A DNA stretch of 64,000 bases from Artemia franciscana (lineage: Eukaryota > Arthropoda > Branchiopoda > Anostraca > Artemiidae), in contig NC_088863.1 in assembly GCF_032884065.1 (NCBI RefSeq), positions 59,972,439 through 60,036,438 on the forward strand. The letters are read 5' to 3'. The notes under the pieces were generated by a model. It was not told where the DNA came from. It did no database searches and saw only the letters and a program-made list of their open reading frames with translations. The number at the start of each line of letters is the position of its first letter. The stretch's first letter is position 1. The position numbers and the translations under genes are program-made. This document shows, in pieces, positions 1-64,000 of this stretch.

Positions 1-689
1 CACTTGAAACATTCTTGTTTCAAGGGTTCTGGTAGTTGTACTAGCAAACTGCTTGCGAATAGAGTAGCAAGCCATACTAAATACCTGCTAACTGGGTAAA
101 CTTGTGGTAGGGGTCACGAGATTATCGAGAGCATATTCAGTGAGCTATGGAATGTGGTTCTGACTAAAACTCAAACGGATCAGTTAACTGAAAGAACAGC
201 AAGTATGGTAAGTGGCACATCGGAAGGTTGAAGAAAAAAACACTTAAACTGGCGCTATTAATCTTAGTTTACAAAAAGAGCATTAACTGTAAACTAAAGT
301 TCTTCTTCAGTTTTTTGGATTGGGGATTGTATTCCTCCGGTTAGATGTTTTCAATCATGGCAATTTCAATGAGGCAATTTTTATTTCGATCTGATTTCAT
401 TTTTAGAAAGGTTTCGGGGTTTTTTCCCGAAAATAAAGGTTATTTGTTTTCGTGCTCGAGATTTACATTGAGTAGAACGTGGGTATTAGATAGCATCCCT
501 GAATCAGCATCAAATATTTTTTTCAAAGGATAGTTCCTCTGAAAACACATTTATTTTTTATGTTCTGTTACTGCGGGCTGAGATTCGCTTTTTACTAGAT
601 TGCAGCTACTGCTGTATCCATGGTGACTAAAATTCTTTGGACACAGACACTGATAAACCACTAGAGCCACCTTTTCTACTGACTTGTCC
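1..689. other. No gene seen
   Basis: AT-rich sequence with only short chance reading frames. I see no splice-bounded open stretch, repeat family or RNA gene here. Confidence 0.4.
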
Positions 690-1263
690 TATTTACCCCT
701 TTCCTCTTCTTTGCAAACTCACTGACCTTATTTATTTTGTTCCAGGGTCAAGTTAACGTCACTGCTAACTTCTTTCACTGTTTCTGATCAACTATAAAGT
801 ATATATTGAGCTCCAGGCTCTCAGTTTCCGAGCAATATTTCAGAGTTAAACCAGAGCTTCTTCTTAGCTGACAAAGCATTAATTACTTGAGCTAACTAAA
901 TATATAAAAAAGTTAAATACCAATAGGCCAATTCGTCGGCGTTCATAAAGTTAGACGAGAACTTTTCATAGGTACTATTTACCCCTTTCCTTTTTTTTTT
1001 TGCAAACTCACTGACCTTACTTATTTTGTTCCAAGGTCTAAGTTAACGTTACTGTAAGCTTCTTTCACTGTTTCTGATCAACTATAAAGTATATACTGTG
1101 CTCCACGTTCTCAAATTCCGAACAATATTTTGGAGTTAAACCAGAGCTTTTTCTTAGCTAACAAAGCATTAGTTACATGATCTAACTAAATATATACAAA
1201 AAGTTAAATACCGACAGGCCATTTCGTCGGCGCTCCAAAAGTTAGACGAGAACTCTTCATAGG
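690..1263. repeat. Two-copy tandem duplication, 286-bp unit
   Basis: The segment starting TATTTACCCCTTTCC at 690 recurs at 976 and both copies run on to a CTTCATAGG-type end (about 972 and 1263). The copies differ by scattered substitutions and small indels, so the duplication is not very recent. No coding potential is visible in either copy. Confidence 0.85.
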
Positions 1264-1499
1264 GTTTGACTAGAGAGTTTTCCGAATTCCAACCTGCTGT
1301 AGCACCTGATCTTTGGACAGAGAGTGCAAGTCCTGTTTTATTGGAAAACCGAGAAAAGAAGTCAACAACTTCATTCAGAAGTTCATATTTCTATGAACTT
1401 TAATTCTATATAGAGGGCTCTTTCATATTTCTATTCTCACCTAAGGGAGGGAGGTCACATGAGCAGCTAAGTAGACTTGTTAGTGACTGTCTGGCTGTC

Positions 1500-2770
1500 A
1501 CTCACTCCACCAGTCGTTAATATTGAAATGGATCCAAGCAAGCTGCACGTTGGTATAACTCCAATTTGAATATAGGGTTGTGAACAAAGTACTTCTGAAA
1601 CTGGAATAAGGGCTGATCCTTGGGAGAATTTTCGAGCGGATTTATTGAACTCACTTCGAAGAATCTTACCAGTCCCTTAACCAGTATGTACACTTTGATC
1701 GATTTTGTGAAGTTAGAATTATTGACAATTTTGGCTACTTCTTCAAATGAGCAAAAACAACTAGATGTGCCCCGAATAATCAGCCATTCCTACTCTGACA
1801 GTTCCAGTTCTTTAATCTTAATATCTCGAACATTATGGAGCAGACTTTATGGAGGGAGGAACTAAAAAAGGTTTGTCTGTTGTTCCAGTGAACTTTCATG
1901 TCATGAAGTAAATGACCACTCAGCTGTATGTTTTGGCAAAGACCTTCAAATATTTCACGATAGACATTCGATTTTGTCTAGCAGCTTCAGGGCTTTACGC
2001 AACTTCTGCAGCACAACATTTATTGACAGTGGCATCATTAGTGCTGCCTCCAGAATCAGATATAGTTTCCCCAATCGTCAGACGCACTTTCTTCACCAAC
2101 TCGTAAGGATCATCCATTTCAGATGCATTCCACCATGAGCTTCATCCTCCCTACCTATCCTCAAAAGGGGAATCTTTCTTGAGTAACCTCATTGTGGCTT
2201 CAGGGTGGACATCTTCATGTGTTTGCTTAGCCAGAACCGTGACTGCAAACGGCGTCGCAGGTTGGCCCTAAGAAGTTGCGCCCCTTGAGGAAACTCTGCA
2301 CTATCAAACGAACAGAATTTACACTCGATTCTGATCCAAAGGAAATTCTTTTCGGTTTTGTTCACTCGGATGGCTTTTGTTAAGCTGAAAAATTACTTAC
2401 TAGAAGTCATCTTTTTTGGGTTGCCTCCTCTTAGTAGTTAAATACTTGTAGGCAGGGGTGTATAATTTCGAAGGTAACTGGCCTGAGGTTGCTTGTACAG
2501 GTATTTGACTTTTATTGATAGAAGACAAACGCCAAGCGCGAAAAGCCATGTTGTGGCCACGATGGGTCCAGGATCCACAAAGCCTAGGTTCATACTGGAG
2601 ACCATAAGGTACTTTTGGCTGTGCGGTTCTAAGCCACCTTAAGAGCTTCGAGTAGATAGACTTGAGGATATGTTGTCCCTGTTCTGCGCTGGTTCTGGAT
2701 CGATTGCTTTTCCTGAGACCATAATAATTTAAATGAAGCCATTTCAACAACAATCGTATTGACATTGGGC
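1500..2770 (-). pseudogene. Decayed coding-like region, unrecognised
   Basis: Read on the minus strand, this region shows long stretches of protein-like sequence broken by stops and frame changes. Around 2510-2580 one frame encodes a hydrophobic run (PIVATTWLFALGVCLLSI) that would fit a transmembrane helix. At 2400-2395 there is a good donor-like GTAAGT. Around 1900-2250 another frame reads as ordinary charged protein (for example DDPYELVKKVRLTIGE), and 1600-1860 continues similarly with a few stops. I do not recognise the family. It could be an old host gene, a transposon remnant or a chance run; no function is proposed. Confidence 0.25.
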
Positions 2771-2867
2771 AAACGAATCGGAACTAGTAAGAGGTTTCAG
2801 AACCTCACATCCCAGACTCAGGAAACATGAACCTAGGTTATAGACTTTATTCACTCAGACAAGAAGC

Positions 2868-3190
2868 ACTGGCGTAATTACGTCAAAATCCTGGGGGGGG
2901 GGCGAAGTTGGAGCCAAATTTCCCAAACCATGTCAAAATGACAGTAAAAACTAAGAATGAGCCATTCGGTGCCATGAAAGTACTATATGGTACTTTATAG
3001 TAACATAAAAGTAAATATATAATTGAGAAATACTAAATAAAACTGATCTGTTTCTGTTGATGCTTGAATCATGCAGGCTTATCTTAGTCGTGACAAGATT
3101 TTTGAAGAAACTAAATTTCAGCTGAGGGGAGGAGGCAAACGGAAGTCGGGAGCGGCAATTGCCCACCTGCCCCATGGCAAATTACAACGC
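2868..3190 (+). mobile_element. hAT-like MITE, family C copy 1
   Basis: An element of about 320 bp beginning CACTGGCGTAATTACG, followed by a G9 run and ending near CCCCATGGCAAATTAC. It shares its whole layout (GGCGTAATT end, G/C run, ATGAGCCAT, GATGCTTGAAT, GCCCCAT.GCAAATT end) with copies at 3437, 6283 and 23738. Terminal CA.TGGCG-type sequence resembles hAT-superfamily inverted termini; there is no transposase inside. Confidence 0.6.
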
Positions 3191-3436
3191 TCGCAGGAAG
3201 AATGGGGTGAAGACAGGGAGTAGGGCTCATGATAAATAAGGGGCTACCAAGTCTCGTTTAAGTTTGGAAGGTGTTAATAATACATATCTAGTTGCCCATT
3301 TTACGATAAAAAAGTGCAAAGCATTAGTAATAGTAACAAATGCCCCTGTATAAAATTACAAATGGAATTTTTAAAGATAAATTCCACTTACAGCTACAGG
3401 AACAAATAGAAATTAAGTATTTTAATGGCGTGACTG

Positions 3437-3756
3437 GCAGGGGTGTGATTTGCTATGGGACAGGGAGGGGGCAACTGCCTTTTGAAACCTTGGTTTCCCC
3501 TCAGATCTAAATTTGGTCCCCCAGATAAAGTTTCTTGAAAATCTTGTTAAAACTAGTATAACTAGCATAATTCAAGCATCAACAGAAATGGGTCACTTTT
3601 ATTTTAGTGTATATTTACCTTTATAGCACTATAAAGTATCTTTTTAGTACTTTCTTGATACCATACGGCTCATTTTTCAGTTTTTATTTGGGAAAATTGG
3701 CTTCAACATTACCCCCCCCCCCCCCCCAGGATCTTGACGAAATTACGCCACTACTG
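3437..3756 (-). mobile_element. hAT-like MITE, family C copy 2
   Basis: Inverted relative to copy 1. The left end CAGGGGTGTGATTTG and the reverse complement of the right end (TAGTGGCGTAATTTCG) are imperfect inverted repeats. The flanks GTGACTGG (left) and CTGACTGG (right) agree at 7 of 8 positions, as expected for an aged 8-bp hAT target-site duplication. It contains a C15 run at about 3713-3727. Confidence 0.6.
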
Positions 3757-3874
3757 ACTGGTAGTAGGGTAAATTTGGTGCAATAAAAGAACGGTTATGC
3801 TATACACTATTCACTTTTCCAAGTATAACAATCTAGCTATAACTAACCTAGTATATAATTATAAAGTTGCCTCA

Positions 3875-4690
3875 AGTTAACGTGGTGGTAAGAGCATCTA
3901 GGGTTGATGTAAAGCTGAAATTTAGAAAGGGTAATTTCGCGAATTTATGACGCTGGTAGACTCCAAGATGAGAATTTAAGACAAAGCTTCTAGGGTCAGT
4001 TGAATAATAAGCTAGATTCAGAAACTGGACAATATAATGGCTGGAAGAATCTTAAGAAAATAGCTCGTGAAGTAGTAGATGGTGTCTTAGGGAGGAAATT
4101 TGGAAACTGTTGACAGTAGAGAAAGCACTCAAATACGAATTAAGGTGTGAAGCTGAGGTCATGGATAAACTCATTGAACATTTGGAGAATATAATCAGAG
4201 CATAAAAGTAAAATGTTGCGCTGGTATGTCAAAAAATTGAGAGGGAACTTGTCAATCTGGACATGCCCCAGTAGGAACAGGGCCAAAATTAGTGATAAGG
4301 AAACAGTTAATGAGAGAAGAACAGAAAATGCTATACCGTGACAAAGCTACAAGAAATGATATAGAAAAGCAAGAAAAAGTTAAGACATTTTAGAAGTAAA
4401 GCAAGATTTATTTTGAGAAAGAATTAGAGAACATAACAAAAATATTTAAAATAATAAGATCCCAAATGCTGACAGTGAGGTAAATGCGTTTTGAACATGA
4501 TTTCTCAAAAGGAGGATGTCCCTAGCGATTTTAGGAAAGCTTTAATTAAGCCCCTTCAAGAAAAAGGTGATGAGAGCAAGTGTGGTAGCTATAGAAGCAT
4601 TAGCCTGGTTCCTGTAAGAACCCAATTACTTAGTATAATGACACTTTCAAGACATTAAGATACTGTATACAAAGTTTTAAGAGAACAAGA
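3875..4690 (+). pseudogene. Non-LTR retrotransposon RT remnant, 5' portion
   Basis: A decayed reverse-transcriptase ORF on the plus strand. Legible pieces include NKLDSETGQYNGWKNLKKIA near 4010-4070, VEKALKYELRCEAEVMDKL near 4115-4170, and VPSDFRKALIKPL...KGDESKCGSYRSISLV near 4518-4610. The last is the conserved N-terminal RT block of RTE-like non-LTR elements (FR.A.I.PL.KKGD...C..YR.ISL). Many stops and frame changes make it inactive. It stops at about 4685, where the family B array begins, and RT sequence resumes at about 6425-6540, so the two parts look like one interrupted copy. Confidence 0.7.
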
Positions 4691-6282
4691 GCTAAGACCT
4701 CATATGACACTTGTGACGAGGTCGGAAGAGCCGAGAAGCAAGAGCTCATATGGTATGAGCTCTAGCAAAGTCCTAAGAATCAATAGAGAGCTTTAAAAGG
4801 AAAATTAGAGGCTTAACACCGGTCGGATTTAAAATAAGAGCTCTGAGTCACCAGGTCCTTCTAAATATCAAAATGCATTAAGATTTGAATACCCAAATGA
4901 AAGTTAAAAATACCTCAATTTTTTTAATTTTTCCTCTCTTCAGCCCCCCCAGATGGTCGAATCGGGAAAAAGACTATCGAGTCAATTTGTGCAGCTCCCC
5001 GACATGCGTACCAATTTTCACAGTCAGAAGCACCAAACTCGCCAAAGCACTGAACCCCGCCCCCTAACTCCCCCAAAGAGAGCGGATCCAGTCCGGTTAC
5101 GGACTGGATCCGACATTTATAAGCGTTTTCCAAGATTTCCAGTTTCCACCTCCATCTCCCCCCAGTATCAACAGATCTGGTCGGGATTTGAAATAAGAGA
5201 TCTAAGACATGAGCTCCTTCTAAATATCAAATTTCATTAAGATCCGGTCACCCGTTCCTAAGTTAAAAATATCTTTTAAAATTTTTATTTTTCCTTAGTT
5301 TTTCCAAACTAACAACCCCAGCTCCCCCAAAAGAGAACGGATCCGTTCCAATTATGTCAATCACGTATCTATGATTTGTGCTTATTCTTCCCATCAAGTT
5401 TCATCCCGATCTCTCCACTCTAGGCGTTTCCCATGATTTCCGGTTTCCCCCTCCAATTCCCCCCAATGTCACTGGATCTGGTCGGGATTTAAAATGAGAG
5501 TTCTAAAGCACAAGATCCTTCTAAATATCAAATTTCATTAAGATCTGATCACCCGTTCGCAAGTTACAAATACCTCATTTTTTCTAATTTCTCCGAATTA
5601 CTCCCCAACCCAACTCCACCAGAGAGCAGATCCGGTCCAGTTATGTTAGTCACTTATCTTGGACTTGTGCTTATTCTTCCCACCAAGATTCATCCTGATC
5701 TCTCCGCTCTAAGTGTTTTCCAAGATTTCCCCCCCCCCCCCTAATGACACTGGATCCAGTCGGGATTTAAAATAAGACATCTGAGTTGCGAGGTCCTTCT
5801 AAATATGAGATTTAGTTAAGATCTGATCACTTCTTCATAAGTTAAAAATACCTCATTTTTTCTAATTTTTATAATTAACCCTTCCACTCCAACTCCCCCA
5901 AAGAGAGCGGAACCGTTCCGGTTATGTCAATCACGTATCTAGGACTTGCTTATTTTTCCAACCCAGTTTCACCCCGATCCCTCCACTCTAGTGTTTTCCA
6001 AGATTTTAGATCCCCCGGCTCCCCCTAATGTCACCGGACCCGGTCGGATTTAAAACAAGAGCTCTGAAACACGATATCCTACGAAACATCAAATTTCAAT
6101 AAGATCCGATCACTCCTTCATAAATTAAAAATACCTCATTTCTCATAATTAACCCTCCCCCCAGCTCCCCCAAAGAGAGCAGATCCGTTCCAGTTATGTT
6201 AATCACGTATCTAGGACTTACGATTATTTTTCCAACCAAGTTTCATCCCGATCCCTCCACTCTAAGCGTTTTTCAGGGTTTT
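4683..6282 (+). repeat. Family B tandem array, about five units
   Basis: Begins with AACAAGAGCTAAGACCTCAT, the same left boundary seen at 7762 and 63412. Units of 278-359 bp are marked by the CCTTCTAAATATCAAATTTC-like block at 4857, 5216, 5517, 5795 and 6078. Each unit carries GATC-rich stretches, a CCCCAA-rich pyrimidine tract, AGAGCGGATCCG-like and GTCGGGATTTAAAATAAGAG-like blocks. No open reading frame is conserved between units. The array sits inside a non-LTR RT remnant and is followed directly by a truncated family C element. Confidence 0.8.
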
Positions 6283-6423
6283 AGGTTGGATACTTGAATT
6301 ATGCAGGCTATCTTAGTTTTAGCAAGATTTTTTGCATAAACAAAAGCTGTGAGGGGCAAACTGGGGTCGGGGGACAGGATGGGGCAGCTGCCCCCTCTGT
6401 CCCATAGCAAATTTCGCCTCCTG
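6283..6423 (+). mobile_element. Family C MITE, truncated copy 3
   Basis: Matches the right half of the family C element, from GGATACTTGAATTATGCAGG to GTCCCATAGCAAATTTCGCC. The left half with its G-run is missing. It abuts the end of the family B array. Confidence 0.55.
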
Positions 6424-6424
6424 T

Positions 6425-7085
6425 TAGTGAAGGTCCTATCCTTGTAACGTATTCCAGGAAAATACTTTAAGTGGCCAGTGTTAAGTACGAGATCGACATT
6501 GGATTTAGGTAGGAAATCACTTTAGTAGCTGGTGCATTGAATAAGAATTGAGCAAGGTTGCGTTCGATACCCATTTATTCTGATCCTTTTTATGGAATGT
6601 CGTAAGGAACATGGCAAAGGCTATAGGGGAGCATGCAATCAAATGAGAAAACAAAGACTTACATCGTGGTAATTGACTGGTGTCCTAGTTGAAAATACTA
6701 TCAAAATTAATATTTTTTTATATATATATTTTGAGGATTCAGGGTGCAAGAATAGGTGTGAAAATTAATATTAAAAATACTAAGTCGATAAGACTGAGCA
6801 ATTTAAGCTGAAAAGGTGATGCTGGGGAATGAGAAGATAGATCAAGGGGACAATTTACTTATCTAGGTGGTATTATTAGTAATGATGGTCGACCCAGTGA
6901 AAATTTTATAAGTAGAATAGTCGAGGCATAGAGATATTAATACAACTGAAAATAGATAGGAGGGATAAGAACATAAGTATGCGAACCAAGATCAGAAAAA
7001 AACATCAATTCAGACAGAGAAAAATGTTCCAGTTTTGTTAACAGAACGAAACTTGGCAAAAAAGAATTAAACCAAGATACCTAAG
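6425..7085 (+). pseudogene. Non-LTR retrotransposon RT remnant, 3' portion
   Basis: Continues the RT seen at 3875-4690. A frame near 6546-6600 reads IEQGCVRYPFILILFMEC, matching the KQGCVLSPFLF..LM block of non-LTR reverse transcriptases. Near 6735-6790 the sequence reads IQGARIGVKINIKNTKS, and near 6855-6900 QFTYLGGIISNDGRPSENFI, both typical of the C-terminal palm/thumb part (F.YLG..I..DG). The YADD segment is not recognisable, and frame breaks are abundant. Same family as the fragments at 27.7 and 29.0-29.6 kb. Confidence 0.65.
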
Positions 7086-7759
7086 AACCATAAAGTGAGT
7101 CATTCGCCAATATTCACAATTTGCACAAAATCCAAAATATGGTTGTTAGGTATTTGGTTTCATTTCTTAGTATTTTTGGCTTTTATTAAATTTTATCCAT
7201 CTGTTAATTTTTTCATTGGTTTTGTTCACTTTCCGTGTTTTTCTTCTTCGGCATTTTCCTTGATTATATTATTTTGTTCGCGCTGAAGAAGAGAGGCGGT
7301 TGTTCTCTCGAAATATTCGCATTGTATGTTTCTTCAGTGCTTTCGTTTGGCCTTTAAATACCACATTGTTGATCGATTTCAGTATTTATGTTTACTTACA
7401 TCGAAATGAAGATTCTTGAATCATTATAACTATTGGTTTCAGAACTAATCTACCAATTCACTGAATCATAATTAGACTTTCTCCTAACGCGTTTTATCTT
7501 AAAAAAATATAGAGTAATACAATTTTTCAAATATTAGAAGAAAATACTGGCTCCAAAATTTTAATTTGGAAAGTATTTTCACTTTTGTCGCCTATTTTTG
7601 ACTCACTTATATAGAAATAATTCGAAGACACAAGACGTATTTTAAATTATAGCAAAAAGCCAGATTGCAGACTTATGTTTATAAACATAAGGGTTTTGAG
7701 ACCTTCCACTCAGCAAATAAACACCTTAAAACCAGATGATTCGTTTCCAAGTAACATTA
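7086..7759. other. No gene seen
   Basis: AT-rich sequence without repeats I recognise. The 63-codon plus-strand frame at 7095-7286 is hydrophobic but has no other support. Confidence 0.35.
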
Positions 7760-8700
7760 AAACAAGAGCCAATAGCTCATATGGCACTAGTGACGAGGTG
7801 GGAAAAGCCAAGAGCTTCTTCCCACTAGTTTCATTACGATCACTCCACTCTAAGCGTTTTCCGGTTTCCGCCTCCAACTCCCCAAATATCACTGGATCCG
7901 ATCGGGATTCAAAATAAAACTCTAAGACACGAAATAATTTGAAATAAGAGCTCTAAGGCATGAGCTCCTTCTAAATTCCGAATTTCATTAAGATCCGGTA
8001 ACCCGTTCGTAAATTAAAGATACCTCATTTTGTTCTAATTTTTCCGAATTAACCGTCCTTCCACTCCCCCCCCCAGACGGTCAAATCGGGGAAGCGATTA
8101 TTTCTAATTTAATCTGGTCGGGTCCTTGATACGCCTGCCAACTTTCTGCGATCGCTATATTGATCACGTTTCGGATCTTCTTCAAGTAAAACAAGCACAA
8201 TATTTCGCACCATAAGCGAGAATCATACCCCTGGACTACAAGCCTTACTTAACAAGAGCAATCAGCAGTTTTATCTGCAAATAAATTAGCCACCGCCCCC
8301 CCAATTCCCCATCAAGTTTCATCCCGATTTCTCCACTCTTAGCATTTACCAATATATCCAGTTCCCCCCCCCCACAGTGACACTGGATCCTTCTAAATAT
8401 TAAATGTCATTATCCCCCTCAAACTCTCTCCCATGTCACCGGATCCGGTCGGGATTTAAAATAAGAGCTCTTTGACAAGATATCCTTCTAAATATCAAAT
8501 TTCATCAAGATCCGCATCACCCGTCCGTAAGTAAAAATACCTCACTTTTTCTAATTTTTCCGAATTAACCATCCCCCCACTCCCTCCCAGATGTCCGAAT
8601 CGGGGAAACAAAAATTTCTAATTTAATCTGGTTTGGTCCCTGATACGCCTGCCATATTTCATCGTCCTAGCTTATCTGGAAGTGCTCAAACTAGCAAAAC
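7760..8700 (+). repeat. Family B array, second locus
   Basis: Starts with ACAAGAGCCAATAGCTCATA (compare 4685 and 63412) and contains two CCTTCTAAAT blocks at 7966 and 8469, with the same GATCCGGT and TTTCATCCCGAT motifs. At 8640-8760 it carries a CCTGATACGCCTGCC / CATCGTCCTAGC segment also present in the copy at 63.7 kb. Units are rearranged and truncated compared with the first array. Confidence 0.7.
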
Positions 8701-10440
8701 CGGTGCCGACCAACAGAAATTGGGATCGCTGTCATTTGGTAAATACCAAGTGCCATAAAAACCGTAAGCCACTCAAACACAGCAATTTCGGTTTATTTCA
8801 TTAAGTTGACGCTTTTAAAAACACCAAAACCGGAGTTGCCGAGGCTAGATACATTCATTACACTACAGAGCCTTAGCACATTGTCCCAAATAAGTCACCA
8901 TTCTTTCACTATTCCACTAAAAACATGCAGTCGGCTTGAGCAACTAAATTCATTTGACATCTTGACCTTTATGTATCAAAAATTCCTTTAGAGTATATCG
9001 ACCAAGCACTTTACTAATTTAGTTAATACACTCATTTCTACTATATTTAGTATGTTACAGCAACAACAATCGGGTTCTCAGCTTATTCAAATTTTCCCTT
9101 AAATGAGCATTAAGTTATAAAATTAGCCCCCGCTAGTAAATATAAGTACAGCTACCACTAACTGGAGAATAGACCTAGTGCCTGATACAAAATGGTGGGA
9201 TAACTGGTACTTCTTATATACCTATTTCTACTTCCCATTACATAGCTTCTACTTCAATTTTTCTCATACCCCTTACGAATGTACTTTCTAACTGATCCTG
9301 GCAGGATTACCTACAGAGGGTCAAATACAGTGGGACACAGATTCGTAACTTGCCATTAAAGTATCTTATTCCTATGGGCATAAATAAGGTAAAATCTGCT
9401 CATTCAAAGGCTTTTTATTAAAACTCGAAAGTGACGACACTTTCGGAACTATTTGAGTTAAACAAAATAACTCAAATGACAGATGAACATTTTTAATTCA
9501 GCATTTAAATGTACTCTCGAACACTTTCTTCTCAATACCACGTAGTTAAAACGTATAAAAAAAGTCTATTAAGAATAATAGATAACTTACTTTATCTACT
9601 TTTCTTCGGAAGTTCCTTTAGAATATACTGCTTTTAACTCCTTTTCCTTCATGCTAAACCCATCAAAAATAGCTGTCGGTAGCTCATAGCTGTCGGTAGC
9701 TCATGACTGCCTAATAGTCTCATTACAAACTTATACTCAGTCCCTTTGCTGTACTTTCTGCTGAATATAAATTAAGCAACCAACCAACAAGGACAAACAG
9801 TAATTATGAATCAAGTCTAAAAATTCGTAGCCCCATCACCTCCTATAACCAAAAGCAACCGAAGTGATAATGTTGGAATTTTATGAAGGTAGCTTAAAGG
9901 AATTGCCATTACTCAGGACTTTAACCCACATGATATCAGATTACCACAGAAAGTGTCTAGTAAAAAGGAATAGTTGTCTGTTGATTCCATCCCCCTATTA
10001 GGACGAAGATTTTCTTTTTAGCCAGGAAATGTTTCCTAGACGTACCCCAAAACAGAGAAAATAATATTTTTACCACTGATCTTGTTGATTGTCTGAAATT
10101 GATCTTGTTTCTTCGTATATTTTTAGATTTTGTATTTAAATTTAAGTTAAAAGAAGGCAGGTTACTTGAAATTATTTATCATTACAGACGAAAACACTTC
10201 AATAGTACAATTCAGAAATTAAATGCTGACAAAAAAATTAATCCTCTCGTACTGTAGCTTCAATTCAAAAAGATTCAATTTTAGTATTTTAACCGTAGTA
10301 CCGAGCTCGTACGATGGCATGTTAATGCTGCTTCTCTTTTTACCAGAAGAGACTTGACCCAATTTAAAGGAACAAAAAATGATCTAAAACGTCGAATATA
10401 TGGCAAAGATGTAGAAGTTATATTCATTTGTATATTATTA
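8701..10440. other. Intergenic, nothing identified
   Basis: No reading frame, repeat family or RNA gene could be supported. A short direct repeat of AGCTGTCGGTAGCTCAT is seen near 9671-9705. The right end probably holds 3' UTR of the Rsf1-like gene, but I saw no canonical AATAAA on the minus strand close to the stop codon. Confidence 0.35.
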
Positions 10441-10628
10441 TCAAATACAGTTACAAAACGACGAATGCGAAACGAATGGGTCCGTATCGAAGAACGCTGA
10501 AGACGCTGGACGTATACGAAGCTTTCCGATTGCGAATTGGTCGAGTGTAAAGGAACAACATCTCAGCGATAATTTTGCACATTGTAGAAGAAGAAGAAGA
10601 AGAGTATTTTGTAGATACTGTCAAGTTC

Positions 10629-10707
10629 TTAGTATCCACCATAGGATCGGCCACCACCGCCACTGCCGTAAGAAGATCCACCGTAACTTGATGAGTCGCC
10701 ATAGCGG
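10629..10707 (-). CDS. Rsf1: Rsf1-like gene, last coding exon
   Basis: The acceptor TTCTTCACTACAG is followed by the exon at 10707. It completes an AG|C serine codon and encodes RYGDSSSYGGSSYGSGGGGR and a final SYGGY before TAA at 10631-10629. The 26-residue piece continues the Gly/Ser/Tyr-rich tail. Confidence 0.85.
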
Positions 10708-13700
10708 CTGTAGTGAAGAAATGAGCGTTGGGTTAGCGATATAAAGCAGTGTATATAATCGAAAAGCAGTAATAAAAATTGACATCCTTTAAACATATCT
10801 TAGAGCAAGTTTAAAATAGAAAAAAGCGTGATTTAAAGGATTGCATGATCTCATTTACTCCCGACATTTTAAACCCAAGAATCAATTAATCATACTGAAT
10901 TGCCAACTACCCACGTGAACAACTCCCACTTTCCTCTGCACTGGTGAAAGAAGTTTAATTCAGAATTCATCAGAGCAAATATGACATATACTAAACCTTT
11001 ACAAACGAATCTTTTATTACTAGAAGTTTATTGTTTTTGTCAGTTGCTACACATTGTAAATTTGCATTCCATAATTTGTAACTATTAATTCATAGAAGTG
11101 AAGGAATCACAAAAGCTTGTCCGCAAGCGATATATCTCAGCCTAAGTTGAATAACGTAACTAAGATGAAGGATGAAGAGATTTACTTGAGATTACCACTT
11201 GAGAAAATACGTTCTAATTTTCATTGCACGGTGAATAACAATAACCCTTGAAATGGAGAGGGCCCTAAATTGATAGGAGTTAGCTAACTATTATGTTTTA
11301 GAACCATTGGATTGGACAACTAGCAAAGCAGAACGTAAAGCTAATCTGTACTTTATATTTTCTTTTATAGCAACAAGCTGGGCAGGTTCAAGAAAGAAAA
11401 AACCCAAATTTAGACTCACTAAATTGATCTCATTTTTAGCTCAGTATAATTTTGCAGTTAATGAGGGTTTACTGATACCAACAAAATTGGAATCTATGGG
11501 AAAATTAAGAGAGGAATTTTTACATGACGAAATTATTCCATTTCCTTAGTTTTCCAATAATTTTACATAATTTCCATTTAGTCGGACTTAGTTAAAGTGC
11601 CTCGAAAGATGATTTGAAACGTTATGCGCTGTATTTAGTAGTTCAAAAAATAAAATATCTATTAAATACATAAAATAAATGAAATATAACACAACTGAGA
11701 AAAAAAATGTAGAGAAAAACGTTTCAACTTTGGTTCTGATGATTGATCCCAGACAGGGCCTATTTTCATAAGAGCTTGTAAATCTAACTTTTCAATTCAG
11801 AAATGTTATGAGCTAATGTTTTCACCAACTGACTACCCCCTAGTCAAAACAGAAACTTTAGTAGTAAATCCAGATAGCCAGGCCATAATAAGGGTGGGCG
11901 GGGGGCGTCAATGAGTAATTTTGCTATTCAAAATAGTATTTTGAATTATAGCTCAGTGCGTATCTGTGTATTGCATTATGATAATTCTTCAGTCTTAGTT
12001 CAGTCATACTCATAAAAAAGAAAAAAAACACGCACCCTTCCAATGAAGAAAAAGGAAATGAGTTCTACTCCCTCCAAGCCGAATTTCTAAGTGCATTCTG
12101 TACCTGATGCAAAAATTAGTCCAAATATCATCAATTGATCTAGTTTAATTTTGAAAGAACTCAGGAAGTATTCTCACCCATTACAAGGTACTGTGTTTTT
12201 GAGTTTCTTATAAGGTACTATACAGCTTTTTATCGTTCCATAATACCACATATAACTAGGATCCCACCTACATAAAGAATTAAAAATGATGTGCTCTGCG
12301 TACGTGCAAGTCACCTTTGTTCTCTCAATATGGAATATTTGGAGCATTTCAATATCCCTGTTCAAGGACATAACATTTGCTTGAAAATACTATGAAAAAA
12401 GGACTGGTTTATCATTACCAGGCTGAAATAGTATCTATTCTGCTTAGGGATGGATCTAAATACAGCTTGTTAGGCTCTTTTTTGTACAAACGCTTCACTT
12501 TTTTCTCAAAAGAGCGTACAATTTGGAAAATAACCTCAAAAAAGGATTGCCATTTGATTTCCAAAGAGTCAACCTAGTATTAAAAGTTAGAAACCGTTTT
12601 TTTTAAGCAGATTGACACTGGGGTATACAAAGATGCCTATGTCAGCCAGGGATTGTCGCCTTATCACCTGTTTTCTTAAACTGTCAAATCCGGCTTTCCA
12701 TTACCCTGAGAAACAGTAACGAGGTACAAGTTTAAGACTTAAAAGTTTGTAACTATTTTTTAGTTTTCCATAATTTATAATACTATAAAAGTTTGGGAAA
12801 AAAACATCATACCTTCCGCCACCACTACTGTAACCTCCTCGTGGACGGGACGAGCGGTAGTCATCATCACGGCTACCATAACTGCCACGACTACCACCAC
12901 CATAACTGCCACGACCACCACGACTAAATCCTCGGCCACCACCTTCTCTGTCATAACCACCACGGCCTCCACTAGACAAAAAGAAAACTCATAAGAATAA
13001 ATCCAAAGCATTCTGCACTTACCAGTACTACCGATGACTTATTATAACAAAACACTCTTCAAGCTTTAGGAACTGTCAATGTTTAAGCAGTGTCGTCACA
13101 TACACAACCAGTGTTCAAGGGTATACTATCACAACTCTTTTTTTAGTTGAATAGACCCCGAGTCTCATTGTTTTTATTACTCACATCGTTCTTGTGCCCA
13201 TTGACTGACATGGGTCACTTATCTTAAGGATGTACAGTCAATGGACAGTGCTGAGGAATCCTCAAGTAGAAAGCATACCAGACCGTAGACTGACATGGGT
13301 CATTTATCTTAAGTATGTACAGTCAATGGACAGTGCTGAGGAATCCTCAAGCAGAAAGCATGCCAGACCATAGAAACTCTTAAGAGTGCAATTCTAGACT
13401 TCCATCTTTCCCTTGGACAGATAGAGACAGCACAGCTGTGCCTCGCTTCAGCAACGTGTTTTTGGGGTTTTAGAGCAGAGGTAAAAAATAAAAAGACTTC
13501 AAAGCAACTCCTGAGATATTAAGGAAGGCGACCGGAAAGGTATTTAGCAGGGAAGGCTGTATCAGCATATCATACATAGCATTCCTGTCAGAATGGAGGG
13601 ACTCTCTATAAAAGAGTTCATTTCAGAGGCACAGAAACCGAAAATTCATGTCATGGTATACTCCCAAAAATTATATACGCCTTGCTAATACCTTCCTATA

Positions 13701-16700
13701 CAAGAAGCAAACCTATTCAGAAAGCTTTTCAAGGCGAAACAAATTAAACAATAAGAGAAAAAACGGAGATATCTTCTTTCTGCTCTGTTCAATGGAAAAA
13801 ACAAAATTAACATTAGACCCTAACATAATTCCTGTAAGGTAAACGAATTCTGCAATTCAAAAGGGAATTGAATTTTACCTGAATTACTTAATTTGTAAAA
13901 CAAGTGAAATTAAATGAATTTTTAAAATCAATACGAAAATTGAGGATATAATTGAATAAAATAAAGACAAATTATAGAAGTAACTGCTTATTCAGTTTTA
14001 AAACCAAAAGAGATCACTGATGAACAGCTATTTGATATTAGGTCTAAAACAAAAGACGTTATTTTCAAGAAAAAAGCTTATCTATTAAATTGGAATAATG
14101 GCAACAATTCAGAAGATAGCAGGAGTTGTACATACCCAAAGCCACGGCCACCACCACGGCCTCCTCTTCCACCACGTCTTGGAGCAGATACCTCAACCTT
14201 GATCCTTGATCCAAAATATTCTGCGTCATTCATGTTTGAGACAGCATCATTGGCATTGGCTTCATCTTCATATTCAACAAAGGCAAAACCAGGGGGATTC
14301 TGGGCAACCCAAACGTTCTTCAAAGCCCCATATTTGCTAAATTCATCTTCCAGATCTTCACGGCGGACACTGTCTAACAGATTGCCAACGTATAGTCTTG
14401 ACATCATTATCTACAAGGAAACTACTCAGTTATATTTAGGTCATTCAACACCTCAAGAATCCTTTCACGAGTCGCAGTATTGGCTGCTTGTCTTTATGAC
14501 AAAGACATAACGAGGAACTCTGATGAGATTTTTGTAAGAATTGATGTCTAGTCTGAAATGTGTCAATGATTCTAAAAACTAACAACAGTTACTTAAGAAT
14601 CAAGAAAAAATCTCTTACAGATTATTAGGCAAAGCCATGTCAATTCAATATATATATACGGCATAAATAATATGGTCCCTGGTCGGCACATGTTTCAATC
14701 AAGATAGATAGCACAAAAGGGAGCTTCTAAAGCTGTCAAATTATTCAGATGATATTTGCTTTGGGCTTATTTTTGGTGTCTTGGAAGTAGGTATCTACAA
14801 TACTTAAGAGATGTTCTTCTTGAAATTTGACAAGAAAACTGCCTTGTTTAACCGAAGAAATGAATAAAATAAAACCTGAATATCTACCTTCTCTGGAAGA
14901 CAGGAGTAAAATGATTTTTTTCTAGTTTCTTGAAAAATTTCAAAAAACCATATTACTTTTTGCTGACTTTGCTTTTCTGTTTTTTATTCAGATCTTATCA
15001 AAACTGTACAAGTTTCTACACACCACCTGATTAATTTTAACCAGTTGAAGCTACAAAACGAAAAAATAATTGTGAAAGACAAGAGATCAAGTGAACCTTT
15101 AAATACACTATACCCTCCTAAATGATTACAAAAAGGCAATTCGAAGGAGAGTGTAGATTAAAAAAACAATTTTGGAAAAATAAGACTTTCAGATTTTACT
15201 GGAATACATGTATCCTTTTCTTCACATAAAAATTCACTACAATAATGGTCAAGCTACATATTCAATGAAAGAAATGATATGTTTACCTTTTTTATTGATG
15301 AATTAGCATATAGATTTGAGGCTCATTTTTTTGGTAACTAGGAAAGATTGAAATTGGAAGAAGAGTTGATATATGTTCTAATTACACTTCTGACATACCA
15401 TTTACACATTAGACAAGAATCACCAGTGCTTGTGTATTATTCAGAACACATTAAATAAGTGAGGTTAAGTTCTTTTGTGAAACAAACTACAATGCAGGTA
15501 CATTTTAATGGAATATTTTCTATATAGAGGTGGTTAGGAATTTGATATAATGCACCCCACCCCCCTAATCTGCAGATATATAGCCAAACCTTTTGATAAA
15601 GCTAATGAAATAGGTAAAGTTCTAGTTAATTGAATTCTTGATATCTTGGAAAGGGTTTAGGTTAGGAAAATGTAACTTTCAGGGATGGGTCTATAGTCTA
15701 AAGTATGTCCTGGGAAGGTATTTTAAAGTGCCCATCTCCACTCCTTCTATCTCTAGAGGGCCCTGAAATTTGCCTACATGACAGGTATATACCTATTGAA
15801 ATTTAGACAAAACAACATTTTACCTTAATTTTCAGTTACTAGTTGCTTTTCCTCTGCCCTTTAGTCCTGAAAATGCAATTCCTGTTGCTTGAGTGGAATT
15901 TTGAGCCATATCAATGTTTTTTTTTTCAAAATCTAGGAAATGTATTTGTATATCCTTAAAACCTTATAAAATGGAATTGAGCAAAGTTATGAAGCTGAAA
16001 AAAATTTTGTTGTACTTCAATTAAGCAGAAGATCTATTTTGCAAAGTTTCACTTTTATAACACATATTTTTGAAGGTCATCAAAAGTCAGGGCTCTCTAG
16101 AGGGAGAAGGAGTGGAGGTAGTTGCTTATAAAAACCTTCCCAGGACATACTTTAGTCTGTAGTTTCATCCCTAAAAGTTTCATTTTCCTAAACTAAACCC
16201 TTTCTAAGATAGCAAAAAGTCAATCAACTAGAATTTTACCAATGAAATAAAACAAAATAGAAACAAATATGGGCTATATATTTGAACATTAGTGGGGGGT
16301 AAAAAATAGCATATATTATACTACTCTAACCAAAATACCAAGTAAATACTTGGTTGCTTGAGCAGTTTCTTGTGTCATGTTTGCATCATCCATTATCAAA
16401 ATTTCATAGTGTTTACCAAACTGTGTCCCAATAATCCACTGCCACAAAACCAGTAAAATAAGAAGACTGCATAGTGCAAACTGCAAAGTCCCTAAGGAGA
16501 AGGGCCTCTAGCAGCATCTATGCCTCTTTGTATAACTATCTTTTGTACCCAAATTTTGAACATTAGACAGTGGGTATATATTTCATCTTCTATCTTTCTA
16601 TTTCAGCTCTAATGTGTAATATAGTGAGAAATTATGTTAAATCTATAATTATTGGGCACAATATTACCATTACTAAATTTCAGAATTATAGAAAATTGGT

Positions 16701-18394
16701 TTGGTTGGTAGAAATGTTCTGATTTCTATTTAAAAAAAGATCAAACTGGACACCAGGCAAAAACCTTGAAACTATACTGCTACATTTAAGCACAAGTTTA
16801 AATTGTAAGCCCAGGATTAGAGCTCAAGGAGCTAACTTTCTCTAGGAGGGGTAAGACACTTTGAGCAAAAAGTATAGCTGTGATGTGTATTCTTCTAAAA
16901 TAGGAATTTTATTAGTCTTCCAGAAAAAGAAAAGGTTCTTCTCTTTTCTAATGGTGCCTGCTTGGCTTTCCAAGAGGGAAGACATCCACTGGGATGCATT
17001 CACTTTAAATATGTGACAATGTATATATTTATCTCCATGGGACTTGGAAGAGATGGGGGGTGGAATTTGTAATTGAATTGGTCAACATATTTAGAGAAGA
17101 CCATAAAAAGAAGAATAAAGCAGCATTTATCTTTTCCTAATGTCAGTTAGGCCTATAGAATATTATAGGCCTAAATATATTTACCAGAATAGTCATAGAC
17201 TATTAGAACTGTATTTCCAAAATTTATGTAAAATACATCCTAAGCAACCCCCCCCCCAATATGGTAAGATATAACTCTAAAGTATATATAGAAGTTGACT
17301 AATTAGCCTATTTTCGAATTGGCTGAACTTAATATTGTGAGCAAAATGTGGTCTAGATTAGAAATAGCTGAAGCACATAAAAAAACAAGTACTTTTCATA
17401 TAGGCCTAGGCCTGGTGAAAGGAGTTAATTCTTTTTCTTGATTCAGCTAGGGTGTCAGTACCCTTTGGAAGGGATAGGAGCAGAGGTAAGTAGCCTACTT
17501 CGAAATACTTTCCAGGGACATTCTTGAAACTGAACATCTATTACTGAAAGATTCATTTTCCTAACATACCCACCTTCCAAGATAGTGAAAAGTAGCTTGT
17601 CTGAAGTTATATCAAGTAAATTTAATTTTTTTGCCCTATACTATATGAAGACCAACAAATGTCTACATTCCTGCCTTAATAGGCAATACAGCACTTAGCT
17701 ATTCATGAGTATGCTGTCTTTCTAAGCATACATAATACTTTAGTGTTTAGCTCTTATTCACAGCCTGTTGATTTAATATATGCTTATACCCAGCCCTACA
17801 ACTAAGCTATTACAGGGGCTCATAAAGAGTACACTTGCAAAGGTTAACATAGCAATTTGTGTTCAGAAAATAGCCTATTAAGATGCATCAACAGTATCTT
17901 CATCATTTTGCTGGTAAATGAATTCATAAAAGGAGAAGTGTGCAACCTATACATATGGTGTAGGCTGTTGACTAGTAGAGTAGCCCAAGAAACCTTAGTT
18001 AGAGGATTTAACAGATTGGCTTTATAAAGTGGCCAAATTTCCAACAAGAAGGAAGTACAAAAAGGTCAAGTTACTCAGGTTAATTGAACTAATATTTATC
18101 TGGTTCCTGTTCCAAATTAGCAATCTTTTTGGGTAGGCATAGGACCTATATAAACCAACAGGTATAATCTCAAACTGCAACAAAAAACACATAACTCATC
18201 AAACATGAGAAGCAAGAATTTAGCAGCTATTAAGCAAAATCATTTAGCTATTAAACAAATCTCGACATAGAAAATTTAACTGAAAAATTACCTTCGTATG
18301 GACCCTCTCGTTTCGCGATTCCAAAATGAACTAAAGAAAATGGCGGAATTTGGTAGGGCTTTGCACGAGGCTGCGTTTTCGGAGCTTTGGCCAT
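10629..18394 (-). CDS. Rsf1: Rsf1-like RRM/RGG splicing regulator (gene span)
   Basis: Minus-strand gene encoding a predicted 169-aa nuclear RNA-binding protein from coding exons 14407-14136, 12971-12813 and 10707-10629, with phases that join exactly. Residues 4-73 form one RRM of the SRSF3/SRSF7/Rbp1 type: RNP2 is LYVGNL (5-10) and RNP1 is GFAFVEYE (40-47) within NPPGFAFVEYED. From residue 74 the protein is a Gly/Arg/Ser/Tyr-rich tail with many RGG and GGR repeats and no RS dipeptide domain. This architecture matches Drosophila Repressor splicing factor 1, which is known to antagonise SR proteins; the orthology is inferred from layout and RRM similarity. A possible 5' exon lies at 18292-18420. 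Intron 1 (about 3.9 kb) contains a long inverted repeat. An hnRNP-like or SR-like paralogue is the main alternative. Confidence 0.8.
12813..12971 (-). CDS. Rsf1: Rsf1-like gene, middle RGG exon
   Basis: The acceptor TTTTTGTCTAG precedes 12971 and the donor AG|GTATGATG follows 12813. The 159-nt exon keeps the frame (phase 2 in, phase 2 out) and encodes repeated RGG, GGR, SYGG and SRGSYG motifs plus an acidic DDD and an RSSRPRGG stretch. A 78-codon frame in another register across the same bases is a shadow of the GGN codon repeats. Confidence 0.85.
13203..13372. repeat. Two-copy 85-bp tandem repeat in intron 2
   Basis: GACTGACATGGGTCA at 13203 recurs at 13288, and both copies continue through GTACAGTCAATGGACAGTGC to a CCAGACC(G/A)TAGA end. 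They differ at only a few positions. Lies in the intron between the RRM exon and the middle RGG exon. Confidence 0.85.
14136..14407 (-). CDS. Rsf1: Rsf1-like gene, RRM exon with start codon
   Basis: The exon begins after the acceptor TTCCTTGTAG (exon base 14410), giving only three bases before ATGATG at 14407. It encodes the whole RRM (residues 4-73) and the first RGG repeats, and ends at TTTGG|GTATGT. I chose the first of two adjacent ATGs; the second would shorten the protein by one residue. Confidence 0.88.
15546..16321. repeat. Long inverted repeat in intron 1
   Basis: Arm 1 (15546-15765) and arm 2 (16088-16321) are reverse complements at roughly three-quarters or more of positions by eye. 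Shared blocks include AAAGTATGTCCTGGGAAGGT, GGAAAGGGTTTAG (arm 1) against GAAAGGGTTTAG, and TCCACTCCTTCT. The spacer is about 320 bp. A third, more diverged copy of the arm 2 orientation lies at 17440-17600. It is probably a degenerate foldback or MITE family. Confidence 0.75.
17440..17600. repeat. Third diverged copy of the intron-1 repeat arm
   Basis: Blocks such as CTTTCCAGGGACATTCTTGA, GATTCATTTTCCTAA and CCAAGATAGTGAAAAG align with arm 2 at 16130-16230 in the same orientation. Confidence 0.5.
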
Positions 18395-18420
18395 AGATAA
18401 CGCAAGGGCTCATCGTTATT
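18292..18420 (-). other. Possible 5' exon of the Rsf1-like gene, with uORF
   Basis: Relatively GC-richer stretch ending in a GAAG|GTAATT donor at 18292/18291. It holds an open frame from ATG at 18394 beginning MAKAPKTQPRAKPYQIPPFS and staying open to the donor (34 codons plus one base). Direct splicing to the RRM exon at 14410 would put this frame out of register with the RRM. If the exon is real, it is either a 5' UTR exon with an upstream ORF overlapping the RRM start, or part of an isoform with another exon. The exon's 5' limit is a guess. Confidence 0.4.
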
Positions 18421-19200
18421 TATATCTACAATAATTTATTTATGATATGACACTATGACACTGAAAAAAATTAATAGCAATGATACATCTACTGCTACAT
18501 AATCAACACAATACTACAAATCCCAGGCTGCTAGTTTCTAATTTCGAAATTCAAGTCAGCCTTACAGTGATTTCAAACTGCTTAAGAAAGACTATCTCAT
18601 TAAGTAAAACCTGGGTATGTAGAACTAATCAGAGCCTTTCCTAAGGTTTGTGTCCTACAAAACGGTTCCCGAGGCAACCGCCCTGTCCCCCTCCCCCGAA
18701 TAGAAACAGCTCTGGGACTAATTAATTTTTGAGTTAAGTTAAGCCTGAGTTAAGGTAGCAAATTTGTCAAGTTAAGAATAAAGCGCATTAAGAATAACGA
18801 AGTAAATAAAGGTAGAGGGTCAATTCCAAGAGCATGTCCAAGTACAAAAAGCTTAAAAAACTCGAAATTAGACTCAGGCTCTCCGTCATTGCCAAGTATG
18901 GGCTTTGAGCTGTTCATAATATCACAAATGATAAATTGTTCACTATTAACTTACAAGTTGGCACAGTTTGGATCTGAGTTTTTGAAATCTCACGTTTTTC
19001 TTGCACCCCCCCCCCTGCTCTGATATTTTTGTCTACTGCAGAGGCATTTTTAATTGCTCGATTCAAAACTTTTGGTTATACCACCGTGCTTTACGTAGAT
19101 TTTTCTTGATAATGTCATAGAAAAGTGTAATATGGCACCAAAAATGTCATTTTTGGCACTATTGCCGGATTTATTATATATTTGCCCTTTCAGTCCTTTT
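18421..19200. other. No gene seen; possible promoter region
   Basis: Lies upstream of the putative Rsf1-like 5' exon. Contains a C-run near 19008. No TATA box or other element could be assigned with confidence. Confidence 0.3.
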
Positions 19201-19206
19201 AGTAAA

Positions 19207-19503
19207 CTAAATAAAAAAAACTTGTTTTTTTTACCTGGTAGTAAGGAGCGACATTAAAATTTAAAACGAACAGAAATTATTCCGTATATGAAAGGGGCTT
19301 TTCCTCCTCAACGTCTCACTGTTTGCACTAAAGGTTTTTACTGTTTTAAAAAGTAGAGTTAAGATAAAGAGTCAAACTTTAGCGTAAAGAGCGGGGTGTT
19401 GAGGAGGAAAACCCCCCTTCATATACGGAGCAATTTTGTTCGTTTTAAGTTGTAATGTTGCTCCTTACTTTCAGATGAAAAAAACGTTGTTTTTTTATTT
19501 AAT
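19207..19503. repeat. A1 foldback: about 130-bp arms, 36-bp loop
   Basis: Arm 1 (19207-19337) and arm 2 (19374-19503) are imperfect inverted repeats; each includes GTAAGGAGCGAC or its complement and a TTTAGCGTAAAGAG-type block. The loop at 19338-19373 reads TTACTGTTTTAAAAAGTAGA onward. Relative to the element body this loop is opposite in orientation to those of A2 and A3. Confidence 0.8.
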
Positions 19504-20790
19504 TTCTGAAAGTTTTTGAATTAAAGCATGTTTTGATTTCGGCTCTCCGAACATAAATAATTAAAACGAAATTTGCATATTAATATTTTTTTTGCTAAAT
19601 GGCTTTCTCATAGTTTTAATTCGAAGATGTTGAAAAAAAAGGAGCGGGGGAGGAGGCCTAGTTGTCCTTCAATTTTTAATTACTTAAAAAGGTAGCCAGA
19701 ACCCGTAGAATAAATAGTGAAAATTGCTAAAAATACTTTAGCGTAAAGAGCGATGTATTACGAGGAAGTGAACCCCTTATATGCGTAATAATTCTTGTTC
19801 GTTTTAAGTTCTATTGCTGCTCTTTAATTACTGTTGAACAATTTTTTCATATTTATTTTTTCATTGTTTTTTTTTTTAATATTGCTAAAAAATCTTGCAC
19901 CCCCTTCATTGAAATTCTCTTTCCCCATGACAAATTCCTCCATGGAAAGATCCTCCCACGTAACCCACCTCAACCCTCCTCTAAAAACAAAACAAAACAA
20001 AAAACACCCCTGAAAACGCCTATACACTTCCCAATAACCATTACTATATGTAAACACTGGTAAAAGTTTATAACTTGCAGCCCCTCCGACTTGGACTGTA
20101 GGGGAGTAGGTTGTCCCCAAAGACATAGTTATTAGGTTTTCTGACTAACCTGAATAAAATGGCTATCTGAAAATTTTGATCTCGTGACTTTGAGGGAAAA
20201 ATGAGCGTGGGAGGGGGCCTAGGTGCCCTCCAATTTTTTGGTTACTTAAAAAGGGCATTAGAACTTTTAATTTCCTTTAGAATGAGCCCTCTTGCGAAAT
20301 TCTAGGACCAATGAGTCGATAAGATCACCCCTGGGGAAAAAAACAACAACAAAAAACCACCAAAAAACAAAAAAACCACTTGGTCGATACGATTACCCCT
20401 GGGGAAAAGAAAAAAACAAACAGACAAATAAACACGTATCCGTGATCTTTCTTCTGGCAGAAAATGCGAAATTCCGCATTTTTGTAGACAGGAGCTCGAA
20501 ATTTCTGTAATACGGTCCTCTGATACGCTGAATATTATGGTGAGATTTTCGTTAAGATTGTAAGATTTTTAGGAGGTGTTTCCTCCTATTTTCTAAAATA
20601 AGGCAATTTTTCAGGCTCGTACCTTTTGATGGGCAAAACAAAACATGATGAAACTTATATATTTAAAATCACCATTAAAGTGCGATTCTTTTAATGTAAC
20701 TATTGGTATCAAAATTAAATTTTTTAGAGTTTCGGTTACTATTGACCCGGGTCGCTCCTTACTACAGTTCGTTACCACGAACTGTTTGAT
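19207..20790 (+). mobile_element. Family A element, copy A1
   Basis: Nearly complete copy. From left: a foldback (19207-19503), a middle part with a second weaker copy of the same arm motif near 19735-19830, a body with CCCCTGGGGAAA and ACACGTATCCGTGATC-type blocks, and a terminal small hairpin CAGTTCGTTACCACGAACTG at 20765-20784. No reading frame is conserved with the other copies, so it is non-autonomous. Plus is defined here as foldback end first. Confidence 0.75.
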
Positions 20791-20799
20791 GAATACAAA

Positions 20800-23737
20800 A
20801 CTTATTCTGGGAAAAAAACTACCAAATGGAAAACAAAATTAAACTTTTTTTTGGAATAATTGTCATTATCCATTTTTAGCTTAACCGTAAAGTTAACCAC
20901 GAAAATAGTTTTTTGGAATATTCAGAAGATAGCTTAAAATCCTGCTGTCTTTTTTTTTTAACTCATTTTATTTCTTCAGTGCTAGTGGTTGCCAAAAAGA
21001 AAGTAAACAGAAAGCTATCTATGAGTTCATTTTAAAGTCAACACTTACATGCACATGTTTCGAATACATTTTTCTTGACAGCACCTGCGCACGGTGCCAA
21101 GCGGAAACAAAATAGGACTTCTTACGTTTTGTACTATTGAAATCTCTATGGTAAAAAATTTCTTGACCAAATGCTTAAAATCTTTCGCTTGGATGCAATT
21201 CCCTTTCAGACCCCTTAGTAATTGAGTCAATTTAATAAAAAACGAATTTTGAAAAACAAGCAGCTTAGTGACAAATGTTTTCACTCAAATTCAAATCTTG
21301 TTCAGAATTGATAATAAATACTGTTCACGTTTATCCTAACAATAAAAGCAAAACCCCAAAATACATTTTCGTGAATTCAGCAACAGCTTGAAACCATGAT
21401 ACAGCCTACATTTTTTTTCTGTCTCTCCAGCGCTAGCGGAACACAGGGACATTGCTGGAGCGTTCAAATGTGAAACCATGTGAAGTTTTCACAATTAGAG
21501 CTTTAATTTCATCAAGGTGTGAAGGAATTGATCACTGGCTATGATGCCATCCACAGGTCTGTCATTTGGGAGCAGGGAAAGTGGACTACCCCCTCAATTT
21601 AGACAAGAATTTATTCAAAAATTTATTTAAAACTTTTATTTTTCGTAATGATATAATCTTAATGATCAATTCTTCTAAAATGCTAAAGTTCAAGAAAAAA
21701 AAAATGAAAGTGTATTTTCTTTTTAGGTGCTCAACTTTACACCATTGCAGTAAAAAACTGCAATAATAATAAAAGGATTTTGAGTTTTTTGTAAATCTGC
21801 AACTCCTCAGCTATAATAACAAGGGTAATTTACCTTTCGAACTCTTTATGTGACAAAATTGCAATTTTTTTTAGGGGTAAGTTTAAGAAAAGTAGAGTTG
21901 CTAAGTAAAATCCATGTTTATTGCCCCATAACGAAAAAAAACTCATGTCACTTCTTTAGTTTCTTTACTAAAGCTGGACGGGAAAAGGGAAAACCCTTTT
22001 TTAAGCTCTACTGTACATATCTTAAGTCCCGAAAACGAAGAAAATAAATTGAAAAATTAAATTTTTATGAAAATAAAGAGCGAAGTTGGAACTTAAAATG
22101 AACAAAAATTGTTGCTTCACAGTTTATGCAACACATACATGAAAAACAGGGCTTACTCGAATTTTATTGATAATTAAGAAATATGTCATAAAATTTACTG
22201 ATTTGATGATCAAGATAAGTCTATTGAGAGCCTTAGGGACTTTCGAAAGGGGAGGGACCGGGGCATCGGCTATCTAAGGTTTTTTTATGTTCCTAATTCT
22301 CTTTTGTTGCGTTGGCTGTTGCTCTCAGTAGAGCACTAGTGTTTGAGAATTCAACAAATGTGGGGAAATATCACAAGTTAGTCTATTTGAATCAATTTTT
22401 TAGATATATCTTGCATAAACAGTGAAGCAAATATTTTTGTTTGTTCTAAATTTCAGATCGATCTTTACATTCATATTTTTCTTTCTTTTAATTAATCGGC
22501 ACTTAGAAAGAGGCCGTGAGTGTTTTAAAGGGTTTTGTTGTCATTCGGGTTGCACTAACTAGCTGATGAAATCAAAGCATTAAATCACTTATCATAAATT
22601 ACTAATCATAGCAATACTATAAATTAATAATTATCAGAATTACTTATACAATTAGATAAATTTGTCGCAAGGTCAATAAATGAGCCTAATTAAAAAATTG
22701 CTTTCATCCAGTAGAACTAAGTTACAAATTTGAAAACCTACCGAATTTTTTTGTTTCTTTTTTTGCGCTGTGGGATTGAATATTTTAACAGGAGATTTTT
22801 AATGTACTTCTTTTAAAAATGGAACCGACGATCCTTAGTGTTTTTAATTTCGCTCAATTCAACAAAAAGTTAGTCAAATTGAGTTGTAAAACGATTTGAT
22901 CCAACGACAAGACATTAATAAATAATTATTGTCGAAGTTTTTGATATTTGTGGAATGAGTTCAAATTGACTTTTGGTTTCAATTGTGTTTCTACTAGTCA
23001 TACGGTATTTTAGAAAATTACTTTGCTGGCATCTAGAAGATCTGCTATAGGGTTTTCCATGGCACTAAATAAAGATGTCCACCTGAATGAAAAACATCTT
23101 ATATCTTAAGAAGTCAACGCTTTACTCGTTGGTTAAGGTTTGTGATCCTCATTTTTTTTCTCTGCTTTTTTTGTTCTTGTATAGTCAAGTCAACGTGGCA
23201 AGTTAAAAAATTAAATAATAAAAAAAATCCTAGGTAGACGTAAAAATATCCAATAGGTTTCTCTTGTTCTTGTTCCTCATAGTTATACCAAAGAGAGACC
23301 TAGGCTGGTCTATGGCTTATGAGACTCAAAGTAATTCGTCAAATATTTCAGTGTTGTAGTTGGCTTTATTAACTCACTCTAAAAATACTGAAAGAATCTG
23401 TTTTCCAAACACTTAATCGGTGTATTCTCGATCTCTTGGCACTGCTATTTCAGATGACAGAGCAAAATTTCTCCGAAGTTTCCTTGTTTGACGTGGCTTT
23501 AGTCCCTCTATATTTCGTCCACTTGTTTCAAAATCCATGCATCAACTTGCTTTTGCACCGATTCCCTGGGTGCTTTGTAGACCGAAAATACTTACATACT
23601 TTCAGTTAATTCCGGGGGAAGATTATATTCGATAAGAGTACAAAATCTGGATTAAACCCAGGAGACAAAAGAATTATAAAAAAAAGTATAGATGAAATTA
23701 TTGATAAAGCCATAAAAATCTTGGTCTAATTTAGGGA
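20800..23737. other. Intergenic, nothing identified
   Basis: AT-rich sequence between family A copy A1 and a family C element. Several 60-80-codon chance frames occur without splice sites or recognisable motifs. Confidence 0.35.
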
Positions 23738-23998
23738 CGAAAGTAGGGACGTAAAGCCCTGGGGGGGGGGGGGGGTGAGGTCATTTTCCAAGTCAAGTGA
23801 AAATGACCAAGTGAAAAATGAGCCATATAGTACCATAAAGGCAAGATATACTCATGAAAACTGATCTGTTTCCGTGGATGCTTGAATTAAGTAGGCCTAT
23901 CTCAGTTTTGACAAGATTACATTAAATTTCAGCTAGGGGAAAAACCGGAGTTGGGGCGTAGTTGCCTCCTGCCCTATAAAAAATTAAGCCTCTGGATG
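23738..23998 (+). mobile_element. Family C MITE, copy 4
   Basis: Begins GGGACGTAAAGCCCTGG followed by a G15 run and keeps the family order: ATGAGCCATATAGTACCATA, AAACTGATCTGTTTCCGTGG, GATGCTTGAAT, and a right end near CCTGCCCTATAAAAAATTAAG. Ends are degraded. Confidence 0.55.
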
Positions 23999-24204
23999 AG
24001 AGGGGAGTAAATGGTGTCCAAAATCGAAAGCATCCTTCCTTGTGTATTCGCCTGACCATAAAATGTCAAGATTCAATCAAAGTTTTTGGTGGTAAAAAAG
24101 TTAAAACTTGCAACTTTAGTTTGGCTCCTCATCACCTAGTCAATAGCCTTTGATCTAAGCAAGCTTAAATAATAATCGCAGCTCAAAGGAATACTTTACG
24201 TTGA

Positions 24205-24210
24205 TTTATT
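24205..24210 (-). terminator. Candidate polyadenylation signal for POLR2M
   Basis: AATAAA on the minus strand, about 340 nt beyond the stop codon. The first canonical hexamer I noticed downstream of the last exon. Confidence 0.35.
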
Positions 24211-24551
24211 CTAAGGACCATGATAATTGACGATTGAATTTTGTACAATGGACAGTGTAATAACTCGCTATTTCTTGTTTTTGTAAATTTTTTGTGAGAA
24301 AATTCATGAAGAAATATTTAGCTGTTACATAAATAAAAGGGATCTTGAAGTTAATGGGATCTAAAATAATGAAATGTTATTTGAAATTAACGAGATAATG
24401 ATGATTAATTTCATAAAATTAATGAGATTAATGAAACTAATAAGAAAAATCCAATGTTTGGATATTGAATATATTAGAGGTTTGATCTACAAACAGAAAT
24501 TTTCATTTGTATTCAAAATTCCAAATAAAACCACAAAAATCCATGTTAAAC

Positions 24552-24710
24552 TTATTCTTTAAAGGAGAAAGTCACAGTGCCAGCTTTATCGTCATCTTCA
24601 TCATCGTATACTTCATCATATTCATCTGACCATGACTCGGTCTCTTTTTCAACAACGGGAACACCAGGCCCAAAGCTGATTCGAGCCATAGCTTGCTGCA
24701 TCATCAATTC
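24552..24710 (-). CDS. POLR2M: POLR2M last exon
   Basis: The acceptor CTTATACCTTATAG precedes 24710. The exon is in phase 0 and encodes ELMMQQAMARISFGPGVPVV, then a strongly acidic stretch (SWSDEYDEVYDDEDDD) and GTVTFSFKE before TAA at 24554-24552. Its first residues complete the QQQKYKEL block begun in the previous exon. Confidence 0.85.
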   Translation of the reverse strand, partial: ELMMQQAMARISFGPGVPVVEKETESWSDEYDEVYDDEDDDKAGTVTFSFKE

Positions 24711-27700
24711 CTATAAGGTATAAGTATATATACATATGTAATGTAAATTTTGTAGATATTGTTCTTTTTTGTATACCTTAACTCGGCAGAATGATCTGTT
24801 AGAGAACCCATCTGTTAGAAATTTTTATTTAAATCAGCTAAGAACGAGGGCAAGGACAATTATGGAAATATCACAATATTTTTCTTTTGTCTGCTGTTCT
24901 AATACAACGACTAAAATAAAAAAAATGAAACTATCAAGCATATAGCCTACAAGTAAAAAACTAATAATCCATCCATACTGGCTTTCCATTATTTTATATG
25001 ACGAAATAATCCAAATAAGGGGCTATGGATAATTCATAGCACGCCCCCCCCCGAAATAAATTCCTGTGTAGGTACCTCGTGAGATAAAGTAAGTTTTCGT
25101 TTCAATTTTCGAATATAATATGAAGACAAAAACATGGATAAGGACAAAAAAACAATTATAGAAGCATAGCAGCTCCTAATTCTACTATGAAACCTCACTG
25201 CCAATAAGAATTTTGAACATTCAGAAGCTTCAAAGTTTGGAATGACATTTACTTCTATCAATGGCAGTTAAAATGATATAACTTATTTTGGCAATTTGTT
25301 GAAAATGAACTATTTTTTGTTACGCTTGATAAGTTTTTGTGGATATGGAGTAGCAACAGCGTATGATCTATGTCCTGGTTAGATAGCCAATCAAGGTCAC
25401 GTTGGACGTACTGTATTGGTGTGAAAAGTAGGTCATGGGAAAATACTTGCTATAGATTGTGCTTGAAATATAAGCACCACCTCATGGAAAAAAGAAAAAG
25501 GAAATTAAATAAACAGTTCAGCAGTTTCAGATTATGTTTTAGGAATAAACTGAAGCTCAACACTCCATTCAACACTAATGGAAGCTCAACCCTAAGGTAA
25601 ATTTTATCCATTTGGAAAGCAAAATTGATTAATACGTGGACTTATTAATGTAGACACCAACTTGAGTGAGACTGTCCAAGCTAAGTGACCCTTGAAGTTT
25701 TTGAGTTGCAGAGTCATCTTACGTTTAACTCGAATGGGCTAAAAACCTCCGTAAACACTGACTCTTAACACATTAAGACTCGATTAAATTGACATGGATG
25801 AGGTTAGCCTGCCAGCCTCTTGTATAAGACTTTGGTACTTATTTTCCTTAGAGATTTCTTTTAGTGTGCTGAAGGTGCGATCTACTGAGGAGATTTGGAA
25901 GTTTCTATAAGTTTTCTTCTTACAAAACATTAATGTAGTCAATATGAAACTCTAGTCTAATTTTTTTGTAGACATCTACAAATCCAATGGGAGTGCCAGT
26001 TGTTGAAGTGCTTCTCCAAACTGAAATGTCAGCGAATAATCATTCGAGGCGTGGATAAAAAATGTCGTTGTTTAATCATAGTTGCTATTACAAAAAAGGA
26101 CATATATCCATTTTTTTTGTTTGAAACTGGATTTAGTGTCATATGTGATAAGCTTCATCAATTTGATGAATTTCTCGTATTTTAACCGATTAATCTCATT
26201 CCATTACACAATGAAACTAGATCTATGTTGCTTCTAATTCTTCGAAAGTAAACCATAACACGGTCTTTGAACACAGTCTCAAAAACTTTTCAAATATTTC
26301 AAATACGTGAAATATGTTTCCACTGACAGTTAAATTTTTTCTCCATTACCTGACACCTAATCAATGTTTTTATTTTTAAATCAACCATGTATACAGGCTA
26401 ATGCTGGATTATTGTGTTGCGAGAGCAACACTTTGGTTTTGTCGTGTTTCTTTTTTCCTAGCACTCCAATTTCTGCTTATTCCTAGAAAGTGGTAAGGGT
26501 TTAACCCCTGCGGTTTTAATGGAAAGTGTACACTCAGGCCGGATTGATGAATATGACTTTGCATTTTGGGAAGATTCGTAGAACTCTTGCCTTTGGCCAA
26601 AAAGGATGGTTTTTGCTTGTCCTTGAGCCAGAGCCTATAGTGTGTGAAGTGAAGTGGAGTTTTGTAGCGTGTGTCAGAGAGAACTATCTGAAGTTAGGCA
26701 GTCAAGCTTTCGTTTCATCAAACCATGTTTCTACTTTCAAGTGGAAAGCTCTGTTCTAGCAGGCAAGCAGGCAGGCACCAGCTTCAAATTGAAGATAGAC
26801 TAAAATCTATAAGTGTTAAATATATGATACCGTTCCTCTTCCTCAGTCGGTAGAGGAATAAAGTGTGAGCATAGAACACGAAGAAAATTCAATAATGAAT
26901 GTAACTGAAAAAATCACAAACTTTGACAGTAGATGGATAGCTTTTGGATCTGCTTGGAGATATTCCAGTTTTTGTCTCAGAATTTTTCTATTAATCTTAC
27001 TAAAAAGGTGTTTTGGCAATGGGGCATTTGCCATGGGGACCGTAACTCATAGTGAACACATTCAATTTTAGTCTAACCTCCATTTGAAACTGGTGCCTTC
27101 TCGCTTGTCTTCTTGTATGGAGGCTCTTACTCAAAAGCAAAAACTTGGCACGAAGACATTAAGGCTTGGTAGAACAACTCAAAATGACATTTCTACTTCA
27201 GCTCCCACAGTGGCTCAAAGCTGCTCTTTTGATCCCAGCTTTCCAAAATGTAGTGTCACGTCCAATAATCCAGCCTGAGGTCCCCTCTATCCGTAATAGC
27301 TGAAGAGGTTATTCTTTTCTTACTTTCTTGGAATAAATAGAAACTAAGCAACATAGGAGATAGACAGAAAAACAGGCGGGAAACACAAAGGTGTTGCTTT
27401 AGTAGCAAACACAAGCAAATAATATTGATACTTTCCCAAATTTGGTTAATTTCTCACAAAATCAGGATGATCAAAAATATGTGATAGAAAAAGAGCTCGC
27501 TTAACCGGCGTTCTATGAAACGCATTCATGTTCCTTTAATTAAAATACCGTATTCTATCCCTGCAATTGAATTTCCCAGTTTGAAAGAAACTAAAATTAG
27601 GGAACTTGAGAATACCACAATGCTATTACCCTTTTTTCAGCTTACTTGACCTGCACTAACAGCAACCTCCATCCCGCTTTCTAAGGCTATAATGAGAGAA

Positions 27701-30700
27701 AGGTTGAGATAGCTAGGACACGTTCTGTGGATGAAGCATCACTCGCTGCCAAAGATTGTCCTTTTCGGCCAACCGTCTAGGGTTAAACGGATAGCAGGTT
27801 GTCCTCGGTTGGGTCGGGAAGATATCGAAAGGAAAGATTTAAGGGAAACGGAAGCTTCCTAGGAGGATGTAAAGAGGGAGGCTTTTATTAGGATGGTATG
27901 GACGAGGAGCGTGCGTAGCTGTGTTGGCCTCAGGTGGCTTGCTGCTGCGGCAAGTTGTTAGTAGTAGTAGTATTAACAGTGAAAAATCAGCAATGCTTAT
28001 AAAAAAAAATATAGAATAGCCTATGGACGAACCTTGTACTTTTGTTGCTGAGATTTTTCAAGAATGAGAGCCTCTTCTAATGACAGTGCCACGCCACCTG
28101 AAGAGTACTTGGAGAAAGTCGGAGGAGAGATCGCGCTTTCATCTTCTCTCCAGCTTGGTTTTGACTTCTCAGTATCAGACTCGTTTTGTGGAACATATGC
28201 AGATTTGAGGTTTCTGGAAGAAATTTGGAGAGTTTAGTACAAAAACTGACACAAATTCTAATTATTTACAGTATATTCAAATGTGTAACGGAATCAAGTA
28301 TTTTCCTACCAGAAAAAAAAAAAAATGAGTTTTAGGTTGAAAATAAAACCACACAAATTTATCTATTTGTATCTCATCAACTAAAATTTAAAATCAAATT
28401 GTTTCAGAACTTTTATACCAGTTTCTTTGTATTTGTATCTTGTAAATCACATGATTATACAAATCACATCCTTCAGTTCATAGATCTTGCGCAGGGTTGC
28501 CACCCGGTGAAAAAACATTAGATTTTAGTAATTATTTAGTGATTTTCTTCAGTAATCTAGTAATTTATGTTCTGATTTAGTATTTTTGTTTTGTTTAGGC
28601 AATATAAATAATCACTGAAAAAGTGATACATCACTAGGGGGAGGCGACCCTGATTTTGCACTATCACAATTAATTAGTCTTTCGTTGCAATCTAGAAGGA
28701 TAGAGACAATGTATTCGTTCATTCATTGTACATTCATTGGTTCATGAGGCGTTAATTAAAGTGCATTCATTTAACTTATTCGCTAATGACCGAGAGAGAT
28801 TTATTTTTCCTTCAGAAATTTTTCAAAGAAAATGAGCCATAAAAAATCTAGACAAAATAAGAAAAAAAAAGAATCATAACAAATGCAACTTAATATGCAC
28901 AAAAAAACAAAAACATCCAGTAAATCTAGTAAAACATTTGAAATAAAATCAAATAAATTACATTTTAGGAGAATACCACTACTACTAAGTACTAACAGCT
29001 AACTGCAGCACCAAGACATCTCAGGTCAACACAGCTGCGCACGATCTTCTTCCACCCACATCTCTTCAGAACTTACTCCTTTACAACCCCCCCAAGAAGT
29101 TTTTTATTTCCTTTAAATTCATTCCTACGACATCTTCCCACTCCATTTGGAGACAACCTGCTTTGACCATATATAAAATAGCCGAAAATGACGATCTTTG
29201 GCAATATGTCATCTTTCATGCGCAGAAAGTGTCCAAGCCATTTGAGCCATTCTGTCATTAGAGTCCTAGAAAGTGGAGTGCAGCCATGTTTTTTGTAGAG
29301 CTTAGTATTTGGAAAAGGACAATTCAAATGGGTACCCAAAATTACCCGTACACAATTAATCTGGAAAACATCCAATAAATCTTCCTCTTTCTTCCAAAGT
29401 ACCCACGTTTCTGAACCTTACATCACCATTTTTATCGCTTTAGCTTCCAATATTCAAATCTAGGTTTGGGAACTTATTTTAATATTCTTTCCAAATCGTT
29501 CCCAATCGTGAAAGAACATTCTTGGCCTTGGTTATTCTACTTCTTCACATCTGCCATCTTTACTAATAATACTACCCTGGTTAGTGAACCTATCCAATTG
29601 CTTTGAATCTCTTTATAAAGACTAACACACAACAATCATAGTTCCGATCAACCAACTACAAAATTAATTTTGCCTTTCAATTTCTGCAGTAGAAGGATCA
29701 GCTACTCCAAATTTTACTGTTATAAAAATGCTGCTAGATATCTTTCTCTACTTCAATATAGCATTTTCACAAAAGTAAAAAGCAAAATATATTGCCTAAT
29801 CAGTGCTTTCACTTTCATCTGTGAAAACGACTTTGGATTGCTGAAGAACTAAACAGAATTTCAATGAATATAACAAGATATTCGTAGGTTGGGAAGTCAA
29901 AGGCACTTTTTAGCTAAAAGGAAATATGTAGACCTAACATTTTGCGTGATTTCCAACATGACTTAACAAAGATTTTTGTAATCGCAAGATAATCCCAGAG
30001 ATATACCTGCAAAAAGGGAGGAAAGGGATTTTTCTCTTGGGAAATTCATAAAATGGGAGGAAACTCTTATTTTTTTTTCGTGACTCTCAACAGTGTCTTG
30101 AACAATAACATTTTATGCTATGTTCAATGAATTTTTCAGAATTTTCGTACAAGAGACTGGATTCCACTGTAAAATCAAGAATATAAAATATGACAACCCC
30201 AATAAATTATCCACAAGGAAGACACATCCTCTAAAGCTTTCATCGCCGTTTAATAGCCTAAGAGATACAACGATGCAAGGAGCAAAAAGTATATTTGACA
30301 ACTACCAGTCATAGATTCAATTTTCGCAGATAAGCCTTGCCAGGGCGTTATCAATCTGAATTTGAATTATCGGAACAGAAACTAGCACAGTAGGTTTTAG
30401 GGTTACTTCGATTTTCTTTCAGATTACACTACCTTGTTAAGCTTCAGAAATATACGATTAGACGTTCTACTGAAACATACTATGAGGTTAAGGACATAAT
30501 CTACTACGAAACATCTACTCTACTAAAGCCCATTTATACAAAAGGTCTTCTTCCGATTAGATCTACAAAAATCGACCTTTCCACTGCCTTTTCATCATTA
30601 TCACACACCTTGAAAGCACACACAAAAAAGCATTATAATGTTTAGGTGGAGACTCAAAATAAAAATTTAGTTTTTCTGTTTAGCTGAATTTTCCTTATTT

Positions 30701-33700
30701 TTATTACAAACAATTCAAAGGAAACGTAAGAATATCATTGGCCGAATATCAGCGGAATGAATGGCCGAATATTCGTCTGCCAATAAAGAAGGAAAGAAGA
30801 TTAGTCCACGAGACCATACACTGAGTGACGCGTAATAATTAAGGTGACATAAAGGTCAAGTCTGAAATTAATGTTCTCGTTTCCGGAAGAAAAATACGAT
30901 GAAATTTTCCTCCGTGAAGTAAACAGCATCGTACAAAGAGACTGGGTGTTAAAATCTTTTTCTATATTCTCGTTAACAGAACCCTACCAAATATAACTAA
31001 TAATACCCTTCTATAGCCCCTAGTTTCAGATTTATTCTGTTCATTGCTCTAAAGTGTATCCCAATTGACAGAAAGACTTCCTTGAATTAAAGACCTCTGG
31101 TTGAAGCTTTACAATTGTTTTATCAAGCGGATAGAGCTTTCTAGCAAATCAAGTATTTCTGTTTATGTTTGTGGATGGTCAATAGCCAATGATTTCCTTG
31201 GAGAAGGAAGAATGGAAGATAATATGACTAAAAAAAGCCTTATTCTTTCGTTAAATTTACAGTTATAACTTAAAAAAGTGAAATGCTGAACTGCCCCTTA
31301 CTTTGACATATTAAGAAAATTTTAGAGTCCAGTTATTAATATGCCCCCAAATTTCAATCAATATCAGGTAGAGTGAAGCCTACTGTATCTTACAAGTCTT
31401 GAACTTAACAATTTTACTTTCAATAAATAGCTATATTGCTTCAACCCAGTCTCGATTTAATACTAAACATTGTCGATATGGATTTTTTTTTTTCAGGGAA
31501 AGGAGAATTTTGTTTCAGAATCAATATTGACGCTTAAAGAGGAATTCTCTGACAATAGCTGGCTGCTCAAAAGGATTTTCAAGCGAACCTATACACAAAC
31601 CCTTATTGAATCTGGCAAACAAATAATACAAGATAGCAAAATAACAAAGCGAGATATCAAAATAGCTCAAATCTCTCTTAGACTGTAAAGGTTTGTGACA
31701 TCTTCTTTCCATATTTTGTGCGCACGTAAATGCGCATTAAATTTGTTTTTGTCAGTCGGAATTGACGGAGCACAATCAGGTAAAACAAGTCTATTCTTGA
31801 TAATAACTGCAGTGGTGTGAATAGGTAAAAACCATTGTATTTCAGAGCCCAACTCAGTGTTTTAGACCCAAAGTACATACAAAGGTACAATTAAACAAAA
31901 AGAATAATTGTAACGATTACAATTTCTTTCCATCCTTAATCATCTAGACAAACTTTAAATAATCATAACTTTTCAAGAAGAAAAAAAAAACAGAAAAAAC
32001 AAGGAAGGAGTTGAGATCAGTGCACAGGGGTACCAACAGTATGATCAAGTGAGAAGGTGGCTCATTAGTTTGTTTATTTCGAGTTAGATTAGAGAGGGGA
32101 AGTGTCGGAAAAAAATGTTGACTTTGAAAGGGTAGATTGGTAGACTAATATTAACATAGTACTCGGATAGTACTATGTTCCTTAACTGAGTCAAATTAAA
32201 TGCTACAGTAGAAATATATTCTGTGGAGATCAATCCGGAGAGTGGGCATAACAACCAGCTTCCTTGAGCCTATCTGCGGTCTTAAAATGATTTGTTTTCA
32301 AACAGTTTTTATCGAAAATTACCTGTGGGGATGAAACTTCTTTCTTAATTTTTGTTTCTCTAAGGCATCAGCTCTTTTCTTCAATTCAATGATCTTCGCT
32401 TCGTAAGTCTTCAAACTCATATTTTCAAGTCGTGCAACTTCTTCTTTGGAAATCAAAGGCTTCTCTTCTCTTGTTGTGAAAAAAAACAAAAAACATATTG
32501 ATTATAAATCTAGGATACCCAATGATCAGAATTAAGTGATATGTTTCGACTAGTTTCTAGGGTAGACAGGATACAAACAAAATTGGAGCTACATAAACAA
32601 TTTAAAACAAGTTACAAATTCAAAACGCTGCATATGCATACATACTTTGACAAATATAAGAGAGAAGATTATGCTATTTTTATGGATTCTTCATATTGGT
32701 TGAGTGGTTGGCACGATAGAATTGCCATCCTTCGTCCATAAGGGAAGAAGTTCGAGTCTTGGTGTCACTGGCTATCTGATTTGGAATATGGGTTAGCAGT
32801 GTCATTCTTTAAGCTCAGTCAGGATCGACCCAGCTCCAAATATGTGCCTAAAGAAATCTGGAAGAAAAACAGAGGAAGCATCGGATGACTTCCCCCAATC
32901 ACGCATAACACTCGTGACTGAGAGCAGAGAATGAGGCACTACGCGGGTCACTTTCTGAATGCAAAAAAGTTAAGCATTTTTTCATCTTTTTGAAGTGTTT
33001 GATGTTTATACAAAAAGGCTGTAGAAGCATGAGTCACAACACTTTTGGGAAGTTTATTCTACATTGTTATGATGAAGAGAGTCACAAAAGGTAAGAGTTC
33101 ATTTGTTATGGGAGACAAATCTCCAAGTAGATTTATTTTCCAGCGTACAAACATTATTAAATTTTCTTCAAAGATTTGGATGATATAAAGATAAACATAA
33201 TGTAAAACAAATCAATAAAACAATCATAATAAAACTGGTAAGAACACCTGAACCTTAGGTCAACGAGGGACTAGATACCCTTTTTCATCAGGAGTTTCCA
33301 ACTTTAAAAAGAACCATAATCGAGCTTCAAAAGTCCACAATTATATGTTCTATTGAAACATTTCATGAGGTTAAGGACATAAAATTCTATCAAACGTATA
33401 TTCTACTAAACACCCTTTATACGAAAGATTTTCTGTCAATTAGATCCACAGATACAGGACTTGTCAATGTCTATAAATTATCATCACACGCAAACGCACA
33501 AAAGCATTGTAATGTGTTATAGAGACTTGATATAAGATTCTTGTTCGTCCATTCGTCTGGATCACAGTCAAAAGACTCTGCATATATATACATACTTGAA
33601 ACGTAGGAGAGAGAAAGGAGAAATTTTGTGCAAGTTTTTTTTACGTCTCATTCGTACTAGCCAAGTGGCTGGTACGCTGGACTTGTAATCCTGTGGTGTA

Positions 33701-36700
33701 AGCCCTAGTTGTAGTTGATTATATTTGTTGGAGTATGGTTCAGCGGTATGACTACGCTATCTCAGCCAGAGTCAGCTCGACTCTGTTTGTCGACAGTTTT
33801 GAGATTGTTATTTTTTTTTATGCTTCATGCTTATTCAAATATGTTATGTTTAAGCCTGTTCAAAAAGGCTCTAGAAGTATTATTTACTAGACTATTTGGA
33901 AGTTTAATTTGTATTATTTACATACGCAGGAAATAATTATCCCAAAGATGAAGATCAATGACAAAGAGAGAAAAAGAGGTTATTTGTCATGAGAGGTATT
34001 TTTTCTGACAGATTTGTCCTAGTATGCAGTTTTTTTTAATTTTCTTAAACGATTAAAACGATATTTAGACAAAAATATAGTGTCAACCAAGTCAATAATA
34101 AACATAATAAAATAGGCACAAATACTGGAGCCATAGGATGTGGAAAAACTAGGTACCACTTTATACTAGCAATTTTCGACTTTGAAAAATATTAAAAGCT
34201 TAAACAACTTTAAGCAAGTGATATAAAACAAAATTTGACTTGTATAAGACGAAACAACCGTGCTGATCAGACTAATATAAAATAATTTTTTTTCAAACAG
34301 TTCGTGGTAACGAACTGTAGTACGGAGCGACCCGGCTCAATAGTAACCAAAACTCTATAAAACGAAATTTTGATACCAATAGCTACATCAAAAGAATCAC
34401 ATTTTCATGCTGATTTTAAATATATAAGTTTCATCAAGTTTAGTCTTACCCATCAAAAGTTACGAGCCTGAGAAAATCTGCCCTATTTTAGAAAATAGGG
34501 TGAAACACCCCCTAAAAGTCATAGAATCTTAATGAAAATCATACCATCAGATTCAGCGTATCAGAGAACCCTTTTGTACAAGTTCCAAGATCCTATCTAC
34601 AAAAATGTGGAATTTGTATTTTTTGCCAGAAGACAAATCACGGATGCGTGTTTATTTGTTTTTTTTTTTTCTTTTTCCCAGGGGTGATCGTATCGACCCA
34701 GTGGTCCTAGAATTTTGCGAGAGGGCTCATTCGAACGGAAATGAAAAGTTCTAGTGCCCTTTTCAAGTGACCAAAAAAATCGGAGGACACCTAGGCCCCT
34801 CCCACGCTCATTTTTTTTCTGAGATAGCCATTTTATTCAGCATAGTCGAAAAACCTTATAACTATGTCTTTGGGGACGACTTACTCCCCCACAGTCCCCG
34901 TGGGAGGGGCTGCAAGTTGCAAATTTTGACCAGTGTTTGCATATATTAATGGTTATTGGGAAATGTAGAGACGTTTTCAGGGTTTTTTTTTGGTTGGGAG
35001 GGGGGGGGGGTGAGAAGAGGGGGCTATGTGGGGGAAATTTTCCATGGAGGAATTTTTCAGGTGGGAAGATTTCCATAAAGGGGGCGCAGCATTTTCTAGC
35101 TTTATTTAAAAAATAATGAGGAAATAAATATGAAAAAGTTTTTTTCAACTGGAAGTATGGAGTAGCATTAAAACTTAAAACGAACAGAAAATATTACGCA
35201 TATAAGGGGTTCACCTCCTCCTAATACCTCACTCTTTAAGCCAAAGGATTTTTAGTAATTTCAACTATTTATTCTACGGCCTTTGTGATTCAGGGGACAA
35301 AATTTAAGTTTTAATGCAAAGAGTTATTGACGAGGTATTGACGAGTGGGCGAACCTTCTCATATACGTAATAAAAACATACGAACATAGAAGTTTGTTAC
35401 GTAAGCTAATTTGTAAGTTACGTATATCTTTTACTAATGAAAACGTTCGTAAAAACTAAAAGTTCTAGTTGCCTTTTTAAGCATCCACAAAACTGGAGAG
35501 CAACTGGGCTTCCTTCCCCTCCTTTTTTTCGTAAAATCATTCGATCAAAACTATGGGAAAGCCATTTATCCAAATAAATAAATATGCAAATTTCACTTTA
35601 ATTATTCATCTGCGGAGAGCCGAAATCAAAATATGGATTAACTAAAAAACGTTCAGAAATTAAATAAAATAACAAGTTTTTTTAACTGAAAGTAAGGAGC
35701 GACATTAAAACTTAAAACGAACAGAAATTACCGCGTATATGAAAGGGGCTGCTCCTTCTTCAACGCCCTGCTCTTTACGCTAAAGTTTTTACTGTTTTCA
35801 AAAAGTAGAGTTGAGAGAAAGAGCCAAACTTTAGCGTAAAGAGCAGGGCGTTGAAGAAGGAGCAGCCCCTTTCATATACGGGGTAATTTCTGTTCGTTTT
35901 AAGTTTTAATGTCGCTCCTTACTTTCAGTTAAAAAAACTTGTTTTTTTATTTAATCTTCAGAAGAAATACAGTTGCAAGTAAAATTTCAAGGATCTGAGA
36001 GGAAGAAGAAATCAATACCAAAATCCCCTCTTCCTGCATAGGAATTTTCCACTTAATGTAGCTGCTGCCCCAGGTGATGTAGCAAAACTTCCTAAACCAA
36101 ATCCAGTTTTTTTTTTCCGTGGTGAGCTCTTTTCCATAGGCAGGTGCTACTTTAACCAGTAAATGTAAATTTGCAGCATAATCATTTTTGTCTTACAGAA
36201 AAAATATGTTAGGTCTTTTCAGTGGTAAGCTGGGGTAGAGGTAGCTTATCAAAACAGTTGTATCCCGAAATGTCAAATATACATGCCATTAACTCTTTTC
36301 CTAGCGTAATCGTTTTAGCAAGCAATTGCCACACTGTTGTCCTGTATTGATGCAGAAACTATCATGCCATCTACATTACTTTGTTAATTTTAGTGAGCCC
36401 AGAAACCAGCAATAGTAGTCAATCTAGATTATTTTTAGGGGTTACCTCAAACAAATTGCAAAAGTTTTGATTTTGGTATCATTTGAACCGGAAAAATATT
36501 TTCTACAGGATGTTTGAAATCAGCCAAAATCGGTCGAGGCCAAATTGACTGTTTTTCGTCTTTTCTTCTAAAATCACGATTCACGATTTTTTAAAAACGA
36601 CTTAATTTGCTAGTATAATAAGTCGGTAATAGGTAAATCCTGTACGTAGATCGCAAATATGCACCTTTTTTTGAACACTCAAGTTAAAAAATCCAAACCC

Positions 36701-39700
36701 ACCCATAAATGAAGCATCGATCTAGGTTTGAAAACAACATTACACGAAGTTGAATCCCTACAGAAAAAAATTGGAATGCTAATGCAGAGAAAAAGTTGTG
36801 TCCACGTCAATTTATTCTTCACATTAAATGTGATCACACCAAATTTTTATTATCCAATAAGCAGCTACTCACAACTAGGTAAATTTTTTATTTTAATTTG
36901 AAAAATAAATCACTGGTAATTTGAAATTGCAAAAGGATTAGAAATTCATCACATTTCTTTAATTAATTGCATGTCTTCTTCATGTTCAATTTGGACCTGA
37001 GCATTAGAGCAACTAGTTCCTTTTGCAAGATTTACAAACAATCTTCCATGCGAAGTCATTTCGAAAACAGCTATACCAGTCAATATCACAAGATCACTTA
37101 CAACAATACTTCACGACGGTGAGAATTTTCTTTGGTCCCATTGGAAGATCCATGAGGATAGGGCAGAATATACGATTCTAGACTTTCCATCCCAAATTCT
37201 CAGGATTAAGGGTAGTGCTCTGAAGACTAATTCAATCTTGTACTTGAAGAAAGGGTCGCAAACAGTGAAACAGTGCTGCTGAAGTAAGAGGTAGATCTTA
37301 AGGATGGACGAAATTTGTAGACGTTGCTACTTTCTACTGAAGACTCGATATCGGACACTTGTGTGCAAACACAACTGGCCCCGGTCAATCAGGGCCAGAT
37401 GTATTAGGAATGAAAATTTGTAGGTTCAAAAGGGGTATCATTGGGTACATTTGAATATAACTATGCCGTTGCTATAAAGGATTTTGCCTTGTGAGTCTTC
37501 AAGACCCATTTTAATCATAAAGACAAAAGCCAGATGGCTATTTTATATGCTTTGCTCCTGCTCATGGAAGAACGACAGTCAGGCGTAAAATCGATGAGAC
37601 ATGCTTTGTAGGCAGCCCGCCCAGAAATGCATCAAATTCCAATACCAACTAGCAATCGGCATTCCTTTTGTTAGACACCTTCACACTTCTTGGTACTGAA
37701 ATTATCAGGCTGCTGTCCCTACTTCAGCTCCAAAGAGGGCCGACCCAGGTAACCAGGAACCGACTATAGTTTTACCGCATGTATTGAACTATCAAGAACA
37801 TAAAAGACAATTCAGCTTACTCTAATAAGTACGGCTGATTTTTAAAATCATGGTAGATACACTCATTGGTTTTGGATAAGACGGTATACAGTCAAAGAAA
37901 AAGCTTGGGTTACTGGGATTAAGCAGATAAAAAAGGAACAAAGTGGAAAGCCAGTTAAGAGCAGCACGAAAAATCGAACTGCTTTCTTTCTTTTACTGTA
38001 GTATTCATTTTCTTTCCTTTTTGAGGATAGATTTGTTTCGACTATTCTATGTTTCATGTATATTTTCACAACTAGTATTTTGCTTAAAGACCAGAATTGA
38101 GAAAGTTTCAGTTCATTGTTGCATTGCAGATTAATTCTAGCTAGCCCCCTTCCACTTCATTTCTCCACTATCGTTGCTGACTAAATAGAGTTCATCATTG
38201 ATGGAAAGGCAAATTTTCAATATGCAAATTAAAAAAAATTGATCCTAAAACTATGGAAGATGACCATTTCCTCATTTTATAAATGAGAGAAGAACCCGAA
38301 AGAGTGAACCATTTTGATGAAAATTATACCAGTCACTGAGTAACAATAGTAAAAGACCACTTAGAGGTCTTTCGGCAATCAGAAGCTTTGCTGAAGGTCC
38401 ATTGCTTGTATGGTATATTACACAAATATTCTCGAAGCCAGGATAATGTGTAGGGTAAAAAACAGATACAAGCCGATGCCTTTTTTCAGCAAGATAATGA
38501 GTTAAAGATTTCTATGAATATAGATTTTGCTTGAAGTAGTCTTGTTGAAAAAAATTAAATCAGTGATATGTTGTTTCTATGATACGAATTTACTCGGTTT
38601 TCGAAATGGAGTAGTTTAAACTCTATGTTAAAGGTTTTACATTACTTCATGTCAATTAGCCGCCTCAGAATCTGTGTTGTTAGGCATTTCGGTCCAATTT
38701 TGGCAGAAACTGACAATTTACATAAAAAAAAACGGCTGAAATAAGTTACTGAAAAAGATGACTATTGTGTTTTTGTTAATGCTTAACTGAGCCTACTTCT
38801 GTTGTTCTACAAGAATTGTTTCGATACAATCACCCATAGGAAAAAAACACGCACAATTGCTACCCATGGAAAGATGTAATTTTCATCGTGGGTAAAGTTG
38901 GGGAGACAATGGTAATTTCAATTAAGTAATTTTTATTTCAATTTATTTCAATCCTCTTTGAGGTCTTTCGAGCATTTGTTTTTTTTATAAATTCTGAAAA
39001 ATTCTTACTCGTAAGAAAATATTTCGGTTGAATCAGAATGAAAATTGCTATTTTTAAAATAGTTTAACCAGAGAAGCTTTTCACTGGACCAGTTTGATTT
39101 TGATCCTTTGATTTTAAATTAGAATTAAGTAGTTATGGGCATCAAGCCATGGCTAATTGTAGAAAAAGCCAAGACAGATAGTCCAAGTGAGTGAGAGGCA
39201 AATCTGTCATAAGCCCTTTTCAGGATTGTATAAAAATAATTTAAGTTCATTTGTTGATAGATAAGACTATCTATCGTACGTCCATACGTCATTCCTAGGG
39301 CAGAACTAAGATAGATAGTCATAGATCTAAGGGATGAAAGATTGGATTAATTTTGGGCTGACGCGTGATGGACAATGTCCACCTTTATTTAATTAAACCT
39401 TTGTTTAATTTTGTTTTATTTATGGACCGTAGATCACCTTTTCAAAGGCCATAACTACTATTCCAGCCCTGATTTGCCACAAAGGATGAAGTCCTATTCT
39501 AATTTACAAATGCGCGGATTAGTCCAAACTAATCTGCTCCTTTCATCTATGGTCAATAGATTTTAAGATAATAAACTACCTCTTTTGCTTAATAATCTTT
39601 TGTGGTATTGCAGTTGATGCTAGTATTCCAATAGCATTTTTTTCATCAGTGTCTGAATCGTCGTCTGAATCTAACATCGTTTGTGATATATTTCTTCCTT

Positions 39701-42700
39701 TCCATTCAACAGATTGTACTTCTTCTTCAAGAGTAGTTCTGGGACCAATCGTCAGTTTTTCAAGTAGAGAGCCAACTGTTGAATCAACTGTTCCGTTTTT
39801 CTTCCCTATTAGTTCCGTGATTCTCTTCACGGACTCCCTCACTTTCTCTCCTTTATCAGGTAAAGAATTCACAAGTGTCCTATAAAAATGATATTTTTCA
39901 GACTGTGTAAATTAAAGCTGAATAGAAATTAATTTAAAAAAAAATTCCACAAAAGAAGTTTTTCAAAGAAAAGTACAAAGCTACATTAAACTAAAAATGA
40001 GCAGAAATGAAGTCAATTAATACTTTCAAGCGTAAAATTAGGCTACCATAAATAATCATCAACAAATAAATGAAACATAAAACGAGCATAAATTACAATA
40101 AACTTCCGATTCAAACTCAAAACGAGGCAAAATTAAGAGGAGTAGACTAGGGCTTACTTCGACAGTGCCTTCAAACACCAGAACTTAATCTGAAGGTTCA
40201 TAGTATCAAAAGAAAAGTTTCACAATATGTTTTAAGGGAGTGTCGAACATATTTAAACCACACTATATGCATGCTGGCAGTCAAGGTGGCGCGACAGTAA
40301 CATCTCTGAAACCACTCATGGCAGAGCTGTTCCTAGGATTGGTGGCACCCGAGGAAAAACTAATTACACCACTCCCCTCCTGACTCAAAAATAAGCAAAA
40401 CAACTGAATCAAAGTGAGAAATTTGATCAAAATGGGCAGTCTCTTTGCCACGGTGCCCAGGAGAGCTTTCCCCAGTCGCCCCTCCCCCTTTTAAACAGTT
40501 CTGGCCGATGGTATTATATTGACATTTTCACAGTGTGTTGAAAAGTGATCAGAAGGTAACCAGGCCATGCGCCCTTTTTAGCCCCCCACCCAAAAAAACA
40601 CGAGAAAAATCTTGAAACAGCTATTTTGTTCAAAATAATCTAAAGGTATTTTGAACAAAATAGCTGTTTCAAGATGCCCCTGAGGATGTCTTGAACCCCC
40701 CCCCCCAGCCCATGGGGTAAGAGCTATAAATTTATGCAAGAGGCCCATTGTTTCATGGTGCTAGGTGTCCCTCCTAGGAAAATTCTCCAGTATATAAAAT
40801 TGAGCAGCCGCAGAGAAAGTATAAAATAGATGCCTCGAAATGTCGATCAGATGTCCTAAGGGGTAAGCAATGACCAGACTGTCAGTTAAAAAAAAAAAAA
40901 AAAAAAAAAAAAAACAGCTAGCCGCTTTCAGTAAGATAATAATAATAATAATGATAAAAAAAATTAGTGGAATCAAACAGTTCATCACATTTTCTGAGCA
41001 AAAATATGAATGAAAGATGAACCCAGATCAGTAGGCAACGATAACAAAGCGTAGCGTTAATAAAGGGATCATAAGGCTTAAATATTATCTTTTATTAGTA
41101 TTTTACAAGAGGCACTTCATTTAGAAGGGATGGTTGTTTAAATTTCAGAGGGGGCTCATTCGATTGGATATAGGAAATTCTAGTGCTCCTTTTAGGAGTC
41201 AAAAGTGATTGGAAAGCAGGCAGTCACCTCATTTGTATAAATTTTAGATGGTGCTCATTTGATTGGATATCAGAAGTTGTAGTGCTCTTTTGTAAGTCAA
41301 CAGTGATTGGAGGGCAACTTGCCCCCCTCAGAAAAGCCCCTTTCCCCTCAAATGCATCTGATCAAAAATTTTGAGACATCTATTTTGTTCCAGATATTCC
41401 AAAAGCCAAATAAACATGCCTCCAGGGCTGACAGGCCTCCCACAGCCCCCGGGACAAAGGGCTGTAAGTTACCTAAGTTATCAATTGTTATAAAATATAG
41501 TTTTTACAAAAGGGCTGTCGTATGAGCTTTCAAGAGGCTCATTCAACAGGGAATCAAAAAGTTCTACTGCTTCCCATAAGGGTCAAAAGTGATATGAGGG
41601 CAGCAAGGCCTCATGTGCCTTTTCCCAAATGCATCCGATCCAAATTTTGATATTGCCATTTTGCTCAAAATAGTCTAAAGGTCAACCAACTATGCCTCCG
41701 GAATTGCCCACCCACCAAACCTTCCCAAATGCATCCGATTGAAATTTTGAGATAACCATTCAGTTCAAAATAGGTCTAAGATCAAATAGCTATGCTTCCG
41801 GGGTTAACAAAACCCCGGGACAAGGGCTGTACGTTATGTAAGTTGCCAACTGCTGAAATATATGGTTTCTATGGAAAAAATGTCACATGGACTTTGGAGG
41901 GGGTTCATTTTTCTGAAAATCAAAAGTTATAGAGCCCCTATGAAGGGTTGAAAAAGATTAGCGAAAGAGAAAAGAGATAGAGAAAGCTGAAAAAGAGGGT
42001 AACCGGCCCCCACACCTTTTTACCCGTAAATGCATCCGATCAAAATTTTGAGATTGACTTTGAGTTCGGAATTGTCCAAAAGTCAAACAACTATGCCTCC
42101 ACGATTGACACCCTTTCCCCCAGGTCCTGGAGCAAGGGCTGTAAGCTATACGAGTTGCCCATCGTCAACACATAAGCTTTTGGAATAGGAGTCGTATAAA
42201 CATTGGAAGAGGTTCATTCGATTGGAAATAGAAAGCTCTATTGCCCGTTTGAAAATTCAAAAGTGACTGGAGGATTACCATCTCCCACTCCCTTTTCGCC
42301 CCACATAAATCTGATGAAAGTTTTGAGATAACCATTTTATTCAAAATAGTCCAAAGATCCAATAGTTCAAAGGTTTTTATGAAAGGACTGGCCACAAGAA
42401 CTTTAGAGGAAATCAAAAGTTCTAGCGTCCCTTTTAAAAGTCAAGTGTTGGAAGGGCAACCGGCCACGCTCGCACAATAGTTCAAAGGTTTTTATGAAAG
42501 GACTGGTCACATGAACTTTAGAGGGGCTAATTCAACAAGAAATTAAAAATTCTAGTACCCTTTTAAGGGATCAAAAGTGATCAGAGGACAGAGTATCCCC
42601 AAATGAATCTGATCAAAATTTTTATATTTCTATTTTATTCAAAATAGTCCAAATTTCAAATGAATATACCACCAGGTTAACAAGCCCCTCCCCCAGCCCA

Positions 42701-44645
42701 AGGACAGGGGCTGTAAGTAACACATTTTGCCCAACGTTAACACATGAAGTTTTGATGGAAGGGACAGTCGTATAAAATTAAGGGGCTCATTCGATTGGAA
42801 ATCAAAAGTTCTAGCGCCCTTTTTCACAAGTCAAGTGTTGGAAGGGCAGCCGGCCACGCTCGCACAATAGTTCAAAGGTTTTTATGAAAGGACTGGTCAC
42901 ATGAACTTTAGAGGGGCTAATTCAACAAGAAATTAAAAATTCTAGTACCCTTTTAAGGGATCAAAAGTGATCAGAGGACAGAGTATCCCCAAATGAATCT
43001 GATCAAAATTTTTATATTTCTATTTTATTCAAAATAGTCCAAATTTCAAATGACTATACCACCAGGTTAACGAGCCCCTCCCCCAGCCCAAGGACAGGGG
43101 CTGTAAGTAACACATTTTGCCCAACGTTAACACATGAAGTTTTGATGGAAGGGACAGTCGTATAAAATTAAGGGGCTCATTCGATTGGAAATCAAAAGTT
43201 CTAGCGCCCTTTTTCACAAGTCAAGTGTTGGAAGGGCAGCCGGCCACGCTCGCACAATAGTTCAAAGGTTTTTATGAAAGGACTGGCCACATGAACTTTA
43301 GAGGGGCTAATTCAACTAGATATTAAAAATTCTAGTACCCTTTTAAGGGGTCAAAAGTGATCAGAGGACAGAGGTCCCCAAATGTATCCGATCAAAATTT
43401 TTAGATTTCTATTTTATTCAAAATAGTCCAAATTTCAAATGACTATACCACCAGGTTCACAAGCCCCTTCCCCAGCTCTAGGACAGGGGCTGTAAGTTAC
43501 ACATTTTGCCCAACGTTAACACATGAAGTTTTGATAGAAGGGGCAGTCGTATAAACTTAAGGGGTTCATTCGATTGGAAATCAAAAGTTCTAGCGCCCTT
43601 TTTAAAAGTCAAGTGTTGGAAGGGCAGCCGGCCACGCACGCCATTTTCCCCCAACAAATACAACCAATCAATATTTCGTGATAGTCAGTTTGTTCAAAAT
43701 AGTACAGAGGTAAAGTAGCTATGCCTTCGGGGTTGAAAACTTCCACCCCTGGAGATGGTCTGTAATTCATACAAGTTGCCCATTGTTAACATATAAGGTA
43801 TTAAGTAAGGATTGATCATACAAACTTTGGAGGCGGCTCATTCGATTACAAATCGAAAGTTCTAGTGCCGTTACTAAGAGTAAAAAAATATCAGAGGGTA
43901 ACCAGCCCCAAGCATATTGGTTGGGCCTTTTGAATTATGATGAAGCAAATAGCTATTAACAGATTTTCTTTGGAGGACTTTGGGGAAAAAGAGGAACGGG
44001 AAGAGGGCTAGTTGTCCTCCAATCTCTTTGGTCACTTAAACTTTTGACTTTATTCGAATGATCCCTCTCCTAATCTTCGATGATTCTTGGTTCGATACGA
44101 TCATCACCCAAGTTTGTCCGTAAGACGGACCCACGATATCTCAACATCAGCTACAAGCATTAAGCTAAAACTTTCAGGCCGAGTTGAACTAAACCAAAAG
44201 ACACTATTTGCATCCACGGTTCTCAAAAGAGTGCATCTGCGACAATTCAGGAACGGTAAAGGGAATTAAAGGAAACGGCAATAATCGACTAATATTTTTG
44301 TATTCAAATATCGCAACATGGTGCAGGCCAAAATGAATTCAACCCTACAGCAGTCGATATTTCTAATCCATTTACTTAATAAAATTCCCCATACACATTT
44401 AGCTGGAGTTCTTTAGAACAACTAGCATTAATGTTGGTTGCAAAAAAAAATTTCAAATATATAAAAATCTCACCATCTATAAACTTTTACCGGGATAGTT
44501 AAGAAAAAGGCTTTAAAAGTAATGTTTTGTAATCGTTCTAATTATTAACAATCACAAAACAAAAACCACATACTTTTGAGCACATTTTGGACTTCAAATT
44601 GCTTCAAGAGAACTTTTGCTTTGTCAGCTCTGGCAGAAATGGTAT
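24552..44645 (-). CDS. POLR2M: POLR2M / Gdown1 RNA polymerase II subunit (gene span, first exon not found)
   Basis: Five minus-strand exons (44645-44574, 39879-39580, 32469-32323, 28213-28033, 24710-24552) give about 285 residues; human POLR2M is about 370. Recognition rests on NSLPDKGEKV at the start of the second exon (human KLPDKGKKI), preceded by a LLKQFEVQNVLK helix at the same spacing as human MLKRQERLLRN. It also rests on LSLEEALILEKSQQQKYKEL (human IEESLALQKQQKQNYEEM) and an acidic SWSDEYDEV tail (human DDDWSSDEF). Gdown1 binds Pol II tightly, competes with TFIIF and makes transcription Mediator-dependent. All junctions are in phase except the first, which is one base short. The introns carry several transposon remnants. 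The N-terminal exon should lie at higher coordinates. Confidence 0.8.
26410..27430. mobile_element. Non-autonomous DNA element with about 40-bp terminal inverted repeats
   Basis: The left end ATTATTGTGTTGCGAGAGCA and the reverse complement of the right end (ATTATTTGCTTGTGTTTGCT) continue into matching CAACAC.TTTG and GTGTTTC blocks. Each end also has an internal mini-palindrome (GTGTTGC-GAGA-GCAACAC on the left; GTGTTGCT-TTAGT-AGCAAACAC on the right). Three short frames inside (60-77 codons) resemble no transposase that I know. Lies in the last intron of POLR2M. Confidence 0.5.
27685..27978 (+). pseudogene. Non-LTR retrotransposon 3' end, plus strand
   Basis: Encodes the C-terminal tail of a reverse transcriptase: LGHVLWMKHHSLPKIVLFGQ, then KRIAGCPRLGREDIERKDLR and EAFIRMVWTRSVRSCVGLRW, ending at TAG. 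Two in-frame TAG codons stand where TGG (Trp) is usual. The 3' end is GTTAGTAGTAGTAGTATT, a TAG-repeat tail also present in the 29-kb fragment. It lies antisense to POLR2M in its last intron. Confidence 0.75.
28033..28213 (-). CDS. POLR2M: POLR2M exon with LEEAL..QQQKYK block
   Basis: The acceptor AATTTCTTCCAG precedes 28213 and the donor TACAAG|GTTCGT follows 28033. The 181-nt exon encodes NLKSAYVPQNESDTEKSKPS, a SWRED segment, and GGVALSLEEALILEKSQQQK, which aligns with the human C-terminal Pol II-binding region. Confidence 0.85.
28974..29615 (-). pseudogene. Non-LTR retrotransposon 3' end, minus strand
   Basis: Same family as 27685-27978, in the opposite orientation. Minus-strand frames read GSIISKDGRCEEVE near 29560, GSETWVLWKKEEDLLDVFQ near 29400, an open stretch LGTHLNCPFPNTKLYKKHG to TEWLKWLGHFLRMKDDILPK (29375-29073), and then a decayed end closing with GTTAGTACTTAGTAGTAGTG. 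The stops and frame changes make it inactive. It lies in an intron of POLR2M in the sense orientation. Confidence 0.75.
30430..30665. repeat. Dispersed repeat family E, copy 1
   Basis: Shares CATGAGGTTAAGGACATAA-like, TCTACTAAA, GATTAGATC(T/C)ACA and GCACA..AAAGCATT.TAATGT blocks in the same order with 33325-33545. No coding potential. Confidence 0.65.
30670..32320. other. Intronic, nothing identified
   Basis: AT-rich intron of POLR2M. Overlapping chance frames at 31470-31890 on both strands have no recognisable motif. Confidence 0.35.
32323..32469 (-). CDS. POLR2M: POLR2M coiled-coil exon
   Basis: The acceptor TTTTTTCACAACAAG precedes 32469 and the donor CCCCACAG|GTAATT follows 32323. The 147-nt exon, phase 2 in and phase 2 out, encodes EEKPLISKEEVARLENMSLK and a Lys/Glu-rich helical stretch (ELKKRADALEKQKLRKKF), likely coiled coil. 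Confidence 0.8.
32585..33300. repeat. Dispersed repeat family D, copy 1, with tRNA-like head
   Basis: Homologous to 33555-34165. Contains a tRNA-like segment at about 32690-32765 with an A-box-like TGAGTGGTTGGCACG and a B-box-like AGTTCGAGTCTT. Later blocks shared by both copies include TACAAAAAGGCTGTAGAAG, GGGAAGTTTATT and GAAGAGAGTCACAAAAGG-like sequence. May be a SINE or a tandemly duplicated composite. Confidence 0.55.
33325..33545. repeat. Dispersed repeat family E, copy 2
   Basis: Aligns with 30430-30665 in the same orientation; see that entry for shared blocks. Here it separates the two family D copies, so an E+D composite may be the true unit. Confidence 0.65.
33555..34165. repeat. 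Dispersed repeat family D, copy 2
   Basis: Begins with CTCTGCATATATATACATAC (compare CGCTGCATATGCATACATAC at 32622) and carries the tRNA-like TAGCCAAGTGGCTGGTACGC at 33658. It then follows the order of copy 1 and ends with ACTAGGTACCACTTTAT against ACTAGATACCCTTTTT in copy 1. Confidence 0.55.
34290..35958 (-). mobile_element. Family A element, copy A2
   Basis: Complete copy, inverted relative to A1. The small hairpin CAGTTCGTGGTAACGAACTG is at 34298-34317, followed by GTAGTACGGAGCGACCCGG. The body carries ACCCAGTGGTCC and GGGGACGACTTACTCC-type blocks, an inner weaker hairpin spans about 35160-35370, and the large foldback lies at 35661-35953. No conserved ORF. Confidence 0.8.
35661..35953. 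repeat. A2 foldback: near-perfect 128-bp arms
   Basis: Arm 1 (35661-35788) and arm 2 (35826-35953) are almost exact reverse complements. Both arms share the copy-specific variant GGGGCTGCTCCTTCTTCAAC, which differs from the other copies. The loop (35789-35825) reads TTACTGTTTTCAAAAAGTAG onward. Confidence 0.85.
35960..39579. other. Intronic, nothing identified
   Basis: Largest stretch of the window without a feature, within a POLR2M intron. I found no recognisable coding block or repeat family. Some GC-richer sequence at 37050-37760 may be an old element that I cannot classify. Confidence 0.3.
39580..39879 (-). CDS. POLR2M: POLR2M exon with LPDKGEK motif
   Basis: The acceptor CATTTTTATAG precedes 39879 and the donor AAAAGAG|GTAGTT follows 39580. 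The 300-nt exon encodes TLVNSLPDKGEKVRESVKRI at its start, matching the human N-terminal KLPDKGKKI region. It continues with GSLLEKLTIGPRTTLEEEVQ and an acidic DSDDDSDTDEKN stretch. A GTG-initiated frame seen here is simply the exon's own reading frame and not a start. Confidence 0.85.
40610..40674. repeat. Perfect 28-bp inverted repeat with 9-nt loop
   Basis: Bases 40610-40637 and 40647-40674 are exact reverse complements (TCTTGAAACAGCTATTTTGT onward), with the loop ATCTAAAGG. It lies inside a monomer of the tandem array and would fold into a pre-miRNA-sized hairpin if transcribed. Confidence 0.9.
40887..40914. repeat. Poly(A) run of about 28 bases
   Basis: Uninterrupted A homopolymer followed shortly by an ATA/ATG-type triplet run near 40937-40957. 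It could be the tail of an old retroposed sequence, but nothing recognisable precedes it. Confidence 0.8.
42421..43650. repeat. Three near-identical 389-390 bp tandem units plus partial
   Basis: TCTAGCG(T/C)CC at 42421 recurs at 42810, 43200 and 43589. Units 1-3 are nearly identical, including the block GGAAGGGCA(A/G)CCGGCCACGC. Their reverse strand gives repeated 61-62-codon frames that are by-products of the repeat. This is the homogenised core of the larger diverged array. Confidence 0.9.
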
Positions 44646-46190
44646 CTGTGCAAATACCAAGAACAGTTAACTGTATTGCGTAGGAACTGCCAGAGCTGGT
44701 TGTTGGGGTTGTTGAACTAAATAATAATCATAGTAAAAAAAAAAAAACAATATATACATCAAAGGTTGTCAATAGAATGTATTTGCGATACCTGAGGAAC
44801 GGCTAAGGGTATTAAATTGAATTTTTCAGGGTATGTAGAACTAAATCAAAAGAAACTATATCCATCCAGGTTAACAACAGAGTGCATCTGCAGTGACTGA
44901 GGAATGTCTAACGATAATGAGCTGAAATTTTCAGGACATGAGGAAGGGGATGTAGACACACTATTTGCATCCAGGGTTCTGAAAAAGTGTATCTGCAATA
45001 TCACAGGGTGGGCTAAGGCAATTAAATTGAAACTTTAAAGACATATTGAGGGGGTTTTCGATTAATATCTGTTTATGTTGAACATTGCAACAGGATCAAG
45101 ACAAAAATGACTTCAGCCCAAAAGAAACCTAAAGCATATGTGTATTTTGAACCCATATACAAGCAACATTCCTCACACCAATTCATACAAATTTCTTAAG
45201 TACTGCGACTACGAATACTTAAAGAGTACGACTGAAACTACTACTAATACGATTTTGACTGTGACTACTACTCTTCCTACTACTATAACTGCTCCTATTA
45301 CCACTAATATTGAACTAAATAAAAAGAATTTTAATGTTTCCAGGTTGCCTAAAGGGCATGTTTGCTGTATCTAATGAGTGGCTAATGTTTTTAAGCGGAA
45401 AAGTTCAGAATTATTGAGGAGGATGTTAAACTAAATCAAAGGACTATGTGCACCCAGGCGCTCAAAAGGGAGGGTTCGTAATATCTCAGGAAATATCAAG
45501 GGTATTTTGTTAAAACTTTCGTATAATGTTGAGAGAAGGGCATTGTAGCGAACCAGGAGACACTATGTGCATCAAGGTCGATAAAAGAGTGTGTATATAA
45601 TGATCTTAGGAGCGGCTACGGGTGTTATGTTGAAACTTTCAGGGATACTAAGGAGCTAAGGATCTTCAATTTAATCAAAAGATAATATATGCATTCAGGT
45701 TGTGAAAACAGCATATCTTCGATATCCCAATAACAATCAAGAATTGATAAGTCTAAACTTTCAGAGAATGTTGAGCTTAAAGGAGTCTATGGACACTCCG
45801 GCTGTCGAAAGGACGTGTCTGTAATATGTCAGAGAAGGCTAAGACCATTATTCTGAGACTTTCAGGAAATGCCAAAATAGGATGTTGAACTAAATCAAAA
45901 CACGACATGGATCCAGGTTTTAAAAATAGCATGCCTGAAACATCTCAAAAGCAGTTGGGAGCATTGAGTTGACTTTCTCGGAATGTTGATGGGGGGGGGG
46001 GGGTTGAATTTAATCAATACACTATGTGTATCCCTATTGTCAATAAGTAGTGTTGGTGACATGGATACTACGGTAATTTCATTAGCATAACCGGTTACTA
46101 TTACTTCTACAAGGCCGATGACACCATAAATAGCATACTTAGATGAATTTAAAATTATATCACGTTCCACATAAGAGGGACGACCGCAAT
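44150..46190. repeat. Degenerate tandem repeat, about 105-120 bp period
   Basis: Units marked by AACTAAATCAAAAGA(C/A)ACTAT, GCATCCAGGTT and AGAGTGCATCTGC-like blocks recur near 44217, 44764, 44869, 44974, 45343, 45457, 45576, 45688, 45799, 45916 and 46036. The copies are strongly diverged. A coding exon of POLR2M lies within the interval at 44574-44645, between repeat tracts. Confidence 0.7.
44574..44645 (-). CDS. POLR2M: POLR2M upstream exon (partial N-terminal region)
   Basis: The acceptor TTCTTGGTATTTGCACAG precedes 44645 and the donor CTCAAAA|GTATGTGG follows 44574. Only one frame is open and reads TISARADKAKVLLKQFEVQN followed by VLK. LLKQFEVQNVLK plus TLVNS from the next exon spaces exactly like human MLKRQERLLRNEKFICK before LPDKG. 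The exon ends one base into a codon while the next exon supplies only one base, so the frame is short by one. A missing A in the A4 run at the donor, a donor three bases further on, or an unseen microexon could explain this. Confidence 0.65.
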
Positions 46191-46199
46191 TAAAGTTGA

Positions 46200-47500
46200 A
46201 AAGCCAGTTTTTTCGGTATATAAGCTTGGTCTCACGGATAAAGCTTATTAGTATTCACACAACACTGACGGACTTAAGATAATGCTTTATCTGTAAATAC
46301 TTTTCGAATTCAATATCAAATAGATTTATAACGTATTTAACTTTTGTAGTTTTATCGTTTAAGAAATATCTGATTTTTCATAAATCGAAATATCAATCCA
46401 CTATCCTTACTTCATACTTCAAAAGACATATGTAAACTGATGTCTTCGTGTTTAGCGTTGAACTGTAAGGCCCTTAACTTATGATCCCATCAGAAGGGAC
46501 AAATTTTAAATTGACGCTCAACATGGAGACGGATAAAATTGCCGTGTTATGAGAGAACGATATAATTTAACGACGTTATTTCAAAAGTGAAATACTATTA
46601 AAGTTGATTTATATACTTTTAATATCTTGATTGGAAGTTTTTCTTAAGGAAATTCCAAGTCTCATTGTAATCGGACTGTCCTTTGCATAAGTTTTAAGAA
46701 CTTCCATGACTATACCTTTTAATAATATTATAACAGGGCCCATGACAGCACCCATGAGTGTGCCCCTCCCGGTCCGACTTCCAAGGGTCCCCAATGCCCC
46801 TACCCCAAATTTTTAGGCTGTAGGCCTAATGGAATTTTATAGAATTCCTAGAACTTATTTTTTATCTTATTTTATAAACCCTGGCGTACATTAATACACG
46901 GATTGAATTCCTACGAAGCAGGCGCATACTCATGTGCAAAAGCAGCATTATACAGTTGAAAATCAAACTAAGCTAATGCAAATACTGTTATATATGTTCC
47001 ACCATTCCACTCTATTCAAAGCTCCTAGCGTCTTCAAATGTTTTCTTATCTTATCTTCTTTTCGATCAGAACCGGGTGGATTGTCAAGTGAGTAAGTTCG
47101 GAAATCCTACTGTATACATTGTGTATATCGTACTTTTTTTCTATAGCCTAGAAAATTGGCTATTAGCCTTTATTACTTCTCATAAAATACTATTGGATAA
47201 TTTACTAAGCAAAAAACGTGATATGTCTTAGTCAAGTCGTTAGTATGCCGAACTCAAAAGCGAATGATAACTGGTTTGAGTCTTGCTGGGTCCTACCGTT
47301 TTGTTTTGGGTGATGGATTTGTGCTATGTTCTTGTAAGGTAATCCAAACTGTCCACCTACTTTCAAATGAATAGAGTATCTAGGGGGGAAACGTCAAATG
47401 AATAGGGTATCTAGGGGGGAAACGTACCAAGTGGTAGTGGAAGATTTTATTGGCTTAGGTCGAGAGAAATGAAACGATTATTTTTACTCGTTTTAACTCA
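46200..47500. other. Nothing firm; weak tRNA-like segment at 47225-47320
   Basis: Mostly featureless AT-rich sequence. At about 47225 TTAGTCAAGTCGTTAGTATG and, 35 bases later, GGTTTGAGTCTTGCTGGG resemble A and B boxes of a degenerate tRNA-derived SINE head like that in family D. It does not fold convincingly as a tRNA. A 32-bp direct repeat (CAAATGAATAG.GTATCTAG type) occurs near 47365-47420. Confidence 0.3.
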
Positions 47501-47521
47501 ATTTTATTATCTACGTTCTAG

Positions 47522-47728
47522 GACACCTTTGATATAAAAACAGCACCCCCAGCAAAGCGAAATAAAACAACTAGTGATGTGGAGATATCAATGAATTTAG
47601 ATTATGCATTAAATGAGGAATTAGAGGTTACAAGTCTTACACAATTGGAAGCACAAGAAGGAGCCCAAGCTTGTTTAAATTCTCATCGATATACTTTTCA
47701 TATTTATGAATTTTCCATAGTCATTTAA
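47522..47728 (+). CDS. Putative terminal exon of an unrecognised plus-strand gene
   Basis: A long pyrimidine-rich tract and TCTACGTTCTAG acceptor precede a 68-codon open stretch starting DTFDIKTAPPAKRNKTTSDV and ending in TAA at 47728. AATAAA follows at 47742-47747, only 14 nt after the stop. The middle is acidic (ALNEELEVTSLTQLEAQEGA). I do not recognise the protein and found no partner exon upstream. The alternatives are a retroposed gene fragment or chance; support comes only from the acceptor, the open frame and the poly(A) signal occurring together. Confidence 0.35.
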   Translation, partial: DTFDIKTAPPAKRNKTTSDVEISMNLDYALNEELEVTSLTQLEAQEGAQACLNSHRYTFHIYEFSIVI

Positions 47729-48005
47729 TTCTAATGTTATTAATAAATTGTTACATTTTTTCAATGGTTTTCAATTAAAATAACCTTGAATATATAATGT
47801 TAAAAAGTGGGATGTGGATTGCTTTTGGCCCTCCTTCGCTCTCATAGATACACCGATTAAAATTACATTCCATTTCAAATAAAGTGGCTTACCAAATATT
47901 AATAGTCAATATTGCTATATCATTGGTGTATATATTGTTTTGAAATCAAACGATTTGTTGCATTAAGACCACTGCAATATGGCCCCTTAATTGATATGTG
48001 GTCAC

Positions 48006-48215
48006 CTTCATACCTACGTTGATATATGCAGTCGCATTCGTAACTATATTGATAGAAATGGCAACTCCCATACCTACATCGGTAGAATAATATCACAGCA
48101 TACATACGTCGCCCTCTAAGGGGTCTTAATACATCTAACCGTCCATAAAAAAAGCATTGCATGTATGTGTTAATAAGGTAACTCCCATACCTACGTAGGT
48201 AAAAAGGTGTACATC
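48006..48215. repeat. Short degenerate repeats of CCATACCTACGT.GGTA type
   Basis: CATACCTACGTTGATATATG, CGTAACTATATTGATAGAAA, CCATACCTACATCGGTAGAA and CCATACCTACGTAGGTAAAA recur at irregular spacing of roughly 33 bp and more. An old minisatellite is likely. Confidence 0.5.
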
Positions 48216-48394
48216 ATACACACATCCCCACCCCTTTTTTGGACTTAGAAGTTCTGAATAAGTGCTATGTTAACAAAAAACATAATGAAGTATTCAATAG
48301 AATGGATTCAAAGCATTCATTTTTATTTCTATTTTGATGTTCTAAATGTCGTTATTTCAATACAAATATTTTAAGCATTATTTTGTTGTGGTTC

Positions 48395-48958
48395 CATTAT
48401 TTTTAGGGTATGCTAGCAGCTCAAACGTTTAGAATGTTTATTAAAAAGTCGGAGGTGCAAGGAAAGGAATTTTCAGAGACATAGGCACTACTGGCGGGCT
48501 CATGGGGGGGGGGGTTTATTTGAATCTGAGAAAGGTTAACATTATTTTTAGGGTATGCTAGCAGCTCAAACGTTTGGAATGTTTATTAAAAAGTCGGAGG
48601 TGCAAGAAAAGGAATTTTCAGAGACATAGACACTACTAGCGGGCTCGTGGGGGTATATTAGAATCTGAGATAGGTTAACATTATGTTTAGGGTATGCTAG
48701 CAACTCAAACCTTCAGAATGTTTATTAAAAAGTCGGAGGTGTAAGAAAAGGAACTTTCAGAGACATAAACACTACTAGCGGCTTCGTGGGGGTATATTAG
48801 AATCTGAGTTACGTTAACATTATTTTTACGGTATGCTAGCAACTCAAAGGTTTAGAATGTTTATTAAAAAGATGGAGGCGCAAGAAAAGGAATTTTCAGA
48901 GACATAGACTCTTCTAGTGGGCTCGTGGGGGTATATTCAAATCTGAGATAGGTTAACT
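48395..48958. repeat. Four-unit tandem repeat, 139-145 bp
   Basis: Units start at CATTATTTTTAGGGTATGC-like sequence at 48395, 48540, 48679 and 48818. Each carries AAAGTCGGAGGTGCAAG, GGAATTTTCAGAGACATA and a G-run of differing length. They are well conserved, so expansion was fairly recent. An (AG)n microsatellite follows within 60 bp. Confidence 0.9.
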
Positions 48959-49013
48959 GGGCCTTTACCAAAGTTACAAACACACATTCAGACACACAAA
49001 CACGTAGACAGGC

Positions 49014-49095
<82 letters not shown>
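49014..49095. repeat. (AG)n microsatellite, about 82 bp
   Basis: Perfect AG dinucleotide run. Frames rich in Ser/Leu or Arg/Glu across it are artefacts. Confidence 0.95.
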
Positions 49096-49098
<3 letters not shown>

Positions 49099-49844
49099 TC
49101 TTTTTAACGATTGCTACTGAGGTGGCAACCAGTTGAACCGGAGAAGAAACCTGCGCTTCACATATCACGTCCAAACCGAGGCAATAGAACTTGGAATGGA
49201 AACACCTACCCTCCCCTGAGAATTTTAAGGGCTTAGTCTCTCTCCCAGCGCAAAACCATGGCATGGGTATTTCGGAATAGGCATGGTGTTTTTTCTGTTG
49301 GCTTCATGGAACGAAGAACAACTATCAACGCGGAAGCATACTGCATAACCCTCAGAAAGCTCCACAGAACGGAAAAAAAAAGAACAGCTAGGTATGCTGA
49401 CAAAGGAAACTGTCCTTCGTGACAATGCAAGAACTCACACAGCTGGTCAGACCCGCAATTTGTTGGACAGTTTTGGCTAAGAAGTTTTACTACACCCACA
49501 ATACAGTCCTGATCTTGCACCGAGTGATTACCATCCGATTCTCTACCTCAGGCAGCACTTCAGCGGCAACCATTACAATGATAGTATTGACGTAAAAACT
49601 GAAGTGAATTCCTGGTTACCGGGACAGGCGGCAAGTTTTTATACTGAGGTTACTTAGAATTAGTTGAGAGGTGTGATAACTATTACATCAAACTTTGCAA
49701 CTATGCTGTTAAATAGAGTAAAGTATATACTTTTTGAAAATAAATTTGCTTTCTTGAAATAATCTTTCGTTGAGTACTTATGCTCAAACGGACCTTAAAA
49801 CACTCCTCATACATCAGAAGACTCATCTTATTATACTGATTTCA

Positions 49845-50885
49845 AATCTATATGATTCATCAAGTTTAGTGTTACCATCAAAAGTTACGAGCCAGAGAAA
49901 ATTTGCACGATTTTTTAAAAAGGGGGAAAACAACCCCTAAAAGCCCGTGCATCTGAATAAAAATCACACCATCAGATTCAGCGTAAATTTTCAGTTATTT
50001 TGTTCAGCGTATTTGAAACATCCAATAACTATGTCTTTCGGTATAACATGGCTCCCCACAACCCTTGGGGAGAGGCCTGTATGTTAAGAAACTTGCCCAT
50101 CGGATAGTACTTGTTATTGGAAAGCATACAGGTATTTTTCAGAGGAGTGTCGTTTCTTCGGGTAGGTTTCCATAGGGAAAAATTTTCCGCGGAGAGGAAG
50201 AATTTTTCGGGGATTAAGTTTCCAGGGAAAATCTTTATACTGGAGGTATTAGGCAGAATTCATATAAATTTTTTTTTGTTTCCATTACTTCCTCTTTGCC
50301 AGCTTACTCTTACATGTGGAGATGTTCCGGAGGAATTACCTGGATGCTATTTTCAGTGTTTTTAGAGTTCCGAGAGAAAATTCCCATGGAAGGGAGGGGT
50401 GTGTGTGGAATGATCGAAATAAATTTAGAAATTAAAATCTTTTTCAAATGAAAGTATGTTAAGGAGAATTCTTCAGATTGAATCGTCTGAAACGAATCGT
50501 TCTTCAGGTTGAGATTTTATGGTGGGGGATGGGAAGAATTTCCGCAACGATTGAATTGTCCGGAAGGAATTTTACAGGGGAATCGAATTTTACATGGGAA
50601 GGGGGCGTATTTTACGTGGGAGGAACTTTCCATGGGGGATTTTTTTATGAGGGGAGAAACTTTTCATGAAAGGTGAGCCAAATTTTTTCAACTGAAAGTA
50701 AGGAGTAAAACCCCTCTTCACTACCTCGCTCTTTACGCTAAAGTTTTACCTTTTGTCCCAATTCTTTAAGAATAACTCGAGCGAGGTAATGAAGAGGGGA
50801 CAATCCTCTCATATACGGAATAATTTCTGTTCGTTTTAAATTTTAATGTTGTTCCTTACTTTTAATTGAAAAAAACTAATCTTTT
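49845..50885 (-). mobile_element. Family A element, copy A4 (internally deleted)
   Basis: Begins without the small terminal hairpin, at GATTCATCAAGTTTAGTGTT. It keeps the CATCAAAAGTTACGAGCC and ACCATCAGATTCAGCGTA blocks, then jumps to a foldback at about 50685-50885. Its loop (TACCTTTTGTCCCAATTC onward) resembles the inner hairpin loop of A3 near 54850, not the outer loop, so a deletion has joined the two hairpins. Confidence 0.6.
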
Positions 50886-50889
50886 TATT

Positions 50890-51630
50890 TAATAGATACA
50901 TAGCACCCTGGGCAACGAGGATCAACCATGGAAGATTGACATAGGAATTCAATGAGCAACACATTCTTCCACACATATATCTGTCGCAGAAAGATGGTAA
51001 AACCGTCATTTCATTAAAAGTTCAGAGGATGATTAAATGGCTAAATTTTATGACTCAGTTTTTGGTAGCAATATTTGTTTACAGTGAAGTTAGGTATGAA
51101 GCAGCTGGATTTTCAGTATGAAATAAGAGTCGAGTCTTATAGTATAAGTGAGGATTCCATTCTGCCAACCACTTAGTTTTGTTTCAAAACCTGAGTATTT
51201 GATCAAATTACTCACTTGGCCATCTTACTACAATACCACCATTTTGGCTTCTTAAGAAGTTATTCAGCTTAAGTACATCTTTTATGTAGCTTAAACTGAA
51301 TAAATAAATTTCCACATTTGAACAAAACTAATAGCTCTAGTCCAGTGTCAAATTTCTCCATGAATAATTCCAATTTAGGGGCACACGCTGATAATCTATT
51401 TAGATAATGAATACTGGGCATAACAACAACAAAATATGCCAAAATAGACGTATTACTACTAGAAATATTATTCCATCATTTTGTATTTTACCTCCTGAGG
51501 CTGAGATCTACAACTAAAAATTCTAACTAACTTTTTCTTTGTTGCGAGTTCAGGAAGTCACAGCTCGAAAACCATACAAAAAGGAAAACAAGAAAACTGA
51601 AATTCTTTTCCTACAAACATCTTTGCTCTA
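50890..51630. other. Intergenic, nothing identified
   Basis: AT-rich sequence with no supported feature. Confidence 0.35.
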
Positions 51631-51634
51631 AAAG

Positions 51635-52505
51635 TAATAATAATAATTTTATTTTTGCCTGCTTATACAAAAAAGAGAAAAGCGGAGTAATACATTAGAA
51701 GAAAAGGAAAAAAACAAAAACATTCTGCATCAAAGAACAAAATTAAGTAATAATATCTTCATTCGCACTCGTAGATCGTACATTTTAAATTGTTCATTTT
51801 CGTGGTTGACAGACTTTGTTCATGGCTTTTCTGACGGCTGGACAGATCAGCATATAGCTTGGATGATCGTTCTTTCCATTAGGACAGAGGGCACACTCGA
51901 CATTTTTCGATTGAAATGGTGTTTCCTTTGTCGATCCATGGGTCCTGCACAACGGGGACAGAAAGGTAGATTGCTGCAGTCTCGAGCCAGATGTTCAAAA
52001 GACTGGCACCTTTTCGGGATTTCTTTGAACGTCGTTACTTTGAGGCTAGTGTATTCAACATAGATATCTTGCGGGATAGCCCTGTCACGTGATGATGCAT
52101 CTGCAAAAACAAGTCGAACTATCTGTGAAGTGTCATATCTTTTAGCTTCTATGACATGGGGGTTACATGCTATTATCCCTTCTGAGGTAGTACCTAACGA
52201 GACGAATTTTCCAACAGCCATGAGTTTTCTCTCTGGTATTTCACTTTAATGTCAGACATCTTAGATAACGACTCGCTTAGGGATTGGGGAGCTGAGCCCG
52301 TTTTGATATGAACCACTAGGCCAGACTTTGTCTGTTGAATCTTCTGCACATGCTCAGGGTTTATAAACTCCTCGATAAACTCTTTATGATTTGAACAAGA
52401 CTTAGTCTTTCCCGGGACTAGACCACTAATGAACACCCGATTGAGCGGTTTATCGGTTGTAGGAGTGGGGGCCATTCGGAAGTCTGGGGTAGAGCAACTT
52501 TGCAT
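51635..52505 (-). mobile_element. ORF1-only non-LTR retrotransposon
   Basis: An ORF1 (52505-51794) is followed by only about 150 bp of 3' sequence with an AATAAA near 51650, then an ATT-repeat tail (51650-51636). Neither an endonuclease nor an RT ORF lies between ORF1 and the tail, so this is either a deleted copy or an ORF1-only derivative comparable to mammalian HAL1 elements. The 5' boundary is uncertain. Confidence 0.5.
51794..52505 (-). pseudogene. Non-LTR ORF1p (Gag-like) with two frameshifts
   Basis: Starts at ATG 52505 (an in-frame TGA lies two codons upstream) and stops at TGA 51796-51794. Adding one base at each of two A-runs gives 238 codons including the stop. The N-terminal half (RVFISGLVPG, then IKTGSAPQSLSESLSKMSDI) resembles the RNA-recognition-like part of arthropod Jockey/I-type ORF1 proteins. 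The C-terminal half has a knuckle-like CQSFEHLARDC with its first Cys replaced, then FCPRC, and a CALCPNGKNDHPSYMLIC knuckle. Frame breaks lie near 52207-52210 and 51903-51907. It would bind RNA/DNA in a retrotransposon RNP if intact. Confidence 0.65.
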
Positions 52506-53194
52506 TGGTCAATCATTATTTCTAGCTAGCTTTTCGACACACCCATTTATGCAGACTGTCATGGATGTGATCACATCCAGCGGGATACGGGGATTTCAGT
52601 GATTTTCAATATCATGAACCTGATTTTATACTTACTTACTGTAAACTTACTGGTATTGAGTATATCGCTGAGCAGCATATCACGGCCAATTTGAGACCTT
52701 CTTTATTTAGCCAGATTTTCATTATATGTATTCACAATATTATTCAGCTCATCATGGGCTTCACAAATTTGTTCACGAACAAAGAACTCGACATCACTGC
52801 TGATTACTGAATTTTTCGTAATATCCTGATGCCTCAAGCATGTTTCAACGAAGTTTAATACTGACAAATAATGTACCGATTAATTGCCATTACCGACAAA
52901 TCTTGCAAGTAAATCTGAAATCACCAAAGAACAAGGGAAGTGTCAGGACCCCCTTACCTATTCTCCACAGGTTAATCGCAATTTACAGCAGAGCCTGCCT
53001 TTAAAACGAAAATAAAAAACTGCCCCCTTTAATCATGCTGAAGTTTTCAAGAAATTATTTGTAAGGAGTAAACTATTTCCTATTTTGATAAAAACTGCAC
53101 ATTTCAGATCAGACACCCTGAAGCATTTTATGCACTATATATTTCTGCTAGACTCATGAGCTTGGTATGCTACATATATATATATAAATAACTG

Positions 53195-53345
53195 CAGACA
53201 ATGTGAGCCTCTTTTTGATGTCATGGCGTCACCATAGGTTCGATACAACAGCCCTGGATAAATACGACTAACTGCAGATACTGTGATCTTCTTCTTGATG
53301 TCATGGCTTCAGGTTAGGCTTGATGCAAGCACTCTGGGAAAAATA
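53195..53345 (+). repeat. Family F repeat, two tandem units
   Basis: AACTGCAGACAATGTGAGCC followed by TTGATGTCATGGCGTCAC, repeated at once as AACTGCAGATACTGTGATC and TTGATGTCATGGCTTCAGG. The same blocks recur at 55850-56245. Confidence 0.65.
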
Positions 53346-54212
53346 ACAATAGTCATATAGTTCTAGCAAAAAAATATTTTAAATAAACTGAGAGTAGTTC
53401 GCTTAAAGCGATAACCTGTATGTATATTCGTTATTCTAATGTTTTAAACCGGGAGGTGTCAAATAAGTTAAAACGATTGAATTAAGAAAGTTTGGCGTGA
53501 ACTCACTTCCTCCTTCCTGTTAATGCCAGCAACAATCATCCATTCCATGCCCTTTGCTTTAGCTTTTTGGATATGTCTTGTCGTATTTGATAGTCCAGGT
53601 TGTTGGACAAAAATTTCTTCTTGTTCTTCAAACGACGTATGATTTTCAACCATTGTCAGTAAAATCATGTCCTGTTGTACCTTGCCTAAGCAAATGGACT
53701 CAAATTAGATATAGTGCCAATGTAAAATTACAACTCTTTTTTCTTAGTGTTTTGGCTACTGCTGGTCTGATCTCTACGTCTTTTAGTGCTGGATGCGGTT
53801 TTATCAGCTGCTTCAAATTTGGTATTGGATTTTGATTACTCTAGACAAGCTTTCAATGTCCTTTACTTTAGCTGCCCGTATTGGTCTTGTCCCATTCGAT
53901 TTTCCAAGTTGTTGATTTTCGCACATCGTGTTAAACTACTCCAGTTCTTCTCTTCGACTTATCACGTTTGATAGTTTATATGGTTCTGAAAAATCAGCAT
54001 GTATATAGCAATTGTAAAGATTCGTTTTATGGGTCATCCCTAGGCATATATTTTATACTTATGTAACTGCTTGCTTTCAAAAATCGACTGATAGATCTCC
54101 CTAGACAACGGAAGTTTTTATGTTATGAATGACGTCTGCATATTACATCATTCAACGATATAATATGAATGCAGCCGGGCTCCGCAGTGCTACACTGTAG
54201 GCTTGTATATAT

Positions 54213-54505
54213 TAAATAAAATACAAGTTTTTTGTAACAGAAAGTAAGGAGCGACATTAAAAACTTAAAACGAATGGATATTACTCTGTATATGAAAGGG
54301 GCTTTTCCTCCTCCACGCCTCGCTCTTTACGCTGAAGTTTGACTCTTTCTCTTAACTCTACTTTTTAAAACAGTAAAAAATTTTAGCGTAAAGAGCGGGG
54401 TGTTGAGGAGTAAAACCCCTTCCATATACGGAGTAACTTCTGCCCGTTTTAAGTTTTAATGTCGCTCCTTACTTTCTGTTAAAAAAGCTTGTTTTTTTTT
54501 ATTCT
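54213..54505. repeat. A3 foldback with inverted loop
   Basis: Arms 54213-54340 and 54378-54505. The loop 54341-54377 reads GACTCTTTCTCTTAACTCTA onward, which is the reverse complement of the A1 loop although both elements point the same way. Confidence 0.8.
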
Positions 54506-55835
54506 ATTTCTGAACATTTTTGAATTAATACATATTTCGATTTTGGCTCTCCGCACATAAATAATTAAAACGAAATTTGCATATTAATTTTTTTTGGCTA
54601 AATGGCTTTCTCATAGTATTAATCGGAAGATTTTGAGAAAAAAGGAGCGGGGGAAGAGGCTTAGTTGCCCTCCAATTTTTGAATTACTTAAAGAGCAACT
54701 AGAACTTTAATTTTATACGAACATTTTCATTAGTAAAAAATATACGTAACTTACGAATTAAATTACGTAACGATCTTCTATATTCGTATGTTTTTATTAC
54801 GTATATGAGGGGTTCAGCCCCTCGTCAATACCTCGCTCTTTACACTAAAGCTTAAATTTTGTCCCAATCCCTTAAGAATGACCCCTGAATCACAAAGGCC
54901 GTAGAATAAATAGTTGAAATTATACTAAAAATACTTTAGCGTAAAGAACGTATTACGAGGAGGTGAGCCCCTCATATTCGTAATAATTTCCGTTTGTTTT
55001 AAGTTTTAATGCTGCTCTTTACTTTCAGTTGAAAAAACTTTTCATATTTATTTTTTCATTGCGCCCCCTTCATTGAAATTCTCTTCCCCCGTGACAAATT
55101 TCTCCATGGAAAGATCCTCCCACGTAACCCCTCTCGACTTCTCCCCCCTCCCACAAAACCAAAAAAATCCCCCTGAAAACGTCTGTACACTTCCCAATAA
55201 CCATTACTATATGTAAACACTGGTCAAAGTTTGTAACTTGCAGCCCCTACCACGGGGACTATGGGAGAGTAAGTTGTCCCCAAAGACATAGTTGTTAGGT
55301 TTTTCGACTATGGTGAATAAAATAGCTATCTCAGATTTTTCATCCGCTGACTTTGGGGAATACATGAGCGTGGGAGAGGGCATAGGTGCCCTCCGATTTT
55401 TATGGTCACTTAAAAAGGGCACTAGAACTCTTAATTTCCGTCAGAATGAGCCCTCTTGCAACATTCTAGCACCACTAGGTCGATACAATCACCCCTGGAA
55501 AAAAAAAACAACAACAAACAAACAAACAAATAAACACGCACCCGTGATCGGTCTTCTGGCAAAAAATACGAATATCCACATTTTTGTAGATAGGAGCTTG
55601 AAAGTTCTACAGTGGGATTCTCAGATACGCTAAATGAAATGGTGTGATTTTCGTTAAGATTCTATGACCTTTAGGGGGTGTTTTCCCCTGTAAAATAAGG
55701 CAAATTTTCTCAGGCTCGTAACTTTTGATGGGTAAGACTAAACTTGATGGAACTTATATATTTAAAATAAGCATTAAAAGTCAATTCTTTTGATGTAACT
55801 ATTGGTATCAAAACTCCATTTTACCACGAACTGTT
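54213..55835 (+). mobile_element. Family A element, copy A3
   Basis: Foldback at 54213-54505, then an inner hairpin region (about 54760-55020), then the body (CCCAAAGACATAGTTGTTAG and CACGCACCCGTGATC-type blocks). It ends at CCACGAACTGTTTGATAA, having lost half of the small terminal hairpin and the adjacent GGGTCGCTCC by deletion. Same orientation as A1. The loop of its outer foldback is inverted compared with A1. No conserved ORF. Confidence 0.8.
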
Positions 55836-55849
55836 TGATAAATTGATTC

Positions 55850-56245
55850 TTATTGTTGTTTGTCTTTTAACTGCCAGCTCTTCTTGATGTCATAGCGTCA
55901 CGATACTTTCAATACAACACTTAGGAAAAAATTTAGAAACTCTTCCTTAAAGTTGTGACCTATTTAGATCTTCTGTAGCCTGAAATTTCAACATGCTAGT
56001 TTGAAGAGAAAAACAACAACTATTTAGTCGATTTCAATGCCAGGTCCCAGTGTGGCTACGCGGCAGGCTTGCATATATGGATTCTTATTGTCGCTTGTCT
56101 TCCAACCACAGACAATGTGAGCCTCTTCTTGATGTCATGGGCCGGGATCCAGCATGCCGGCGCGACGGGCTTTAATATATTGGTTATCATTGTCGCTTGT
56201 CTTCTAACTGCAGAAAATATGAGCTTCATTTTGATGCCAGGATAG
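55850..56245 (+). repeat. Family F repeat, three dispersed units
   Basis: CTTGATGTCATAGCGTCACG (55883), GACAATGTGAGCCTCTTCTT (56111) and CTGCAGAAAATATGAGCTTC (56208), the last two each preceded by ATTGTCGCTTGTCTTC. Two units are flanked by GCAGGCTTGCATATATG- or GGGCTTTAATATATTGG-type sequence. Confidence 0.6.
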
Positions 56246-56382
56246 TCTTGATGTCACTCATATAAATTTCTTTCCCAAAATTAAGACTCATAACGAATTT
56301 TCTCAAACTCATGACCTATCAAGATGTTTCTATTGGGCCAAAAAATCTCGGGTTACCAATTTTCGAAAAAAAAATTATACAC

Positions 56383-56384
<2 letters not shown>

Positions 56385-56451
<67 letters not shown>

Positions 56452-56462
56452 AATATATATAC
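56385..56462. repeat. (AT)n microsatellite, about 78 bp
   Basis: Nearly perfect TA/AT dinucleotide run with a few interruptions at its right end. Immediately right of the family F units. Confidence 0.95.
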
Positions 56463-56985
56463 GAGCACTAGTTTTTGTGCATAAATGGCGTGAAGATGTT
56501 CAATTAAAGTGACACGGTTGAGTTTTAGGACAGAAAAAATAACGACAAAATAGTCTTTGGCTCATTATTTTGTAGCTATGATCTTTTGCACTCAGAGCAA
56601 AAAAAAGCTTAGACTGATATTGAAATATATTAAAAAGCAATAGACTTAACTTGGGTTAGCGCAAAAGCTGTCCTAAAAGTTCAATAGTTCCTTAACTGGC
56701 CAAAGTCCCAAAATATTTCTTAAATACTTAAAGCTTTTTGCCAAAGTAAAAATTAGTTAATTCGCTTCTGGATGAGTATAAATTGATTTATATGACTTTC
56801 ATACTAACCCAATTCCAATTCAGTTTTTAGTTTGGGAGCTTTCAGCATAACTATGTCCAAATAATCCTCTTATAATTTTTTTTTTTACCCTTTTCTGAAA
56901 CAATGCAAGCAAATTTGACCTAAATTTGTCCCTAAGCAGTCACGGCTACAATATTGCTCAGAAACAGCAATACAAGATCTCAATT

Positions 56986-56991
56986 TTTATT
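56986..56991 (-). terminator. Candidate polyadenylation signal for the transposase-derived gene
   Basis: AATAAA on the minus strand about 300 nt past the stop codon at 57286. Confidence 0.3.
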
Positions 56992-57285
56992 TTTTTTTCT
57001 ATACAATTAATACACTGTAAAAATTACTTAAAATACAGAAAACTAATTGCTGAAAAAAAAGGTTGATGAACAGAAGACAGCAATAAAGTCAATATTCAGA
57101 AGAAGCTCAATTGTCTTTTCCTACAAGTAGAACTATATGTAATACAAATAGTAACAAAAGAGAAAAAAAAGAATCAGAATGTCTTTTCAGTGTTAAGAAA
57201 TTAAATAGAAATAGTATATCCCAGGCTTCATTGTTAGAAGCAAATCATCTGGTAACACAACATGCAAAAGACAAGCAACGGTCTT

Positions 57286-58469
57286 TCACTCATCTATTGT
57301 AGCTAATTGATACCATAAGTCAAATAGCTTTTTATAAGTGCTGTCACCAGACCAAACCCCTGCACTCCTGCACGACATAAACTGAGCCTTAATGTCTGAA
57401 TCAACCCATGTCTCAATATAGTTGGCAAATAGGGAGCTAGAGCTTCGAATTAGAATTTCCTGAAGACGAAGTCCATTCATTATACTTGAACGCCCTGATC
57501 GTCTCACATCTTTTGACGATGTTGCAACGGGTGCTGGTGTTTCTGCTCGAGGATTGGGTGTAGATGGGCGCTTGACCGGGGGAGCAGTGGACCGTTTTGG
57601 AGTCAATCCATTTGAATTAGTTATAAGTGTTGGAGTTTCTGTTCTAGATCTTTTGGCAGTTTTTTTTGGCTCAGCAGGGACTGGTGCCACAGACTTTGCA
57701 GATGCGGCAGTTTTTTTAAAAGGGTAAATAGAGCATCCACTATAGGACTCTCTTATGATACTTTCTATATTATGATTGGAAAAGACAGGCTGCAAGGATG
57801 GAGCAAGATTGACTTTATTTATAATCCTGCCTGATTTTATCTCAGGCCAACCATCTATAATGTTTTTGAAAACTGAGCGCGTTACAGCCATTTCTTCTGG
57901 ACACCCAACAAGAATAATATTCTTCTCGGCACAAAATTTTGTCAATTGATAGCTCATATGACCTCGTCGATTACTCAAAAAAAGAACGACAGGAAAACGT
58001 TCCTTGTCTTCAGATAGCCAAGCATAAAATACATTAGTGATATACTCAAAATATTGTCTGGGATTTTATCCAACCATCGCCAGAGCACCCAACAGCCCAA
58101 CCTTCAGGCATGCTTTCTCCTATTTCATCTGGCAAAGTTTCAAAGGGATACACAACCATTGGAGGGGCCTGACTTCCGTCAGCACACGTAACGCAAAACA
58201 AAGTGAGTATCTCACGATCCCCTTTCCTTGCCAATGCATTTGGCTGAAATGGATAATTTACCTCACCAGTATTTGGATTAATTTCAAAACTTAGCTCCTC
58301 TCCACAGAAAACTGATCCAGCATTATCAAGAACTTGCAATTTATTTTCTTCCTTTAAATAGGATCGCACAGCAGAAAACCAACCATCACGCCCATGGACG
58401 AGGCTATTAAATTTTTGTCTTTCCTTCTCAGCTTGGTCGAAAGTAGCAGACTGTCGACTTTGAAAAAGC
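57286..58469 (-). CDS. Transposase-derived gene, exon 2 (DDE core and tail)
   Basis: The acceptor is a T19 tract plus AG at 58471-58470. Reading from CTT at 58469 gives LFQSRQSAT, then a one-base shift at the T4 run (58440-58443) into FDQAEKERQKFNSLVHGRDG. That frame runs through GEVNYPFQPNALARKGDREI, VTCADGSQAPPMVVYPFETL and DGWIKSQTIF to a stop at the second T4 run (58048-58051). One base less restores EYITNVFYAWLSEDKERFPV and the rest to the stop at 57286. Removing both bases makes the exon exactly 394 codons. The C-terminal 110 residues are rich in Pro, Thr, Lys and Arg and then form a helical-looking tail with WVDSDIKAQF. Confidence 0.6.
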
Positions 58470-59192
58470 TAAAAAAAAAAAAAAAAAAATTAGAAAGGAA
58501 GAAATTAACTGACTATTTTAAAATACAACAGTATGAAAATCAAGATGTTAACCCAGAATCACATTAGAAGGAGAGAGGATTTCAACAAGATATATAATTT
58601 ACTGAAAATGCTTGCAATCTATGCTTTGCTTTAAATCTCCCTGATCTAAACTTCAACTTTAAGATTAAAATATGCCCATCTGCTTCAACGGGTAGCTTCC
58701 CTCCCTAGAATTGTCCAAGGCTAATGGTTATGAAAAAAGAAGACAAAACAGGGAGGAGTACTAAGCTTCAGAGTAGGCTTGATAGATCAAATCTGGGGCT
58801 TCTACTGATAGCTAATTCAACTGATAATTAAAAAGATAGGCAAATCAAATAGAAAAAGGTGTGGTAATAGTCGGAAAATGTCACCTAGATGGAAAAATCG
58901 TTTCTTTTTATCTTGACTCCAGTACGATATGATGCTTCAGATGCTTAAATTTAAATCATTCTCTTATCCCCACCCTTTTAAAATATTACAGACATTTCAT
59001 AGCCTAGACAATACCTGCATCACTGGTTACAAAAGCTTGATACAGTTTGAAGTATTATGTTCTACTAAGATCTGTCCCTGGGGATATATTTTTTTGACCC
59101 CCCCCCCAAAAAAAAAATCAAATACATAAGATAGATATAAAGCGAGATAATGAAAGAGAGAGAGAGAGAGAGAGTGAGAGAGAGAGGAGAGA

Positions 59193-59290
<98 letters not shown>

Positions 59291-59349
59291 AGAGAGAGAG
59301 AGGAGAGGGAGAGAGAGAGAGAGAGGGAGAGAGAAGAGGGAGAGAGAGA

Positions 59350-59393
<44 letters not shown>

Positions 59394-60979
59394 GAGAGAG
59401 AGAGATTTCCAACAAATCACGTTTTCATCCCCTCCCTCCATTCCTCCAGACACCCCAAAAATAAATATAAACTCCAACACAAAATTCAGCAACGTAGGTT
59501 AATTTATTTATTTCAAAGGCAATTTGACTATGCTAAAATGCACTTCAACGCACAAATTGTATATTTTAATTGAAAAAAATAATTTGAACATACAATTAGA
59601 CAAATTGCCCCCCCCCCTTGATTTCGAAAATGCATTTTGCATTCCTCTACATTTTCGTAGTGTATGACTGCAAATAATCACAGATATGCTTACACTCCCT
59701 CATGGATTTTGGGAAACTGCAGCAGTTTTTAATAGTCAATACTCAGTTTTGACAAAACAGTTAAAAGTGCGCACTTTTGAACTGGTAAGTCATATGGGTC
59801 TTCATTTTATGTAATTGGGTTATAGGAATAATTTTTCATAGCAGAAACAATTTGACACCACCAATAAAGGTGATTAGTTTCAATAGTTTCAAGTCACACA
59901 TATGGGCACTTTCCCCCTAAGGCATTTCTGGATCAGTTTGAAAACCTCCAATAAAGGTGCATAATTGGAAACAGATAAGGTGCACTGCTTAATTTTCCCG
60001 CATTACTTACAGGAAATTATGAAAATGAAAAATGATCATTGTATAATATTTTGATTGCTTTTATGTTTTTAGCATTTTTATTTTATGGAGTTTTTTCATT
60101 GAATTTTAGTTTCCAAGGTGTTTTTTCTAAGTCAGAAGCTGGGCAGCATATTAAAATGAGGGACGGACCCACAGGAGAATGTGGTCATCACCCCTTGTAA
60201 ACACTTTATGGGTAAGAAATCATTAGAGACAAACTGCATTACCTTTCTTTGTTTTTTGATACCCGAAAATCATCTAAAAACTTATTTTTCCCAATGAAAC
60301 TAAAACTTTGGTTTAGTGCCTCTAGATTGGACTTATAGTCAAAATATCCAAGTTTTTTCCATGCATCCCTAGCAAAGGTCACTAGATTTTTATTTTACAG
60401 TTGAAAGTTATCTTTTCCAATCAAAAAGCAGAAAAAATTAGAATTTCGCCTATAAAATTTAGAATAAATATTGGGAACTGTTAAGTACTTACAAACACTT
60501 ACCGCAACCCATCCTTCACTTGGCAAGCCATCTTTGAACTTATTTGCAGAAGCAAAAAACTCTTCATTATCTTTCAGGCATTTCTGAACAGTTTCTCTCA
60601 ATTCTGAATTTTTAATATTGAAACCAGTTCGAGCCAAATCCAATATCCACTGTGCCAGGATCTTTTCCATTTCATGATCAATTGCCTTTGTACTACTGAT
60701 CTGCTTCTTTTTTAGTAGCTTACGTCCAGTGTTTTTTACTTTCCAAGTCTTCAAACGCAACTGCATTGTACTTCCAGGAATATTATAATCCTGACATGCT
60801 TTTGATACACTTAAAGCTCCACTTTTAATAGCTTCTATAGCCTCTCGCATGTCTTCCTCTGTCCATCCACGTCGCTTTCGTGGATAATGCTTATTACGAG
60901 ATTCATTAGCTATTGTACCTGGTTCCATGTCTGAAAACTCTTCCATTGTTGTTGTTGGCGACCCTGGTTCTGTTTTCAT
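57286..60979 (-). CDS. Domesticated pogo/Tigger/jerky-type transposase gene (gene span)
   Basis: Two exons, 60979-60503 and 58469-57286, separated by a GTAAGT...TTTTTAG intron that contains a 250-bp GA microsatellite. About 552 aa after allowing for two single-base frame breaks (T-runs at 58440-58443 and 58048-58051, minus-strand Ts). Order: pipsqueak-type HTH (residues about 37-78), CENP-B-like second DNA-binding segment (about 95-165), DDE_1 transposase core, then a Pro/Lys/Arg-rich linker and a C-terminal tail. In the DDE core the usual NADESGF, FLDGHKSH and LQPLDVSVF motifs read CGEELSF, FLSNRRGH and MAVTRSVF, so all three catalytic acids are gone. Predicted role is DNA binding in the nucleus without transposition. 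I saw no terminal inverted repeats around it. An old dead transposon copy is the alternative. Confidence 0.6.
59153..59405. repeat. (GA)n microsatellite, about 250 bp, intronic
   Basis: Long GA/AG dinucleotide run with occasional GAGG, GTGA and AAAG interruptions, inside the intron of the transposase-derived gene. Arg/Glu and Ser/Leu frames across it (100-124 codons) are artefacts. Confidence 0.95.
60503..60979 (-). CDS. Transposase-derived gene, exon 1 (HTH)
   Basis: ATG at 60979 opens a 159-codon exon ending GTTGCG|GTAAGT. Residues 37-78 (RGWTEEDMREAIEAIKSGAL, then SVSKACQDYNIPGSTMQLRL) are a clear pipsqueak/CENP-B-type helix-turn-helix. The N-terminus is acidic and Pro/Thr-rich (MKTEPGSPTTTMEEFSDMEP). 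The last residues (GLPSEGWVA) match the conserved start of the second HTH helix in Tigger-like proteins. Confidence 0.75.
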
Positions 60980-62159
60980 ACCGTTTAACGTGATTTATTT
61001 TTTAACAAGCAATAAAGAATACACAGTTTCCAAAATGACAATGTCAATGAAAGAACAGGTTGAAAACCTTGCAGTGCCTTTAAATACAAAATGTTTTGGG
61101 AAATTGTCCAGTCACTCCTCTAATTGAAACGGAAACAAAACATACTATTGGCACCTAAAAATGAGACTCTATTATGCCAAAATGCTAATGCTCAACATAG
61201 CTATAAAATAAAATGACCTAACAAATGAACAGAATTATACAGGGTTATCAAATCAGAAAAGAACATAGTTCTGCAAATTACCAAAATTACACTTTTAATT
61301 TTGTGTTGTTGTGAACTTATCAATCATAGTTCACAAAGGCATTTAGTGTTCTTGTAACAACTTGGTACAAATGAATGCAGGGACGATAGCTAAAATGTCT
61401 TGACAATAGATTTTCCTGGCTTACTGGCTGTTTTTACAGCAATGGCGTCGTTTCATGCTGAACGAAAGGAGGGGAGGGGGGGGGGGGGCTAAACAGCCTC
61501 TGGGAGCCCCGTTAAGTGGCCAGCTCACAGAGTTTTTAAGAGCAGGTCTCTCCAAATATCAACCGATTTCAGTAACACTAACATGAGACCTTTATAAGCC
61601 CTTTATTGCCTATTGTTGGTCTTGGATAGGTTTTAATCAGGTTTAGTGCAGAAAAAAATCTTACATTACTAGCCATTGTGAGAGGTAGTGATTCAATTGA
61701 GAATGTTTTTTTTTCCATAAAAACTTTTTCACACTTCAGATCAAATCAATGGAATTTGCAAACATTGGTTTGAGCCCTTTCTAGACCCAGCAGGGGTGTA
61801 TAGCCCTAACTAGTCCCCCCTTCCCCCAAATGAAACAACTGTTTTACAGGTTGCTTTTATTTCATCATTGATTAACACAATGACTGTTTCTTTTCAACCA
61901 CGTAACATAGAGAAGAATTGCTCCCTCTATTGTTTCACTGCAACAAGAATCTGCAAAGCTAATTGGTAACCTAGAAAATCCACTTTGAATAGTCACAGAT
62001 AAAAAACTTTCAATACTAGTAAAAAGTAGCTGGGTTTAATATATGAGTGAGTTGCATCCTTCTCTATCCCTTCATTGTTAGGTTAAATTTTTTTAGTGCT
62101 TTCAAAAAGCTTCTAATTCCAAATCAATAGTCCTTGTGTTTCAGCAGTTGCTCTTAAAA
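60980..62159. other. Upstream region of the transposase-derived gene, nothing identified
   Basis: Contains a G-run at about 61476-61490 next to GCAATGGCGTCGTTTC, which weakly recalls the family C terminus. No coding or RNA feature is supported. Confidence 0.3.
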
Positions 62160-63097
62160 ATTAGGGACAAAAAGTCAAACTTTAGTACGAAGAGCAAGGG
62201 GATGGGGCCACCCTCCTCATATGCATAATAATTTCTCTTTGTTTTACACTTTAATATTTTCCCCTGCTTTCAGATGAAAACAAATTTTTGTTTCTTTATT
62301 TAAATTCAGACTGTTTTTTCTCCTCTTCAAATCAGACAGGGAGGTCTCTCCCCAGCCATGGAAAAACTCCCCATGAAAAATTACACCTCGTGAAATCCTC
62401 CCACACTCTACCTAAAAAAAAAAAAACTCCATACATTCGCCAGAGACAAATACTATAGTAATATAATCATTGATGAAATTCCATAGCTTACAGCCCTTTT
62501 CCCAGGTACTACGGGGTTAATGCAATCCCTACAGACACAGTTATTGGATCTGTCAATAATGCTGAACCAAATGGCTATTTCAAAATTTTGACTGAGAATT
62601 CTATGGGGAAAAAGGGAGTGGGAGGGGGCTAGTTACCCTCCAATTTTCAGGAACTTATAAGAACACAGCATAAATTTTAATTTCCATTCTATGTGCCCTT
62701 TTCTAATTTTCTAGAACCATTCATACAATACAATCAGCCTCAGGAAAACAACAACAAAAAGCAAATTAACACATGTCCATGATCTTTCTTCTTGCAAAAA
62801 AAAACCCGCATTTTTGTACCTAGAAGCTTGAGACATTAACAATAATGTTCTCTGATATGCTGAATTTGATCAAGTGATTTATTAAACTAAATGAGTTTTA
62901 TACATTTGGTATCAGCATAAAAGAAATTCCTTTGACCTATTATTTATTAAAATAATATAATTTATTATAATTTATTTTTAAAAAAATAATTTTTTAAAAA
63001 CTATTAAAACAGTTTAATTTTTACAACTATTTTTTTAAAGTTTTGGTTACCATTTGGGCAAGTACTAAGTTGATTACCGCAAATTGTTTGGTAAAAC
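62160..63097 (+). mobile_element. Family A element, copy A5 (diverged, truncated)
   Basis: Only the second arm of the foldback remains (AAACTTTAGTACGAAGAGCA onward), followed by the body in the family order, for example CATGTCCATGATCTTTCTTC. The right end GATTACCGCAAATTGTTTGG (about 63072) corresponds to the small terminal hairpin. The most diverged copy in the window. Confidence 0.65.
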
Positions 63098-63409
63098 AAT
63101 GGAAAATATCTTACTACTGATAATCCGTTTTGGCACACAAACTTGTCATGGACAATATCAGTTTGCTGAAACTTTTTATTGCCATGACTGCAATTAATGG
63201 AACAGAGATTTGGGAATATCAGCTTGACTAAATACATGTCATTAAACAGGGCTTGAAACCGTATGGTCAATGGTTCAATTACTAAAAATTCCAGCCCAGG
63301 TCAAAAATCATTTGGAGGCCTTGATCTCTAACTTCAGTTCTACAAGCTTTAGGCCTTTCCTTGGAAACAGCTTTGTTGTTCCGGTAGATTTTTACAACTA
63401 TTTACTAAA

Positions 63410-64000
63410 ACAAGAGCTAAGAGCTCATATGGCACTTGTGATGAGGCAAGAAGAGCTAAGAACAAAGAGATCATATGGTATGAGCTCTATCAAAATTCTA
63501 TGAATCAATAGATTGATTTAAAAGGAAAATAAGAGGCTTAATCCCGGTCAGGATTTAAATTAAGAGCTCTGAGTTATGATGTCCTTCTAAATATCAAAAT
63601 TCATTAAGATCTGATCACCCACTCGTATGTTATAAATACCTAATTTCTTCTAATTTTTCCAATCCCTTTAGCCCCCCAGATGGTCGAATCTGGGAAAACG
63701 ACTTTATCAAGACAATGTGTGCAGCTCCCTGACACGCCTAACAATATTCATCGTCCTAGCACGTCCAGAAGCACCAAACTCGCCAAATCACCGAATCCTT
63801 CCCCCGAACTTACCCAAAGAGAGCGAATCCAGTACGGTTCCGTCAATCACGCATCAAGGACATTTGCTAATTCTATCCATCAAGCTTCATCCCAATTCCT
63901 CCACTCCAAGTGTTTCCAAGATTTCCCACTCCAACTCCCCCAAATGTCAAAAGATCTAGTCGGGATTTGAAATAGAAGCTCTGAGACATGAATTCCTTCT
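63410..64000 (+). repeat. Family B array, third locus (runs off the window)
   Basis: Starts AACAAGAGCTAAGAGCTCAT, nearly identical to the start at 4683, and follows the first unit of that array block by block (CATATGGTATGAGCTCTA, GGTCAGGATTTAAAT, CCTTCTAAATATCAAAATTC). A second unit begins just before the window ends. Confidence 0.8.

Follow-up and report, generated by a model that had tools for sequence, protein, structure and literature searches.

Can the loop of a long palindrome turn around relative to the element that carries it, and if so, how often and by what process? The question arises from a 64,000-nucleotide stretch of the Artemia franciscana genome, hereafter the window (C1:59972439-60036438 of NC_088863.1, in a genome of 1.27 Gb), which contains three copies of a non-coding element, family A. 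The left arm of a palindrome of about 300 bp ends at the 5' terminus of the element, and a loop of about 35 nucleotides separates arms of about 140 bp (Table 1). Copies A1 and A3 point in the same direction, and their loops are mutually reverse-complementary, as a first-pass annotation of the window had stated: the A1 loop matches the reverse complement of the A3 loop at 38 of 39 aligned positions, whereas the alignment in direct orientation is poor. We refer to the loop as it reads in A3 as the F state and to the loop as it reads in A1 as the R state. Direct reading also bears out that the inverted copy A2, once oriented, shows the A3 state, and the arm length of 128 bp given by the annotation is about right, with arm alignments spanning 138 to 167 columns. 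Its description of three near-complete copies needs two corrections: the body of A1 is short by about 210 bp that A2 and A3 both keep, and A3 lacks, by our reading of the sequence, about 50 bp of its 3' end, among them the subterminal repeat and one half of the short hairpin. When folded as single-stranded DNA, the foldbacks of A1 and A3 have z scores of -14.1 and -16.9 relative to shuffled sequences, with 0 of 200 and 0 of 100 shuffles, respectively, being equally stable.

Table 1. Family A copies and their component features in the window (positions are those of the window)
Feature	Positions	Strand	Basis
Copy A1, R state; body deletion of ~210 bp near 19702	19207..20789	+	boundaries set by comparison with other copies' termini
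A1 terminal foldback (5' palindrome); arms aligned over 167 columns, 78% identity	19207..19502	+	direct reading, folding, arm alignment
A1 loop, R state	19339..19373	+	direct reading, loop alignment
A1 3' hairpin CAGTTCGTTACCACGAACTG, followed by TTTGA	20765..20784	+	direct reading
Copy A2, F state	34293..35954	-	direct reading
A2 terminal foldback; arms aligned over 138 columns, 97% identity	35657..35954	-	direct reading, arm alignment
A2 loop, F state	35791..35825	-	direct reading
A2 3' hairpin	34298..34317	-	
Copy A3, F state; half of the 3' hairpin gone	54212..55838	+	direct reading
A3 terminal foldback; arms aligned over 144 columns, 82% identity	54212..54507	+	direct reading, folding, arm alignment
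A3 loop, F state	54341..54374	+	direct reading, loop alignment
A3 second, decayed internal foldback of related sequence, arms 63% alike	54790..55053	+	alignment

The decayed internal foldback of A3 is also present in A2, and A1 retains half of it. Comparison of the window with Rfam gave no matches at the gathering score. Elsewhere in the window, positions 50612-50893 hold a family A fragment consisting of foldback sequence, and a tandem array at 42408-43641 (390-bp units, 3.2 copies, 96% matches) has short matches to the family A body; two further tandem arrays lie at 5174-6284 (3.9 units of 278 bp) and 48395-48957 (4.0 units of 139 bp). On the minus strand at 60395-60994, an open frame of 199 codons contains a predicted Psq helix-turn-helix (PF05225, E value of 1.7e-11) as well as a Tc5-type DNA-binding match just below the cut-off, and this frame is probably the start of a pogo/Tigger-type transposase.

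Orientation of the loop was counted across the genome by pattern matching, with each loop scored against an anchor in the body about 200 bp away. This yielded 2603 copies in the F state and 1447 in the R state (0 in the control for each), which are lower bounds because the patterns need exact letters, and 11 places with head-to-head copies contribute to both totals. A1 is therefore far from being the only inverted copy, and the outcome named in the first-pass annotation as refuting its idea did not arise. Two subsets are informative about lineages: a separate pattern recovered 209 R copies with F-type arms, and the loop signature of the main R subfamily occurs in 1019 R and 56 F places. Among 100 listed copies of the former subset (of the 209), 13 on four chromosomes share the arm TTGAGAAGGAAAAG, all in the R state, and 10 of the 56 F places of the latter share GAAGGGAAAAGCC, although 7 of these 10 fall within 83 kb and may be local duplicates. 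Flipped lineages have gone on to multiply, and both states therefore seem able to transpose.

To relate loop state to descent, we used 129 loci, of which 117 were read and 12 lacked a readable foldback (one locus, L069, repeats L042). On the tree built from the right arm and body of the 117 copies, at least 28 changes of state are required, 7 of them forced by starred branches; on the body-only tree, comprising 98 of these copies, the minimum is 26 (bootstrap range, 26 to 29), with 15 forced by starred branches. Minority-state copies were deliberately oversampled, such that these counts represent minima and not rates. Copies with opposite states can be nearly identical, as in the pair L041 (R) and L091 (F), which are separated by a tree distance of 0.006. 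The loop of the family A palindrome has been inverted many independent times, and both states are found in multi-copy lineages. State is nonetheless clustered on both trees, with fewer changes than in shuffled assignments, and on the body-only tree, the nearest neighbor is in the same state for 59 of the 98 copies. The genome counts and the 98-copy tree together establish that inversion of the loop relative to the body, as initially proposed from the window, is real and recurrent.

Whether a loop flips in place was approached in two ways. None of six pairs of duplicated loci differ in state, but the summed tree distance of the pairs is only about 0.15 and, thus, too little to decide the matter. 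Fresher arms, looked for in 17 flipped relative to 20 unflipped copies, were not seen (arm divergence of 4.2% versus 4.8%, P = 0.58; one R copy in the comparison, L039, is probably misplaced, its body divergence being 0.51), and this equality speaks weakly against recent in-place flips accompanied by homogenization of the arms.

The extent of the turned segment can be read from a marker that lies a few bases outside the loop and differs between the arms in the main R subfamily. Scored in 41 copies with the loop signature of this subfamily (20 F and 21 R, with L089, L096, L040, L063, and L044 uninformative), the marker switches sides between R and F copies and agrees with the loop in all 18 informative F copies and all 18 informative R copies; the left arm of L066 was read by eye, and L097, L100, and L103, which are among the 18 F copies, carry the body of another subfamily. 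Moreover, in one copy (L024), the inner foldback of the R subfamily is turned together with both asymmetric arm sites. The marker and L024 thus indicate that the turned segment reaches into the arms, which are too alike for the outer switch points of simple flips to be placed. In the R subfamily, each of two marker haplotypes is found in the F as well as the R state, which by itself, with no tree, requires more than one flip.

Divergence between the two arms was compared in 84 of 111 copies, after six near-duplicates had been dropped. Arms of the same copy differ on average by 5.7%, compared with 9.8% for left-left, 8.4% for right-right, and 9.1% for left-right comparisons between copies. This difference comes from outside the main R subfamily (47 copies; 6.5% within versus 8.7 to 11.6% between copies), whereas inside it (37 copies), divergence within a copy is no lower than that between copies (4.6% versus 4.6 to 5.2%). 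Over all 84 copies, only 15 have their own right arm as the closest or joint-closest arm. Arm coevolution is, accordingly, clear between subfamilies but not within the young main R subfamily. At paired arm positions in 24 R-subfamily copies, both arms carry an identical change in 21 cases (12 of which fall at two positions) and different changes in 7, alongside 192 changes on one arm only, of which 34 are at two marker sites and 49 derive from a misaligned copy (L052).

Two recombinant copies share the body and right arm of a second subfamily, GAGAAGG. In L103, the outer left arm is also of the GAGAAGG type, but further in, the left arm and the loop match the R subfamily in inverted orientation. 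The change-over falls within the left arm, between the markers at alignment columns 27 and 36; this is the one copy in which a switch point within an arm could be placed. In L097, the left arm is of the R subfamily and the loop is inverted. These copies show that exchange between copies through the arms has happened.

What kind of element carries this palindrome? The 5' end of family A reads TTAAATAAA, and at the 3' end, the hairpin CAGTTCGTTACCACGAACTG precedes a terminal TTTGA. The base to its left is A in 87% of 83 copies, and the base to its right is T at 80% of 54 right ends; that is, family A inserts between A and T. A target-site duplication was sought in 32 copies that have both ends, and there was no excess of matching flanks. 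The preference at the target is one-sided, with pyrimidines and T at positions -12 to -8 and A at -1 in the 83 5' flanks and only the T at +1 on the other side. A 15-bp sequence, GTAGTAAGGAGCGAC, occurs in inverted orientation near both ends of A1, has a gapped match in A2, and is gone from the 3' end of A3. One copy (L028) adjoins another head to tail. The canonical Helitrons (Helitron1) start with TC and end with CTRR, and family A has neither of these ends.

The layout of family A instead resembles that described for non-autonomous Helitron2-like elements, which have asymmetric inverted repeats near both ends and terminal hairpins (PMC5148889). Family A possesses asymmetric subterminal inverted repeats (in A1 and, gapped, in A2), hairpins at both termini with the 3' repeat situated some 20 to 40 bp before the end, and a fixed target with no detected duplication, and judging from these termini, it is a non-autonomous element of the Helitron2-like (rolling-circle) type. 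The Helitron2/Helentron-derived HINE and DINE elements are comparable in their asymmetric near-end inverted repeats, hairpins at both termini, lack of coding capacity, and lack of a detected target duplication, but family A has other end letters, a 300-bp palindrome as its 5' end, and an A/T target in place of the sites given for those elements (PMC5148889).

Helitrons make up 8.81% of the A. franciscana genome (PMC11492255). The Helitron1 type, which is abundant there, shares with family A the A/T target and a hairpin near the 3' end. Among 150 scored of 7434 Rep candidates, copies of a Helitron Rep (L129) are very abundant and near-identical and have long open frames. The single 2-kb 3' flank that we read for L129 ends, by our reading, in a different, GC-rich hairpin followed by CTAG, unlike the TTAAATAAA start and TTTGA end of family A, and that one flank speaks against this abundant Helitron as the mobilizer of family A. 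The same 150 candidates and single flank yielded no Rep-helicase partner with family A ends (TTAAATAAA and CAGTTCGTTACCACGAACTGTTTGA).

The inner arms turn with the loop, and the arms coevolve in part of the family. We attribute both the inversion and the homogenization of arms to a single process, either template switching or gene conversion or crossing-over between the arms of the palindrome, and assign this explanation a probability of roughly 0.62. The palindrome would be copied during chromosomal replication, during repair, or when a second strand is synthesized on a single-stranded transposition intermediate, whose arms would pair immediately. A nascent strand could then switch to the opposite arm, or to the arm of another copy, copy through the loop from the wrong side, and then return to its first template inside the arms. 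The same marks would be left by gene conversion or crossing-over between the arms, which is counted within this explanation. Published work describes template switching between inverted-repeat arms that homogenizes the arms and inverts the spacers, repeatedly and reversibly (PMC8604942), and loop inversions have been reported in hairpins (PMC8794818). Family A displays the same recurrent spacer inversion, as evident on both trees and from near-identical bodies with opposite states, along with arm homogenization outside, though not inside, the main R subfamily. The published cases involve short hairpins in yeast genes and RNA genes, and the spacer inversions lie between much shorter arms (PMC8604942, PMC8794818), whereas in the thousands of copies of family A, the arms measure about 140 bp and the loop about 35 nucleotides. 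Several observations, besides this difference in arm length, count against such a process: within the main R subfamily, the two arms of a copy resemble each other no more than they resemble arms elsewhere; over all 84 copies, the own right arm is rarely the nearest; flipped copies do not have fresher arms; no duplicated pair differs in state; and the outer switch points of simple flips cannot be placed.

Of the two mechanisms offered in the first-pass annotation, exchange between the arms gains support from the marker that moves with the loop, from coevolution of the arms outside the main R subfamily, and from the patches exchanged between copies, whereas terminal-hairpin resolution as an obligatory step does not survive. 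Parvoviral termini are terminal palindromes whose inner part exists in two orientations (flip and flop), a likeness to family A, which differs in having no virus genes and in its bias. Obligatory resolution of this kind predicts a ratio of about 1:1 within each subfamily, and it is rejected because the main R subfamily stands at 1019 R to 56 F. We consider it unlikely, though deserving of attention, that resolution instead occurs in a minority of cycles, with a closed or self-primed hairpin end of a transposition intermediate being nicked and copied such that the whole palindrome turns and one arm is rewritten. The position of the palindrome at the very 5' terminus and the coevolution of the arms agree with such a process, as do 11 strict head-to-head places in which two bodies flank one common foldback (e.g., G000 at C1:17688580-17688968) and two copies (L070 and L095) that, by our reading, have an inverted body to the left of the foldback. 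Turning of a whole palindrome does not, however, yield the switch point inside the arm and the foreign loop of L103. The internal foldback appears in its normal orientation 110 times and flipped 0 times, as occasional resolution at the terminus would have it, but these are pattern counts in which the gap range of the flipped pattern was estimated, and the arms of the internal foldback are only 63 to 71% alike, so that its position and the quality of its arms are indistinguishable as the cause of its stability.

It is also conceivable, although rather improbable, that no single molecule ever flips and that the two states are old subfamilies whose foldbacks are swapped between bodies by ectopic gene conversion. 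Foldback segments have moved between subfamilies in L097 and L103, and possibly in L100, and the clustering of state on the trees, with changes below those of shuffles, is in keeping with this. But two marker haplotypes of the R subfamily each exist in both states and near-identical bodies differ in state; furthermore, a swap in register preserves orientation, and pairing with the wrong arm is an inversion, which this account would need anyway. We rate as very improbable an assembly artifact in which some loops were misoriented through polishing with short reads or the collapse of repeats. Pilon was used for short-read polishing of this assembly (PMC11492255), a procedure that would see loop orientation poorly across arms of 130 bp, but PacBio reads also went into it (PMC11492255). 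State follows descent, all six duplicated-locus pairs being in agreement; the arm TTGAGAAGGAAAAG recurs together with the R state in 13 of the 100 listed places on four chromosomes; and loop and inner-arm marker are concordant in all 36 informative copies. As read from the assembly, the spread of flipped lineages across chromosomes, the concordance of duplicated loci, and the linked marker argue against random loop errors. With these alternatives considered, template switching or gene conversion between the arms remains our preferred account of the inversions.

Foldback elements such as FB and Galileo contain long inverted repeats and are prone to rearrangement. In those elements, the repeats frame the element, whereas family A has one palindrome at one end, and a target duplication was not found. 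Among the titles and abstracts listed by searches of open-licence papers, none concerned the family A element.

Inversion of a spacer between inverted-repeat arms is already known from short hairpins. Family A adds about 4000 scorable copies in which the loop can be read, the arms bear markers, and the body is suited to phylogeny. It thereby serves as a natural census of the frequency with which the loop of a long palindrome is inverted, and it links a general mutational process to the way in which a transposon maintains its terminal hairpin. A more speculative view, which we regard as doubtful, is that the 300-bp palindrome is the working replication end of a rolling-circle transposon, whose single-stranded intermediate would fold at this end and prime its own synthesis in some cycles; such self-priming would rewrite one arm from the other, turn the loop, and at times yield head-to-head dimers. 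If true, family A would represent a rolling-circle element of eukaryotes that occasionally has a hairpin end like that of parvoviruses.
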